Shown here: positions 1 through 64,000 of the stretch, in pieces
How positions within the stretch are numbered: the first letter of the stretch is position 1
How the letters are laid out: each line of letters opens with the position of its first letter
Assembly (NCBI GenBank): GCA_009760855.2
Contig: WPIO01000063.1
Coordinates: 741,501-805,500 of the forward strand
Source: Cristatella mucedo
Taxonomy: Eukaryota; Bryozoa; Phylactolaemata; Cristatellidae
Reading direction: 5' to 3'
DNA length: 64,000 nt
Notes under the pieces: generated by a model
What the model saw: only the letters and a program-made list of their open reading frames with translations
Databases searched by the model: none
Told to the model about the DNA's origin: nothing
Made by a program: the position numbers and the translations under genes

Positions 1-1345
1 GAAGCATTAATATACTTGTATTCTGTTTGTTTCATATTTCTACTTAACAATGCATGTGCCACCGGTTCGTCAATCTCCTGCTCGACCTAATATGGCACCG
101 CCGGTCATGCCGGTCTGTATCTTGATATGTGGTTAGTTCACGTGAATTTAGTGTTCGAAAATATGCCAGAGACGGTGACTGGGAGTATAGGTATTTTGAT
201 ATGTAGTTAGGCCTATTACTAAATTATCAGTAGCTTCTGGTGAAAGTCACCATCTGCTGAGCTACCGTGTCAGATAAGAATTGAAGTCGAACTTGGCCGG
301 ACTACGTAGCTCGAGCAACCTTTTGATTGAAAGTTTTATGACAGGCTATACAGAAGCTCGTGTATGTAGTAATGGTAGTAGTAGATCGTTCGTATGTCAT
401 CTTAAGAGAAATTAATATCTATCTAGGTGCGCTACAACTCGCTGCAAGATAATTAATACCCAGGGGGTTAGTTACATGCGTGGTATCAAACATACTGTAT
501 ATCATAGTTAGGCCAGCATGCCTGACGGAAAACTTAACGACACACTCGTGGCTATGGGCCACTAAGGCCTGCAAAGCACATCGGAGCAGACAGATGCCTG
601 TATCTGCATGCCAGCCTGTGCTGGAGTGTTGTTCGCATGCGTATTTAGTTTGCTCATCGGTAGGCCCGAATCCCGGATCAATGCCAGTTTACCTTGGGAA
701 ATGAAGGTGGTGCTGGAAAGGGTAGAGCCAGAGTTTTTTTATTTGCACTAGCCGCTTTTTGCGGGTAGATGTTGGCGGTGGATGTGGATGGTGGTCTCCC
801 GGAAATGCCTGTACTAGAATAAAACAATCTTCAAGTGTATCGGCAGCTCATTTCAGTTGCATCTGCCTTTAATTTTCAAAAGCATTTGCCACTTAAAGGG
901 GCATGATCAACATCCATTAGCATTCATTATTAGTCTTGCATTTGATTTTCACCAAAATTCCAGAACCCAATTAAGATGGCTGCTATCAATGTGATAAAAT
1001 AAAATGTACCCACACTGTTAGTTACCTATATAGAACGCTGTCAAGTTACGTGCAGCATTTTTCTTTTAAACGATCTAGACTTGCCAGTTTCATTCTTGAG
1101 CACCAGGCTCTACTGGAAGCAGCATATAGTGATCTCAGTGCCAGCTGGATGGTCAGCACCAGCTATAGGGTATTGGGTAGCTGGTGTACAGCTGCAATAC
1201 GAAAGTTTGACAGTTATCTCTTTGACTATTTAACACCAAAAGGTTGTGTCATAAAAGATTCTGTGCTACTCGAGTAGAGCAGGAAGATTTTTTAATCATT
1301 TAATTTAGGTATATTTCTGTTAGCCTCTGCCTGATGTGGACTGGA
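1..1345. other. No gene recognised
   Basis: Mixed-composition sequence. Open frames of about 75 residues (480-704 and 1050-1277, plus strand) have no recognisable motif. No SINE or LINE copy seen. Confidence 0.5.
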
Positions 1346-1545
1346 TCTAATAATAATAATAATGCAATTGATAAAGCGACCTCAGAGAACTCAATCTCTT
1401 TCTAGGCGCTTTACATTTGCTGCAAAGGGAAACGCGATTGAATGGTGAGTAATATCATGCTTGATAAACAACATGAATAACATTGTTAAGAGTGACATGC
1501 ACAGGGTCAGCATGCAAGTGTGCTTAGTGGCAGGATGCTAACAGG
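1346..1545 (-). mobile_element. L2-type LINE 3' end (5'-truncated)
   Basis: Minus-strand copy beginning with a (TAA)n run on the plus strand, then the stem-loop motif (gcgacctcagagaac ... tctaggcgc) and the 3' segment containing gacatgcacagggtcagcat. It is the first of three L2 3' ends in the same orientation between 1346 and 2600. Confidence 0.8.
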
Positions 1546-1594
1546 AGACTATTGATGCAAGATCCAGAGACCCTACTAATAGAGAAAATAAGAA

Positions 1595-1895
1595 TTTTTC
1601 TGGTTACCGCCCTAAGAAAACTAAATCTCTTTCCATGTCATCTCCGTATGCTATAAAAGAATCATGTCACAGTAATTAGTGATAACATGCAGTGTCAGCA
1701 TGTATAAGCATACAAAAGACAGTTCACATGGACTCCGCAAATGCTGTGAGGAGCAAGTGGTTTTTACCTTTGTTTTGAATGTCACGGGAATGTGAAAATG
1801 TTAGTTGGGATGTAGTTTGCTGTTTTGGGAGCATGCAAACTAAAAGCACGGTTGCCAGCTAAACGACTTTGGTCGGGCTAGCAGGTGGCACGATG
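1595..1895 (-). mobile_element. L2-type LINE 3' region, degenerate
   Basis: Diverged minus-strand L2 segment. It shows a damaged stem-loop (ccctaagaaaactaaatctc), the cagtgtcagcatgtataagc block, the aatgctg block and the gggagcatgcaaact block in the same order as in better copies (for example 12738-13210). It lacks the (TAA)n tail. Confidence 0.65.
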
Positions 1896-1899
1896 CCTT

Positions 1900-2610
1900 A
1901 ATAATAATAATGCACTTGATAAAGCGCCCTCAGAGAACTCAAATCTCTTCCTAGGCGCTTTACATTTGCTGCATGATCAGGAGGTACTTCGGATATGTAG
2001 GCTTGAGTAAGCAAATGACGGGACCTAAAAGTGAGTTGCAAAACCTTGGAAGTCGATACACCACTTGATATGGATGGAGCCAGTACAGCTCGGTGAGACG
2101 TGGTCCAATTGGGAAATGGTGATACGTTCACGACAGAAGCATATCTGCAGAGTATTGCACCAACTGTAAGCGAGTGCATTGTTGCACAGACAGGAAAATC
2201 TGCGAGTTACAGAAGTGGAAGCAAGATGACACAAATGCACGAACCAACTTGGATGTGTGGTATCTCTGTCTAAGCAGACCCGAATTTTAGCGATGTTGCA
2301 TTGCAGAAAGTAGGCAGACGTGACTCGGGAGCTGATGTGGTCATCTTGTGAAAGGTCACTTTAGAACAGGACACCCAGATCGTGTGCATATGGTGCGGTA
2401 GACATATGTTGGAGCACATTTTGAGGTTTATGTTTTCCAATTTCGTAGTAGTACTAGGCTTGTCCTAAACTAGTAAGTTGGTTTGATCGTCATTCAATTT
2501 CAGAAATTTTGCTGCTATACTATTGCGAATGTCAGCAATATATGACCAAGCGTAGATCCCTGGGGTAACCCTGTACTTTAGAGGACCTGTAAGACCGTTG
2601 CCCTTTGACC
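1900..2610 (-). mobile_element. L2-type LINE 3' part with reverse-transcriptase C-terminal remnant
   Basis: Minus-strand copy starting at a (TAA)n run. After the stem-loop it jumps directly into the region encoding the RT C-terminal half, so part of the 3' ORF end is deleted. Broken frames show LASTSVTRRFSCL and similar pieces of the thumb region. The last match, near 2565-2600 (ccctggggtaaccctgtact), corresponds to the GVPQGS motif neighbourhood seen at 61.1 kb. Several frameshifts make it non-coding. Confidence 0.75.
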
Positions 2611-3439
2611 TAAATGCTCCGAAGTCTCACTGAGAGGGCCCTAAAGATATTCGAGAGATAAAGCCGGCGAGCTCAGCCACCACGTGATGTCCGGATGAAG
2701 CTGGTTACAGGAGCTTTCCACTTATGCTGAGATATTGCAAGCGGTAAGTGTCGTTTTACCGCAGCTCTGGCTGGCCGGCTGTGCGAGCAACCGCAAAATG
2801 ACTCAAGTCACCAACACTGTGTGCCCGATACATTATGTTACTTTTGGCATCTTAAGAGATTTCTAAAAAGCAATATTGTTCATCATTTGGATAGTTGGCT
2901 CCGAAGGCGCAGGCGGGCCACTCGGCATTCTTCTCTGCGCCTGCCTAAAGGATTTACCTATGTATCCCCAGCACGATCGCTACTTCAAAGAAATAAGATC
3001 TCTAAAAAATGAGTCAACCCGAAAACCGAAAACACTCCGCCCCAGCCTTTGAACTCATCTTCAAAAAGTGAACTCCCTAGAAAAAAAGCCAAAAACTGCT
3101 GCTGGCGCATCGCCCGACACGACTCTCGAGCCGAAATGCCTCTCCGTCAGTTGATCCGCTGCTTGGCAGCTCGGTAGCCACTGTAGAGGGTCAGCAGACT
3201 TTTCAAGGACTTCCTAGACTGAAGAGGGCACGCTCGGCTTCTGCGCTGCCCTCTGCTGGGGAGGGGGCAGCGAGTACCGCATACCTCATCCGACCCGGAT
3301 GGGTGTGGACGAGGGCCTTGGGTGCCCATCGCTGCCACCTCCCCATCGATTTGGGTTCCAATCCAAACCTAAATTGTGCAGTGCCAGTGATATACAGGGT
3401 AGATGGGAGGTGCTGGAGAAAGACTTTATGATGAATAGT
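2611..3439. other. No gene recognised
   Basis: Contains no recognisable element. Short frames only (63 residues at 2821-3012, plus strand). Confidence 0.5.
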
Positions 3440-4425
3440 ATCAAAATGCTGACCCTGTGCATGTCACCTCTTACCACGTTATTCATGTTGTTTATCAAGT
3501 ATGATACCACTCACAATTCGGTCGTATTTCCTTTGCAGAAAATGTAAAGCGCCTAGAAAGAGATTGAGTTCTCTGAGGGCGCTTTATTAAGTGTGTAGCA
3601 CAGCGAAGGCCTGACTCAGTTTTAGAGTGCATGAGAATTGCTCAGCAGGAAAACACCTCTGTTCTAGAGCAAGGGGACGCAGAGGTCGCTGAGGTGATTG
3701 ATATTGGCTGGGTTGTCAAGCCTATTGTCCCAGCTAGTTATATAATGATAGGGCGACGCTCGCTGGGAGCCTCTTCTTCATCTTCGGCTCCGTCTCGACG
3801 CCGTCGCCGGTAGTTGTCGGACTCGTTTCTCTGAAAGCGAGAGAGGAGGGCGGGCTGTTCGCCTGTGATCGAGGGACACGACGGGGCAGCGCCATGAGGA
3901 TTCGGTGAACGCCACCGAATACGGTCGTATAGCGCTCGAGCTCGCATTTTTGTGTTCCTTCTGTGTTTTGTGTGTCTGCGCATACACGTGGTCTCCGGTC
4001 AGAGTCTAGGCTCCGGTTCGGGCTCCTCGTCCTATTTGGGTCGTTCTCCACAATAGACGCTGGTAGCCTAAGTGAGGAGACGTATTCCCTCGCAAGAGTG
4101 CTTGTGCCATTGAGTGCATGTGAGGAATGTGGAGATAAAGCTGAGCTAGACGCGAAGCGACTGTGCGCTTGCGAATAAAGCTCACTACAATCTCCAATTT
4201 GTGTGTCTCGCTTTCCACTTCACGCCGCGGACTCACGACCCCTTTTAGAAACGATAAATAGGTCAGCGCCAGAAACGCTCGTTTGCGTGGCGGCCTGCTT
4301 ATTGCGTGTTGACGCGAACCGAACGGCATTAGGCACTAGGTTACGCCCCTTGGTAAGCGGCAGGTTAAGCCTACTCCGACGAGCCTTCGGCGTTACAAGT
4401 GTATTATTATTATTATAATGCTGCC
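3440..4425 (+). mobile_element. L2-type LINE 3' end, split by the solo LTR
   Basis: Plus-strand copy of the L2 terminal region: the end of the ORF-derived segment, then the conserved 3' stem-loop (arms 3546-3553 and 3578-3585) and the (TAT)n tail. The tail is broken at 3593 and continues at 4398-4420. No reverse-transcriptase part remains. Confidence 0.75.
3594..4397 (+). mobile_element. Solo LTR (804 bp) inserted in an L2 tail
   Basis: The segment starts TGTAGCACAGCG and ends CGGCGTTACA, an imperfect terminal inverted repeat of TG...CA type. It interrupts an L2 3' end: the tail reads gcgctttattaagtg up to 3593 and resumes as agtgtattattattatt from 4398. AGTG (3590-3593 and 4398-4401) is therefore a 4-bp target duplication, or AAGTG at 5 bp if the last A is shared. 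Inside are a TATA box (TATATAA, 3739-3745) and AATAAA (4174-4179), as expected for U3 and R. No gag-pol follows and no second LTR is seen, so this is a solo LTR left by recombination. Target-site length suits Ty3/gypsy or BEL/Pao. The family is not determined. Confidence 0.8.
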
Positions 4426-6018
4426 AAAAGATTTAGCAAGGCAAGCACAGAGATTCTTCATAAGTCTGCATTTTTGAGAAAGTCCTTATGCACTTGCAGC
4501 AAAGCTGAGTATGAAGAGTGATTAGTTCTGAAATCTGAGCCTCATTGTTCAACATGGGTAAAACAACTCCATCACTAACGTTCGCACTGTCATTGGCAAG
4601 CTGGACTTCCCGGCAGCTGGTCTTTGCCGATTAACTCGGCTATTGTATGCCGTCTGATCAAATAGCTAAATCAAAAAGAACATCTACGAGTGACATAACT
4701 GTCTGCAAAGTTTAGTGTTCAGAAAAGCGAGCATCTTTTGACCAATTCATGCAATAGCAGAAACATGTTAACTGCCTTGAAAGGGCTAACTTCCCAACAG
4801 ATCTCTGTGTGGAAAGCCTGCGGCCCTAGAAACGGTGGTTGCTGGGTCACTGACTCTTGTGAAGGGTTGCTGGTGTGCACATTTGAGCAGCCTACAAGTC
4901 GTGAGTACCTGCTGATGAGTCTCAATTCTCCTCTGTTCTCCTCCTGCCTTAATGATCTAGAGCATCGTCTGGCTTTGGTGGGCATACCAAAGGCTAGCAG
5001 TGGGTGCCGACGGCCCGTACAGGCGTCATCCTTAGCAGTCCAACTAGCTGCTTCTGCACCGGCCTTTTACTATGATCTAACAGCTTTTGCGGGTGCCTTA
5101 CACATACCCCTGTCCACATGCTGACCAGTCAGCCGCACGACGAAAGAAATAAATTGTGACTGCTAACGATAATGGCAGCCACGGGGGTTTAATGCCAGAC
5201 AGTGCGGCGCCACATTTTCTTTGAGCCGACGGCTGGAGACAGCGAAATGTGGAGCCGTGGATGAAGACCCCCCCCCCCTACTGAGGATAGAGCTGGCATT
5301 GGCTTGTCCACTATGCCTGGTAGAGCTGTAGGGTAGTGTCGCGGGATTCCGACTTCAAGCTGCAAACTCGATAAAATAGGTGCTGTTTGACTGCTCTCAA
5401 ATGACACGGTTTGTGCTGTTGATTGTTAATTGATTCTCTAGAAACAAAAGATGCAACTCCTGCTGCTTAACTTGATGATTTATTCTGTTGACACTTTTGC
5501 AGCAAGTTCTGCTGAGCTTTTGCTCAAACTAGTCGAAGTTGATTGTAGGCAAGAATCGCTTTGAACTTTTGATAGAACCTGCTGTTGAACCCAAAAATGA
5601 ACCTGCGTATGGAATATGGTAACATCTAAATTTAGTCTGAGAGCCTTTATCCACCAATCTTGAATAGCCAAGTGGCAATGATGCTGAAACCGATAATTCA
5701 AACTCGAGTCTTCCTTTACTATCACCTTGAGAACAAAGCTGTAAAAATGCAAAGCTAATGAAAGGCTGTTTAACACCGGTATGCTCACTCGGTTAAGAAT
5801 AGCTTCAATTTTTCCTCTAGCTAACATTATTGTCTAAGGTGTAGAACACTTTTATTGGAACTGCAGTGTTTGTATTCATAAAGCCCGATAGGTTTTACCT
5901 TATGGAATTTTGTTTGGTGCTTCTGCAAAGTGCTTTTTAAACTCAGCAGGAGATTTGACTAGAGTAGATTGACACGTGAGACTAGCCACTGTCGTCGCTG
6001 CATGGCGAGGTTTACTTG
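4426..6018. other. Intergenic; two unrecognised open frames
   Basis: A 128-codon frame on plus (4738-5124) and a 115-codon frame on minus (5480-5827) have ordinary amino-acid composition but no motif I know, no neighbouring exon that extends them, and no splice-site pattern I trust. Chance frames or exons of an unknown gene remain possible. A C8-9 run lies near 5270. Confidence 0.35.
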
Positions 6019-6179
6019 GTTACTGTCCCAGGGTAAGATGCTTCAGGACTCAGTCACGGGCTCAAGTCCTAGAGCAGGCAATCTTTTATTTCCCATCGAA
6101 AGTTGGTGTGATAGACACTAAGGCTGTTGTTCTTCCGCTATATAAATGAGGCTGTTGGATTAGCCTACCTTTACTTTGA
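6019..6179 (+). mobile_element. tRNA-headed SINE, second tail class, diverged
   Basis: Degenerate plus-strand copy: gggtaagatgcttcag, B-box region cacgggctcaagtcc, cttttatttccca, then the second tail type (aaggctgttgttcttccgct, tataaatgaggctgttg, gattagcctacctttac). The tail shows no similarity to the L2 3' end. Confidence 0.7.
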
Positions 6180-6242
6180 TCAATGAGCCTCGCCACGAGG
6201 CTGCGTCTTTGTCGTTCCAGGCTAGGGTGTGTCTAAGATATT

Positions 6243-7175
6243 TGCAAACCGTCCTAAGAGAACTAAATCAGGCACTTTACATATGTTGAGGAGGACCACT
6301 TCAATTGATTAGTGATAGCAGGCCGTGTCAGCACGCATAAGCTCACAACTGACAATCCACACGGAGAGCAAATGCTGCAAGGAATAAATAGGTGAGCTAT
6401 TAGCCTTTTGAAATGTCAAGTCTGAGGGTGCCGTGACGTCAGTTGAGAATGAATTCTATGGTTTTGGAGCATATGAACTGAAAGCACGGTCTTCGAAGGA
6501 TTTGAGGTTGGTTAAACGCACAAATTCACGACTTGAGTCACAGGTATAGGTGGTAAGTAGCAAAGCCTGATCGGTTGGCCGTAACAAGAGAATTGACTTA
6601 AAGGTAAAGGTCAGTGGCAGGACCTTGAAGTAGATATGCAGTATGATCGGGAGGCAATGCAGGTCGGTGAGAAGTCGTTTGATGTGGCAATTGCGGTATT
6701 CACGACAGACAAGCCTAGCTGCTGAGTTTCGCCATCTGTAAGAAACGTATTTCGCGGCAGGGAGACGTTCGAAAAGTGACTTATAAGTCTTGATGCGATG
6801 TCACAAATGCATAGACCAACCGCAGGCTCCGAAGCCCATATTTTTGCAATGGTACATGGCTAGATACGTAGGCAGATTTGAGTGTGAATATAATGAAATC
6901 ATCTAGTGAAACATCACTCTGGAACAGGGCTCCCAGAATTCTTACAGATGTAACTGGAGATAATATTGGCGGACCCAATTTGGAGGGCTCTTCTTTCCAA
7001 TTTCTTCGGAACACTAAATATGTTCGTAACTAGTAAAAAAGTTCTATCGTCACTGAAATTGAGAAAGCTTGATGCCATTTAAGTGCGAATGCGTGCCGAT
7101 GGGGAAAGTTTTGACCTGCTAGAAGGGAGAGAGGGATCAAAGCAATGGCAACTCGGCGTCAGGATTCGTTAATTA
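6243..7175 (-). mobile_element. L2-type LINE, decayed RT C-terminal half
   Basis: Diverged minus-strand copy without a (TAA)n tail. The order of blocks matches the 60.0-61.5 kb copy: stem-loop remnant, cgtgtcagcacgcataagct, ORF end, then RT thumb and connection. The frame near 6781-7014 contains VRILGALFQSDVSLDDFI and VYAFVTSHQDL, typical of the L2/CR1 RT C-terminal part. It ends just upstream of where the YADD motif should lie. Confidence 0.75.
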
Positions 7176-7364
7176 GGCAGGTAGCCGAGACGAAGCAAAA
7201 GATGTGGTAAGCTGCGCCATCTCTGTTAGTTCCTGCATTGTTTCGAGCTGCTCCAGTGGCATGCTCTCTCTCAAGCTCTGCAGTGCACCACTCTAGCAGG
7301 CGAAATTACGAATATAACGCGACGGCTGCTCTTAAAGTGTGCCTACGGAATCCTCTTTCGACAT

Positions 7365-7465
7365 GCACAAAACCCCCTAATGATATAAATATTCTGGACG
7401 ACGCTCTTAATCGGTTTGCTGTGACCGAGACTTAGTTGAAATTGACCAACTGTCCGAGTAACCGG
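7365..7465 (+). mobile_element. LINE endonuclease-domain fragment
   Basis: A short stretch reading ILDDALNRFAVTET followed by a stop resembles the early part of the apurinic-type endonuclease of L2/CR1 ORF2 (typically ...LDILALTETWL). It matches, at the DNA level, a minus-strand fragment at 8200-8300. It is a pseudogene fragment. Confidence 0.5.
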
Positions 7466-8084
7466 CACCACCTAGACACACGTCTCTTTCAACCATACTC
7501 CGAGGTTAATAAAATCTGTCAGTGGTATAGACATTTCGCTCGTTCCTCCCTTAATTTCAAGCCATTTGTAGTGCTTTCGTAGTCTCTAGTGCTCAGTCCC
7601 TCCAACAGCAAGCTGCCTCTGTCTGGTGGCAATAATTATGGCCCCGCCCAATGTACCAATAGGCTTTATTTCAGATTGTTCTATCTTATTTTAATTTGGA
7701 AATTTACGAGCCACATGATGCAGGTGATTACTACTTATTTTGGCAATGCAGCCAACCCCTTTTATTCTGAATTTTCCCACATTGACTGATTTTTATTCTC
7801 AGGCTCATGTACATGGGCCCCACTCGTAGCTAAGATTATACACCCGAACAAATGCTCTTCCGCGATTGCTTACCTGTCAACTCAAATTATTACCAAATGC
7901 TGTACATCGGACCACATTCGGATCCTATTCAGTCTGTATTCAATATCCTCTTCGGTAACGAACGTCGTCTGCAAATAGAACCTCAAGACCCTTGACATTA
8001 CGAGGTCCTAAAAATATATTCCTCGCTCCTTGTGCCGTATCCTCCATTCTAAATGTCCCACTAATGGAGTGCGTCAACGTGACA
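7466..8084. other. No gene recognised, between two LINE endonuclease relics
   Basis: AT-richer sequence with no repeat that I can assign. It could be further decayed LINE sequence, given its flanks. Confidence 0.4.
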
Positions 8085-8310
8085 CTAGCCAGTGTTCTTG
8101 ACTAGTTTGCTTCGAGGGGACTGCCGACTGCTCGAAACCGCGGAAGGTGCTCCAATACTGGTTTGTATTGGTCTCTCGGAATGGCAGAAAGAGAAACTTG
8201 TCAGGGTTTTGACGTCAGTTAAGGCCGAGCAATCAGTCGATTTCAGCCTGGTCTCGGTCAATGCAAACGGGTCTAGGGCGTCGTCAAGAATCATGTTTCA
8301 TATTGGAGGT
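8085..8310 (-). mobile_element. LINE endonuclease-domain fragment, opposite orientation
   Basis: The minus-strand frame reads ILDDALDPFALTET and continues for about 50 residues without a stop. It is the same LINE endonuclease segment as at 7365-7465 but inverted relative to it. LTET contains the expected Glu of the endonuclease active-site region. Without the rest of the domain this is a relic. Confidence 0.5.
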
Positions 8311-8789
8311 TTTTTCTACGACCAACCCGTTTTCCATAGATACACTTTTAAGTGTGACCACCTAGGTTTTAGCCTGCCAGAGGACCTCCAAGTGGGAGCG
8401 ATTTACTGAATTTATCGCGGTGTTTGAGGGAGAGCGTGCTTGGTGTTTCGAAGCAATATGAGTCCAATATGTGGGAAATATTGGAGGTTCGTGCCACAAG
8501 CCACTCTGTCGTTTTGTCGGGGCTTCCCGTGGGAGATGCTCAATTCACGAACCAGAGTGGCAGAAGCAGAGGCAAGCGTTTGAATGGCAATTAGGGAACG
8601 ATAATGGGCACGCACGATCGTAGCGAATAGTGCGGTCAGTAAGAGCTGGCGAAGCTAGTTGCAGCTGGCAGAAGTGCGGGATGGTGGAGTGTGGTGGGAG
8701 TACTTGCCGACTGGACGAGGGTCATTTAGATATCTGTAAGCTTGTAATTTCTGATGTGCTACGTTAAAAAAGGCGCTGCAACAGCTTAA

Positions 8790-8922
8790 GCATAATTCAT
8801 TTTTATAGTGCCCAAAGAGAACTTAATCTCTATTCAGGCGCTTCACGTGTGCCACGGGGCTCGAGCCCGCGACCTCGGCCAGAACTTGGTCGGGGCGAGC
8901 ACCTTAACCACACTGAAATCCG
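8790..8922 (-). mobile_element. tRNA-headed SINE, L2-tail class
   Basis: Read on the minus strand: ggttaaggtgctcg (tRNA A-box side), gaggtcgcgggctcgagccc (B-box region, GGCTCGAGCCC), then a tail gcgcctgaatagagattaag ... gggcactata, which matches the L2 3' stem-loop. Polymerase III type promoter elements are implied. There is no coding capacity. Confidence 0.75.
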
Positions 8923-10129
8923 TAGCCCGAGAGATTACGCTCGTTACGGCGATAGTCTTGCCTGCGCGTGACAAATACCCGCGATACTGGCTCTACGAAG
9001 CTCAGATAATAAGTCGTATGGGCCGCGCCAATACACGCCGGTATTCCGACTATAGGTGAGCATGGCCGCCAGCAATACAACGCACCCACCCTATACCTTG
9101 ATATAAAAAATCCGTGCTGTTTTCCGAGTCCAGTCTGTTTCATAACCATAGAGAGGTACAAGTGAATTACTGCTCTAGGGCCCAGGGTAGGACACATTGA
9201 CTATATACTCGTAAAAAGTCAAAGGAAGTTTCACTGTTCCACTACAATGCAAGCCCGAACGGCCGCTGACCTAGTTGTAAGCCTAACCTAGCTGGTGAGC
9301 CTGGCCTATTGTAGCGCCAGGACTCCGTACCGCGCGACCTGGGTCGACGAGTGCTCGAATCCTACCTTCCGACTCTTTCTGATTGCGACGTTTCTATATG
9401 TGAGCCGTTCGCTCGGCTTTGACAGCACTAAGCTCCCGAACTTCTCCAGCCACATTCTGTCTCATAGTTTGTCGTATGCGACACTTACGTTGAGTTTTGG
9501 CAGTGTTAGCTTTCGCCCGTGAAATATTATGGAAAACTCCAAATTCGCTTTGGAAGGTTGCCTGAGTGTTCTGTGATCTAGCTGGTGAGCCAGCCTCACT
9601 AACTACCAAACGTAAGAGCTCTTAGCTGATATAACAAAATTTTTATATTAAGAAAAATTAATACGAATTTCATAACTATATTTAATAATTTTCTTATACA
9701 ACGGATACAAATCTATTTTTATGGAGTTTATTCGTCAGCGTCAGGTAGCGAATTATCGTTGAGTTTCGGACGTTCTGATCATGTTAAAATTATATTATCA
9801 TCTGTATAGTAATGAATTGGAGAGTCACGAGCAGATTCTATTCATGTGTGCTCATAGCTAACCAACGGCAGGCGCAACACAACTTCCGGTCGATAGCGCT
9901 CACCCTGGCAGCTCTCCAATACTCCATCGCGGTCAAGCGCCAGACGCCACTTCGGGTGACAGTAACGGGTCGTAGTGCAGCGAGCGGAAGATGCAAGAAT
10001 GCCATGGCCACCCTTTGAACAACCCTTTTAAAGTTCGTAGTCCTGGGCAGTGTTGGCTTCTCCATTTGCCATTTCAGCTGCTACATCGTGCATCTGGAGC
10101 TAAATGCTACCCTGGTTTGGGCCAGAGAT
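8923..10129. other. No gene recognised
   Basis: Includes an AT-rich stretch (9620-9810). Short frames only (97 residues at 8904-9197 on minus overlaps the SINE edge). No element assigned. Confidence 0.5.
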
Positions 10130-10300
10130 TACGGTGCTAGCCATTGACGACCGAGGACAAGGTGCTCGTCTTTGTCGACCAAGGTCAAAGTCCTTGTCTT
10201 TGACGACCGAAGTCGTGGGCTCGAGCCCTGTGGCCTATATGAAGTGCGTGAATAGAGATTCAGTTCTCCTCTTAGGGCACTATGCAATTGAATTATTTTT
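10130..10300 (+). mobile_element. tRNA-headed SINE, L2-tail class, with triplicated head segment
   Basis: Plus-strand copy with B box gggctcgagccc and an L2-like tail whose arms AGTGC (10243-10247) and GCACT (10277-10281) are complementary. The segment before the B box is repeated three times with a 28-bp period (gacgaccgag at 10146, gtcgaccaag at 10174, gacgaccgaa at 10202), an internal amplification of the head. Confidence 0.75.
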
Positions 10301-12029
10301 TCTTTTTCACCGGTCTCGTTAGTCGGACCTGTACCCTGATCCGATACTGAAGGTTAGCATGGTAACCTCGTTCCAAGCATTCTTTAAGCATTCATTTTCC
10401 TATCGCCATATCTCTGAGTACTCTGGCGGCGGTAATGAGATCCTAACACTTGCAGCCCGCACTTTCGAGCGGCCCTGAACCAGCTGGCAGGAATGGAGCT
10501 TCCCACAATTAGGCTCCCTGAAATGTCACGAGATCAACATTGCCGTACCCGTGAGGCGCAAGCTCACCGCAGCTCGCGAGCTTCGGCCATGCAAAAAAAG
10601 CTTGGTGTGCAAGGGCCCCCTGCTAGCGTGGCGAAATGACGGCTCTTACAGGCGAGCAGCAGTTGCTGGCTGGCATTAGAACAGCGAGCTGATGCAAATG
10701 GATAGCGCCTGCAAATGGCGACTCGTCGTTGTGCGCTCCCGCACTGCAGACGATTGAAGAAGAGCCGCGGACCAGCAGCACCCAGTGAAGCAGGTAATGC
10801 AGTCCCGGTCTTCTGAATTTGACGGTCATCCATGCGCTCAGCTGGACATGGTAATCGAACCTTGACTAAGCATTCAGCAAGGATCGGTCTGTAATGCCTC
10901 AGGTAGCTCTACTGACTCACGGTGCGGTACCTGCTGTCCTAGAGAGGACTGGATCGCTTCTGCTCGGCGCCATGCCGTGTAACCCTGCCGATGTAATGGT
11001 GTCCCGCCGATTTGAGACTGCACTCAGGCGCATGTAACATGGATTCGCCCGGCTCACTTGAGTTAACGGGCCTCCGGATGGGTTTTTCTGATAAAGCTGA
11101 TGCCTCATTTGTTGATACTTTGGCTGGGCAAGCGTAGCTTGCTGGCGATTAAGCGAACAGTACGAAAACGACAATCGTGACACGGCGTATAATGAGAAGC
11201 TAGGCTCAGGACCGGCCGTGGTTTTTCCGTCTGCCAAACTTCACTTGGCTGATCGATTAGTATAGAAAGTGTCGTATGTGCCATTGGCATAGTGCCCATA
11301 GCTGAAAGTCCTACGCGATAGCCAGCTGTTGTACGTTATTAATCGCAAACCGTAAACTCAAGACCTTGAACCCTCAACCATTAGCTCTAAAAACACTAAA
11401 CTTTCAACTCGAAATCCTGGAGGCCCAAAATTCTAAACTCTGAAACAAAACCAAAAAGATATAAAAACGTGTTTAAACATATGAAAAAAAATTATTTGAG
11501 ATGCGTAAACACCGACAAAATCATAAGGCTTGTTCTTACTATTGGCACTTGACCATGATTGGATAGACATACTTATAACTATTTATGTAAAAACTTATTG
11601 ACTTACGTAGGCGTATTAATTGTTCTGATCCGGAGTTCTCAGCCAGTTGGCTGAACGTTTTCTTAAAACCATACAGCAACATTGTCTCTTTCTTCTGCCA
11701 GAAATCTTGGCCCGAGGGTACTGCTTTTCTTGGAACCGCAATTTTGGGGTCTGCCAATTGAAGGTGCCACTTTAAAAGTGGCGGAAACAGCAGCCCGATT
11801 TACTGTATATCTATGTTGTATACGGCGGTGCCTGCGACTAAACCTGAACCGATGCATTTCTTGCGGACGCCCTTTCCAAACTCACAAATTTCCACATGCG
11901 TACCTGTGCCAGGGCAGCTATGCGCTGACCTCTAGCCCGTCGACCTCTGGTGGCCACTAGCAGCAGCCTGTCTGCCAGCCAATACTTGAGCTTGACGTGC
12001 ATACTCGTGGTCGAGATGCAGTCTGCAGC
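10301..12029. other. No gene recognised
   Basis: Frames up to 106 residues (10917-11237, minus) without motifs. A short run of near-repeats around 11340-11430 (ctcaagaccttgaa, ctcaaccatt, ctcgaaatcctgg). No mobile element assigned. Confidence 0.45.
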
Positions 12030-12196
12030 TGTTTTGGCTAAGACCCGGGAGTGAGGTGCTCGCTGTTCACGACTGGGGTCGTGGGTTCGAGTCATGCAGC
12101 CGGCGATCTTTTATTGCCCACTACAAGCGGTGGTGGTGGTAGCCTTTAAGGCTCTTCTACCGCTGTACAAATGAGGCAGTTGAATCAGCTTTGAAT
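12030..12196 (+). mobile_element. tRNA-headed SINE, second tail class
   Basis: Good plus-strand copy: gaggtgctcgctgttcacga, B box gtgggttcgagtc, cgatcttttattgcccacta, then aaggctcttctaccgctgta and gaggcagttgaatcagcttt. Confidence 0.8.
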
Positions 12197-12737
12197 TATC
12201 ATTAATTACTCGTCTGTCAATCCTGACGACTGAGTCAGGTGACCAACTTGGAGGTCGGCTCTGCCTGTCAAGATGGCGTGGATCGTGCTAAGAAACTGAG
12301 GCTGACCTTCTTGCTTCGAGTTACGTACAAGTGACCAGTTGGCATAGCTGTCCAATGTTGCTGGGTGAGGGGGTTCCTTCAGACAGCCGGCGTCCCGAGA
12401 TGCTATGCAGTCAGATTGTTGCAACACATTCTCTCAGGCAGTAAGGAGTCGTTAGGCGTGCTCGCGTGGTGCCATTGATGGCGGTCCTGAAGAAACCGAA
12501 GGTAGAAGGAAGCATGTGAAATTGAGCGACGGAGCGCTGAGATAGTCCAAATACTTCTACAGATTGGAACAGCGCGAGATAGGATGGCCGCCCCGAGTTG
12601 CCATTCAAGACCAGATTTGAACCAGGCGTTTAGATTTGCCGAGTGTAGTCATGTGTAGAGGAGTGAGTAGTGCTAGTAGACACCTGAGGGGCAAGTAGCT
12701 GAGATCGGTGGGCCAAGCACGACCGTGGCAGGACGTA

Positions 12738-13210
12738 TAATAATAATAATAATGCACTTGATAAAGCGCCCTCAGAGAACTCAATCTCTCTCTAGGCGCT
12801 TTACATTTGCTGCAAAGGGAAATGCAATTGAATGGTGAGTAAAATCATGCTTGACAAACAAACAAAATGAATAACATGGTTAGGGGTGACATGCACAGGG
12901 TCAGTATGCAAATGTGGTCAGTGGCAGCATGCGCAGTGTCAGCACGCATAAGCACACGAAGGACGAATCACAGGGACCCACTAAATGCTGTCCTAAATAG
13001 GTGTGTTTTTAAATTCTTTTTAAATGTGGTCAGGTCAGGGGATGTTCTGACGCAGGTCGGGAGGAAGTTCCAGGCTTTGGGAACATGCGAACTAAATGCA
13101 CGGTCTCCAAAGGATTTGAGGTTTGCACGAGGTATTTGTAGACTGTTGGATTCCGAAAAGCGGGCGGTACGATGCTTGGCCTGATGGGGGCAGTAGATCT
13201 GAGAGATAAC
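12738..13210 (-). mobile_element. L2-type LINE 3' end with ORF C-terminus
   Basis: One of the cleanest L2 3' ends. On the plus strand it starts with (TAA)n, then the stem-loop with arms 12763-12770 and 12795-12802. The minus-strand frame reads FGDRAFSSHVPKAWNFLP, then LTTFKKNLKTHLF and FSGSL before the stop. This is the usual C-terminus of L2/CR1 ORF2. It is 5'-truncated. Confidence 0.85.
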
Positions 13211-14021
13211 GTAAATGTGACGGACGGACGGACGTTGTTGTCGATGAGCTATTTTATCGTAGGCTGCCACTGTGCACGATCAGCGAGTGCTCTTTCCTCT
13301 TCTCCTTTCTATTTCAGTCAACAATAAACAAATTCCACCTCGAGTGGGCGTATTCCATCCATTGTAGGTGCTATCGTGCAGTGGAGAATTTCCAAGGAAG
13401 AACCATTCGACCGCGGTCATTCAATACCAGTGTCTCATCAACCACTATTAGAGCAACGTTGGGTGGCTTACTAATACCATCTGAATGAGAGGCGGGGAAG
13501 CTCGCTAGCACCATCTGAATGAGAGACGACGAGGCTCTCTTACATCGCCGAATTACTTGTTTACATGCATTTTTCATCATGTGGCTCTGTGATTGAGATG
13601 AGCGTATGTGTTAATGCTACGTTATGTCAGCCACCCATTGATGTGCTGCAACGTAAGGCAACTTTATTCATACCCCGTATTGTCGACAGTGCTGGAAGTC
13701 TTGAAACCGTTGAGAGTTACTTGCGGCTTCTGAAATGCAAGCTGCCCATGATGGGGGGCTGTGTGTGAAACCCGTTGGGATAGCAGGCGGTGAGCGGCGG
13801 CGGCAACGAGAGCCAACCGCTACAACGGATTCTTAAAAGTGATGCGATCAAAAAATGTCATTCTCCTTTATTCCAAGTCGTTGGAAGCTGGCATATTATA
13901 TCAGTCACTCGTTTTTTCAATGAATTGACGCAGTGGTTGCTAAAGAACGAATAACTAACGGCTGCATGGACACTGCCAATGCTGGGGAACTGTTGACACA
14001 GGCAGCACAGGCCCCAACCAA
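13211..14021. other. No gene recognised
   Basis: Starts with (GACG)n-like ggacggacggacg (13219-13232) and holds a partial direct repeat (accatctgaatgagag at about 13480 and 13510). No coding feature. Confidence 0.5.
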
Positions 14022-14102
14022 TCGTAAGGCCCACTGCCGAGCATTGGCGATGGCTGTCAAGGCTCCTCTGCCGCTACATTAATGAGGCAGCCGCTGACCC
14101 TG
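14022..14102 (+). mobile_element. SINE second-class tail fragment
   Basis: Only the 3' half is clear: ggcgatggctgtcaaggctc, ctctgccgctacattaatga, ggcagccgctgacc. The tRNA-like head is absent or unrecognisable. Confidence 0.6.
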
Positions 14103-14104
14103 AA

Positions 14105-15498
14105 ATTTCATCTCGTTTTCTAAAGAGTGCCTCCTCTTGAAGACTTGACGAGCTGCCAGTAGACCACAGAAATGCTGGTGCTTATGAAAAGCTGATCGTT
14201 TTATTTTTACATGAAGGCGAAAGAGAGAAAAAAGCAGCCTCGTCTTGAATGTGAGCAGCCTCGCCGGGTTCACCATTCTTAGCTAATGTGCAGATAGAGG
14301 AGAGAGCTACCCTTTGAGGATTTCTGTTTCCAGCCTGCGCTCTGCTACGCCACTGCCTCCGCTACTTTAGCGATGCCTCTCGGGGGGGGGGGGGAGTGAC
14401 GAGCGCTCACCCTAGAGCAGCGAGTGCCAGCAGCGTGGCGGCGGTCACGTGGCCGTCTCTCGCCGGCGCTGCCGCACGCCGGCTCCGCACGACCGCCTCT
14501 AGCCTCTGCTGTGACTGCTGTCGACGAGGGCCAGTGCGACCGCTCAGCCACCGCTCAGCAGCCGGTGCCGGCGTCAGTAGTGACGGCTCGCGCCTCTACC
14601 GAGTGCTCGCCCTGGACCCGGTCGCCTTCTCGAGCCGACGGCATTCGCAGCCGCCGCCGCATCGTGACTGTCTCCGGCGCTCCGACCGCCCAGTCATCCG
14701 GAAACATCATCTGCAATTATGCGCTTTGATTTTTTCCCGGAAGCCCGCGCTGATTCTGACACGGTCAATCGAGCGCTGGTGACTCGAGCGCGCCAAGATC
14801 CTCCTGCGCCTGTCGGCCCGGGGACAGGCGCGGCGGTGGCGTGGCGTTGGCGGCCCGATGCGTCCCCCCCCCCGCCGCCGCCGCCGCGTGAAATTCCTCC
14901 AACCCGAGCTCTGCTCTCGCCCAGCGTACACACAGGGTTCGCCTTCACTGTTGGCAAAGTTTCGTTCTTGGCCCTCACTGACGTACTCATCGCAGCCATT
15001 CGAAGCTGTCCGAGTTTTTCCATCCGATCTGTCTTTTGGCTCCACCTTCGCACTTCTTTCAAAGGGACCCTTAAGGAAAAACAAGGGAGGCCGCAGCCGC
15101 GAGGAGGGCGCGCCTTCTCTTGGGCACACTTCATATTCGCGCCGCACGAGTCAAGGAGAAAGTGCAGCCGCACGCACGAATGCACGCACGCACGCACGCT
15201 TCGTGGCTTAGCTAACGTGCACCGCCGCTGCCGCGCCAGCAGCGATGCTCGTTCCCGCCGCGAACGCACGCCAAGAGGGCCGGGTCATCCTTGAAGCAAA
15301 AATACGCCCCAATACTTTGGCTTTTGTCACTGCACGGTCTCTTTTATCACTGCATATTTACAGAAGCGTGTTGGTGTTTCGATTGAACCCTCCGAGACAG
15401 GAGCGCTCGAGTATGACGTTGGCGAGCGAGGTACGGAAGCCTCACTCGGAGGTGAAGGATCCCGTGCACGCAGAGCGCAGTCAAGCGCGCACTGTGAA
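14105..15498. other. CpG-rich block, no gene recognised
   Basis: The transition into CpG-dense DNA occurs near 14340, at a run of 13 G. Frames up to 191 residues on both strands (14694-15294) are mutual shadows with Arg/Ala/Pro-rich composition and no domain. A CpG-island promoter is possible but unproven. Confidence 0.4.
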
Positions 15499-15575
15499 AG
15501 CAGATGTAAAGTGCTTAGAAAGAGAATGAGTTGTCTGAGGGCGCTATATAAATGTATTATTATTATTGTTATTAA
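15499..15575 (+). mobile_element. L2-type LINE 3' tail fragment
   Basis: Only the terminal stem-loop (arms 15509-15514 and about 15541-15546, with one G-U pair) and the (TAT)n tail remain, plus-strand orientation. It could equally be the tail of a SINE of the L2-tail class whose head is lost. Confidence 0.65.
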
Positions 15576-15655
15576 AGCCGCTCGGCACAGTCAAAAGCCT
15601 TGATTGAGTGAGGGTCGAAAATGGCGAGAGCGAGGTACGAAAGCCTTGCCCCCCC

Positions 15656-15834
15656 CGGTCTTCGCCCAGGAGGTAAGGTGCTCGTTCTTCACGACCCCGG
15701 TCGTGGATTCGAAGTCCTGCAGTGGGAGACCCAATCTATATTTTCCACTTTCAGGCGGTGATGAAAGCCGTGAAGGCTCTTCCGCCGCTAGATAAATAAG
15801 GCAGTCGAATCAGCCTTGACCTTTACTCGGCGGA
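15656..15834 (+). mobile_element. tRNA-headed SINE, second tail class
   Basis: Plus-strand copy with head gtaaggtgctcgttcttcac, B-box region gtggattcgaagtcc (one inserted base), and tail gtgaaggctcttccgccgct, gcagtcgaatcagccttgac. It lies 80 bp after an L2 tail. Confidence 0.8.
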
Positions 15835-18404
15835 GAGGGACCCACCCTGCACGAAGCGCCGTCGCGCCAACGAGCGGCGAATGCAGCTCAGCCCAGGAAA
15901 AAAAAGCCTCTATTATCGGCGGCTCGGACCCGAGCGACGCGAAAGCGGCTCTGCGCGCTGCCGCCGCTGAGCGCAGCAGTCAACGAGCTCGGCGGCGAGG
16001 TAACGAGCGTGACCGCGCCTGGGACTGGCCTGCCTGTCAGCCAGCCAGCCGCCGGTGCCCCCGCGATGGCACGGCTAATATCGGCGCCGCTGCCGCCGCT
16101 CGGCTTACGGTGAGTTATGCAAATGCGAGCGCTCGTACATCTAACGAAGCAGCGCAGCGCGCGCTATCTAACGGTGCGCCACCTTTCAGTCGACGCAGAG
16201 CTAGCTAGGGAGACATGGAAAAAAATGACGAGTGAGAGACGACGAGCTGTCGAGCCTTCCATCCCGCGCCGGACGCCCGAGCTACGACACGAATGCCAGC
16301 CGCGTTCGCGTTTAGGAGGCCGAGGGAGCGACCGGCGATTCTTTTCGGCTTGTCTCGAAGCGTTGTTCAGTTATGTCGCCCTGCTTGCTGTTAAGGTCTA
16401 CCGATAAAAAGCGAAATGCTCACACTCAATTCAAGGCGCAGCGGCCGAATCGAACGCGCCCTTGCGCCCAACTTTTTTTTTCGCACCGAGCGGTGCGAAG
16501 CACCGGGGACGGGGGGACGGGGAGGGCGGTGGTGCAATTAGCGCGGCCAGGCCGGACGAGTCGCGCCGGAAAAAAGGTCGAGGCCAGAGCCCGCAGCTCT
16601 CGACTGGCCGCCGATGCCGCGAACTACCGCCACTAGCCGAGCGAAGATAACGGCGTAGTCAGGCCGGTAAGCCGCCGTAGCGCGCATCAGGCGGGCGCCG
16701 CCGCAGCTCCGCCCCGCCGGAGAGAGAAGCGCTGGCGCACACGAATGCGTCGCGAGCCTGCAGCTAGCTGGCTAGGCGATCTGCCGGTCGGCGGCGGCGG
16801 CGGCGCCAGCCTGCCCGCCGCCGCCGCGAGCAGCGGACTCGCCGCCGCGCTCTCCTCGGTCCGACGCGGCGTCGACGCGCGGACTTGGCGAGCGGGAGCT
16901 CTCGAGCGGCGGAGGGCGGACGAGGTGCGGCACGGACTCTTCGACGCTCCGCCATACGTCGACGCTCCCGCACCGGGCTCGAGCTCAGCATCAGCGTTGG
17001 GTCTTGGGCGCGGTCATTGCAAAGTTTAGGAACGCTGCGTTTCCGAGCCCTAGGCAGCTCGCGTCCGCAGACCGGCACGGCGTGCCACTCGCGGACGGTG
17101 GGCGGGTATAGCTGGCTCGCCGCCGCCATTCCATTTAGCTAATGCGGCGACTGCACGGATTGGAGATATCAATCGCCGGCAAATCGGTGCTGAGGGCGAG
17201 AGACAGCGCCGAGCGAGAAGCTCGCTCGGCGCGAGCTCCGCCCAGCTAATGGTGGCTCGGCCGCCGCCGCTCCGGATCAGCGGCGGCGGCGGCCGAGTCG
17301 TCTCTGCGGAGCAGCTTCGTCTGAAGCGGCGCTCTTCTTCTCTCCCCTCGGCGGCTGACGCGGCTGCGCGGACAGTTAGCGACGTCGGCGGCGGAGGCAA
17401 CTCCCGACGGTTCGCCGCTGAGGAGAGAAACCACTCGCCGCCGACGACCGTCCCCTTGCGCCGAGGTCAACCTTTGCGTCATCACCTTTACCTACGTCCT
17501 TGCTTCCTTCTTTCTCCCGCCTGCTCCGCCAGCCGCTCAATTTTGAGCGCGCCCAGCAGCCGAAGCGGTGGAGCGATTACTCGGAGGGAGCGCAGAGCTC
17601 GCGCCTCGCCCGCCGCCGGGTAGCCCGTCGGCGGGCGAGGCGCTCGCAATTCGCCGCCATTCGCCGCCAACGGGTCGCGGGTTCGAGTCGTCGCGCAGTC
17701 GCTTCGCTGCCCGCTGCGAGCGGGTTGAAGGCCGCCGAGCACTTCGTCCGCCGCTCGAACGAGGCCGCCGAGTCGGCCGCTCTTTACCGGTCGCTTTTCA
17801 GCCCGTCTCGCGCGCGGCCACGACCGGAGCCACGATTCCAATTTTGCCACGCGGGCAGCTGCGTCCGCGACGTCGCCGCCGCCGCCAGCGATTAATTGCG
17901 GCGGCCAATGCAGCACGGCGGCGCGTTTGTGCCGTAGACTATTTCCGGCACCCTCGCCGTACGAGCGTTCGCTTATCCAGAGGAAGCAGGTAGCTGACCG
18001 AGCTGATAAGTGTCGAGAGCCAGTCCGGCGCTCTGCCCTCGCTCGCCCGACGCCACGAGCGGCGGTCCGGCGCCATCATTAGCAAAGGCGGCCCGCGCAG
18101 GCGTACTTTGAGACTCTCCACCGGGGGGGGGGGGGCCCGGAGTCTTCTTCGCCCGGGCTTTCCGTGGCGCTTCGGGCGGCTTTCCTACTTCCGGCGCGCT
18201 AAAAAATTCGGCTCGGTCCAAGGGAGCTGAAGCAGCCGAGGCCTTATCGTCGAATCTCGTCGTCGTTGCAGTCTCACTCAACGCAAGACTCGCTGCAGAA
18301 GCCGCCGAAGCGGCGCGACGACTCGACGGTGGCCGCCCCGGACATGACGTCGCGAACCGCCGCGTACGAGCTCGTAGCGACGGTACTTGTGATTACGAGT
18401 CTCG
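15835..18404. other. CpG-rich block, no gene recognised
   Basis: Dense GCC/CGG codon-like runs and many overlapping Arg/Ala-rich frames without motifs. A tRNA-like B-box sequence (cgcgggttcgagtcg, near 17677-17691) may be a SINE relic. A G13 run lies at 18122-18135. Confidence 0.4.
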
Positions 18405-18455
18405 CGGCACCGTGAGAGAACTACATCTCCGTCTGCGCGCTTCACTTATCATTCT
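18405..18455 (-). mobile_element. L2-like tail fragment
   Basis: About 50 bp matching the shared L2/SINE stem-loop on the minus strand (gagagaactacatctcc ... gcgcgcttcac). Too short to assign to LINE or SINE. Confidence 0.4.
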
Positions 18456-18943
18456 GGAAACCCTATCCTGGAGATCAAGCGCGTGAACTTTGTCAGCGAT
18501 AAAGGTGCACAGTTTCGGCGCGCGTAAGTGCGCGCGAAGAACAATTCGCGCCGACCGAGCAGACGCCGCGAGGGACCGGTGCATTTTCCAGCTTCGCTCT
18601 CAATGTTGCCTAGTCAGTCAGCGGCGGATGTCGTGACGTCAGTCGACAGAGAGCTCCGGGCTTCGGGAGAAGAGGAGCTGAAGGCTTCGACTGCGCTGCA
18701 CCACATGGCGACACGACTGCTCCTCAGTCGGCAGTGCCATGACGTCGCCGCAAAGCAACTTCGCCGACGCATTCCGTTATTCTCGCGAGCTCCGACGGCT
18801 GTCACGTGCTCAATTTTCGCGCTGCCAGATCACGGCAAGGCGACGCTAAGAGGTGAATCTGAGAGACCCAGTAGAGCCGCTGCTCATGGCTTAGAAACCA
18901 CCTCAGTTCCTGATAAGCGAAGAGGTGGCTTGTCCCATTGATT

Positions 18944-19079
18944 AGGGTGCTCGCCCGATCAAGGTCAAGGTAAATGTATTTGATGGCCGTTGGCTCGAGT
19001 CCTGTGGCATTTGCGAAGTGCTTGAATAAAGATTAAGTTATTTTAGGGCGCTACACAAATGAATTGTATTATTTTATTT
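18944..19079 (+). mobile_element. tRNA-headed SINE, L2-tail class
   Basis: Plus-strand copy: gggtgctcgcccgatcaagg, B-box region ttggctcgagtcc, then an L2-like tail (aagtgcttgaataaagatta ... agggcgct) with arms at 19016-19021 and 19048-19052 pairing through one G-U, and an AT-rich end. It abuts the gypsy-like remnant. Confidence 0.72.
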
Positions 19080-19216
19080 TAAAGCGCAGACTTATTAAAG
19101 CTTCGATGCTGCGCCATATTTGACGGCGTTAAGCCGCATGCGTTTTTTGTCGAAGGTGTGTGCTGATGCCATGCGCTGGCGTCCCAAGCGACTCAAGACG
19201 TCGCGAAATTCATACC

Positions 19217-19850
19217 TCAGGTTGATGGTGACATGGCGTGGAGTAGAAAAAAGTATGGCTCGGTCCTTGAGATTTCTTCTAGCTCTCTGAGGCTAGCATG
19301 GCCTGGGAGAGCTGGCACGTCTTCGTTTACGACAGTGAAATTCAAGGTGTGCCGTCGCCCTTTGTAAAGCACAGGGAACTCACACTGACGCCGCGCTGAC
19401 GGATTTGTGCCACAGTAGGCATTGAGTTTGAATTTCGTCGTCTTGGCAATGACCTTCGCGCAAGCAGCAACTTGAAGCGTGCGACGTGACATCGCAAGTG
19501 GCTCCGGTATCAACGCATACTATGAAGTCATTGCCAAGGACATTAGGACTGTGCTAAGTCGTGGCTTGGTACGTAGCACGCGTAAAGCTAAGTGAGAAAG
19601 TATCGTCGGAATAGTCCTACTCACCTGCTGCGGCAGTGGCAGTAGCAATCGCGGTATCAGCTGTAGAGCGAAGTGCTCGTCGGCGGTTCATCGCCCCACG
19701 TAGCTTGCAGGTTTTGCCGAAGGCTGGACGCTTCCTGAGTGCATGCTTAGCTCTACAACATGGACGCAAGCATCGCTCTGTTTCGCGGCCATTTTTTGAC
19801 GGAATTTGTGAGCTGGTATTCGGTGGAGTTCGGTTCTGGACGAGCGGCAA
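19217..19850 (-). pseudogene. Ty3/gypsy-like retroelement remnant: nucleocapsid zinc knuckle and aspartic protease
   Basis: Reading the minus strand from 19850 down, a basic stretch at about 19670-19780 contains RPAFGKTCKLRG, the layout of the CCHC knuckle region of Ty3/gypsy gag (usually CPA[FY]GKTC..CG..NHF...CRS). Arg stands where several zinc ligands belong. About 75 codons later comes VDTGATCD, with the DTGA catalytic motif of retroelement protease at 19500-19511. Protease-like sequence follows (FPVLYKGRRHTLNFTVV, then ALPGH) to about 19260, but in a frame offset by one base from the DTGA. No RT or LTR is visible next to it. It is a decayed fragment. Its relation to the solo LTR at 3.6 kb is unknown. 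Confidence 0.65.
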
Positions 19851-22315
19851 CCGGCGGTGAACATAAACTCATGTGGCTTAGTAGTAGTGAGCCGCTACTT
19901 CTTGATACCGAACGATGCTCAACGATTGATCGAGATTCAGCTGGCAGTCTCCGACAGGAGCTTTTCTCTTTCGTTGTCCGAAAGAATATCGATTACCACC
20001 CGATCGTGCAGAACTTCAAATCTCCCCTCAGTGTGATAGTTGCACGACTCAATGAGACCGAGTAGAGCAGATCAAAATGAGTCAAAGGATCCCGATTCGC
20101 GTTTTCGGCGGAGGTGGAATACAAACCGTTCGTATAACTTACTCTATTTATGAAGGAAATGTAAATCTGAAAATCTCTGCAGCAATTTTCTTAGTCTCCA
20201 CTCTCTACTGTCGACGCGCCTCAGTAACAAATATTGTATATTTACAGAGTGTCTCTGTCCATACCCGTTAGCAGTATGGCTGCTATTGTGGGTCCATCCT
20301 TATCGGAATTCAGAAGCAATCATATTATCATAGAAGTGTTTCCCCAATTCGTCCAACCCGGAGCAGTAATTATAGACTGCATCGAAAATGCTCCGGACGG
20401 GCGCAGCCATTCCACTGACATCACGAGAGCGATAGCTCGTATCCGACTTCTGACAGCATGCGGCACGAAAGCCGCCATGATGAATGGTATATTTACAGCG
20501 AGTCCGCCTAAAGTGGGTCGCGCCTGCGCATGGCATCGTTGGGATTTACTAGGGTGGGGAGGGAGGGAGAGCGCATACTGTCCGCCGTCGTATAGCTAAT
20601 TTAGTGGTCGCTGCTCTCTATGCGCTCGACGCTATTTGACCATCGCCGCAGACCCACTAGAGAATGACAAAACTGAACGAACGACTTGCGTCCGGCGACG
20701 TCGCGCAGGCCCTAGGTCCGCACACCGTGCGTGAACAGATCGAGCGGTTGCAGCAAAAGTCACGCGTTCGCGCCCTTGACCGAGAGCAAGCATAGCAAGC
20801 TCCTCCTTCAGACGAGTGTCCTCGCCGCGGCCTCGCCTCGTCCTCGACACTCTGCGGGCGAGCGGCCGCTCGCCGGGCGTCTGGGCGCGCGACGCGTGCA
20901 ACGACGCGCGCGCCCGCTCTCTCTCTCTCTCGTCGCGGCGCGCCTCGCGTCATTGTAAAAAAGCTCATCGCTCGACACTTGGTCAATGCAGATCCGAGTT
21001 TCTCCGCTTCCACGCCTTCCACGCTCGCCCGGCGTCCCGATCGGCGGTCGCGCATTAATGCGAGCAGAAATAAATAAAGCTCGCGTGTGGCGCTGCTCTG
21101 CAACGACAGCTCAAAATGGCGCTCAAGCCGCTGCCTGCGCGGCTTGCTGCGGCATCGGTCGAATTGAGCCGAACTCGGTCTCGGCACTACTCTGCCTCCG
21201 CTGCCGCTCACTCAGTAGATCGCTAAGCGATATTCGCGGTGGCAACGCATAGCGCGCTCGCGACCAGGGCGCTAGCTCGCTCCGGGTCATTCGGGTTCGC
21301 TGGCTCGCTCGCATCCGTTCGAGCGTCGGCCGGCACAATTGCCGGTGTCCCGTGTTTCCCCTTCGGGCTCTCGTACCGGCCCTCACGATGCCTATCTTTA
21401 TTTCCCCAGTGGCTCGTTTCTCGGGTCGGTCGTCTGCACTGCTGCGTGCGACGGGCGGCCGCGCGCGGCGCCGCCGTCGCTGCTCGAAAGCGCTCCATTT
21501 CAGTCGCCGCCGCTGCCGCCGCCACGGAGACGGCTCGCCCGTCGCTGACTGCGCGACGCCAGCCGCCGGGACTCTCTACGCCGGAGGAACCACTCTCGCC
21601 GCGCGACTCCTTGGCCTCGACCCTCGCGCCTGCGGACGCTGTAGCCGCTCCCGCGCTTGGTGGGATTTTTCGCGCTCGCTAACGACCCGCGCGCCAGCGA
21701 GCGACCGGCTCGAGGTTTCGTATCGCGTCGACGCTAAGCGACGGCGACGACGACAAGGACGACGACGACAGCTCTTTCTGACTCCGAAGCACCGGCGATC
21801 CGCGCGTCGCCGTAAAGAGAACGCCGCCGCAAGGCTTGAACCTCCGCGAAGGAAGAGGAGGAAAAGAAGTGTCGCCCCACTTTCCGCATTCGGACGCCGT
21901 TACGGGCTCGTCGATGCGGCGTACTGGGCGTCGTTATATACGCGCCCAGTCCACGGCATGCAGGCGCGGTGTGCGAAACCGATGCTGGTCGCATTAGTGT
22001 CATCGCCTCTAGCTCGCTTTTCGCGACCGGCGTGTTCGTACTGAGGCTGGACGATGGTCCGCCGCCGCCGCCGCCGCCGCTCTCGGAGCCTCAGATAGTG
22101 CCACCCTGTGCTCCGGAGGGCTCACCGCCGCCGCCGCCGCTTGCGCCGTCTCGCCCTTGCAGAGCAGCGCTGCGTTGAGCTGTTTTTTCTTCTAGACTAC
22201 GAAGCAGCAGTCTGTCAGCTAGCCGCAGCTCCGCCTACTAACGCCTACTTCTCTTTCCTTTGGCCGAGGCAAAACCGCGCAGATGGTTTGCTATAATTTT
22301 AAGACCAATTAGACA
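19851..22315. other. No gene recognised
   Basis: 19.85-20.6 kb has mixed composition; 20.6-22.3 kb is CpG-dense with short CCG runs (22058-22080, 22124-22140). Frames up to 230 residues are Arg-rich shadows. No element assigned. Confidence 0.4.
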
Positions 22316-22450
22316 TTTGAGTAGCGCCCAAAGAGAACTAAACCTCTGTCTGGGTACTTTGCGGGAAACAAAGCCTGTCAATTGGTCGACCGTAGCGTGC
22401 GCAGTGTCAGCTCGCAGAAGCGTGAAAAAAGACAATTCAGACGCGAATGC
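22316..22450 (-). mobile_element. L2-type LINE 3' region fragment
   Basis: Minus-strand remnant with a recognisable gcgcccaaagagaactaaac stem-loop half and the cagtgtcagctcgcagaagc block. It lacks the (TAA)n tail and is strongly diverged towards CpG-rich sequence. Confidence 0.55.
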
Positions 22451-22597
22451 GTCTGAAAAACGATGTAGACGACGCAAAAGGGCTCAAGAGGCAGCCGCGT
22501 GTCCACGTCTGCCGCAGCTTGGCGCTGCTGCCGCTGCCGCGGTGAGCGGTAAAGTGACGACTTCTGGCGCGGGCTAGATTCGCGATGCTGACGTAAT

Positions 22598-23026
22598 GCT
22601 TCTCTATTCGAGTCTGGCTACACGTTCCTGCAGCAAGGAACCTCAAATCCTTAGGAGATTGTGCATTTAGCTCGTATGCTCCTAAAGCCTGGAACTCACT
22701 CCCGACTTGTGTAACGACATCCCCTGACTTAACCGCATTCAAAAAGAAATTAAAAACGCACCTATTTAAGACAGCATTTAGTGGGTCCCTGTGATTCATC
22801 CTTTATGTGCTAATGCGTGCTGACACTGTGCATGCTGCCACTAACCACACTTGCATGCTGACCCTGTGCATGTCACCTCTAACCATGTTATTCATGTTGC
22901 TAATCAAGCACGATTCCACCCACCATTCAATCGTGTTTCCTTTGCAGCAAATGTAAAGCGCTTAGAAAGAGATTGAGTTCTCTGTGGGTGCTTTATCAAG
23001 TGTATTATTATTATTATTATTAGGAT
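22598..23026 (+). mobile_element. L2-type LINE 3' end with ORF C-terminus
   Basis: Plus-strand copy. The translated C-terminus reads PKAWNSLPTCV, LTAFKKKLKTHLF, FSGSL and stop. Then follow the 3' UTR block (catgctgaccctgtgcatgt), the stem-loop and a (TAT)n tail at 23003-23022. It is the only sizeable plus-strand L2 end in the CpG-rich zone. Confidence 0.85.
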
Positions 23027-23278
23027 ATAGCCTAAGTAGCAAGGTATTAGTCGACAGGTCGCTCGTAGAGTTGCAATTGCCCTACGGAAATCCGGCCGTG
23101 GCCATATCGACATTTGCTCAATCTACTGTTTTCTTTTACATGGTGCAGCAGCCACTGCATCGTCCAGATGGACAAGACACTGTCTTCGGTGCTTGCGAGA
23201 GACGTTCGCTGAAAGACACCTCAAGCGATTCGACGCCAGCTTATTTCCGGTGGTTGAAGAAGGACGCTTCTCCTCCTC

Positions 23279-23404
23279 CTCTCTCGCTCGCTCTCTCTCT
23301 CTCTCGCTCGCTCTCTCGCTCGCTCTCTCACTCTCTCTCGCTCGCTCTCTCGCTCGCTCTCTCGCTCGCTCTCTCGCTCGCTCTCTCGCTCTCTCTCTCG
23401 CTCG
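23279..23404. repeat. (CTCGCTCTCT)n low-complexity tract
   Basis: About 125 bp built of CTCG and CTCT units. The Leu/Ser and Arg/Glu open frames across it are artefacts. Confidence 0.9.
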
Positions 23405-23491
23405 GCTCAAAGACGCACCGGCTCTAGAGTAGTACGACCGGACGCGGAGTCCGACGGAGGAGCCAGCGAGTCCCGCCTGCCATCGGCACTC

Positions 23492-23524
23492 GCTGCGACC
23501 CGAGATGGTATCTCGGGTCGCAGC
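23492..23524. repeat. Perfect 15-bp hairpin with 3-nt loop
   Basis: Arms GCTGCGACCCGAGAT (23492-23506) and ATCTCGGGTCGCAGC (23510-23524) flank GGT. No T-run follows, so it does not look like a simple terminator, and it is too short for a microRNA precursor. Confidence 0.85.
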
Positions 23525-24410
23525 TCGTTTCCTTGTTTACGCTCTGCGTCGTGACTCGCCCCTCGCGAAGCTCGCCGCCCAGCGGCGACCTCTAGCGGCG
23601 CGCCTCTAGCGGCTCTAGCCTCCGGGTCTCGCGCAGCGCCTACGACCTATCGAAATTGCAATCGTAAACAAGCCGCGCGCGCCGACCGCTATCTCTCGCG
23701 CGCGGCGCCGCCGCCGCCGCGAGCGGCCGCTCGCGGCGGCGGTGTCTGTCCCTAGCAACCCGCGACGCTCTCGCGCGTTCGCAAGCGCTTCCGCCCGCCG
23801 TCCCGCCGCTAGATGAAGCCGCAGCCGCCGCCACCACCACGACCTCGTTCGCCAGCATTGGCGGGATGCCAGTTTCTCGCTCCAGCGGCACCAGCTCAGC
23901 TTAGAGCGATGCAGCCGAGAGAGCGAAGCGGCAGATGCTCGCAAGCTGCCGAAACCGAGCGCTGCGCCGTGCTAGCTGCCTTCGTGCCGCCAGCAGCTCG
24001 CAGAGACCGACGCGGGCGGCACGACCGACGGAATTTGCAGCAATCAGGCTTGCTCTCGAGCACTGTCGCGCAATGGCAATTACTTTTTCTTCATGTCCGT
24101 GTTGCTTCGCCAATACAGCGAAGCTGCGTCTGCCAGAACTCCGGCGTCCTGTCGCTCGGTCGCAACGTATCGGCTGCGCGTAGTGGGAAGGACGAACCGC
24201 AGCTTCGGATTTGTTCAAGAGCGACGCTCGTGAAATTGGCGGCCATCTTACATCATTTACGACGACTTCCGGTTACATTACTGAAGGTCAAGTTTGAGCT
24301 CCTTAGCTACTGGATACTGGCCCGCGTACCGAAAGTCTGTTTCCCTTTGGTTGACATCACTGCGTACGCGCTGGCTGCAAAGTACGAGAAAAAAGGTCTT
24401 CTGAGAGGAA

Positions 24411-24560
24411 AGCCTAATTTTTATGACGGCCGAGGAACCTTAGCGGTTATTGCTACCACTTGCGGCAGCGGGCAATAAAGAATCGCTCGCTGCAGAGCTC
24501 GAGCCCACGACCTGGGTTAGGAAGGGCCGAAGCCCTTCCTTCCGCCTGGTCTAAGGCCCA
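24411..24560 (-). mobile_element. tRNA-headed SINE, second tail class, with altered anticodon-arm region
   Basis: Minus-strand copy: B box gtcgtgggctcgagctc, cgattctttattgcccgctg, tail remnants ccgctaaggttcctcgg. In the head a perfect short hairpin, aggaagggc-cgaa-gcccttcct (24518-24541 region), has replaced the usual sequence. Confidence 0.65.
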
Positions 24561-27192
24561 GTGAAAAGTCGCCCGCTTCCGGTGTCCCTGGGAGCCATCG
24601 GAGCTCTGCAAGCTCGAATGCAGCGGCGACGGAACGCAGCAGGGACTCGCACCGCGCTCCGACGCGCCGCTCTGATCTAATCTGCATTGTTGAGAGAGGG
24701 GTGAAGTGACTTCCGCGTCTGACAGAGCAAGTAAAGCCGTAAAGCGCTCGTGACGTCGCTATTCTCAGCAGCCGACGCCCAACGATTACCGGTGAAGCCC
24801 CGAGCCTTGGATCGCGAAGCTAACGACTTGTGGGTGCGGCGCCCATACTCGCCAGTATCGCCCAATACGCCGACAGTAGTGGAGTACGAGAGCAACGAGG
24901 AGCCTAAACTTAGCAAGTCCGTATCCATAACGTCGACAAGTCTCTTCGACGGCGACGGAAGGTTACAGACTTTCAGATCCAGCAATGACGCGCAAAAACT
25001 CTCATACGGTTCAGAGTCTCGATGTCAGCCCAACTGAGGGAGCACAGCTGCCTATTACACGACTCTGGCTTTTAAACTGCCTTAAAATGCTTTTAAACTG
25101 GCCTTTAAACGGCCATAGATTATTGCATAACCTGTTACCAGCCATTATTTTTCACGAATAGTGAATAGCAGCCATTATCTGGCCGATTTAGCACGCCGCC
25201 TTTTCAATATTGAGACTTGTGTAACGCCAGCGGGCTCGCCTAGCGGCCGCGGTGCTCTGCAGAACGTCGTCGCTAGAGCGCAGCAGTGAACCGCGATGCC
25301 TCAAAGTTGAGAAGTCGCGCTCAACGCACAGCACTCTCGAACACGGCCGCGTCATTTGAGCGAGATCTGCAGCAGCCGATCGTGGTTGTTGCACGGAACC
25401 TAGCTCGATGCATTGCAAAGAACCGCGAGGAGAGAGCGGTGGCGCCAGGCCACGACACAGGTGGAGGTCGCCGAGTGAACGCGCGCTGCCCCGATGGCGG
25501 CCCTCGGTGAGCCCGGATCGTTCCGAGCGCGAGCTGGCTCGTGCGGGCCGCGACAGCGAGCCGCCGCCGAGCGGTGTCCCAATCTATCCATATATCTATC
25601 TATGCGCCACCAAGACCGGATTCGAAGACCTCCCTCGGAGAGGCTGGAACCCTCACGGGCGTTGAGTGCAGCGCTTCGTAGCTGCGGGTTGCGGAGCGAG
25701 CGAGCCGCAGCGCGGACAGCCGAGACAGTGTACGATGGTCCCTTGGTTACGACGTACGACGTACGACGTACGACGGTCCCTTGGTCACGACGTACGACGT
25801 ACGACGGTCCCTCGGCTCTCGCGATCCCGACGAGGGCTTAGTAGCTGAGCGACCGAGGGCTGTAGCTGTAGGTAAACCCCCGGGCGACTATGGGCGAGGA
25901 TCGGGGGCCGGCGACTGCTACGCGGCGGACAGTCGGGGTGAGGGTGGGGTCGCCGCCGCCAGTCGCAGCTCCGCCGCCGCCGCCGCCGTCGGTGCGCTCC
26001 GCTCATTGCGCTCAAAGGTCGCAGAGACGTTGGTCGGACTCTCTTCTACGTACCAAAAATCATTGGCTACTGCAAGTCAGAGCGTCTCGCTGTCTCGGCG
26101 ATCCCGCGACGTCGGCAAACGAGCTGTTTCCGGCCGGAAGCCGCCACAATACGGCCGGCGGCAGGGCCTTCTGCTACCGCCGACCAATAGCATCTGGATA
26201 AGGTGGCCCTGGACGCGTCCGACTGGCGAACTCGTGCTCAGACTAGTCTGAGGACGCATCTATCTTGTCAGGTTTTCCTACGATTGTGGGCTTGCAACGG
26301 TGCCCTCGCAGCTATAGTAGGCGAGTTGGCCGGCCACGGAGCTAAGTACGCGTGCAGGAGAATGAGAGACTGGTGAAAAACCAAGGGCATTCATAGCGGC
26401 TTAGCGGCGGTAAAGGCAAAAACTCGCATTTGAGTCCGAGCCCACTTAAATCTCATTTCTTGTTCTTGCCTTCGGCTCCTAGAGGGCCATTCGAACCGGC
26501 GAGACCTTGACCTTGCTAAAGACAGCCGTGGCTATTCACAACGAGGCTTAAGGGGAGCATCGGGTGCTGCCGAGCCGTCGGTCGGACCGACGTACTTCAT
26601 TGCACCGGTCCAGCAGGAGAGCAGGACCCTTAGGCCCCGCCCCTTCTCTCAGAGCCCCCGTACTCTCACACAGCCCAACAGCTGGTGAGACTGGTCCTTC
26701 GGTGCGCGGGGCCTAGATTACTTGCGCCCAGACGCTACGCCGCTCAGACCTTGCTCGCGCCGCTCGTCTTAGCTGCGCGATCCTCTCCGCACCGCGTCCG
26801 TCACCTTCGCACCTCTCCCCTCCCGAGGTGACGAGTCGCAGCACTCCTACTTCGCTCTCGACCACCTCGTTTCGTTCCGGCATTTAGGCGACGCGCAAGT
26901 TCGGAGCTGTCAGTACAACGAGCTCGCGCGGAGACGGACGCGAGAGACGACTTGCATCCTTGGCGCTAAGTGAATGCAGCGGCAAAGCTCTGAGCCGTAT
27001 CCAGTGGTCCGCTGCGCTGCAGCAGTCCGGTGCGGCGGCGGCGAGAGCGTCTGCTTGCCTTTCGCGGGCGGCTGTCCGCAGCCGTCTCGCGAGCGCCCGC
27101 TCGTGCATCGCGGATGTGCCTCCGCCCTCCCGTCGTTGCTATTAGGTTCGGCTGGGGTTAGCCGGTGATGCACACAATTGAAGTTTCGTCTC
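24561..27192. other. CpG-rich, no gene recognised
   Basis: Apart from the tandem block at 25736-25812 I see no repeat. Frames of 95-156 residues (24750-25037, 25781-26251, plus) lack motifs and have shadow frames of similar length. Confidence 0.4.
25736..25812. repeat. Tandem duplication containing (GTACGAC)n
   Basis: Two copies of a block made of cggtccctt and ggt[tc]acgacgtacgacg separated by about 43 bp. Within each, ACGTACG recurs. It is palindrome-rich because ACGT and GTAC are self-complementary. Confidence 0.8.
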
Positions 27193-27838
27193 CTCTCTGT
27201 CTGTCTGTCTCTGTCTGTCTCTGTCTGTCTCTGTCTGTCTCTGTCTGTCTCTGTCTGTCTCTGTCTGTCTCTGTCTGTCTCTGTCTGTCTCTGTCTGTCT
27301 CTGTCTGTCTCTGTCTGTCTCTGTCTGTCTCTGTCTGTCTCTGTCTGTCTCTGTCTGTCTCTGTCTGTCTCTGTCTGTCTCTGTCTGTCTCTGTCTGTCT
27401 CTGTCTGTCTCTGTCTGTCTCTGTCTGTCTCTGTCTGTCTCTGTCTGTCTCTGTCTCTGTCTTTGTCTCTGTCTTTGTCTCTGTCTCTGTCTCTGTCTCT
27501 GTCTCTGTCTGTCTCTGTCTGTCTCTGTCTGTCTCTGTCTCTGTCTCTGTCTGTCTCTGTCTGTCTCTGTCTGTCTCTGTCTGTCTCTGTCTCTGTCTCT
27601 GTCTCTGTCTCTGTCTCTGTCTGTCTCTGTCTGTCTCTGTCTGTCTCTGTCTCTGTCTCTGTCTCTGTCTCTGTCTGTGCGTCTGTTGCGTCTGTCTGTG
27701 CCTGTCTGTGTCTGTCTGCGTCTGTCCGCATCTGTCTGCGTCTGTCTGCGTCTGTCTGTCTGTCTATCTGCGTCTGCCTGTCTGTCTGTCTCTGCTTGTC
27801 CCTGTCTGTCTCTGTCTCTCTTTGTCTCTCTGTTTCTC
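27193..27838. repeat. (CTGTCTCTGT)n microsatellite, about 640 bp
   Basis: Near-perfect CTGTCTGTCT-type repeats from 27198 to about 27450, then (CTCTGT)n variants decaying to CTGTCTGC and CTCTGTTT at the 3' side. Both strands show long artefactual frames (Ser/Val/Cys/Leu on plus, Arg/Gln/Thr/Asp on minus). These are not genes. Confidence 0.95.
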
Positions 27839-28243
27839 TTCGCACCTCGCCACTGGCTCTCGCGCTCAGTCACACCCCGACTACGTCGCCATTTTGCCAC
27901 CTCGCCGCCTCACGTTGCCCCCACGCTGCGCCGCGATTCGTCGGTTCCCGGCGGAGTCGAGGCCTCGAGGCGCGTCGCTCGCGCCGCGCTCGCTAGCGGT
28001 AGCGGACAGCGCCGTAATCGGCGGCGTGAGAGAGATGGCCGAGCCACGACCACCCGTCGGCCTCGCGCCGTTGGCACAGCGGTCGCACCGGCCAAGATGC
28101 CTGGCGCCCCGCCCGTCCGGTGGTGCTTCACGGCCGATTTTCGGGCTCGGAAAGGATTTTCGCCGAGCGCCTCGGGCGCTGCAGGCCTAGCCGTTTGACC
28201 CTCTGTAGCGAGTGCACCATTACGCAGCCGCCGCCACCGCCAC

Positions 28244-28274
<31 letters not shown>

Positions 28275-30140
28275 CCCTAGTGGGCGCTGTCATCGAGTGC
28301 GCGCCCGTCGTTTCTCTTGATTTTATTATGCTCGGCCGGCAAGACGGCATGTCACCGCTCTTTTGTGCCCGACCGGCTGTCCCGACGGTGAGTTTCACGT
28401 GGCACTTAGCGGACTCTCGCTGCAATCCGAGAGCGAATCGCGATCGCCATTGTGCAACCCAAGGATGTCTCCACTCTGTCCTTGCTGGACGTCATCTGCG
28501 AGCAGCGAGACAAGTGTGAATAAAAAAAAGCTGATTAGATCTGCGCTGCTAGCGACGCTTTTGCGCCGCGAGGAACTCTCTCTCCAGTTTCCGAGTCGAC
28601 AGTCGCCTGGGGCTCGACGACGGGGCCGCGTCAGTAATCGAGCCTGTGCGACTTCCCCTCTCCTCCCCATCCACCCGCTCGAAGGGATCGCCGCTGCTGC
28701 CTGCGTGCGTCGTCGTCTTCGCAGCCCTACGCCGAGTCGCATGCTGTGCCTACCAGCGGGCGATCCGGGATGGCGCACCTGCCTCCAGACTAGCTCTCAA
28801 GTCCGTTTTCCGCTCGGAGGCGAGAACGAGCTGAAGCGTTGCGGTTGCTGCCGCCGCCGCAGCCGCCGCGTCTTTCTCGCGCGCACGGTTTCCGCTTGAT
28901 GGCTCCGCGAAATGCCAGTTGCGCGCGCGCTCGCGAGCGAAGACGCACCGCCGCGTCTCGCGCCGCGGCCTCGCCGAGCGCGCTGAAAGGGCGCAGGCCG
29001 CGGAGCGTGCTGCCGCCGCGACCGTCCCATTGAGGGCCGCGGCGGCAGCGGCGAGCGGCGCTCAAGGGAAGCTCCTCTAGCGTGAACGGCGCGAGAAAGG
29101 GACGCCGCCGCCGCGGCGCGCGGGACCGCCGGTGCTCGCTCAAGCAATTACTCGGTCTTTTATGGCGGCGATGTAATTCGGTCGCGCTGGCCGAGCGGAG
29201 GCGAGCGGTTAGAGCGCCCCGGTTGCGGGACAGTGTTTTTCGCCGGTGCTGCGAGCGCCGCCCATTGTGCGCGCGCCCGCGCGCGGCTCTTCCCATTGTC
29301 GCGGCCAGTTACGGCGCACTCTGGGTAAACAAGACGATTGTGCCGAGCGTCTTTCGGCGCACAAAAGAATTTAGAAGAACCGCGGCTCGTCATCTCATTT
29401 ACATGGCGGCTCAAAAGTTATTTAAGCAATGGGAATTCATAGAATGGCGACTAATTCGCGCTGATGATTTTATCACCAGAATTTCGCGTTCGGATCGAAT
29501 TTTGTCTGCGCGTTAATTTAGGCTCCGGTTTCTCAGCAATGGCGTGCCCGGGGACGGGGAAAAAAGAACGGCGCCATGCGGCGCGAATACGCCGCCCTAG
29601 GAGTCAGCAGCAGCAGAGGACGCCAGAGCCCGCTACCGAATGAAAAGAGTCGGCGGCGGCGGCGGCGGCGGCGGCGGCGTGCAGCTCGCAAAAAAAGATT
29701 GGCCGCCGTGCGTCGGTGGCAGCGGCGTCGGCGACACGCAGTGACCAATCGCCTGGCGAGAGCGCCTGCGATTGCCGCGTTTCGGAATTTCTTTCAGTTA
29801 AAACTTTTGCTTCGCTTCGCCGCGCTCACCATTGCAAGCAGCTGGCCCGCCCAAAGCTCGATCGTCACCAGCCTGTGGACGCTGTTAAAGTCACCGGGTT
29901 TCTTAGCGTCGTGCCCGTATCGTTTGCGCGTGGCACCGGTTGCCGAGTCGCGGAGTATCGCGCGCCGTCGAAGTGCGTGAAGTGGCGCGCGACTCATTCT
30001 TCTGCCCTTGGAGGTGATGGGTTCAACTTCCGAGAAGGGCAGTGCGTGCTATACCGTCCGCAAAGTGCGAAGCTATTCCGAGGGGGCTTAGCGTTAGACA
30101 AATCCGCTGACGGCAGCAGTCACATAAATCTTTCGCCCCA
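27839..30140. other. CpG-rich, no gene recognised
   Basis: Short CCG runs (28222-28275) and CGG runs (29652-29680). An island of lower CpG at about 29390-29520 (tcatttacatggcggc ... gatgattttatcacc) stands out. No exon with supporting splice sites was identified. Confidence 0.4.
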
Positions 30141-30605
30141 CCGTGGTCTCAAAAGGATTTGAGGTTCATACAAGGTGTAGGTAAGCGATTAGATTCAGAA
30201 AAGCATGTGCTACGACGCTTAGTCTGGTAGGGGAGTAGATCTGAAAGGTGGGGTGGAGAAAAAGAATAAAGGTACCTAAAAGTGAGTGACAGAAATGTGA
30301 AGTCGATAAGCTTATTGACTGGAAGCCAGTACAGGTCGGCGAGAAGTGGTATGACGTGGCAACTGCGCCGCTGATGGCAGACAAGCTTAGTTGCAGAGTT
30401 TTGCGCCAGCTGTAAGCGCCTGATTGCACATGCCGGTAGGCCAGCAAGCAGTGAGTTACAGAAGTTGAGACAGAATGCCACAAATACATGGACCAATTTA
30501 GATGTGGTATCCCTGTCTAACAAGCACGACTTTTAGCAATATTATGTAGCTGAAAGTAGGCAGACTTGACTGTGGAGCTGATGTTGCCGTTGAATGAAAA
30601 AATTA
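30141..30605 (-). mobile_element. L2-type LINE internal fragment (RT C-terminal part)
   Basis: The minus-strand frame over about 124 residues includes AGLPACAIRRLQLAQNSA, HVIPLLADLYWLPV and LSDLLPYQTK, characteristic of the L2/CR1 RT thumb and connection. The copy stops before the ORF end and lacks the 3' UTR and tail. That is unusual for target-primed insertion and implies a later deletion or rearrangement. Confidence 0.8.
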
Positions 30606-30949
30606 TTTAAGACTTATGTCTTTGGCTGTTTTTGATTGCCAGTTATCTAGCACAGCTGCGGTCCGGAAAATAAATAAAATGATTGCAATCCAAGTGAGTC
30701 GCAGAACTTCGTCTGATAAATTATCTACTACTTTTCTTTGGCATTTTCTTTTTTGTTCAACCTTTCTTTGGCCTATTTCTTGAAAGTTTCCGGCATTGGA
30801 TACAAAAAGCACATTTTTAAGCAGATCGAATGCTTTCTTTGGGTCACTTTTTCTGGTGCGCTCAGCGAAAATCAGAGGTCCTCGCCCGGAGCAAGGCCGA
30901 CTAAAATACTAAGCCAAATGAAGCGAGATCGCAGAAATTAATTACCCTA

Positions 30950-31065
30950 TGATAATAATAATAATAATAATAGCAGTAATAACAACAACAACACATTTGC
31001 CTAGCGCTCTCGGAGAACATCTAAATTTCGTTCTGAGCATTTTACGTTTGCGGTAGATAAAAAAT
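30950..31065 (-). mobile_element. L2-type LINE 3' tail fragment
   Basis: A (TAA)n/(CAA)n run followed by a diverged stem-loop (agcgctctcggagaac ... tgagcattttacgtttgc). It is 5'-truncated to about 100 bp and lies 345 bp from the preceding L2 fragment in the same orientation, so the two could be pieces of one insertion. Confidence 0.65.
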
Positions 31066-33117
31066 GTCAAGCGAGTTTGTTTGATAATTTGAAAGCGACG
31101 AGGAGCGAGAGGCTCAAATGGCGCCGCGATTTTTTGTCTCCTTTTTCGCTCCTTTTTAAGAGGAAGAGCGTAGCAGCAGCTTCGCAGCGGCTCGCGCATC
31201 CGCTTTCACGCGTCGCGTCGTCCTTTCTTTCGAGCTAGGATTAAAGAGCGCAGTTTTCGCGATCTGCGCGCATACATTTCGTCTTCCCTACTAACAATCT
31301 TGCCCAGGGCACTTTTTCGCCTCGCGATGGCTAGCTATCATTACGAACTCGCTCCCTGAATGGGGCATATAAACTGAAGTCGTTTTTTCCACAAACGCAG
31401 AGCACGTAACGGTTGCTAGTCCCCACCGACGCGTGACGGTTACTGGTGAAGCTAGCAGCTCGAAGCACTGCTAGCGATTCAGAGAAGCCGCGTTAATACT
31501 CTCGGGCGTGCCGACCGTAGCGCAGAACAGAAAAGAGACCAAGAACTACCGTAACTCGACGACAAGTCCGTGACCTTGTGTAGAGATGTACGCTGCATAT
31601 TCCGAAACTATAGAGGAGCTACAAGTGGGCATGCTGGACTTTAATGCGTCTTCTGAACACTTGGCCTCCCTGGCATTCGGGTCGCCAGTATTTCACTTGA
31701 CTTAAGACAGACGAACAGCTTTAGCTGAAAACCCTCTCTCATAAGATACCTGAAGATATCTCAAAACTGGAACATGATTAAAGCGGACAGCACAAGAAGC
31801 AGGAGAAAACATGCGAGCAATTTAACGTCTGAGCGGTTGCGACTGCGACTGCGACGTGTTCTACTGTGACTTCAGCGTCTCGCCTTGCGTCCAGTCTTGT
31901 CTGCCTAGCATACAGTTAGACAGTCTGCGCCGTATGATGGACAGTACCGCACAGCTCTTTCAGCTGCTAGCACACCCCTGGCAGACTTTCGAAATGCAGT
32001 GACCAATTTAGCTACTGCAAACCGGAAACAGAAAGCCCAACCCATTCGCTCTGCCGACGCGCCGATTCGGCAACCGCGCAGCAGGATCGTACCAGCAACC
32101 CCGTAGCAGCAGGATCGTAATAATCGCTGCACTAGTTTGGCTGACGTGCAGAGGCAGGAAGGTCGCGGCACTGCAGTCGCAGCATTTGGAATCCAATGAC
32201 GCAATCGCAGCAGAAGCTACGTAGACATCGTATGGCATGAAAGAAGGATCGAGCAGTCCCGAGTAAACAAAAAAGAAAGGAGGAGGAGGAGGAGGAAGGC
32301 AGACAGAACGACGTAGACAAGCACTCTTCCCACTATCACAGCTCATGGGCGTATGACAAATAGCGCTGTCAAAGCACTGCAAATAGCCGAAAAACGATTT
32401 CTCATCGGGTGGGTGACAAAAGGATTGACTAAAGGCTTACGACTCGTCGAGCGGGCAGGCACAGTCGCCAGTATGACCTCTTTTTTTTAGTAAGCAAAGC
32501 AGCCTGACCAGCAGACCATCAGAGCAGTAGTCTACAACTCCGAGCAGTTAATGCAGTCGTGGTAGCCTCAAAATTCTTTTAGCTCCGATACAAGTTTCTC
32601 AATTATAATGACCGGCAGAGGAAGAATGAGATCCGTTTGTTTGTCAAAACTTCAGTCAAGGATGCGGTGTTAGTAATCGGCACTTTATCTGCAGCCACTT
32701 CCATGCCCTCGTGCGTAATCATTACCTCCGGCTTCCCAAATCGTATTTAGTACACCCGGGTATATCCGGGTATATTCAGTATATTCAGTGTATCCGGGTC
32801 ATACTATTTCACACACCACGAAGCTGCAGCGACGGCCTGCACCTGCACTGAGGTCACTAAGGTGGTCAGCTATTGCCATCGACGTCTTCTAGACTAAACG
32901 CTGAAGCTCCGTTCCTGCAGCATCTCCATTCTGAGCACTCGATTGCATGCTTCCAAGTGGTCCCAGCATCGCTCATACTAGACTGCACGCTACCAGTATT
33001 TTAGTTTCAGTGTCACTGTCTCTAAAATCTCAAAAAAGTGTATCCTGTGCCTGAACCCAATGCAGCGGCACTCTCAAAACTACGTACGCTTCCGCTCAGC
33101 TACGCGCTAATTAGACC

Positions 33118-33151
<34 letters not shown>

Positions 33152-34185
33152 AGCTACTATTGGGGGGTGAGCATTTTCAGAAATTCGCCCGAGGTTTATC
33201 GTGGTGCTCAAGTTCGATTAAGTTCGATTACGCACGGCTCTTTGATCTGCCGAAGTTCGGCGTACGGTTTCTACAAATCCCGAGTTTCTGGCTGAGCAAG
33301 CAGCTTAGTTCAATGCTTAGTCACCCGATTCCGTTAACAGCGGCGCATGCTTGGCATACCGGCTCTGATCAAAGGCAGATTTTACGTGCGCGATGCCGCG
33401 CGTCAGAGTGAGCCACAAGTGGCGAGATCAGCACCTGACATGCTGCAAATGGTCCTCAGCAATGATCCAACACTTCGGACGCCAAAAGTTGCCAGCGCGC
33501 TGTGCAGCGGCGGCGGCTCCTCTGAACAAGAGCTGTCCTCTGTCACAAGCGTGGCTCTTGTAGCGGATGCAGCCTCGATTCTGCGGCTGCGGCTGCTGCT
33601 CGCGGCTAGAGAATCGTTGGAGCCGCCGCACCGACGCTCGCTCGCGGCGTGTGGCGCCGGTATCGGGAGCGATCGAGACAGCAATCGAGAGCTCCAGCGC
33701 GTCCGCATCGATCGCATCGACGAGTCTTGACGACCTTGCGCGGAGCGGCATATTCCTGAGTCATAGAGGGCTGGCCACACGTGCACAGCAGCAGCAGCAC
33801 CGACTACAATGAGCAACTCCTAAGCATCACGCTGGACTTTTTTCTTTATTCTCTCTAGATCGTAGATTATGACGTATCCGGTTCCTAAAGATTAAAAAGT
33901 GCAGGGGCCCCGGCGGTAGTGGCGTCCAGAACCGGCACAATGCAGCTCAGTTAGGATGCCAGCGATTCACTGCGGAGTAGGTCCAGTTGGATGATCTCCG
34001 GCAACGTCCTGCCTGCCTCCTACCTGGGTTTCACAGCCGGAAGTTCCAGTGAACTTGTTAATCTTGTTAATCCTATCTCGTGAGCATCAAAAGCTGGCGA
34101 AATTCTTCGCACTGCCTCGACTTGCCCTTCTGCTGCACTAGCTCCCCGGAAGCTGGGAGAAAAGCCGCCGCCGCCGACTTTAGTC
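31066..34185. other. No gene recognised; transposon-poor
   Basis: Mixed composition. A 39-codon frame at about 31588-31707 (plus, starting MYAAYSETIEEL) has ordinary composition but no extension. A small repeat of gggtatatccgggtatatt lies at about 32758-32800. No LINE or SINE copy found. Confidence 0.4.
33117..33151. repeat. (CCG)n, about 11 units
   Basis: Short perfect CCG run in a non-coding region. Confidence 0.9.
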
Positions 34186-34470
34186 TGGAGCAGAGAAAGA
34201 TGGAGGGAGAGAGGAGCAGAGAAAGTTGGAGGGAGAGAGGAGCAGAGAAAGATGGAGGGAGAGAGGAGCAGAGAAAGATGGAGGGAGATAGGAGCAGAGA
34301 AAGATGGAGCAGAGAAAGATGGAGGGAGAGAGGAGCAGAGAAAGATGGAGCAGAGAAAGATGGAGGGAGAGAGGAGCAGAGAAAGATGGAGCAGAAAAAG
34401 ATGGAGGGAGAGAGGAGCAGAGAAAGATGGAGCAGAGAAAGATGGAGCAGAGAAAGATGTCTGGAGCAGA
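34186..34470. repeat. Purine minisatellite (agagaaagatggag-based unit)
   Basis: About 285 bp of alternating units: ggagggagagaggagcag and agagaaagatggagcag, with unit lengths of roughly 15 and 27 bp in a mosaic. Almost all purine on the plus strand. The 150- to 180-residue frames across it are repeat artefacts. Confidence 0.9.
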
Positions 34471-35083
34471 GAAATACGGGCAGGGCGCCAACGAGCGGAT
34501 GGAGCGAGCTAACGTCCGCCTAACGTTGCCCCCGCCCCCAGCCCCCGCCCGCATAGCCCGCCCGCCGCGCACCTGCGGCGTCGCCGACGGCTCTGCGGCT
34601 GCGGCGTCTTGCGGCCGGCCAGAAGGCGCATCTGCCGACAACCTACGCGTCGCTACGTCACGCCGCTCGACTGACGTCACCGCGCGCGCGCCGGGCCGGC
34701 GAGCGGGCGGGCCAGCTTGTGCGGGCATTTGTCACGCGTGCGGCGGCGTTGGGCGCCAGGCGAGCGAGCGAGCGAGCGAGCGAGCCCGAAGCGGCGGCTG
34801 CTGCGAATTTCGCAATCGCGCCGCGAATTATCGACGATTTCGATGCGGGCCCGCTGCTGCTGGTGGCGGCGCGCGAGATGGCCGCCGCTGCTATCGTGGC
34901 GTCGCCGCCGCTCGCAGACATGCGGGCGACGGTGCGGCTCTCCCTCTCTCTCTCCCCGCCCCGTTGCGCTCACTCTCGCAGCCGCCGCATTTTTCGCTTT
35001 TGCGCACCTTTCGTCGCTTATTCCAGCAGTCGCGCAGCCAGCGAGGAAGAGAGCGAAGGCAGCTCGAAAAGCTCGTGCTTACG
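34471..35083. other. Downstream flank of GATA, CpG-rich
   Basis: Lies beyond the candidate GATA poly(A) signal. Includes gagcgagcgagcgagc (34761-34780). No gene recognised. Confidence 0.5.
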
Positions 35084-35089
35084 TTTATT
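35084..35089 (-). terminator. Candidate GATA poly(A) signal
   Basis: AATAAA on the minus strand, seen as TTTATT on the plus strand, is the first such hexamer downstream of the GATA stop and lies about 700 nt from it. The implied 3' UTR (35090-35791) is CpG-rich and has no competing ATTAAA or AATAAA that I can find. Confidence 0.5.
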
Positions 35090-35791
35090 TTTCGTATAAA
35101 AGTTATCTAAAGATAAATAGGTTAGTCGAATCGCTATTGCACATGAACCCGCTTCTTCTCTCGGCGGCATAAGGCTCGCGCGCGAGACTTCTGCCGCCGA
35201 GGCAAGGCTGCGAACAGAAGCGCCCCCTGCTGGCTGCAGGCCGCGCCGACGCTACGGCGCCGCCTGCCGCCAGACGCGCGCCGGGTGGGGGCGGTCGCCT
35301 CTCCCGTCCATGCCCGCGACGCGCTCTCAAGAGTCGCGCAATCGTTCCCGCTTGCGAACGAAGCTTCGGTCGGCGTCTCCGAGGTGACTGACCCCCGAGA
35401 GACGCGGCGACGTCCGGTTGCGCGAGGTCGCCTTCGCAATCCAATCTCGGCGCAAGTGGTTCGGTTGCAAGCGGCGCCGGCAGGCGCTTCCGCCGGCCGG
35501 CGCTTCCCGCTCCCGCCGCCGCTTCCGCCGTGCGCTGCCGCCGTCGTCGAGCGCCGTTCGGTGTCCATTGCCACGTAGTCCATTCGACGTCCGGCGCGGC
35601 TGGCCTGCCTTCGGGGTGGCCGTCGCCATCCCCCCCTCGGGCCACCCGCCCTCTCGCCGCCGCTCGAGTGGCGCGCGGGTGCGGCAGCGTATCGCGCCGC
35701 TCCGCCGCGCCGCACATGGACGGAGGAGGCGGGTAGGCATTGCGTAGACTCGGATAAACTGATCCGCCACTAAGCGGCGATGGCGGCGGCG

Positions 35792-36220
35792 TCAGACGAC
35801 CATGCCGCTCTGCATTCCCAGTCCGGCTGACGCGAACCCGCAGTGCGAGGTGATGTACGGCGACCCCTGGTGGCTCAGCCCGAAGCCACCGCCGCTGCCG
35901 CCGCCGTACATGGCGCCGCTCGCCGTCGAGGTGCCGTAGCCGAACTGCTGGCTGGCGGCGAACGGCGAGCCCCCGTTCGCGGCAAACTGCGGCAGCGCGT
36001 TGCCTGCGGCACTCAGGCTCGACGAGAACGGCGCGTAGCCTTTCGGGTCGACGCCGCCGCACTCCGTCGCGGCGGCGGCCGACGCCGCCGCCGACTGCTT
36101 CAGCAGCAGCGACGGCTCGCAATCTGTGGCCCCGTATTTACGCCCCTTCTTGGACTTGGACGAGATTTTCCGGTTTCTCGTCTGGATGCCGTCCTTCTTC
36201 ATGGTGAGCGGCCTGTTCAC
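35792..36220 (-). CDS. GATA1/2/3: GATA coding exon 5 (basic tail and C-terminus)
   Basis: Follows a ctgctgcag acceptor in phase 0 and encodes residues 374-515 plus TGA (35792-35794). It opens with [18 protein letters not shown], the basic tail that lies in the DNA groove next to the C finger, then SSKSKKGRK, a likely nuclear-localisation patch. The rest is Ala/Ser/Gly-rich with no recognised domain and ends in a Met/Val-rich stretch. A 3250-bp intron separates it from exon 4. Confidence 0.96.
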
Positions 36221-38177
36221 CTGCAGCAGACGGCGCGAACGAGGCGCGCTTCGGTGAGCGGCAGCACGACGAGATAGCATCTCGCTAGCCAGCGCGTAGC
36301 GGCGCGCGGTCCCGTCGCTAGACAATGGCTCTCCGCCGCCGCGCCCCCCCCCCACCGTCCGTCAGCCCTTGCATGAGACGCCGCCGCCGCAGCAGCAGCA
36401 GCAGCCCGCTCTGACGCTCGGCGCCAGGCGTAGTCGGAGCGTCCGAGAGCCCGCTCGCGTAAGACAAAGAGAGGGGGAGCGCGTCGGCGACCGGACGTCG
36501 TCTGCGGCGGTGGTGGCGAGAAGCTCGCGAAGCAGAGGGTAGCCGCCGCCGCCGCGAGCGGAGACCGATGTCATTTCGGCCGCCGCATCGTTTGTGCGTC
36601 ACGCCAGAGCGAGAAAGCAGCACGCAGTCCGCACGACGATGTCCAAACGGAAGCTGAAACTATTTCGCACTGCCCCCGCGGGGCTAGCGCGAGAAATTGC
36701 CGCCGCGATCCGCTTGAGAGTTTATCGGCACTGGCGCCTGAGCGGCGAATCGCTTCGCACAGGGATGCGCACTGCTACAGCGTCAGTAGCCAAAAGATAC
36801 GCAGTGCTACAGCGTCAGTAGCCAAAGGGGGGCGACGCAAAATACTCGCTGTACCGCTGTGAAAAGACTCCGACCGAGTTTCCACCCGATTTTCGAAGAC
36901 GTCGGCTCTATTTTGGCGGACGGAACAAACGTTTCTACGAGATGCAGTAGATATACATTCTCGCTCGTGTTTGAGTTCGTCTAAAGTAGCCGCCAAAGTA
37001 CGCAGGCGACCGTATTTCTTCGGCCGTCGGTCGCCGGCCAGTCCGCCGAGTCAGCGGAAGCGAGTCAGCCTCATTACAAATGCTCGCACCGCAGAGCCCG
37101 TCGGCGATCGTCCAGCGTTACAGCGAGGCAGCGGTGGCATTGCGATGCAACAGTCCGACACTATCGAGTTGTAAATTGCAGGACACTCTTATGGCCACTT
37201 TGTAAAGCCATCGCACTTCCGCGCCGGCCGACGTGTAATTGAGACCGGAAGGAAGTGAATCCAGCCGTGGGGACCTAGGGGTCCCGATTTGAGCACCCGC
37301 TTTCAGCTTCGCAGTCTGGTGCGCGCGACCGTCTCTCGGCGGCGGTCGCGGCGGCGAGCGACCATCTAATGGGGTCCTATTAGCGCCTCGGGTACTCGCC
37401 GCAGAACCCTATAATAACGCGTCTGGAAAACGATACGTTTGACCGCCCGTCTTCTTTGGCCGCAGCAGACGGCCGGCAGGGCGCTATTGTACGCTGGGTC
37501 TCGGCTGGATCCTCCCTCATTAGCCGATGTCAAAAGCTCGACCGCAGCGACGGCCCGAGCCGAAGCCGATGGTCGCCGACGTCGCGGGCCGCCGCCGCGC
37601 CGCGGCGACTAGGCGTCCCGGAGGCGCCTAAATGGCTTTTTAGCAACGGCGACAACCACAAAGCCGCAGCCGTCGCTGCCTCAGAGGTGAGACGCGGTCA
37701 AAAGCGACGCACTTGTAGTCGCGGGGTGCATCGAGCCTCTCTATCTCCCTCTCTCCCCCACCCACCCACCCACCCCCCGAGGGACTGCTTCTATTTATGT
37801 AGTTCAATTACCCGCTGAGATACGAAACGGCGGCTAAGTAGGGGGCGATCGTTCGTGCGGCAGCCCCAACAAGATAAGCCGAGGACGATTGTCTGCGGAG
37901 TGATCGCTCGAGCGTGAGCCCACTCGAAGAGGCCCGCAGAATTAGAGCGCGCCGCCCACAGGCCGACGTGGCTCAGCCGTCGGACAGCGCCGGAGCAGTC
38001 GCAGCTGGAGGCAACAATAGGCGAGGCTGAGGCGAGCGAGATAACAATGCGAAGAAACGACAGACGACAATAACTGCGCCACGGCTATGGATAGCGACCG
38101 GAGCTGGAATTAGCCGCAACGGCCTCGTACGAACGAGTAAATGCATTGGCTACGGCGTGGCCAATGTTTAAAAAGCT

Positions 38178-38213
<36 letters not shown>

Positions 38214-41200
38214 GGAGAGAGGTGGAGAGACCCGGAGGGGGAGAGAGAGGGGAGGGAGATAGGGGGAGGGATAGGGAAAGGGAGAGGGAGAGGAAGAGGG
38301 GGAGAAGGGGAGGGATAGAGAGGGGGAAGGATAGAGAGGGGGAGGGAGAGAGAGGAGGAGGAGGGAGAGAGGTGGAGAAGAGTAAGAGAGGCAAAGACGG
38401 AGAAGGACCGCGTCAACCTCGGGGCCGAACTCGGGGAATTTGACAGCGGTGACAGTTCTTGGAGATTAGAGATCTCGCGCGCACGCGATCACTAGATATC
38501 CCCATCGCGCGCGCGCCCTCGCTCGGTGACGCGAACGGCGTTGCGCCTGCTGCTCACAGGAGCAGCGTCGGCTGTGGCTTCACGCGTCGGCCGCGCTCGC
38601 GCGGCACCGGCACGGCATGCGCGAGCTGCGTCTCGCGGCGGGTCCGCAGCCTCGGTCTCGCAGCCCCCCTCACCCCTGCGCGCGCCGCCGCCGTCTCGTC
38701 GGGCCGCGCTGCCATTGAAAAGCGCGAGGCGCTGCTGCTGCTGGCGGCGTGAATGATTCGATGTCTGCAGGACAAAAACATCGGCATGCCGAGGCATTAA
38801 GAAAAGAGCTCGCCGAAGTATCCTCTCCGCACGCAAGTATCATTCTGTTTACGCCTTGGGAATTATTTTCGCGGCGGATTCGCGGCTCTAGCGCGCACAA
38901 TGGCCCGCCGGCGGAGCCGATTCATTCGGCGGCTCTATGTTTTGCACACATAGAACAGCATCGCAAAGAACGGCTCAATGGGCGACGCCGGGCGCTTCCT
39001 TTGATATGCATTGTTCCATTTTATTTTTCATTTCACGTTCGGCTGGCCGGCGTGTTAGGCTATAGTTGACTTGCCGTACAATACGCACGGCTCCCTAATA
39101 ATGAAATCCGCGCCCGCTACAATGGCTCGAGGACGCCGTCCCCCCTTGTAATGACGACGCCACGCTACAGGTTGAAACGTGCGGACCGGATCACCACCGC
39201 CGCCACCGCCACCGTCGCCGCCGCTACCGCTACCAGCGCGGCGGCGGCGGTGGCGTCCGACGGCCGCACCGACAGTGAATAAAGCGCGGCTGCGGGCCCT
39301 CCCCAGCGGCCCAAGTCGGCCCGCCGCCGCCGCCGCAGCAGACGCGCCGCGACAGCGGATGCGGCGGCGGTCATTGTTCGGCGCGTTTCATTTCGCCGCT
39401 ATTCGGCGGTCGCCGCTGCGAGCCGTCGCGCGACGCTCTTCAAAGACGCGGTCGGCACGGCTGTACTCACGTTGTGCAGCTTGTAGTATAGACCGCAGGC
39501 ATTGCAAACTGGGTCGCCGCTTCCGTTTCTTCGCCACAGCGTGGTGGTGCTGGTGCCGCAGTTGGCGCAGCTGGTGCCCGCCCGTCTCGCTGCCGACTGC
39601 AAGCGCGACCGACGCACATCGTTGGACAAGCGCTCTACGCTGCGCGAGCGCCGACGATCGCCCGCGGCGGCCGGCCGGCGAAGGAGCGACGAGCGCAGGC
39701 ACATCCGGGCGCGTGGAGTAGCGCGCGCCGGAAGCGTCGGAGCGCGGACGCGCGGCGCAGGCTCTCGGTCTCGCGGCGGCGGCATCGTGCAGGAGAACGC
39801 GGGCGGCGCACGAGCGGCCGCCGCGCGCCGCGCCGCCCGCGATCGCTCACCAGTCGCCGCTTGGGCTTTATGAGTGGCCTGCTCGAGCCGTTCATCTTGT
39901 GGTAGAGTCCGCAAGCGTTGCACAGGTAGTGGCCCGTCCCGTCGCGCCTCCAGAGCGGCGTCGATGTGGCGCCACAATTGACGCACTCCCGTCCTTCTGC
40001 GAAATCCGAAGAGAGGCGTTCGCGCGAGCGATGATTCGAGCGGCGCCGCAGCGGCGCGCGCGCGAGCTAGCGGCGGCGGCGGCGGTGGCGGCCCTCTATT
40101 CACGATGGCCTCGCAAAATCTCCACGATGCGAGATGGCGGCGCAGCGGGCTGCTGCGATTTCGAGCGAAAAGGCTCGCAAGCGCACGCGCTAAGAGAGGT
40201 CGCGTAAGCTCGGCGGCCGTTGAGACGCGCCACGACGCAACCGAGCGCCGTGGCCGCCGTCGCCGCGGCGGCGGCGCTCCGGCAAGCTGCTCCTAGTTAA
40301 GCGCACGCGCGTGACTTGTGGGAGGGGGGTGTGCGAAGTGAGTAATTCAATCAAAATGGCTGCGGCGTGCTCATCAGGTGCCCTTTGTTGCGCCGGCAAT
40401 TGCCCCGGTTGCCGCTAGCGTTGCGTTCGGTTTTCGGCCGGTTCTGCCTGCCGCGCGAGCGAGCGCACGCGCGCGCGCTAGCCGAAGGGCGCCCCGCCGA
40501 ACCCGGACAGCGGTCGGTCGCCGGTGTGCCGCGCGGCGGCGCCGACAACGCCGCGCGCACTCGCGAGAGCCACCCCGCAGCGGGCGCCCGGCCTCAACTT
40601 CCTCGCTTCGCTCTTTGGCGTAGCCGTGCCGCCAGAGCGCGGATCCGGAAAAAAGCAGCGAGACTCACCTGAGTGAGATCTGGTCTTGCTTCTGGCTTTG
40701 GGCGAGCCGCCGCCGCTGTCCACGTCAGGGCTCGGCTTGAAAAGGCTGTCGTGATGGACGGCGTACTCTCTGTACGGCGAATATAGATGAGCCTGGAGAC
40801 CGGCGGGAGCGAAGGCGCTGTCCGTCTCCGACTTGAATCCTTTGGGATCCGCGCAATCGCCGTCCGATTGCGCCTGCGCGTCTTTCGGCGGCGTGGGCGG
40901 AAATCCTGCGTGCTGCGGGGACGGGGGCTGCTGCTGCTGCTGGGCCAGAGCTTGAAACGCCGCCGCCGCCGCCGGTCCGTGCTGCAGCTGCATCTGCAGC
41001 TGGTGCTGGTGCTGGTGCTGCTGCTGCTGCTGGTAGACGTGCTTGGGAAGCTGGCCGATCCACGACGGCTGCCTCGCTGACGCCGCCGCGGCCGCCATCG
41101 AGGCGACGGGCTTGCCGCCGCCGCCGTCGCCGGCAGCTATCCAAGGCGCGATGCTCGCGTGCCAGTGAGGACGGTACGCCTGCTGCTGGAGCTGCTGCTG

Positions 41201-41733
41201 CTGGTGCTGGTGCTGCTGCTGCTGGTGATGGTGCTGCTGCTGCTGCTGCTGGTGATGGTTCATGGCTGCGAGAAGAAACGAAAACAAGCATAAATAAACA
41301 AATAAATAAATACATAAGTAAATAAATAAATAAGCGGGCTTCTATCGCGCGACGGGAACTCGAAGTTGGCCTCGGCAGACGAAGCAGTTTCGCTGCGCGC
41401 TAGCAGCAAAGGCGCTCCTGGGGCGCTGCGCGCGCGGGAAGGGGGGTAGGAGCGGCCGCGGGAGCGATCGGGCGCCATCGCACCTTGCGGCCTGTACGGC
41501 GATCGGATGGCGGCCGTCGAGTAGTAGTGACCGACGCTACCGTCCAGCTGGTTGAGAAAGCCCTCCGGAGCCATGTCGGCCTCGACGTGAGCGGACAGCA
41601 GCGAGTGGTCCAGCATGGTCCCGGAGGTGGCGGCGACGGTGCGACCGTACGGCCAGTGGTAGGCGCCGCTTCCGCTGCCGCCGCCGCCGGCGCCTCCGTG
41701 CTCCGCCATTGCAGACGTCATGGCCGCGTCCAT
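35792..41733 (-). CDS. GATA1/2/3: GATA1/2/3-class zinc-finger transcription factor, five coding exons
   Basis: Nuclear DNA-binding regulator that should bind WGATAR sites. Coding exons on the minus strand are 41733-41484, 41265-40669, 39996-39851, 39596-39471 and 36220-35792, all with GT-AG introns. They total 1548 nt, or 515 residues plus stop. Both CX2C-X17-CX2C fingers are complete: Cys287/290/308/311 (N finger) and Cys341/344/362/365 (C finger), followed by a basic tail at about 374-401. The C-finger context [15 protein letters not shown] is the GATA1/2/3 type; GATA4/5/6 usually read MKLHGV.RPLAMRK. The FPPTPPKD motif (205-212) also fits GATA1/2/3. Two Gln/His-rich runs (about 87-112 and 162-179) are low complexity. 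The first Met (41731-41733) gives the longest frame, but Met9 (41707-41709) has better start context (purine at -3, G at +4), so the true start may be 8 residues in. The gene looks intact. No second gene overlaps it. The exact vertebrate paralogue does not apply. Confidence 0.96.
36221..39470 (-). other. GATA intron 4 (3250 bp)
   Basis: This is the largest intron of the gene, between the C-finger exon and the last exon. It contains a purine-rich plus-strand repeat (38178-38390), a 25-bp direct duplication near 36776-36824 (gctacagcgtcagtagccaa twice), short CCG runs and, at about 38750-39090, a block of lower CpG content. I see no transposon copy and no convincing extra exon. Long open frames here are CpG-driven. 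Confidence 0.8.
38178..38390. repeat. (CAGA)n followed by GGGAGA-type purine tract
   Basis: A short (CAGA)n run (about 38190-38212) then about 180 bp of G/A-only sequence inside GATA intron 4. On the gene's sense strand it is a polypyrimidine tract. Confidence 0.9.
39471..39596 (-). CDS. GATA1/2/3: GATA coding exon 4 (C-terminal zinc finger)
   Basis: A 126-nt exon (42 codons, phase 0 at both ends) from a cttgcag acceptor to an AAC/gtgagt donor, encoding residues 332-373. The DNA-binding finger has Cys341, Cys344, Cys362 and Cys365, with [16 protein letters not shown] between and after the pairs. The start [13 protein letters not shown] is close to the vertebrate [13 protein letters not shown]. 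This is the principal WGATAR-binding module of the family. Its size matches the equivalent vertebrate exon as I recall it. Confidence 0.97.
39851..39996 (-). CDS. GATA1/2/3: GATA coding exon 3 (N-terminal zinc finger)
   Basis: A 146-nt exon from a ttcgcag acceptor to a CTG/gtgagc donor. It completes Glu283 and ends on a full codon (Leu331, phase 0). The finger runs [19 protein letters not shown] and then the second Cys pair, followed by the linker ending KPKRRL. The N finger in this family stabilises binding at double GATA sites and contacts FOG-type cofactors. The only notable change against vertebrate GATA2/3 is Ser-Ser for Gln-Asn just after KMNG. Exon size and both phases equal those I recall for vertebrate GATA1-3. 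Confidence 0.97.
39997..40668 (-). other. GATA intron 2 (672 bp)
   Basis: Lies between the transactivation exon and the N-finger exon. It is CpG-dense with short GGC runs. The donor is gtgagt and the acceptor ttcgcag. No repeat family or additional exon is visible. Confidence 0.85.
40669..41265 (-). CDS. GATA1/2/3: GATA coding exon 2 (transactivation region)
   Basis: Begins after a ttctcgcag acceptor and completes Ala84 from exon 1. It encodes residues 85-282 and one base of Glu283, ending at a TCAG/gtgagt donor. It holds the two Gln/His-rich tracts, several Ala runs, FPPTPPKD (205-212), a YSPYREY segment (245-251) and a basic Ser-rich end ([10 protein letters not shown]) that corresponds to the KQRSKARSCSE lead-in to the N finger in vertebrate GATA2/3. 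The Gln runs are mostly CAG codons, seen as CTG on the plus strand, so their length is probably polymorphic. Confidence 0.94.
41484..41733 (-). CDS. GATA1/2/3: GATA coding exon 1 (N-terminus)
   Basis: Encodes residues 1-83 and the first base of codon 84, ending at a CAAG/gtgcga donor (phase 1). A Gly/Ser-rich start is followed by an acidic-hydrophobic stretch ([15 protein letters not shown], then a Tyr-Tyr pair) that resembles the conserved N-terminal block of GATA1/2/3 proteins, vertebrate form EVDVFFNHLDSQGNPYY. There is no in-frame stop between the first Met and the likely upstream splice acceptor at 41774, so the start rests on the first Met only. The intron to exon 2 is 218 bp and AT-rich, with a pyrimidine tract before its acceptor. 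Confidence 0.92.
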
Positions 41734-41780
41734 TCGCGCTCGCCGCGGGCCGCTCGTCAGCGACGACGGCAGACTGCAAG
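41734..41780 (-). promoter_or_regulatory. Likely 5'-UTR splice acceptor upstream of GATA start
   Basis: On the minus strand a pyrimidine-rich ctctcgcttgcag ends at 41774, 40 nt before the first Met. It looks like a 3' splice site, so a separate non-coding first exon further upstream (plus coordinates above 41780) is likely. I could not place that exon or the promoter. Transcript data would be needed to rule out a simple unspliced leader. Confidence 0.45.
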
Positions 41781-42238
41781 CGAGAGGGACGTTGCAGTGC
41801 GCGTCAGCCCAGCGGCCGTCGGCGAGGGCGCCGACGGCTGCGGCGAAGGTCTAACGAGCAAGCGGGCGGGCGACCTCCCGCCCCTCGCCCACCTGCCCAC
41901 CCACCGCATCCGCCCAGCTCACGCGCCCCTCCCTTCGCGGCCTGGCGCCGCCTCGGCGCCTGGCCGAGACGGAGCGGGCCGTTCCGGTTCCAGCGGCGGT
42001 ATGCGCAGCCGATCGGGGGCTCGGATGCGCAGGGGAAGCGGCGGCGGCGGCGGCGGCGGGTAGCGCGGGCGGGCGGCGCCGCCGGAGGCATCCGCCCGGT
42101 CGCCGCTCGCGGGCAGCTGTCCGTCCGCCCGGTGGCGGAGCAGACGTGCGCTCGCGCGGGGCGGAGCTGGTCCGCAGCCGGTTCGCGCCGCCGACTGCTT
42201 CTCGGAACCCCCGCGGAGCCGCAGCTGCGCGTCCGCCG

Positions 42239-42287
42239 TCGCGAAGCGGTCGCTATGGCGGCCGCTATGGCGGCGACCGCTTCGCGA
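42239..42287. repeat. Perfect 15-bp inverted repeat upstream of GATA
   Basis: Arms TCGCGAAGCGGTCGC (42239-42253) and GCGACCGCTTCGCGA (42273-42287), with a 19-nt spacer that contains GCGGCCGC and two copies of tatggcgg-like sequence. It lies about 510 bp upstream of the first Met, possibly in the promoter. Confidence 0.8.
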
Positions 42288-42903
42288 ACGCGATTGGCGA
42301 CGTCTTTCTTTCACCGGCGAGTAGTGGAGGCGCAGCGCGTCGGCGGAGAACGAGTCTCTCTCGACCAAGTGAGGCGATGCCCTCCGATTCGGCCAGATTG
42401 CTGGACCGCCGGCGAGCGCTATTATTCACGATCGCTTTTTGCCCCGATCGTACCGACGACCCGCGGTGCACGCCCTACACGGAGCGGCGATCGCTCGCCG
42501 GAACTCGTCCGCAAGCTCGCGATCCGTCGGCGCCACTGCTGTCGACGATACGCTACCAGGCGTGACGCGCGCGGTACGAGCTTTCGCGATGCGCCGAGCG
42601 CGACCGGCGCCTACCTGTTGATCGACGAAGATGACGACGTCTGCGACGTCAGCTCGACGCTCGAGCTGCGTAGGGCGGCGGCGAGGGCTCAGAATCCGGC
42701 CGGTCCGAGAGAAGCGCACGCTATGGGCGTGACAGCGATCGCGGCGCGCTTTTGTAGTGCAGTTTCGTTCGCATTCAAATGCGGCTCGTTTCGTCGCGGC
42801 ATTATTTCGCCGGCGCCAGACGACCGCTGGGTCATTAATTCGCGACCTGACGGCCGTCCAATCGGACGCGACCGGGCAGCTGCTCGATTACGGAGGCGGT
42901 CCT

Positions 42904-43117
<214 letters not shown>

Positions 43118-44205
43118 CGGCCGATTCCCGCCGCCACCGTGCCCCCCGAGACGGCCGAGCGTGAAAACTCGGACCGTGTGCAAGGGCGCGCCCGCGGAAG
43201 TCGCCTCGATCGCGCGGATCGCCTCGGCGACGCGACGCGCCTCGCCCGCAGCCACGCGTTCGCCGTGTCCGGCGAACTCGTGGACGACGGCGGCCGCGTG
43301 ATGCACTCGCAAACCGGAAGACGCGCGTAGACGACCGATGACCGCCATCGCCGCCGCCGTTGCCTCCGCCAAGGCAATGCTGTTCATAAACCGCGCGCGC
43401 GCGCGCGTTCTGATGCCCCCTTTTGCCATCGTCGACGCCCGATCGGCTGCGCGCCGGTGCTGCTCGTCATTGTGACGGCTGAAATTCGGACACGCGTGGC
43501 GTCGACCGAGATCGTCCCTGCGAGCTGGCCCGGTCGGCGCTTCCAGCACTTCCGGTCTCTGCGGGCCGCTCCCGCGCGCTGCCGCAGCGAGTCGCCGCCA
43601 GTCTCGCCCGCGGCGTCGCCGAAGCAGCGATGCGCGACATCGCCGCCATTTAGCGGCTCGCAGCAGTAATTAGCCCGCGCTTCTCCTATCTCCGGCGGCG
43701 TAGCCGATAGTCGGTCGATACGCGGCTGGCGGCTTCACTATTTCGGCAGCGGGCGCGTTCGGCAACGGAGACCAGCTCGGCTAAATTCGTCCAGCTTCGT
43801 AGGGCCTCGCTCGGCCTCGCTGCCGAGCGAAACCGAGCGAAGCGACTCTCCTCCGACTGCGGTCAGCCGAGTCGGTTCAGAGCGACGACGACCGTGCCGC
43901 AGCTGCCCCGACGACCGGTGATGACGGCAAAGCTTGCGCTCCCGCAGCCTCGTCGGACAGCGACGCGCCTCGCTGGAGCCGCCCCTCCCCGTACGGCTCT
44001 TATGCGGCGGCGGCGGCGGCGCACCGACACGCTCGGCTGCACGTCGAGGCGCCTAGCTGCGACTACCGGGCCGCCAGGTGCCTTGACGGCGATGCCGGGC
44101 CTCACGCTCAGGGCCCACGCTCGCAGTTGAGAGGCTTTGCCGCTGGGCCGCCGCGGCTCGGCTTTCGCGACCAATGTTAGCCGGGCACGAGCATTAGATC
44201 GAGCG

Positions 44206-44209
44206 AGCG

Positions 44210-44296
<87 letters not shown>
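44206..44296. repeat. (GA)n tract
   Basis: A gcgagcgagc lead-in followed by about 80 bp of GA with one GC interruption. Lies about 2.5 kb upstream of the GATA start. Confidence 0.9.
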
Positions 44297-44298
<2 letters not shown>

Positions 44299-46236
44299 CC
44301 GGAGCAGCTGCCTCTGCAGCTCCGACACTGTCGAGTAGTAGAACGCTGAGCGCTTGCGCTCTCGCACGCGCTCAGCGGTTCGACGGACGCCCGGCTGCTC
44401 TAATCAAGAGCAGCAGACTATGCGTCTCCGTAGTTTGAACCAGCCCTTCTCATAATTTAGCATCGGGCGACAGCGACGTTAATTATTAACTCGGCACTGT
44501 CTGCGTCAGCTCGTTGGCACGCGCGACGGATCGCACCCTACGCCGCCGCGGCCAGCCACGAGCGTTGATGCTGCCGACGCCGCCGCCGCCGCAGCTGCCG
44601 CCTCCGCCTTCAGACACAGCCGCCTCCTGTGGCCACTGCCGCCGTTTCGCGGCCTCACCTACCTAATCAAAGTGCGTATCGGCGGCGGCGGTCTGACGCG
44701 CAGCCGCGTGAGTGATGGCTGCCGCAGGCGGCTGGCGGCCGAGTAAAAACCGTAGCCGGGTGCGTCTCGCGCGATCCTCCCGCCCTGCGCCAGCCGACAG
44801 CAAAAAGAAACGCCGGCCCGGGCCGGGCCTGTGCGGCGCGGTGCAGGGCGTACGGGTGGGCGGCCGCGGGCAACCTGTTGCGCGTTAGCCGCAGCAGGCT
44901 GCATGGTCGGGGAGCGCCGGTATGCGGTTACTTTATCGCGACTTAAATTACCCCCTGACAAGATGAAGCCAGTTAAAGCGCTGCCGACTTCACTGTTCTG
45001 ATCAACACGTAGAAAAAACACCTGCCATCTAATTAGGCGGGCGCGCGTGGCGCGCGCGTGCCTCAAATTGGTAATCGGTTGAATCGCGTGTCTGTTTATT
45101 TTGCAAAGCAGGAAACACTTGCTCAGATCAGTCGATTGCCCTCCCCGCGCGCGCAGAATGACGCTGTGTACATTTTATTTGTCCAACGGCTTTAGCCTTT
45201 CTTGCGATAGCCATTCACGTGGGGGAGTGAGACGACTGCTTACTCCTAGGGGGCTCCTTCGCGTCGACCGTTTTTCGGATCGACCCCGCCGCCGCCGCCG
45301 CGAGTGGCGTGCGTGAGCGAGAACGCTAGCACCCGAACGGGCAAGCGACGCGAGCGAGCCCTGTAGAGCCGCCGCCGCTGCAAGCTCGCGCGCGCAAGGA
45401 ACGGTCGCTCGGCGGCGGCGCCGGCGGCAGCGCTTGCGAGGCGAGCGCGGCGACGAAGGACGGCAGACGAAGAGAGCTAGCGTCGTCATCGTCGCCCGCG
45501 GGCGTCGCCGAGGCGCCCTCGCTGCTGCTCCCCTCCTCAAGTTCGGCGGCCCCGCATCGAGCCGCGCGCGAGCGGCTCGCGCGCTGCGCGGGCGCGCCGC
45601 CGCCGATTTAATTCGCGGTACCTCCTCCGATAATTTGTCTGTGTATTTTTACGAGTCGAAGGCAGTTTTCCTCCTATACGGCGGCTTGTTTGCTCGCAAC
45701 CGCGACAGCTTACCGATAAACAGGAGTAATAAGGCAGCTCGCAGTAATCCGCGCTCCGCCGGCCCGAGCAGCTGCAGCAGTAATCCGCGCTCCGCCGGCC
45801 GCGGCTGCCTCGCTGACATATTCAGTAATCGGATTGCGCAAATGCGACGTCTGGACCAAGCGTCGCTGCGTGACGGCTTCGCTATTGCCACCCGAGGACT
45901 GGGACGAGCGGCGGCTTTGGCGGCGACTAGAGAGACCGGCGAAGTGGAAGCGGCGCCGAGGCCGGCGGCTACGTCGCGGTGCTGCCCTGATGTCGACATA
46001 GCCGCTGAGGAAAAGAAGTGAGCAGCTTAAAAGTCGTCGCCATAATTACTACGATGTACCGTTCTCGCATTGGCGAGGCGATGTTCCTCTAGAGGACGCC
46101 GCCGCAACGACGCGAATTAAATTCCAAGCAGCTCGTGTTTTCTTTCGTCCGAGATTTCTTTCGTCCTTCGACCGTTAGAAAGAGCCACGCGCAGAATGAT
46201 TGATGAAGTTCCGGGAGGAGCGCAGTCGAAGTGCAT

Positions 46237-46335
46237 AGATACAGCAAATGTATAGTGCCTAGAATGAGATCGAGTTGTCTGAGGGCACTATATCAAATGT
46301 ATTTCTATAATTATAATTAATGTATTATATTATAT
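46237..46335 (+). mobile_element. L2-type LINE (or L2-tailed SINE) 3' tail
   Basis: Plus-strand tail with fully complementary arms ATAGTGCC (46252-46259) and GGCACTAT (46284-46291), followed by an AT-rich tail. Both arms differ from the majority AAAGCGCC/GGCGCTTT in a compensating way. Nothing upstream is recognisable. Confidence 0.65.
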
Positions 46336-47665
46336 TACAAAACGATATTATTCTAGGTTGCCCTGCTGCCTAGCGTCCTGTACCGGGCGCACACCGCGCG
46401 TTGCGTAATGCGCTCACCGACCGAAGTGCAAAGCGTGAGGAAGGCGACAGCTCCGCGTACCATGCTTCGGCAGCACCGCCGCCATTTTGTGCGCGGAGCT
46501 GATCAAAGGAGCCAGCTTGGCAGCAGCGTCCGCCGCCGTGTAGCCGATTTCCCGCTCTCTTTTGGTTCGCTTTTTTCGCTTCCGGCTCCGGTGACCTATA
46601 TCGTCCGTCAACTACCACATCCGACTGCACGGTCAGCCGCTCACGAAAAAGAATACAATTGCCTGCAGCCGGTTGAGGCGGCATTCTTAGCGGCCATTGC
46701 TTTGCAAGCCGCCGAGCAAGCTCAGTCGTCGCGTCAAGCGGTCGGTCCGTCCGCTCCCTTCCCCGCCCGCACTGGTTTACTTGGCTCATTTCCCCCCATT
46801 TTCCGAAAAAAAAGCTGCTTACTTGTCGCGTCTTTGCAACGCAGCTGCCGGAAAAAAGCCAGTCGGAAATGACTCCTCTGCTAGTTTTGATGTATTTCGC
46901 AGACACCGATTTACATTCAGTGAAATTACCACGTACTTCAAAGGATTGGCCGAAATGGTATCTTTGGCTAGGTTAATTTACTTAATTATCAGGCTATTCA
47001 TTTAACAAAAGTAGGCACTTATTCTTTATCTAATGAAACTGAGCGCTGCCAAACGAGGGTAGGCGTATGAATTCGCTGACCTCACAGAGCTTTATTGGTA
47101 TTCTTCAGAGTGGTCGTCACCCCAAGAGTATTTTCTTTTTTGCCCGATTTGTTTTGAGCCACCGCTGCTCTCCGGCCGCTTGCATTAGAGCAGAGTGCAG
47201 CGGAGCGCCACGCTCCGGAGCGGCGCAGCGGATCGTAGGGACACTGCAAGACCGCCCACAACCAACAAGCTCGGCGGCCGCGAACGGTAGTGCTCTCCGC
47301 CTCAGCGCCGCGCGCATTCAACCCCGGCGCTCCGCTACGGCGGTCGTCCGCCGCCAGCAGAGCTGCTGCTCTCGATCGGAGGAGGCGTGTTTTCAGAAGT
47401 CAGCCGCATCCGAGAGCAGCCTTACCGGACTTAATTGACCAAGCCTCGCTCGCGTCAAGAAAAGAGCTCGGCGCTGCGCCGCACGCAGAGCGCCAGGCTG
47501 CGGCCGTCGCGCGGCGCGCGTGACCCGGAGCCGTGACCCGGATCCGTGTGGCCGAAAGCGCGCACACTCGGCAAAAGACGGAGTCTAGCGTTCTACGTTC
47601 GGCAAAGAAAAGGCGGGAAAAAGAAAGAGCTCGCTCGCTGCTCGAACGAACTGAAGCCTAGACCT

Positions 47666-47815
47666 AGGTCTTAGCCCGCACAGTAAGTGCTCGCTCTTCA
47701 CGACCGAGGTCGTGGGTTCGAGTCCGGCAGTGGTGAGCGATCCTTAGTCGCCCACTGCAAGTGGTGGCGATAGCCGTTAGGGGTCTCCTACCGCCGTGTA
47801 AATGAGGTAGGAGAT
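47666..47815 (+). mobile_element. tRNA-headed SINE, second tail class
   Basis: Plus-strand copy with a clear tRNA-like core: agtgctcgctcttcacgacc, B box gtgggttcgagtccg, cgcccactgcaagtgg, tail tagccgttaggggtctccta and gtgtaaatgaggtagg. Confidence 0.8.
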
Positions 47816-48329
47816 TATAGGCATTAAATCAGCAAACTGTGTGTTTTTTTAGCCGGCTGCGCACTGCGGCGAGTCAACGCTTCAAGCGGCGCTCACAGAG
47901 TCTGCCTGGTGCATCTGTCGGACGCAGTCTCAGCGCTTCTGCAGCAGCCTCAAACTTACAGCGAGCAGGGTTTTCCACGCTACCGCCGTGCGCACGACGC
48001 CGCTGGAGACGCCGCTCGACTAACGTGCTCGACAGCTCGGACGTCTCGCTCGTTGCCCTCTCGAAAGCGCAGGAAGCAGCGTGTCGCCATCGCCAGCTTT
48101 TCTCCCCTTGTGTTCAGTTGACAGTCCAAGCGCAATTGACGAACTCGCGGTCTGTCGCATCCGGGTCAAAAGAAATTACGAGTAACAATGCGAGTGCGAT
48201 AGAAATTAACGTCGCGATTACGCGCGAGGTGTCGCAGCTTGTGGGGCTCGCAGCTTCCGATTGAAGCCAAAGCGAGCGAGCGCGAGCGAGCGAGCGGTCT
48301 CTCTCCAGCCTCCGGTCTCTAAGCAGCGA

Positions 48330-48378
48330 CGCGTCTCTCGGCGCTTCTTTCTCGGCGCTTCTTTCTCGGCGCTTCTTC
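48330..48378. repeat. Triplicated 15-bp unit ctcggcgcttcttt
   Basis: Three head-to-tail copies of tctcggcgcttcttt, the last with cctcg at its end. Confidence 0.85.
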
Positions 48379-48825
48379 CTCGCGCGAATTCGCCGTGTTT
48401 TGTGCGAATTGTGACCCGGAGGTTCTGAGAGAGCACACGTCTCGCTGAGAGCTAGAAGTGGGATACAAGTTGCCCTCCATTACTTGGTGCGACGATGCGT
48501 GACGATCGAATAATTTCAATCGGCGACTCGCTTCATGGTCGATAGTAAAATCGACGAGCGCGAAGACTCGAACAGCAGCGCCGAGCGAGAGCTGTGCTTG
48601 CTGCAACACGCCGAGCCGCCACGTGAGCGACGGTCATTCGCGAGCGAACGCGCAGACGAACGGGAGGGAACTAAATCATTTCCCGTTGCAGCTTCCAGGC
48701 CCGATGCAGCGATTGAGCGGCGAAAGCGAGGCTCAAATGCCCAGTTTTTCCAGAGGTCTGCTTCTAACCGCCGCCGCCGCCGGCGGCGGCGGCGACAGCG
48801 CAATCCTGTCGAGGGCTGGCCCCCC

Positions 48826-49040
48826 GCAAGTGTAATGTAATGTATCTCCGTCTGTAACTCCACAAAGCCATACAGACTTTGTGGGTGTTACGCAGGAGAG
48901 TTTTGTAAAGCCCACTCACAGCCTAAGCGGCTTTCGGTAGGCATTCGGTAGTCAACAGACTTTGTCTCACGCAACAAAGAGAAAGTGGGAAGCATAGCAG
49001 AGTCAGGAGAGCAGTGGAGGTAGTGAGTAGCATAAAAGTA
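48826..49040 (-). mobile_element. Second LINE family, 3' end
   Basis: Shares nearly its whole length with 63438-63650 (shared landmarks: ctccgtctgtaactccacaa, cctaagcggctttcgg, cgcaacaaagagaaagtggg, agagtcaggagagcagt). It ends in a TTACA-type tail on the minus strand. It is 5'-truncated earlier than the other copy and has no intact frame. Confidence 0.7.
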
Positions 49041-50024
49041 GATGGGTCCCCCGCTAAATGGCCTACCGACGCGATCGATTACGAGCAGACGGCAATTCGG
49101 CGGTCGTCCGCGCTCGTCGAAAATCTACGCTGCTCCCTTGCCTGCTGGCTGCAGCTACTAGGAAGCGCCGAAATGGTATTGCAGCGCCACGATTCAAGAA
49201 ACTCCACGACGGGTGAGCAGTGAGAACCAGGTCGCTCTGCAGCGCTCGCAGGTGCACTCGCATAAGGAGAAGCATTCGGTCAGTCATGCGCCAGTCTTAA
49301 AATATAGGGTACGAGCAGCTCACCGCCTGCAGACTCGCTTCGCTGACTCATAGTAGCTCAATCGCGGAAAGCATCGCTGCGCCATCTCGCCGACGCTTGA
49401 CGGAAGTTCGCCATCTTGCCACGTGACACAAGCGCGCCACCTTGCTGCTTCGAGGACTTTCTCGCTTTAATTTGTACAGGTGTCTTGACGGGCGTACTGC
49501 TGGAATCTCACCTAGGCTACCAGTCCGACTTGCCCGGAGGTTGGATGGGAAGCGAGCTGCATTTCGATTATTTTTCTCGTCTGCGAGCGATGAGAGCGCC
49601 GACGACTGAATAATACCATCCGGGCACTACTCGTTAGCCGAGGCAGAATTTAGGGCCGGACATTCCCCGCAAAGCGGCGTCGATGAGCCTTCCTTTACCA
49701 TGGCGGTATCCTTACAAGCGCTCTATACCTACTCTATGAACACGCGCGGGACATTTTAGTCTGATCCGAATTTACAAATAGAGAGTTTAAAAAATCTCTT
49801 GCATTCAGCAACCGATTCGAAGCCGCCGACCGTCGGTGCCGAATCCTACACAGTAGCTCGCCGCAAAGGGGTCCGTCCTGGGAGGTCGAGCCGAGCTGGC
49901 TCCGGGGGTCAAGTGAAATTAAGCAAAGATCAGCTGACTCAGAAGCCTCGCTTATCTTGGCGGCCGACTGGCAATCGCGTCGCTCGCAGTGGGCCATGCA
50001 GAATTACCTGCTACGCTCTATATT

Positions 50025-50092
50025 AAACTTCAGGGCTCGAACCCACGGCCTGGGGATCGCGAAGAGCAAGCGCCTTATCCCCCCTCCCCCGG
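50025..50092 (-). mobile_element. tRNA-like SINE head fragment
   Basis: Minus-strand head only: ggataaggcgcttgctcttc, gcgatccccaggccgtgg, B box gtgggttcgagccc. The tail is missing, so the class is unknown. A functional tRNA gene is unlikely because no acceptor-stem pairing is evident. Confidence 0.55.
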
Positions 50093-50565
50093 GGCTACGA
50101 GCCGGGAGAGGCTGAACCGGCTGCTGCTGGTGGCTCAGCGCACAGAGAGTGCGCTGCAACCTGCACGCCAATGTGCTTCGTCCCGCTGGCGGTTTCACAG
50201 TCGATTTTCTGAAAACGCCGCAGCTTGACGTCACAACGACAAGCTGCCCTCGAGGCGGAGAGCGAGCGCTCGCGCCCCCGATGTGCCTCCACTCCGACTT
50301 GCCGCTGCGGTCGCGGCGGCTGCCGCTGCGGCGGCAGGCTGGACAGGCACGAGAAACGCGGAGGCGGCGGCGGAGGCCCTAGCTACAGGCCAATCTATCC
50401 ATGCAGCCGCGACGTAGCGTTGCGCCGCTTTTTCATTCGGCGAAGCGCCGCGGTGTCCGCAAGCTAATTCCAGGAAATGCGTTACGTAACGAGAATCGGT
50501 AGACCTTGGGTAGTAGAGCGGTGCCGCCGCGATGGGGGCCTTGACGAGTCCGATAAGAGGCCGAC

Positions 50566-50597
<32 letters not shown>
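50566..50597. repeat. (CAG)n, about 10 units
   Basis: A perfect short CAG run with no coding context that I recognise. Confidence 0.9.
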
Positions 50598-51252
50598 GGC
50601 TCTCAATTCGAGCTGCCCGTAATCTGAGCTCGGTCGCTCGGCATGAATGGCGCCCAGCGGGCGGCAGCCATTTCAGGCTGCCCCGAGTCCACTAATGACG
50701 GCAGCGCGGCGGTCGGCAGTTCTAATCTCATCTTGGGCAGCCTTGCGCCCAGACAGGGTCGGGTTCCCGCAAGCAGCGGCTTCCTTATCTCTTGGGCGCA
50801 GCATCGTTTGCGGCAGTGGACGAGGCCCATTTGCCGAAGAGTTCTTGAAAGCAAACCTCGCAAGGGACGCCTCTCCGGACGCAGTTGCTGCGTTGCGATC
50901 CCGATATCCGGGCGTCGAGCGCGCTGTTTAGAACGCGCCTGAAGTAGAGATTCCATTTAAAATACTCACTTGATCGTGCCACTCGTGAGGTCCTCCGCGC
51001 CGCGACTCGTGTCTGCAGAGCTGTCCCAGAGCTGCTCGGTCAGCGGGCAGCAAGCGGCAGTCGTCAGTTGGCTTGAAGAAGGGGCAGCCGCCCTCTTTTG
51101 GGCTGATCAGTCATCACAGGAGGCCAGCCGCGATCAGGCCCAAGATGCACCGCACTGCACGGCTGTGTGCAGTGCAGTGCGAGCTCCGCGCCGCGCAGCG
51201 CGTCGACGTCGCACGCCACTCTGCATCTAAGAATATGTATTATTACATACGA

Positions 51253-51370
51253 TACATGTGTATAGCGCCCTCATAGAACTTACTCTCAATCCAGGCGCTT
51301 TACGTATGCCGCTCGAACCCGCCATCTTGGCCACTAAAGTCGAGTACGTCACCCCTGGACCAAACCAGGG
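51253..51370 (-). mobile_element. tRNA-headed SINE, L2-tail class
   Basis: Minus-strand copy. On the plus strand the tail comes first (gcgccctcatagaac ... ccaggcgctttacg), then the B-box complement (gctcgaacccgcc) and a degenerate head ending near ctggaccaaaccagg. It is more diverged than the other copies. Confidence 0.65.
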
Positions 51371-53741
51371 AAAGGTCTCCAAAGGCTAGATGAGAGCCGT
51401 AGTTGAATCGCACGCTGAACTAAAGCTAAATACAATCACCCGTTTAGAAATGCTAAAGCTGGGAAACTAAAGTAGGCTAAAAGAACAAAAATATAAAAAC
51501 AAAAGCCTGCCCTGTCTTTTCTATGCTTTTAGCTGTTACAGATACCGATGTGCTAATATGTACTGAAACTCTAAAGACATAACCATCGCTATGTCTGTAC
51601 TTTTACCTGCCGAAGAAGGAAGTGATCGTACTTTCCATTTGATGGCTCACCAATCCGGAAATGCAGTCAGTCACAATTATGCTTGAACCTACTTTTCCGG
51701 GACTTACTGCCTGCAGCAGAATGACGGTTTTTGTGAGTATGCTCTGATTTAAGAGATGTGCTACAGTATGCCGTTGGCTGTAGTGTACAATTTAGTTCGC
51801 AGAGTGGTCATGATTCCGCGTTTCAGTACTGAATGACCTGTCAATCAGCCAAACGGAGTTTTGCATCTCCTTGCTGACTGCAATTACCCCAAGAAGTTTG
51901 CACAGGAGCATTTTTCATTTATGAGCAAAGCTGCCTCAGACGGCTGTTTGTAGCTGCAGCTAATGGCAGCTAAATGCAATCCATTTCAGCGGCAATCTTG
52001 CGGCAAGGACATGCACTCCCCTCTTCAAGCTGCCAGGGGTTTTATCGCAAGAGAGAAGCAATTTCTTACGTCGCCGGTACCAGCCAGCGTAATCAGGAAA
52101 TGCAACTACTGCGTACGTCTCGTAGCTCATAAGCCAGACAAGCATCTCTTTGAAATTTTCTATGCCTAGACAGTCATCTTACGGAAGCGCTACAACTTTA
52201 AAAATGAGTCGCCGAAAGTCAAGGGTTAGATACTCCCGAGCCACGCCCCTGCCAGGGCGTATTCGACTCGCCTTTCTTTTTTTCCTCCGTCTCTTTCACC
52301 ACACGGAAAAAGTCTTTGAATTAAAGGTGGCCTCATGGCTCTAAGGCGCCACATAAAGGCGATTCATATTCAACCAAATTTACGCCTTAGAGCAGCTGAC
52401 TCTTTGTGAAACGAGCCGTTCTTTAACACATTTCTTCACCTTAGGTAGGTTCGAGGCACTGAGTTCCATCTCCTTAACAGCGTGCTGTATATATAAAGGA
52501 AGCTCGTGACTCTTGATTGACGTCAGCTACATATGCCTTCTAAAACGTGAGTTGTACTTGGTGTGCCTACGCGTGCTGACACTTCACGTACCCGTTGTCC
52601 CGAAGCAATTGCCGGGCTTCCTTTCCAGCTTATTTAAAGCACCCATAAAAAAGACTTAGTTTTCCTCCAGTGGTGCTATTTAAATGTCTTAATTATTTAT
52701 ATTTGCATTATTAGCTTAATCGTTAATCAGCAGTGTACTTCTCTCGCTCTTTGCCTGCCTCAAACAGTTCAAGCCGTTTTGGATTTCTAAACCATCGTAC
52801 CATCCGGAAGTAAAACTAGAGGGGGCCAAACCTTGAGCTTTCCGCTCTTTCAAATGTCAGAGAAGCTGAGAAGCCTAAACGGGGCGGGTCTTGAGGTGCC
52901 ATCGAATGTGCATGCATCAAAGTCAATCCGAAGGCTCAGCCTGGTAGCCCCCTTTCGCCCCATTAGCCCCTTACGTTGAGCTTTCGGTGCCGTCGAGAAA
53001 CAAAACCAGCGCCATTCACGGCACTGCCCTCACTTTTTTGTAACTGGCGAGTAGCCATTGGTCGGATGGACCGGATTGCAAGTCAACTGCAGGCATTAGA
53101 TAGGACTAAACCCCACTATCTTGATGCTATCGGAGACAGAATCAGGCCAACCCGCAGCTTCCAACGCGGCGGCGACAGCAGCAGCAGCAGCAGAAGCAGG
53201 GTCTATTTAGCCGACTGCCACGTAGTCAATGCCGGCTGCTGCCACGTAGTCGATGCCGGCTGCCACGGATCCCGATGAGCTCCACAAGTGGCCGAGGGTA
53301 GTCTTAACTAGGCTTTCAATGACTGCCGATGAATGCCTCACACAACTGCTCACGCTCTCATAAGTGTACGCCTTGTTTGAGGAGCTGCTGCTTCGCGTAC
53401 AGCCTACTCTGCTGCTGTCCATATTCACTAGCCTTCGGCGAGCTCCTGCAAAAGCGAGCATTTGCTCTCATTCTTCGCTAACGGAGAGCTAGCGCTCGGA
53501 GGTGGCTCGACCGTAACTTGGCCGCACGCTCAGGTGCACACATAAGCGTATCTTGCTCAAGGCTGTTCACACTTTCTCTCAATAGCGAAGCGAGAGTGCT
53601 CGTAAGTAGACGGCCAACGAAGACTCTTTCGGTTTTCCTTGTAGATAGGCACGCCCCGAAATTTGCTTAATTGCCCACGTGCAGTGGAACTAGAGTCAAA
53701 ATTCAAGATTCGTCCAACAGAGAACTGCTCTTTCAATCGGC
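51371..53741. other. No gene recognised
   Basis: AT-balanced, with no element assigned. A small duplication occurs at 53217-53268 (ctgccacgtagtc[ag]atgccgg twice). Confidence 0.5.
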
Positions 53742-53815
53742 TTATAATAATAATAATAATACACTTGATACAGCGCCCTCAGATAACTCTCTCTAGGCGC
53801 TTTACATTTGCTCCT
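53742..53815 (-). mobile_element. L2-type LINE 3' tail fragment
   Basis: (TAA)n run, then the stem-loop region with a small internal deletion (cctcagataactctctctagg), ending at the tttgct block. It is truncated right after the tail, so only about 70 bp remain. Confidence 0.75.
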
Positions 53816-54057
53816 TGCACTGTCAACATATCTCTACCCAGTAGGAATGCACGTGCATGCACCGTTTCTGAATACAGTTTTCACTGACCCGGACAAGATC
53901 GTGAGCATTGCAAAAGTCAAACCGACGGAAGTGTGAGTCAAAGTTGCTTTGCCTGCCGTTATTCCGCACAGCAGCAGTCAATATAGAAACAAGAGCACTG
54001 AGAGAGCTGCTGCTTCGCTGCAGTCTCTCCTTAAGTCAGGAGCATCCAATTCGTCGA

Positions 54058-54142
54058 GGGTGTGTGTGTGTTTGCGTGCGAGCGTGTGTGTGTGCGTGCG
54101 TGCGTGTGTGTGTGTATGTGTGTGTGCTCGCGCGTGCGTGCG

Positions 54143-54182
<40 letters not shown>

Positions 54183-54213
54183 CGTGCGTGTGTGTGTGTG
54201 TGTGTGTGTGTGG
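54058..54213. repeat. (TG)n/(CGTG)n tract
   Basis: About 155 bp of TG repeats with interspersed CGTGCGTG units. The Cys/Val frames on plus and Thr/His frames on minus are artefacts. Confidence 0.9.
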
Positions 54214-56444
54214 CATGCCACCCTATATGATTGGTCGGCTCGGGCAAGGTCGAGGTGCAGCCCTATTAAGTTGTCCTGCCTTTCCTGGCTATGCACCAGC
54301 ACAGAAACCCTAATGTCTGCGGTACTAAAGGGCTATTATACACACTGTACACACACTGTGCACACCGTGCACAGTGTGCCAATCGGTCGGGCCGTAATGA
54401 CCGGCACTATGCACCTAACTGAGAGGCAGTCACCCGCATCGATGCATTTGTTAGCCTGTCCTTTTCGACGCGACCTTGAATTGCCATTCATGGGGTACCG
54501 AATCGCATTCTGTAATCGAATTGCAGCCGTTACACACGGGCATCGCACCACGCTGATTAATCAGGAATCGCAAGAGCACCGCCGTTATATTCTCGAGAAA
54601 CGCCTCTCCAAGTCCTTGGCAACCCAACGGCAGGAGGGCAGTCGAGGACTGTTGCCGAGCGAAGCCCGGATGAACTTTCCAGAAGACGACGGACGAGATC
54701 CACGATTCTCCACGATTAGGATCGACTGGCTGGCTGGGAGCGATATCGCTCTCGAGATACTGTTGTGCCCTGGACACAAAGCTGTAAGCTGAAAGCTCTG
54801 TTCCTTTTCTAGCTGAATGCAGCGATAGGCAGACACGCCCACCCGAATGGCCGTTTACACTGCCTGTCTGCCCGTTTGCTGGCATTATTTTAACTGCTCC
54901 AACAGCATGGTCCGAAGTCCGACGCCTGCTCGGCTAAGAGGAGCGTTGCACTTCTTCGAAGGGACCGACCGACCGACAGCGTGTGTCTGCTATCTGCGGC
55001 CATCGGCCGGCCTGAAGATAGGACCCCGCCGGGCGAGCGCATCGGGTGACCGCCTTGCCGTAGCATCTAGACGAGGAGCTGGGAGCTGAGAGCCCGGGCT
55101 GGCGTGATGATTATCATCAAAACCGCCGGCCTCCGCTGGCGGTAAGTAACCAGGGTCAACGGCCAAACGGCGCTCGGAGTGAGCTGCTGCGATCGGACCG
55201 GCGGCGTCGTTTGGCCCATTCGAGCTCTGCGGCGGTCACCCACCTCCCCCCCCCCGCCCGCCCGCCTGCCCGCCGAATTGTTAGCGGCCTCGGAGCGTCG
55301 AGTTTCCAGTGCACGACTGAGTCCCATCTCGTTTCCCGGGCAGGCAGAGTTGCCTAGGTAGGTAGGACTACACTCATTTTCTTTGATGTAAGAACACTGG
55401 GAGCCGAAGCGCTGCTCCATTCGTCTTCGCCGGGCCAGCGGCTTAGACGCTTTGTCGGCCTCGTCGCCGAGGTATCAGGTGCCCGCCAGTCGGTGTCGTG
55501 AGTCACAGTCGTCAGCCTTTGCCCCCTCTCGACGTCGGCCCGTCTCGGCGGGCTAAATGAGTTCGCGTTGAGCCACTACGGCCAACTGCTACGAGGACTT
55601 GTCCGCGAGCCTACGGGCAGAGCTTTTGAGCAACCCAGAAAACAGCCGATAACAGCTGCCGGTAGTACTAATCCGTCAGAGTACGGATTCTGGTAGTAAC
55701 TTTGGTTTCACGGGGTTGTACAAGATTCAGCGAGTTGGTAATGTCCTTGAGTGGAAAAATCGGAGGGTATTTAAAGCTGACTCCCAAAAACCCGTAGCAA
55801 TTGCGGCCCATGATTTGAGTAGGTGCAGTTGGTATAGGACTAGCCACCAGGCTGGGCGTGGCAAACAACTCAGCGCAGTAGCAAGAGCAGCATGCGAACC
55901 GGAGCCGCTGACCTTGCACCCTTACCACCCCTAATGAAGATTGGCAGATACATGAACTTCAATGTAAACCGTTACCCACCTTTCTGGTTCTGCATTATTG
56001 TGTACTCCTAATGCCCAAGCACTCGCTCCACCAAAGCCAAAAGAAGCTATAATGCCCAAGTTATTATAATCCAAGTCATATATAATATAATATAATATAA
56101 TATAATATAATCAAAGTCAGAATAATGAGTCCATTCATACTTATTGATCGTACAGTCGACATACACACAGGCAGTGGTCACGGGGATCACGCTGGCTAGG
56201 GGGGCTAGGGGGGCCACGGGGGGGGGCCACAGTTGCCCCGGTGGCCAGGGGGGCACGGTCCCGGGCTCCCTCCTCGGCCAAGTCTTCAGCCTTTTGCTCA
56301 ATGACTGGCTTCTCCAGACAAGGCCAAGCTAAGTCCCTTCCTTAGCTTAATCTTGGCTACGTCCTCGCAGATTTATTTTTAGGTGCTGGTTGGCTAAAAT
56401 AGATGCACCTGAAGGCAAAGCCAAATTTTGAGACTGCCCCGCAG

Positions 56445-56447
<3 letters not shown>
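54214..56447. other. No gene recognised
   Basis: Contains an (ATAAT)n-like run at about 56078-56112 and a G-rich minisatellite (ctaggggggctaggggggcc and relatives, 56190-56260). A frame continuing past the TG tract to 54792 has ordinary composition but no motif. Confidence 0.4.

Positions 56448-56522
<75 letters not shown>
56448..56522. repeat. (AT)n-(GT)n compound microsatellite
   Basis: About 30 bp of AT joined directly to about 43 bp of GT. A further AT-rich patch (tatatatatg, tatatttatat) follows at 56560-56600. Confidence 0.95.
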
Positions 56523-56525
<3 letters not shown>

Positions 56526-57032
56526 CATGAAACCCTTTAAATATATAATACAGCCTAGATTATATAAGTATATATATATGTATATATTTATATATACATA
56601 TACTTACACAGTATACATCCAAATATTCAGTATATACGTTTTGAAAAGCAGATTTAGTATAGGTCATTTACATGCGTATTTAACCCTTAAAATATATACT
56701 AAAAAATATATCCATAAATGTTCCAATTGAGCCCACAATTAATTTCGTATTCGTTTCGGGGTCGAATTGTGGGCCTAATAGTTATTGGATATTCGGCCGA
56801 TTAATAGCGGTCGGACCGAATGCAATTGGCAATGGCGTGACCTTTGATTCTGCCTATGCTGCAACTACAGCGAGTGGACTGAAATAACTCTTTCCTTAAA
56901 ATAATATGTGTAAGGATAATATTTTAGCTGTTTTCTTTTAGTATGCGTTTCATTTACTGAGCTTCAATTTTTTGCTTTCCTTTTTAATTTTGAATGTTGT
57001 TGTCAGTACAAATATACTGGTCACTAGAACTA

Positions 57033-57200
57033 GGTTTTAGCCCAAAGGGTAAGGTGCTCGCTCTTCACGACCTAGGTTGTGAGTTTGAGTCCTTCAGTGG
57101 GAGATCCTTTATTATTCACTGCAAGAGGCGGTAGCCGGTAAAGCTCTTCTGCCGCGGTATAAACGGGGCTGTTGAATCAGCTGACCTTTAACCTTTAATT
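57033..57200 (+). mobile_element. tRNA-headed SINE, second tail class
   Basis: Plus-strand copy: gggtaaggtgctcgctcttc, diverged B box gtgagtttgagtcc, gatcctttattattcactgc, tail aaagctcttctgccgcggta and gttgaatcagctgaccttta. Confidence 0.8.
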
Positions 57201-57282
57201 TAACTATTCGTATTCCGCCTATTAGTCGGTCAATTATTCTTGCTCAGCCAATTGTTGAAAATAGAGTTCTCGGAACAGCACT

Positions 57283-57487
<205 letters not shown>

Positions 57488-57689
57488 TGTACATTCTGCA
57501 TGTGACTTCTCACTATAAATCGTTGCTTCTTCGAAGCACAAGTACCCACTGCCGTTCTAGTAGCGCAGCGTCGCCTGTTGTCAATGAGGCTCCGATCGCG
57601 ACAGTTTTGTTGGAGCTCTCAGTGCAAGGCACACCGAGTGCACGTATGCTCCACGAGCAGGTGCACGCAGCAGAGGCACCACATGCATC

Positions 57690-57770
57690 CTCCAGCCAGG
57701 CGAGCGTTATTATTCGCTTCATCCTCGCTGTAGACAGCTCAGCCCATCCAAATCCAGGCTGTGCACACAC
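57690..57770 (+). mobile_element. Possible LINE ORF N-terminal remnant (NPG motif)
   Basis: A plus-strand frame ends RFILAVDSSAHPNPGC. Many L2/CR1-type ORFs start with a hydrophobic stretch followed by a D.(x)PNPGP-like motif, some of them 2A-like. Here Pro after NPG is replaced by Cys, so it is at best a decayed relic. Weak call from a single motif. Confidence 0.25.
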
Positions 57771-57888
57771 ATGCACCGGGATTTTGTTGGTGCAGAATGG
57801 CGATGGCGGCTGAGCGTTGCCACGTCTCCCCTGCAGCAGCTACAGCTGCGGCGAGAGGCAACAGCCTTGGACTGCAGCCGAAGCTGCC

Positions 57889-57972
57889 TCGCTCGCCAGG
57901 CGTCGCTCGCCATGCGTCGCCCGCCCGCCAAGCGTCGCCCGCCATGCGTCGCCCGTCAGGCCTCGCTGGCCT
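57889..57972. repeat. Short tandem repeat of gcgtcgcccgcca-type unit
   Basis: Five to six degenerate units of about 12-15 bp (ccaggcgtcgctcg, ccatgcgtcgcccg, ccaagcgtcgcccg, ccatgcgtcgcccg, tcaggcctcgctgg). Confidence 0.8.
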
Positions 57973-58827
57973 GATTTCAGGCGCTCCGAGCTGGGAGCCC
58001 CAGACCGGAGCTACCCGCCGGCTGCAGACAGCCTGCGGTCGGGCTCGCTCGTGGTGACTCAGCGGCACCCGCCGAGCGGACTGGGGGGCCGACGGCCGAG
58101 TCAGACTCCTGCTGCCGCTTAGCACAATGCCATGTCTGGCAGGTGGCACTAAGAAAGAATATGCTGGCTGGCTATTTGTACCGCTCCACGGTCCAGCAGT
58201 CATGCGAGCACCCGAGCCTGGCTGGAGGAGGTTCGGGGTGTAGGGAGGAAGCCGCAGGGCGGCGGGCGGAGGAGGGTCGGGTGTAGCAGGGAGCCACGGA
58301 AGAGGATGTAAAAGGTATCCGCTGGGGGGGGGGGAAGGGGGTGTACAAACAACGTAGCAATGGCAAAGATTGACAAGCTTACAACATGAAGGCAGTGGCA
58401 GTGTTAATCAGTCTCTTGCTTTCTAACAGTTACGTTACAGCGCTGTGCACGTTTCCCTCTTGCTTTGAGCTCTTCATTTCGAGCGATACGTAAAGTGCGA
58501 CGGCGAAGTAAATGTTCACAAGCGTGAGCCTTCCAAGCACTCGTTGCTGCATTGGCTGCAAGTGCTGCTTGCTTGAAGAAGTGCCCATCGTAAGACAGAG
58601 AAAATGAGCAGCACTTCAGCAACTTCACGTATTAGACATAGGAGACAAGCATAAGAATAACTAAGCGATAGCAGCGTGACAGGGGGACAGAGGAGGAGGA
58701 GGAGGGTGAGAGGAGAGGGTGCACGGTAAACGTGAGAGCAACAGGAAATGTGCAGAGACCGAGAAAAAACTATGGAGTAAAGGAGGTAGATGCAAATCAA
58801 CGGACGGAGTTATAGAGGAAAGGAGAA

Positions 58828-58998
<171 letters not shown>

Positions 58999-59671
58999 AA
59001 GAGAGAGAAGAGATCAACCTAATGTGGCCACTAAATCCGCAGTATTTATAACGTGCCATAACGGATAGTGCTGGGCAAATGGACAACGTCAAAATCCGAC
59101 TCTCAGACAGTAGCTGGCTGCAGGCCCTAATCAATCTAAGGCCGTATGGAAAATTCATGGCCTGAACAAGTTGCAAAATAATAAATGTATTAGTAAAGAG
59201 CATCAGAGGATCAGAGCCGCGTCAGAGGGCACAAGTTGACTGATCGACAGAGAAGTAGCGCATCGGGACAGACAAGGAACCAAGTGACAAGTTTGTGTGT
59301 CAAACAGCTGATAAGGCGTGAGACAGTTGTTCATATTGGGCAGAGGTTCCAACGAGAGCTGCCGCATTCGATGCTTCGATATCTGCAGTCCCCAGGTCTC
59401 CCGAAAAGAAATCATAGACTGGCAAAGCTATAGTACATAACAACTGGTTGGAGTGTCACAATAATGCAAATATAAATAAATGCAATACTTCTGTACCACT
59501 GACCGCTTGTAACTAGAAGCTCTGATTAATAGCCTATTCATTCCATAGCATGTACCCAATCAGTCTTTAGGCCGCATTGTTGCAATGCTGTGCAGGAAAA
59601 ATTGCCAGATTTATGGCTTATGGGCTATTTCAACTCACTCAACCGATTCTGCCATCCTTACCCTTGCAGGG

Positions 59672-59845
59672 CATCAGCCGTGATGGCACACTAGGTAAGG
59701 CGGTTGCTTTCACGACATCGGTCGCGAGGTCGTGGGTTTGATTCCTGCAGTGGGCGATTCTTTATTGCCACTGCAAGCTATGATGATAGCCGTAAAGGCT
59801 CTTCTGTCGCTATACAAAAAGAGGCTGTTTAATCAGCTAGGATTT
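59672..59845 (+). mobile_element. tRNA-headed SINE, second tail class, most complete head
   Basis: Plus-strand copy with the clearest tRNA-like 5' part: tggcacactaggtaagg resembles a polymerase III A box, and gtcgtgggtttgattcc the B box. The middle is cgattctttattgccactgc. The tail is ccgtaaaggctcttctgtcg, ending gctgtttaatcagc. Confidence 0.8.
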
Positions 59846-60017
59846 ATTTATTCTAACAGGGTCGTACAGGCACCAAAAAGCGTGTACATGCACCAACAGG
59901 CTCGTTCAGGCACAAATAGGCCGTGCAAGCGCAAACAGGCTCGTACAAGCACCAATAGGCTCGTACATGCTCTCATGTTCCTAGTACTTTGTTTTTAGAG
60001 GTTTGTACTAGTCAAAT

Positions 60018-61495
60018 AATAATTATAATAATAATAATAATAACACACTTGATAAAGCACACTCAGAGAACTCAATCTCTTTCTTGGTGCTTTACGTTTG
60101 CTGCTAAGGAAACGCGATGGAATGGTTAGTGGTAGCATGCTCGATCAAGAACAGTAATAACATGGTTAGGGGTGACATGCACAGGGTCAGCATATATAAG
60201 CACATAAAGATCTATTCACAGGACCAACTAAATGATGGGATAAATAGGTTCGTTTTTAATTTCTTTTTAAATGTGGTCAAGTCAGGGGATGTTTCAGGCT
60301 TTAGGAGCACACGAACTAAGTGTACAGTCTCCAAAGGACTTAAGGTTTGTGCGAGGTATGGGTAAACAGATTCCGAAAAGCTGTTGATACTATGCTTAGC
60401 CTGGTGGGGTAGTAAATCTGCTAAACAGGCTGAAGCCAAAGAATGGAGGGATCTAAAAATGAGGGACAAAACCTTGAATTAGATGCGTTGCTTGACTGGG
60501 AGCCAGTGCAGGTTGGCGAGAAGTGGTGTGATGTGACAATTGAGATGCTCACGACAGACAGGCCTAGCTTCAGAGTTTTGCACCAGCTGTAAGTGCCTGA
60601 TTGCACAGGCCGGTAGAACAGCCAGCCGTGAGTTACAGAAGTCAAGATGGGATGTCACGAATACATAGACCAACTTAGATGCGGTATCCCTGTCTAAACA
60701 AGCCCGAATTTTAGCAATCTTATGTAGCTGGACGTGGGCAGATTTGCTTGTGGAGCTGATGCGGTCGTCTAATGAAAAGTCACTTTGGACATGACAACTA
60801 GATTTTGAGCAGATTAAGTAGGAGATATGATGGCAGAGCCGATGTTGAGCGTTAGCCTTCCAAATTTCTGAATCACACTTGGTTTGCCCAAGACTAGTAA
60901 TTTGGTTTGATCATCATTCAATTTAAGAACATTTGCTGCCATCCATATGCGAATGTCATCAATACATGCAGCAAAGGATTTGAGAGACTTCGGCGTGCTG
61001 GAGAGCTGGGAGGGATCAAAGCAAAGGTACAACTGAGTGTCATCCGCATAGAAGTGAAAGCCAAGATTGTGCTTGGCAACACATCAGCAAGAGGAAGAGT
61101 ATAAACCGTGAAAAGAACCAGACCTAGCACGGACCCCTGAGGTACCCCATATTTCAGAGGTACCTCGGATGATCTTTTTCCATTCACATCAATACTCTGG
61201 AGTCTCCCACTGAGATAGGACCTGAACCATCGCAGAGCAGTACTAGTGATGCCCAGGTGAGATGAGAGGCGCTCTAGAAGAACTTGGTGATCGATAGTAT
61301 CAAAAGCGGCCAAAAGATCGAGCAAAACAAGCAGAGACACTTTACTCATGTCTGCATTCCTAAGTAGGTCGTTTTACACCCAAAGCAATGCTGACTCCGT
61401 GGAGTGATTAGGGCTAAAGCCAGACTTGAACTTACTGGCAAGGTTTGAAGTTAATCTTAGAAAGGCAGGCTTGGCAGTAGTTGCTCAAATTTTCT
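60018..61495 (-). mobile_element. L2-type LINE, longest copy, with frameshifted reverse transcriptase
   Basis: Minus-strand copy of about 1.48 kb. It starts with a (TAA)n tail and a stem-loop with arms AAAGCAC/GTGCTTT (60054-60060 and 60087-60093). Upstream come the ORF C-terminus, thumb (WLPVKQRI near 60.5 kb) and palm of the RT. RT motif A (AAFDTID) is at about 61288-61308, motif B (GVPQGSVLG) at 61122-61148 and the catalytic YADD at 61039-61050. YADD is in a different frame from motifs A and B, and the finger region (HSTESALLWV) carries an in-frame stop, so the copy is dead. The endonuclease is missing (5' truncation near 61495). Confidence 0.88.
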
Positions 61496-63244
61496 CGGTC
61501 TAGTGAACTTGGTGATAAATAAAAAGAAAGCTCAGTTGTCGACAACTATTGCATCGATGAAAGGAGAATAGCGGCAACTCAGTTGCGAAGTTGTCCATCT
61601 GCCTGAGCAGATTGTATAGGTTCATGGGACAGTCAACACAAGCTATGCAATGTGAGGAGATTCGAAGACATCTATCTACAGAGTTTTGAGACTTTACATT
61701 TTGATAGCTACTCGGCAATGTGGGCTCAATGATCAAATTACGAATTAATGCACACGGATGCATGCCTCAGTATTTCAAGCTTTCTAAACTGCACAGTAGC
61801 CTCATGGACCACCAAACCTTCAGAAAAGCAGGATATGAAAGATATTTTCTGCACGTGACAACACAGAGAAATCTGTTCATTATTCACTGCTAATCCACAT
61901 AATGGGAATGAATATGTAGGTTGATGAGTGCATAGCATATGGGAGGTCACGAAGATATTATGAATTTGTGACGAGGTAAAGACAATGGTATTCCTGCGTC
62001 TTAGAGACGGTGTAGTTGGCAAAGCAATGTGCCTGCGTGTCCAATTATATCTCAGCGTGTTCTAACATACATCGGCACGAGTGGCCGAACATAAAAGCAG
62101 CTATTGAGAGCCCAATAGTCTTTCGGTTTTCCGAATCTATTGACGGGTTCACAAAATATATATTTGACGTTCATAGGATTTCTACGTTCATTTATTTGGT
62201 ATACTTCTCCACCACTTTGGCTACAGCAGGTGCTTACTTTTCTATACTCTTCATTGCAGAAGGTGAGAAATTCAAGGTGGGTGGCGGCCATCGCGCATAA
62301 CCTCACTGCGTCGTGCTATCGGCCACCGCACAAGCGATCTTGTCACCTTGATGCCCACCCTGTCACACGCTTCTCCGACTGCTGACCAACCTGGCAGCCT
62401 CGTGCTCGTCATTAGACCTTCTGAAACCTTCTGAAACCGTGGTTCGGTCCACGCACCCAGGTAAATAATTAGATTAGTGCCGGAAGTATTAGTGTGAGAA
62501 TGCGTTAACCATTTCTTGAGAAATTCAAGAGAGCAGGCAGATAAACTGCAGCCGGCATCTGAAACTTGGTATTAAGTCTCTTATATACTAATGCTACTAC
62601 CACCTCGCCGCCCCCCCCCCCCCCGCGCGAGAGAGCGAAAGGCCGTCTGCATGTTACTTGCTGGCGAGCAATCAAACGCAGCAACGCCGCAGAACCTGCA
62701 TTTGCTCTTCACGGATCACGTGAGATCAAAGCATCCGCGCATAGAAAAAAGGCAGATGGCCGATAGCCGAGAGCTGAAGAAGCAGAGGAAGCCGACCGAG
62801 GGACCGGCTCTGTCTGCGTGCTATCGCACACGATAGCAACAAAGCTCGATAGAAAGCAAGGGACCCTTTGCTTCAATCATGGGACACAAGAGCATGGACC
62901 GAATATGGAAAGAATAACAAGAGGCAGAGAAGAAGAAACAGGAGACATCGAACTTTTCAAATTAAGAAGCCGACCGAAACCTCCGAATCAGGCGTACGTG
63001 CATTGGCCAAGGACTTCGCACTTTCAGTACGATCGTATGCGCGCCCGACTAAATTACGTGTCCTCTGATCTTATGCTCAATATCAACAAAGAATTCATCT
63101 CTGGACCATTAACACCATTGAAAGATCATAGAGATATCATTCAAAGTCCTCTTTATCAAACTGACGCAAGGGGATAAATATCCATCGTCACTTTCTACCG
63201 ACCTAAGAAAGGTCACTAATAACAGTAAAAAAAATAGCTCAATA
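61496..63244. other. No gene recognised
   Basis: AT-balanced. A 119-codon frame on plus (62818-63177) and 84-94 codon frames on both strands lack known motifs. A run of C (about 62612-62624) is present. Sequence just before 61496 may include more decayed LINE. Confidence 0.4.
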
Positions 63245-64000
63245 AGAATAATAATAATAATAATGAGAAGAAGAAGAATACATTTGCATAGTGCCGTCAA
63301 AGAACTTAATCTCTTTCTAAGCACTTAACATTCGCTGTGAAGAAGTATGGTCAAATGGTTAGTGTCAACATGCACAATGTCAAAAAGCATAATATGTTTA
63401 GAGGTAACCTGAACGTTCTCAACATGTAAATATGGTTAATGTAATGTATCTCCGTCTGTAACTCCACAAAGTCATAAAGACTATGTGGGTGTTACACAGG
63501 AGAATTTTGTATAGCGCACTCATAGCCTAAGCGGCTTTCGGTACGCATTCGGTAACCAACAGATATCGTCTCACGCAACAAAGAGAAAGTGGGAAGCACA
63601 GCAGAGTCAGGAGAGCAGTTGAGGTAGTGAGTAGCACGGAAGTAGCAGCTCAGGACCGCTGAAGAGAGTGAGCCATAGTCGGCAGCAGGAGAGTAGTTGT
63701 CGTTGCGTAAGAATAGTGGAACCGAGTTCCACAGTCTAGGACTAGCATGCACAGTCTCAGCGTTCACAAGAATACACAGGACAAAACCTAAGGACCCACT
63801 AAATGCTGCGAGATAAAAGTAAGGGCTTTTTAGCTTCTTTTTAAATCCCGTCAAATCAGGCGTGATGTGATATCAGTCTGGAGTGAGTTACGGGCTTTGG
63901 GAGCATATAAACTGCAGGCGAGGTCTCCAAACGATTGGATGTTGGTTCGAGGCGCAGCTAAGTAACTGGCGTAACAAAAGCAGGAGGTACGTTGCCTAGC
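63245..64000 (-). mobile_element. L2-type LINE 3' end interrupted by another LINE, running off the window
   Basis: A (TAA)n tail and stem-loop (arms 63290-63294 and 63321-63325) are followed by L2 3' sequence to about 63437. The L2 resumes at about 63745 (catgcacagtctcagc) and continues through the ORF C-terminus (TGFKKKLKS, FSGSL) to the window edge. The 300 bp between belong to a different LINE family. The copy probably extends beyond 64000. Confidence 0.75.
63438..63744 (-). mobile_element. Second LINE family, 3' end nested in an L2
   Basis: The minus-strand frame reads SPRLWNSVPLFLR and continues about 65 residues with a C-terminus unlike L2, then a short 3' UTR ending in a TTACA-type tail (acattacatta on the minus strand). 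The same sequence recurs at 48826-49040, so it is a repeat family. PRLWNSVPLFLR is the common motif near the C-terminus of CR1/L2/Rex-type ORF2, so it is a non-LTR element of a related clade. It sits inside the L2 of 63245-64000 and is therefore younger than that copy. Confidence 0.65.

Follow-up and report, generated by a model that had tools for sequence, protein, structure and literature searches.

Whether the stem-loops at the 3′ ends of L2-type LINE copies and of a short SINE are one and the same RNA element, maintained because the LINE enzyme reads it, is the question raised by a 64,000-nt stretch of Cristatella mucedo DNA (contig WPIO01000063.1, 741,501-805,500), hereafter called the window; it was the sole source of data, and every count refers to it. 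The initial annotation had listed seven pairs of complementary arms, all of which were found where it had placed them, three (12763, 60054, and 63290) on the minus strand. The middle of ∼24 nt between the arms is not unstructured, as it contains a second stem (AGAGA/TCTCT). The hairpin is composed of an outer stem of ∼10 bp, an asymmetric internal loop, a 5-bp inner stem, and a 6-nt loop, with a short (TTA)n repeat on its 3′ side. In the L2 tail at 3536-3594 (plus strand; MFE −22.4), 3544-3553 pair with 3578-3587 and 3559-3563 with 3570-3574, enclosing loop 3564-3569. Young intact copies have the 5-bp inner stem followed by the internal loop, which agrees with the layout known from LINE tails that reverse transcriptase reads (a bulge or asymmetric internal loop separated by 4-6 bp from the terminal loop); the stem-loop is decayed in several older ones. 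When the MFE of 16 copies was compared with that of shuffled sequences, the mean z was −3.1 and 13 copies reached a shuffle P < 0.05; the other three (L30980, called L2; S10235, a SINE; and X22305) folded no better than their shuffles. At columns 14/56, where the AAAGC arm has its central A, no pair is formed in 10 of 17 copies, and eight copies, comprising four older L2-like ones and all four of the SINE, have A opposite A, so that the outer stem of every SINE copy contains an A-A mismatch.

As the initial annotation had proposed, the hairpin is a real, conserved feature common to the LINE tail and the SINE tail; both yielded profile and covariance-model matches. The nhmmer profile was seeded with six L2 3′ ends (1348, 3536, 12737, 22945, 60025, and 63261), which match by construction, and retrieved further tails at 1899, 53740, 15499, 46242, 51245, 8784, 30967, 22300, and 10241 (E 2.8e-24 to 5.9e-5) as well as weaker ones at 6240 (2e-4), 19016 (0.0055), 52611 (0.013), and 18407 (0.061). 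Another decayed tail, at ∼375-435, was recovered by a fuzzy pattern. A covariance model made from 15 copies (A2), from which L30980 and, apart from X22305, the weak X rows had been omitted, recovered its own members (all E ≤ 8.1e-10) and, outside the model, copies at 30987 (9e-5), 1590 (0.008), 52631 (0.011), and 6232 (0.075); the five remaining rows had E values of 0.6 to 2.3, and some lay opposite copies already identified, on the other strand. By this model, the window contains 16 clear and ∼4 decayed hairpin copies. No Rfam family reached its gathering score anywhere in the window, and none of the 11 weak rows obtained at E up to 5 corresponds to these repeats. An 18-base tail pattern matched viral contigs once, in surroundings otherwise unlike the tail, and a longer pattern matched neither the viral nor the genome contig collections; four tail-sequence strings were absent from the literature text searched.

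The LINE is labeled L2-type (Jockey superfamily) here on the basis of a reverse transcriptase match and of C-terminal ORF2 motifs that we take to be those of L2, and not of a clade tree. The match (RVT_1, PF00078; E 4.5e-9) lies at 60921-61373, on the same strand as, and 5′ of, the tail at 60025-60103 (minus strand; arm check, seed, and folding), in which A-U replaces G-C (AAAGCAC/GTGCTTT). The decayed 3′UTR and ORF2 (60104-61373, minus) directly precede the tail and were taken to belong to the same copy; this single RT-bearing copy (60025-61373) lacks the EN-to-RT region, and five other ORF pieces (60482-60910, 60215-60478, 30152-30532, 6459-6800, and 46373-46972) gave no RT match. The tail at 12737-12812 (minus; arm check, nhmmer, and covariance model) has a (TTA)n end and is the 3′ terminus of a longer L2 copy reaching to at least 13205. 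Seed membership and folding identify the tails at 1348-1421 (minus), whose outer stem is interrupted by a C-T mismatch, and 22945-23022 (plus), whose outer stem includes a G-U pair, and, together with the arm check, an older L2 tail at 63261-63338 (minus), in which U-A replaces C-G and which has an A-A mismatch. More degraded copies are an old L2-like tail at 22300-22365 (minus; nhmmer E 2e-6, member of the covariance model), a decayed L2 tail at 6240-6319 (minus; nhmmer, covariance model E 0.075) beside L2 ORF homology at 6306-7091, one at 1590-1648 (minus; covariance model E 0.008), which probably derives from an old L2 copy at 1689-1852 and 2014-2544, and a decayed L2-like tail at 52611-52703 (plus; nhmmer E 0.013, covariance model E 0.011).

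The SINE, here SINE A, is a compact element of four copies, apparently without a body or core domain, its head sitting directly on the tail. All four tails match the L2 profile. The copy at 8784-8925 (minus; 5′ limit approximate) joins a Pol III box-like head to an L2-type tail (8784-8851; nhmmer E 3.9e-9); that at 10176-10306 (plus; 5′ limit likewise approximate; tail E 5.9e-5) has its head sequence tandemly duplicated at 10133-10210; that at 18956-19080 (plus; tail E 0.0055) has a G-U-tolerant outer stem; and that at 51245-51333 (minus; tail E 2.2e-9) has a decayed head. The heads do not resemble the L2 3′UTR (P 0.13 to 0.8). The SINE had been described as tRNA-headed, a description that was not confirmed, as tRNA models did not recognize the head: Rfam at E up to 5 found no tRNA in the window, nor in the head of a single SINE A copy or of a single SINE B copy when these were scanned alone, and the sole ARAGORN call in the window (40486-40575) is not a SINE. 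At a relaxed threshold, ARAGORN called three of four head sequences, but 70 of 500 shuffles passed as well. A B-box-like GGCTCGAGYCC is present in three of the four SINE A heads, the fourth head being cut short; GGTTCGAGTCC occurs exactly in one of six SINE B heads and also in the SINE B head consensus. With one mismatch allowed, the B-box pattern matched the window nine times versus 3.4 expected, four of the nine lying within SINE copies; the A box was assessed solely by eye.

Pairing in the stems was retained beyond what common descent predicts. Across all pairs, 86% were kept compared with 65% in a tree-based (phylogeny-preserving) null (P about 0.001; 0.0007), and the outer stem without its two CpG pairs also exceeded this null (P 0.0027). 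For pairing, P was 0.07 when the inner stem was taken by itself and 0.20 when only the two CpG pairs were considered; for the covariation score, the respective values were 0.51 and 0.06. With partners slid out of register, 26-54% of positions paired, versus 85.6% in the true register. The fragments X6240, X18407, and X52640 were removed for the tree tests and retained in the double-change cell counts and the CpG-quartet tally. The tail copies of one 64-kb window are few and mutually related.

The initial annotation had argued for a selected hairpin from compensating change. Pairing above the null is in keeping with such selection; the number of double changes by itself is insignificant against the tree-based null (P 0.14 for all pairs, 0.07 for CpG pairs). 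Because, in addition, six of the 10 cells changed on both sides fall on two facing CpGs (C17-G53 and G18-C52), the double changes are the weaker evidence. They leave room for an explanation that dispenses with selection on pairing altogether, namely that the tails are alike by plain homology, the SINE head having landed on the 3′ end of an L2 copy, and that the paired changes reflect deamination of facing CpGs. When both arms are deaminated independently, chance alone restores pairing, as U-A or A-U, about half the time; C->T/G->A changes were indeed ∼2.7 times as frequent at CpG (11 of 58 cells) as at other C/G (27 of 386), the swaps of the initial annotation, from C-G to U-A and from G-C to A-U, are the CpG products TG/CA and CA/TG, six of 20 copies carry such double CpG changes, and the overall count of double changes stays within the null. 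We nevertheless consider this explanation unlikely, as 12 of the 14 copies changed in the CpG quartet keep both pairs (Watson-Crick or G-U) and only two (S8790 and X22305) break one, whereas with independent change only around half of the CpG products should pair, and as the outer stem remains paired above the null even when the CpG pairs are disregarded. The corresponding binomial values, 0.0017 for 12 of 13 copies (X22305 set aside as no simple CpG product) and 0.0065, computed by hand, for 12 of 14, are indicative only because the copies are related and thus not independent.

Inverted repeats also fold as DNA, and binding is not deducible from the window, so the hairpin might instead act at the level of DNA or transcript, as a cruciform, a 3′ processing signal, or a terminator, and not as a site recognized by reverse transcriptase. 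G-U pairs at the CpG positions (UG in five copies, GU in two) fit RNA better than DNA, and the adjacency to the 3′ repeat and the sharing with the SINE agree with recognition by reverse transcriptase, which makes such a role very improbable. Equally hard to credit is a SINE A tail that arose by convergence or was acquired from a different LINE family whose hairpin is comparable: although the identity of its consensus with the L2-type tails of the window is only 64-83% and its G at column 22 is found in no L2-type row, at columns 56, 59, 60, and 63 it has the old-L2 states that are also seen in several older L2 tails, and loop and 3′ flank can be aligned throughout.

We therefore regard it as highly probable that a "stringent" L2-type LINE, the one whose tail recurs in SINE A, has the hairpin as its 3′ recognition element. 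The L2 RNA would end in the bipartite stem-loop and the short (TTA)n repeat; the ORF2 protein, by analogy with published work on L2 elements, would bind the stem-loop and start target-primed reverse transcription at the repeat. In zebrafish L2s, the stem-loop is required and bound by ORF2, and the stem can be exchanged if pairing is kept, whereas the loop is specific (PMC4176376). SINE A would have arisen when a Pol III-type head was fused directly onto an old version of the L2 tail, and its RNA, as published precedents suggest, would be copied by the L2 enzyme via that tail. Selection on active source elements presumably maintains the pairing, and inserted copies would decay neutrally.

Several tails appear to stand alone. 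The one at 1899-1973 (minus; nhmmer and flank alignment) lies within an older L2 ORF copy whose flanks are contiguous without the insert; that at 53740-53812 (minus; nhmmer, folding, and upstream-similarity test) has no detectable L2 3′UTR upstream and a partly deleted inner stem. Probable solo tails are those at 15499-15574 (plus; nhmmer and upstream-similarity test) and 46242-46319 (plus; nhmmer and folding), the latter with the annotated double change ATAGTGCC/GGCACTAT and a borderline upstream likeness to the L2 3′UTR (P 0.02); an old tail at 30967-31053 (minus; z −0.3; covariance model E 9e-5), its outer stem partly decayed, is perhaps solo. Exact matches of 5-7 nt that might be target-site duplications were seen in three of five solo tails, none adjoining both ends. 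The upstream sequences of 15499 and 46242 were rejected as one family, their score of 22 being near the 95% level of the null (21). Significant upstream similarity to the L2 3′UTR was absent at 6240, 52640, 22305, and 18407, initially counted as having it, and eight copies were relied on as having an L2 3′UTR once these four were left out.

Immediately 5′ of the hairpin, the L2 3′UTR contains a block resembling a 3′ splice site (CTAAY/CTCAC at −28 to −30, a pyrimidine tract, and YAG; with CTCAC and CAG at 3509-3538, plus strand), and within ∼5 nt of its AG lie the junction of SINE A as well as the 5′ ends of solo tails. One could imagine the L2 tail as a mobile 3′ exon, spliced onto RNAs that thereby gain a handle for reverse transcriptase in one step, a proposal that we consider doubtful. 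The insert at 1899 starts ∼5 nt upstream of the AG end, with old L2 sequence on both sides and no captured exon, which is evidence against a simple spliced-RNA origin of this copy. In a milder form, reverse transcription may often halt at the pyrimidine block, which would fix the boundary. If true, a mobile 3′ exon would be a general route by which new SINEs and tail-only copies are born, besides template switching, a common route to new SINE tails according to PMC5729268; the coincidence of junction, 5′ ends, and acceptor-like block would be important if genome data confirm it.

The L2-type LINE and SINE A are a further example of the well-known stringent LINE/SINE partnership, one more pair with a common recognition hairpin, in which the SINE apparently lacks a body. 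The pair changes little in the understanding of the mechanism; it is useful for annotating Cristatella mucedo repeats and lends support to the general rule by which L2-type enzymes recognize a stem-loop at the RNA end. UnaL2/UnaSINE of eel and ZfL2-1/ZfL2-2 of zebrafish are likewise L2-type, with a terminal stem-loop interrupted close to its apex by a bulge or internal loop, and the tail of UnaL2 is, as here, common to SINEs; the likeness noted is one of layout. Such LINE/SINE tail pairs have been tabulated across animals (PMC3747384, Table 1). Like SINE A, the elements MIR/L2, SINE2-8_SP/L2-1_SP, Nve-Nin-DC-SINE-1/L2-22_NV, and the V-SINEs listed in that table combine a Pol III-type head with an L2- or CR1-derived LINE tail, but SINE A apparently differs from them in having no body or core domain. 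The same paper also reports maize and sorghum SINE2 and L1 tail hairpins, for which compensatory stem changes were likewise taken as evidence of a hairpin, although these belong to the L1 clade and to plants. In passerine birds, TguSINE1/PittSINE and CR1-X present a tRNA head on a LINE tail hairpin with a terminal microsatellite (PMC5729268); there, the LINE is a CR1 element, and the head is known to derive from a tRNA.

All seven arm pairs that the initial annotation had placed in L2 and SINE tails are present at their coordinates. In the best copies, the elements follow the order GTAAAGCGCC, TAGAA, AGAGA, TTGAGT, TCTCT, GAG and GGCGCTTTAT, folding into an outer stem of 10 bp and an inner stem of 5 bp that are separated by an asymmetric internal loop and closed by a loop of 6 nt; (TTA)n follows a short way 3′ of the hairpin. 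Of 16 copies, 13 had a fold energy below that of dinucleotide shuffles (P < 0.05); the other three did no better than shuffles at this threshold (rows L30980, the tail at 30967..31053; S10235, the SINE copy 10176; and X22305, an old L2-like tail at 22300). Profile search of the 64-kb window, seeded with six L2 3′ ends that match by construction, recovered further tails. A covariance model of the hairpin, made from 15 tails in the window, re-found all of these there (E 8.1e-10 or better) and matched four tails outside the model (E 9e-5 to 0.075). At E 0.6 to 2.3 it listed five additional rows, which represent degraded tails, echoes on the wrong strand or chance matches. Because an RVT_1 domain (E 4.5e-9) precedes the tail on the same strand in 60025-61373, the tail belongs to a LINE, putatively an L2 by its C-terminal motifs. 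A 209-bp repeat occurs at 48833-49041 and 63437-63645 (91% identical), the latter copy lying between L2 matches 63252-63436 and 63744-63954.

In the 20-row alignment of tails from this one window, 85.6% of cells were paired, compared with 26–54% when partners were slid by 1–3 columns. Among 500 shuffles of these rows, five attained the observed paired-cell value, five the number of cells with both sides changed, 10 the covariation score, 52 the number of pairs with a double change and 114 the further pair types. Against a null preserving the tree and each column's substitutions (17 rows, three fragments left out), pairing was 86% compared with 65% (P 0.0007; earlier run 0.001) and the covariation score was likewise elevated (P 0.02; earlier run 0.014), but double-change cells did not exceed expectation (P 0.14 in both runs). 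The notion that compensating change reveals a selected hairpin is supported by the pairing, but not by the count of double changes.

Part of the signal might stem from CpG decay, as two CpGs face each other across the outer stem (columns 17-18 and 52-53). The double changes first singled out (ATAGTGCC/GGCACTAT, AAAGCAC/GTGCTTT and AGTGC/GCACT) are real, yet contain exactly TG/CA or CA/TG, and in five copies C-to-T or G-to-A changes affected 11 of 58 consensus CpG cells (the hairpin's own included) versus 27 of 386 other C/G cells. Without the two CpG pairs, however, the outer stem still exceeded the tree-based null in pairing (P 0.0027) and covariation score (P 0.033), though not in double changes (P 0.37). 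For the two CpG pairs alone, the respective P values were 0.20, 0.06 and 0.07, and for the inner stem alone 0.07, 0.51 and 0.70. The facing CpGs are unchanged in 6 of 20 rows; the 14 changed rows comprise six paired doubles, six G-U singles and two that break the pair (a C-A mismatch in S8790, the SINE copy 8784, and a mixed change in X22305). Since about half would be expected to pair by chance at changed CpGs, these products favor selection on pairing, which is indicative only, the rows being of common ancestry. G+C content of the 64 kb is 0.55, and CpG observed/expected is 0.75–0.81 in the outermost 8 kb at both ends, whereas toward the middle it reaches 1.38 (repeat-rich ends 1-12000 and 52001-64000, 0.75–0.96; GC-rich middle 16001-48000, 1.1–1.4). 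A GATA zinc-finger coding exon (39402-40292, minus strand; PF00320, E 3.5e-16) is adjoined by a Gln-rich ORF (40481-41341), and at 42905-43121 the trinucleotide CGG is repeated about 72 times.

That LINE and SINE have the hairpin tail in common was confirmed: in all four copies of the compact SINE A (8784-8925 and 51245-51333, minus strand; 10176-10306 and 18956-19080, plus strand), the head is joined directly to an L2-type tail. At copy 10176-10306, 28 bp of head sequence are tandemly duplicated (10133-10210). The head had been ascribed to a tRNA; three of the four carry a B-box-like GGCTCGAGYCC, and neither in these heads nor in those of a second family, SINE B, was a tRNA recognized by Rfam (window and one head per family) or ARAGORN. 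The SINE A tail consensus has old-L2 states at columns 56, 59, 60 and 63, a G at column 22 absent from every L2-type row and an A at column 24 shared with row X52640 only, and is 0.64–0.83 identical to single L2-type tails. Together, these features suggest that the SINE A tail split from an older L2 lineage and probably does not derive from the young L2 of the window. SINE B combines a SINE A-like head with a separate body, and the L2 hairpin tail is absent from its six copies in the window (12044-12199, 15657-15825, 47658-47810, 57033-57190 and 59694-59847, plus strand; 24435-24517, minus strand).

Directly 5′ of the L2 hairpin lies a 3′-splice-site-like block (3509-3538 and equivalents), where SINE A homology and tails without clear L2 3′UTR upstream (solo tails) begin. 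Conceivably, the L2 tail acts as a mobile 3′ exon, RNAs spliced onto it gaining an RT handle, which we consider unlikely. Five tails have no clear L2 3′UTR upstream (1899, 15499, 46242, 53740 and 30967; upstream similarity P 0.16, 0.63, 0.02, 0.215 and 1.0); solo status is firm for 1899 and 53740, probable for 15499 and 46242, and uncertain for 30967. Judged by eye, homology takes in the last 5, 2, 3 and 2 bases up to the AG in the first four and 0 to 3 in 30967, and in SINE A starts right after it. Under uniform truncation, simulated with 16 assumed ends and all five tails treated as solo and independent, five ends within 6 nt have P 0.0006 (400-nt span) or 0.025 (150-nt span). In the eight copies with supported L2 3′UTR (references 12737 and 22945; 1348, 3536, 60025, 63261, 385 and 1590, all above 200 of 200 shuffles), YAG always forms the last 3 nt and CTNAY occurs at −28 to −30 in seven; across the window, which holds 3923 YAG sites, only 77 of these combine a strong tract with a branch-like motif. 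Y content of the block exceeded that of other positions in seven divergent copies (P 0.009), four of them without supported upstream similarity. As all L2 copies are of common descent, the conserved block is not independent evidence for function, and the 1899 insert contains bases 5′ of the AG and no captured exon, which speaks against splicing. A known case of splicing onto a retroelement is SVA (PMC6139936, excerpt); among the literature matches listed, none concerned a splice acceptor preceding the tail of a LINE, by title and abstract opening.

In zebrafish L2, according to excerpts of PMC4176376, retrotransposition is lost when the stem-loop is deleted or swapped, the stem alone is exchangeable provided that pairing persists, and the stem-loop is bound by the region between endonuclease and RT. 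Such recognition would fit the Cristatella L2 tail. In L2 and R1 tails described previously, an asymmetric internal loop or bulge lies 4–6 bp from the loop (PMC5135761, in part). A survey (PMC3747384) lists 58 LINE-tailed SINEs, with L2 tails in animals that include mammals, frog, sea urchin and sea anemone, and reports compensatory changes in the tail stems of plant L1/SINE pairs. LINE/SINE tail sharing itself is already known, and the Cristatella L2/SINE A pair is a new example of it.
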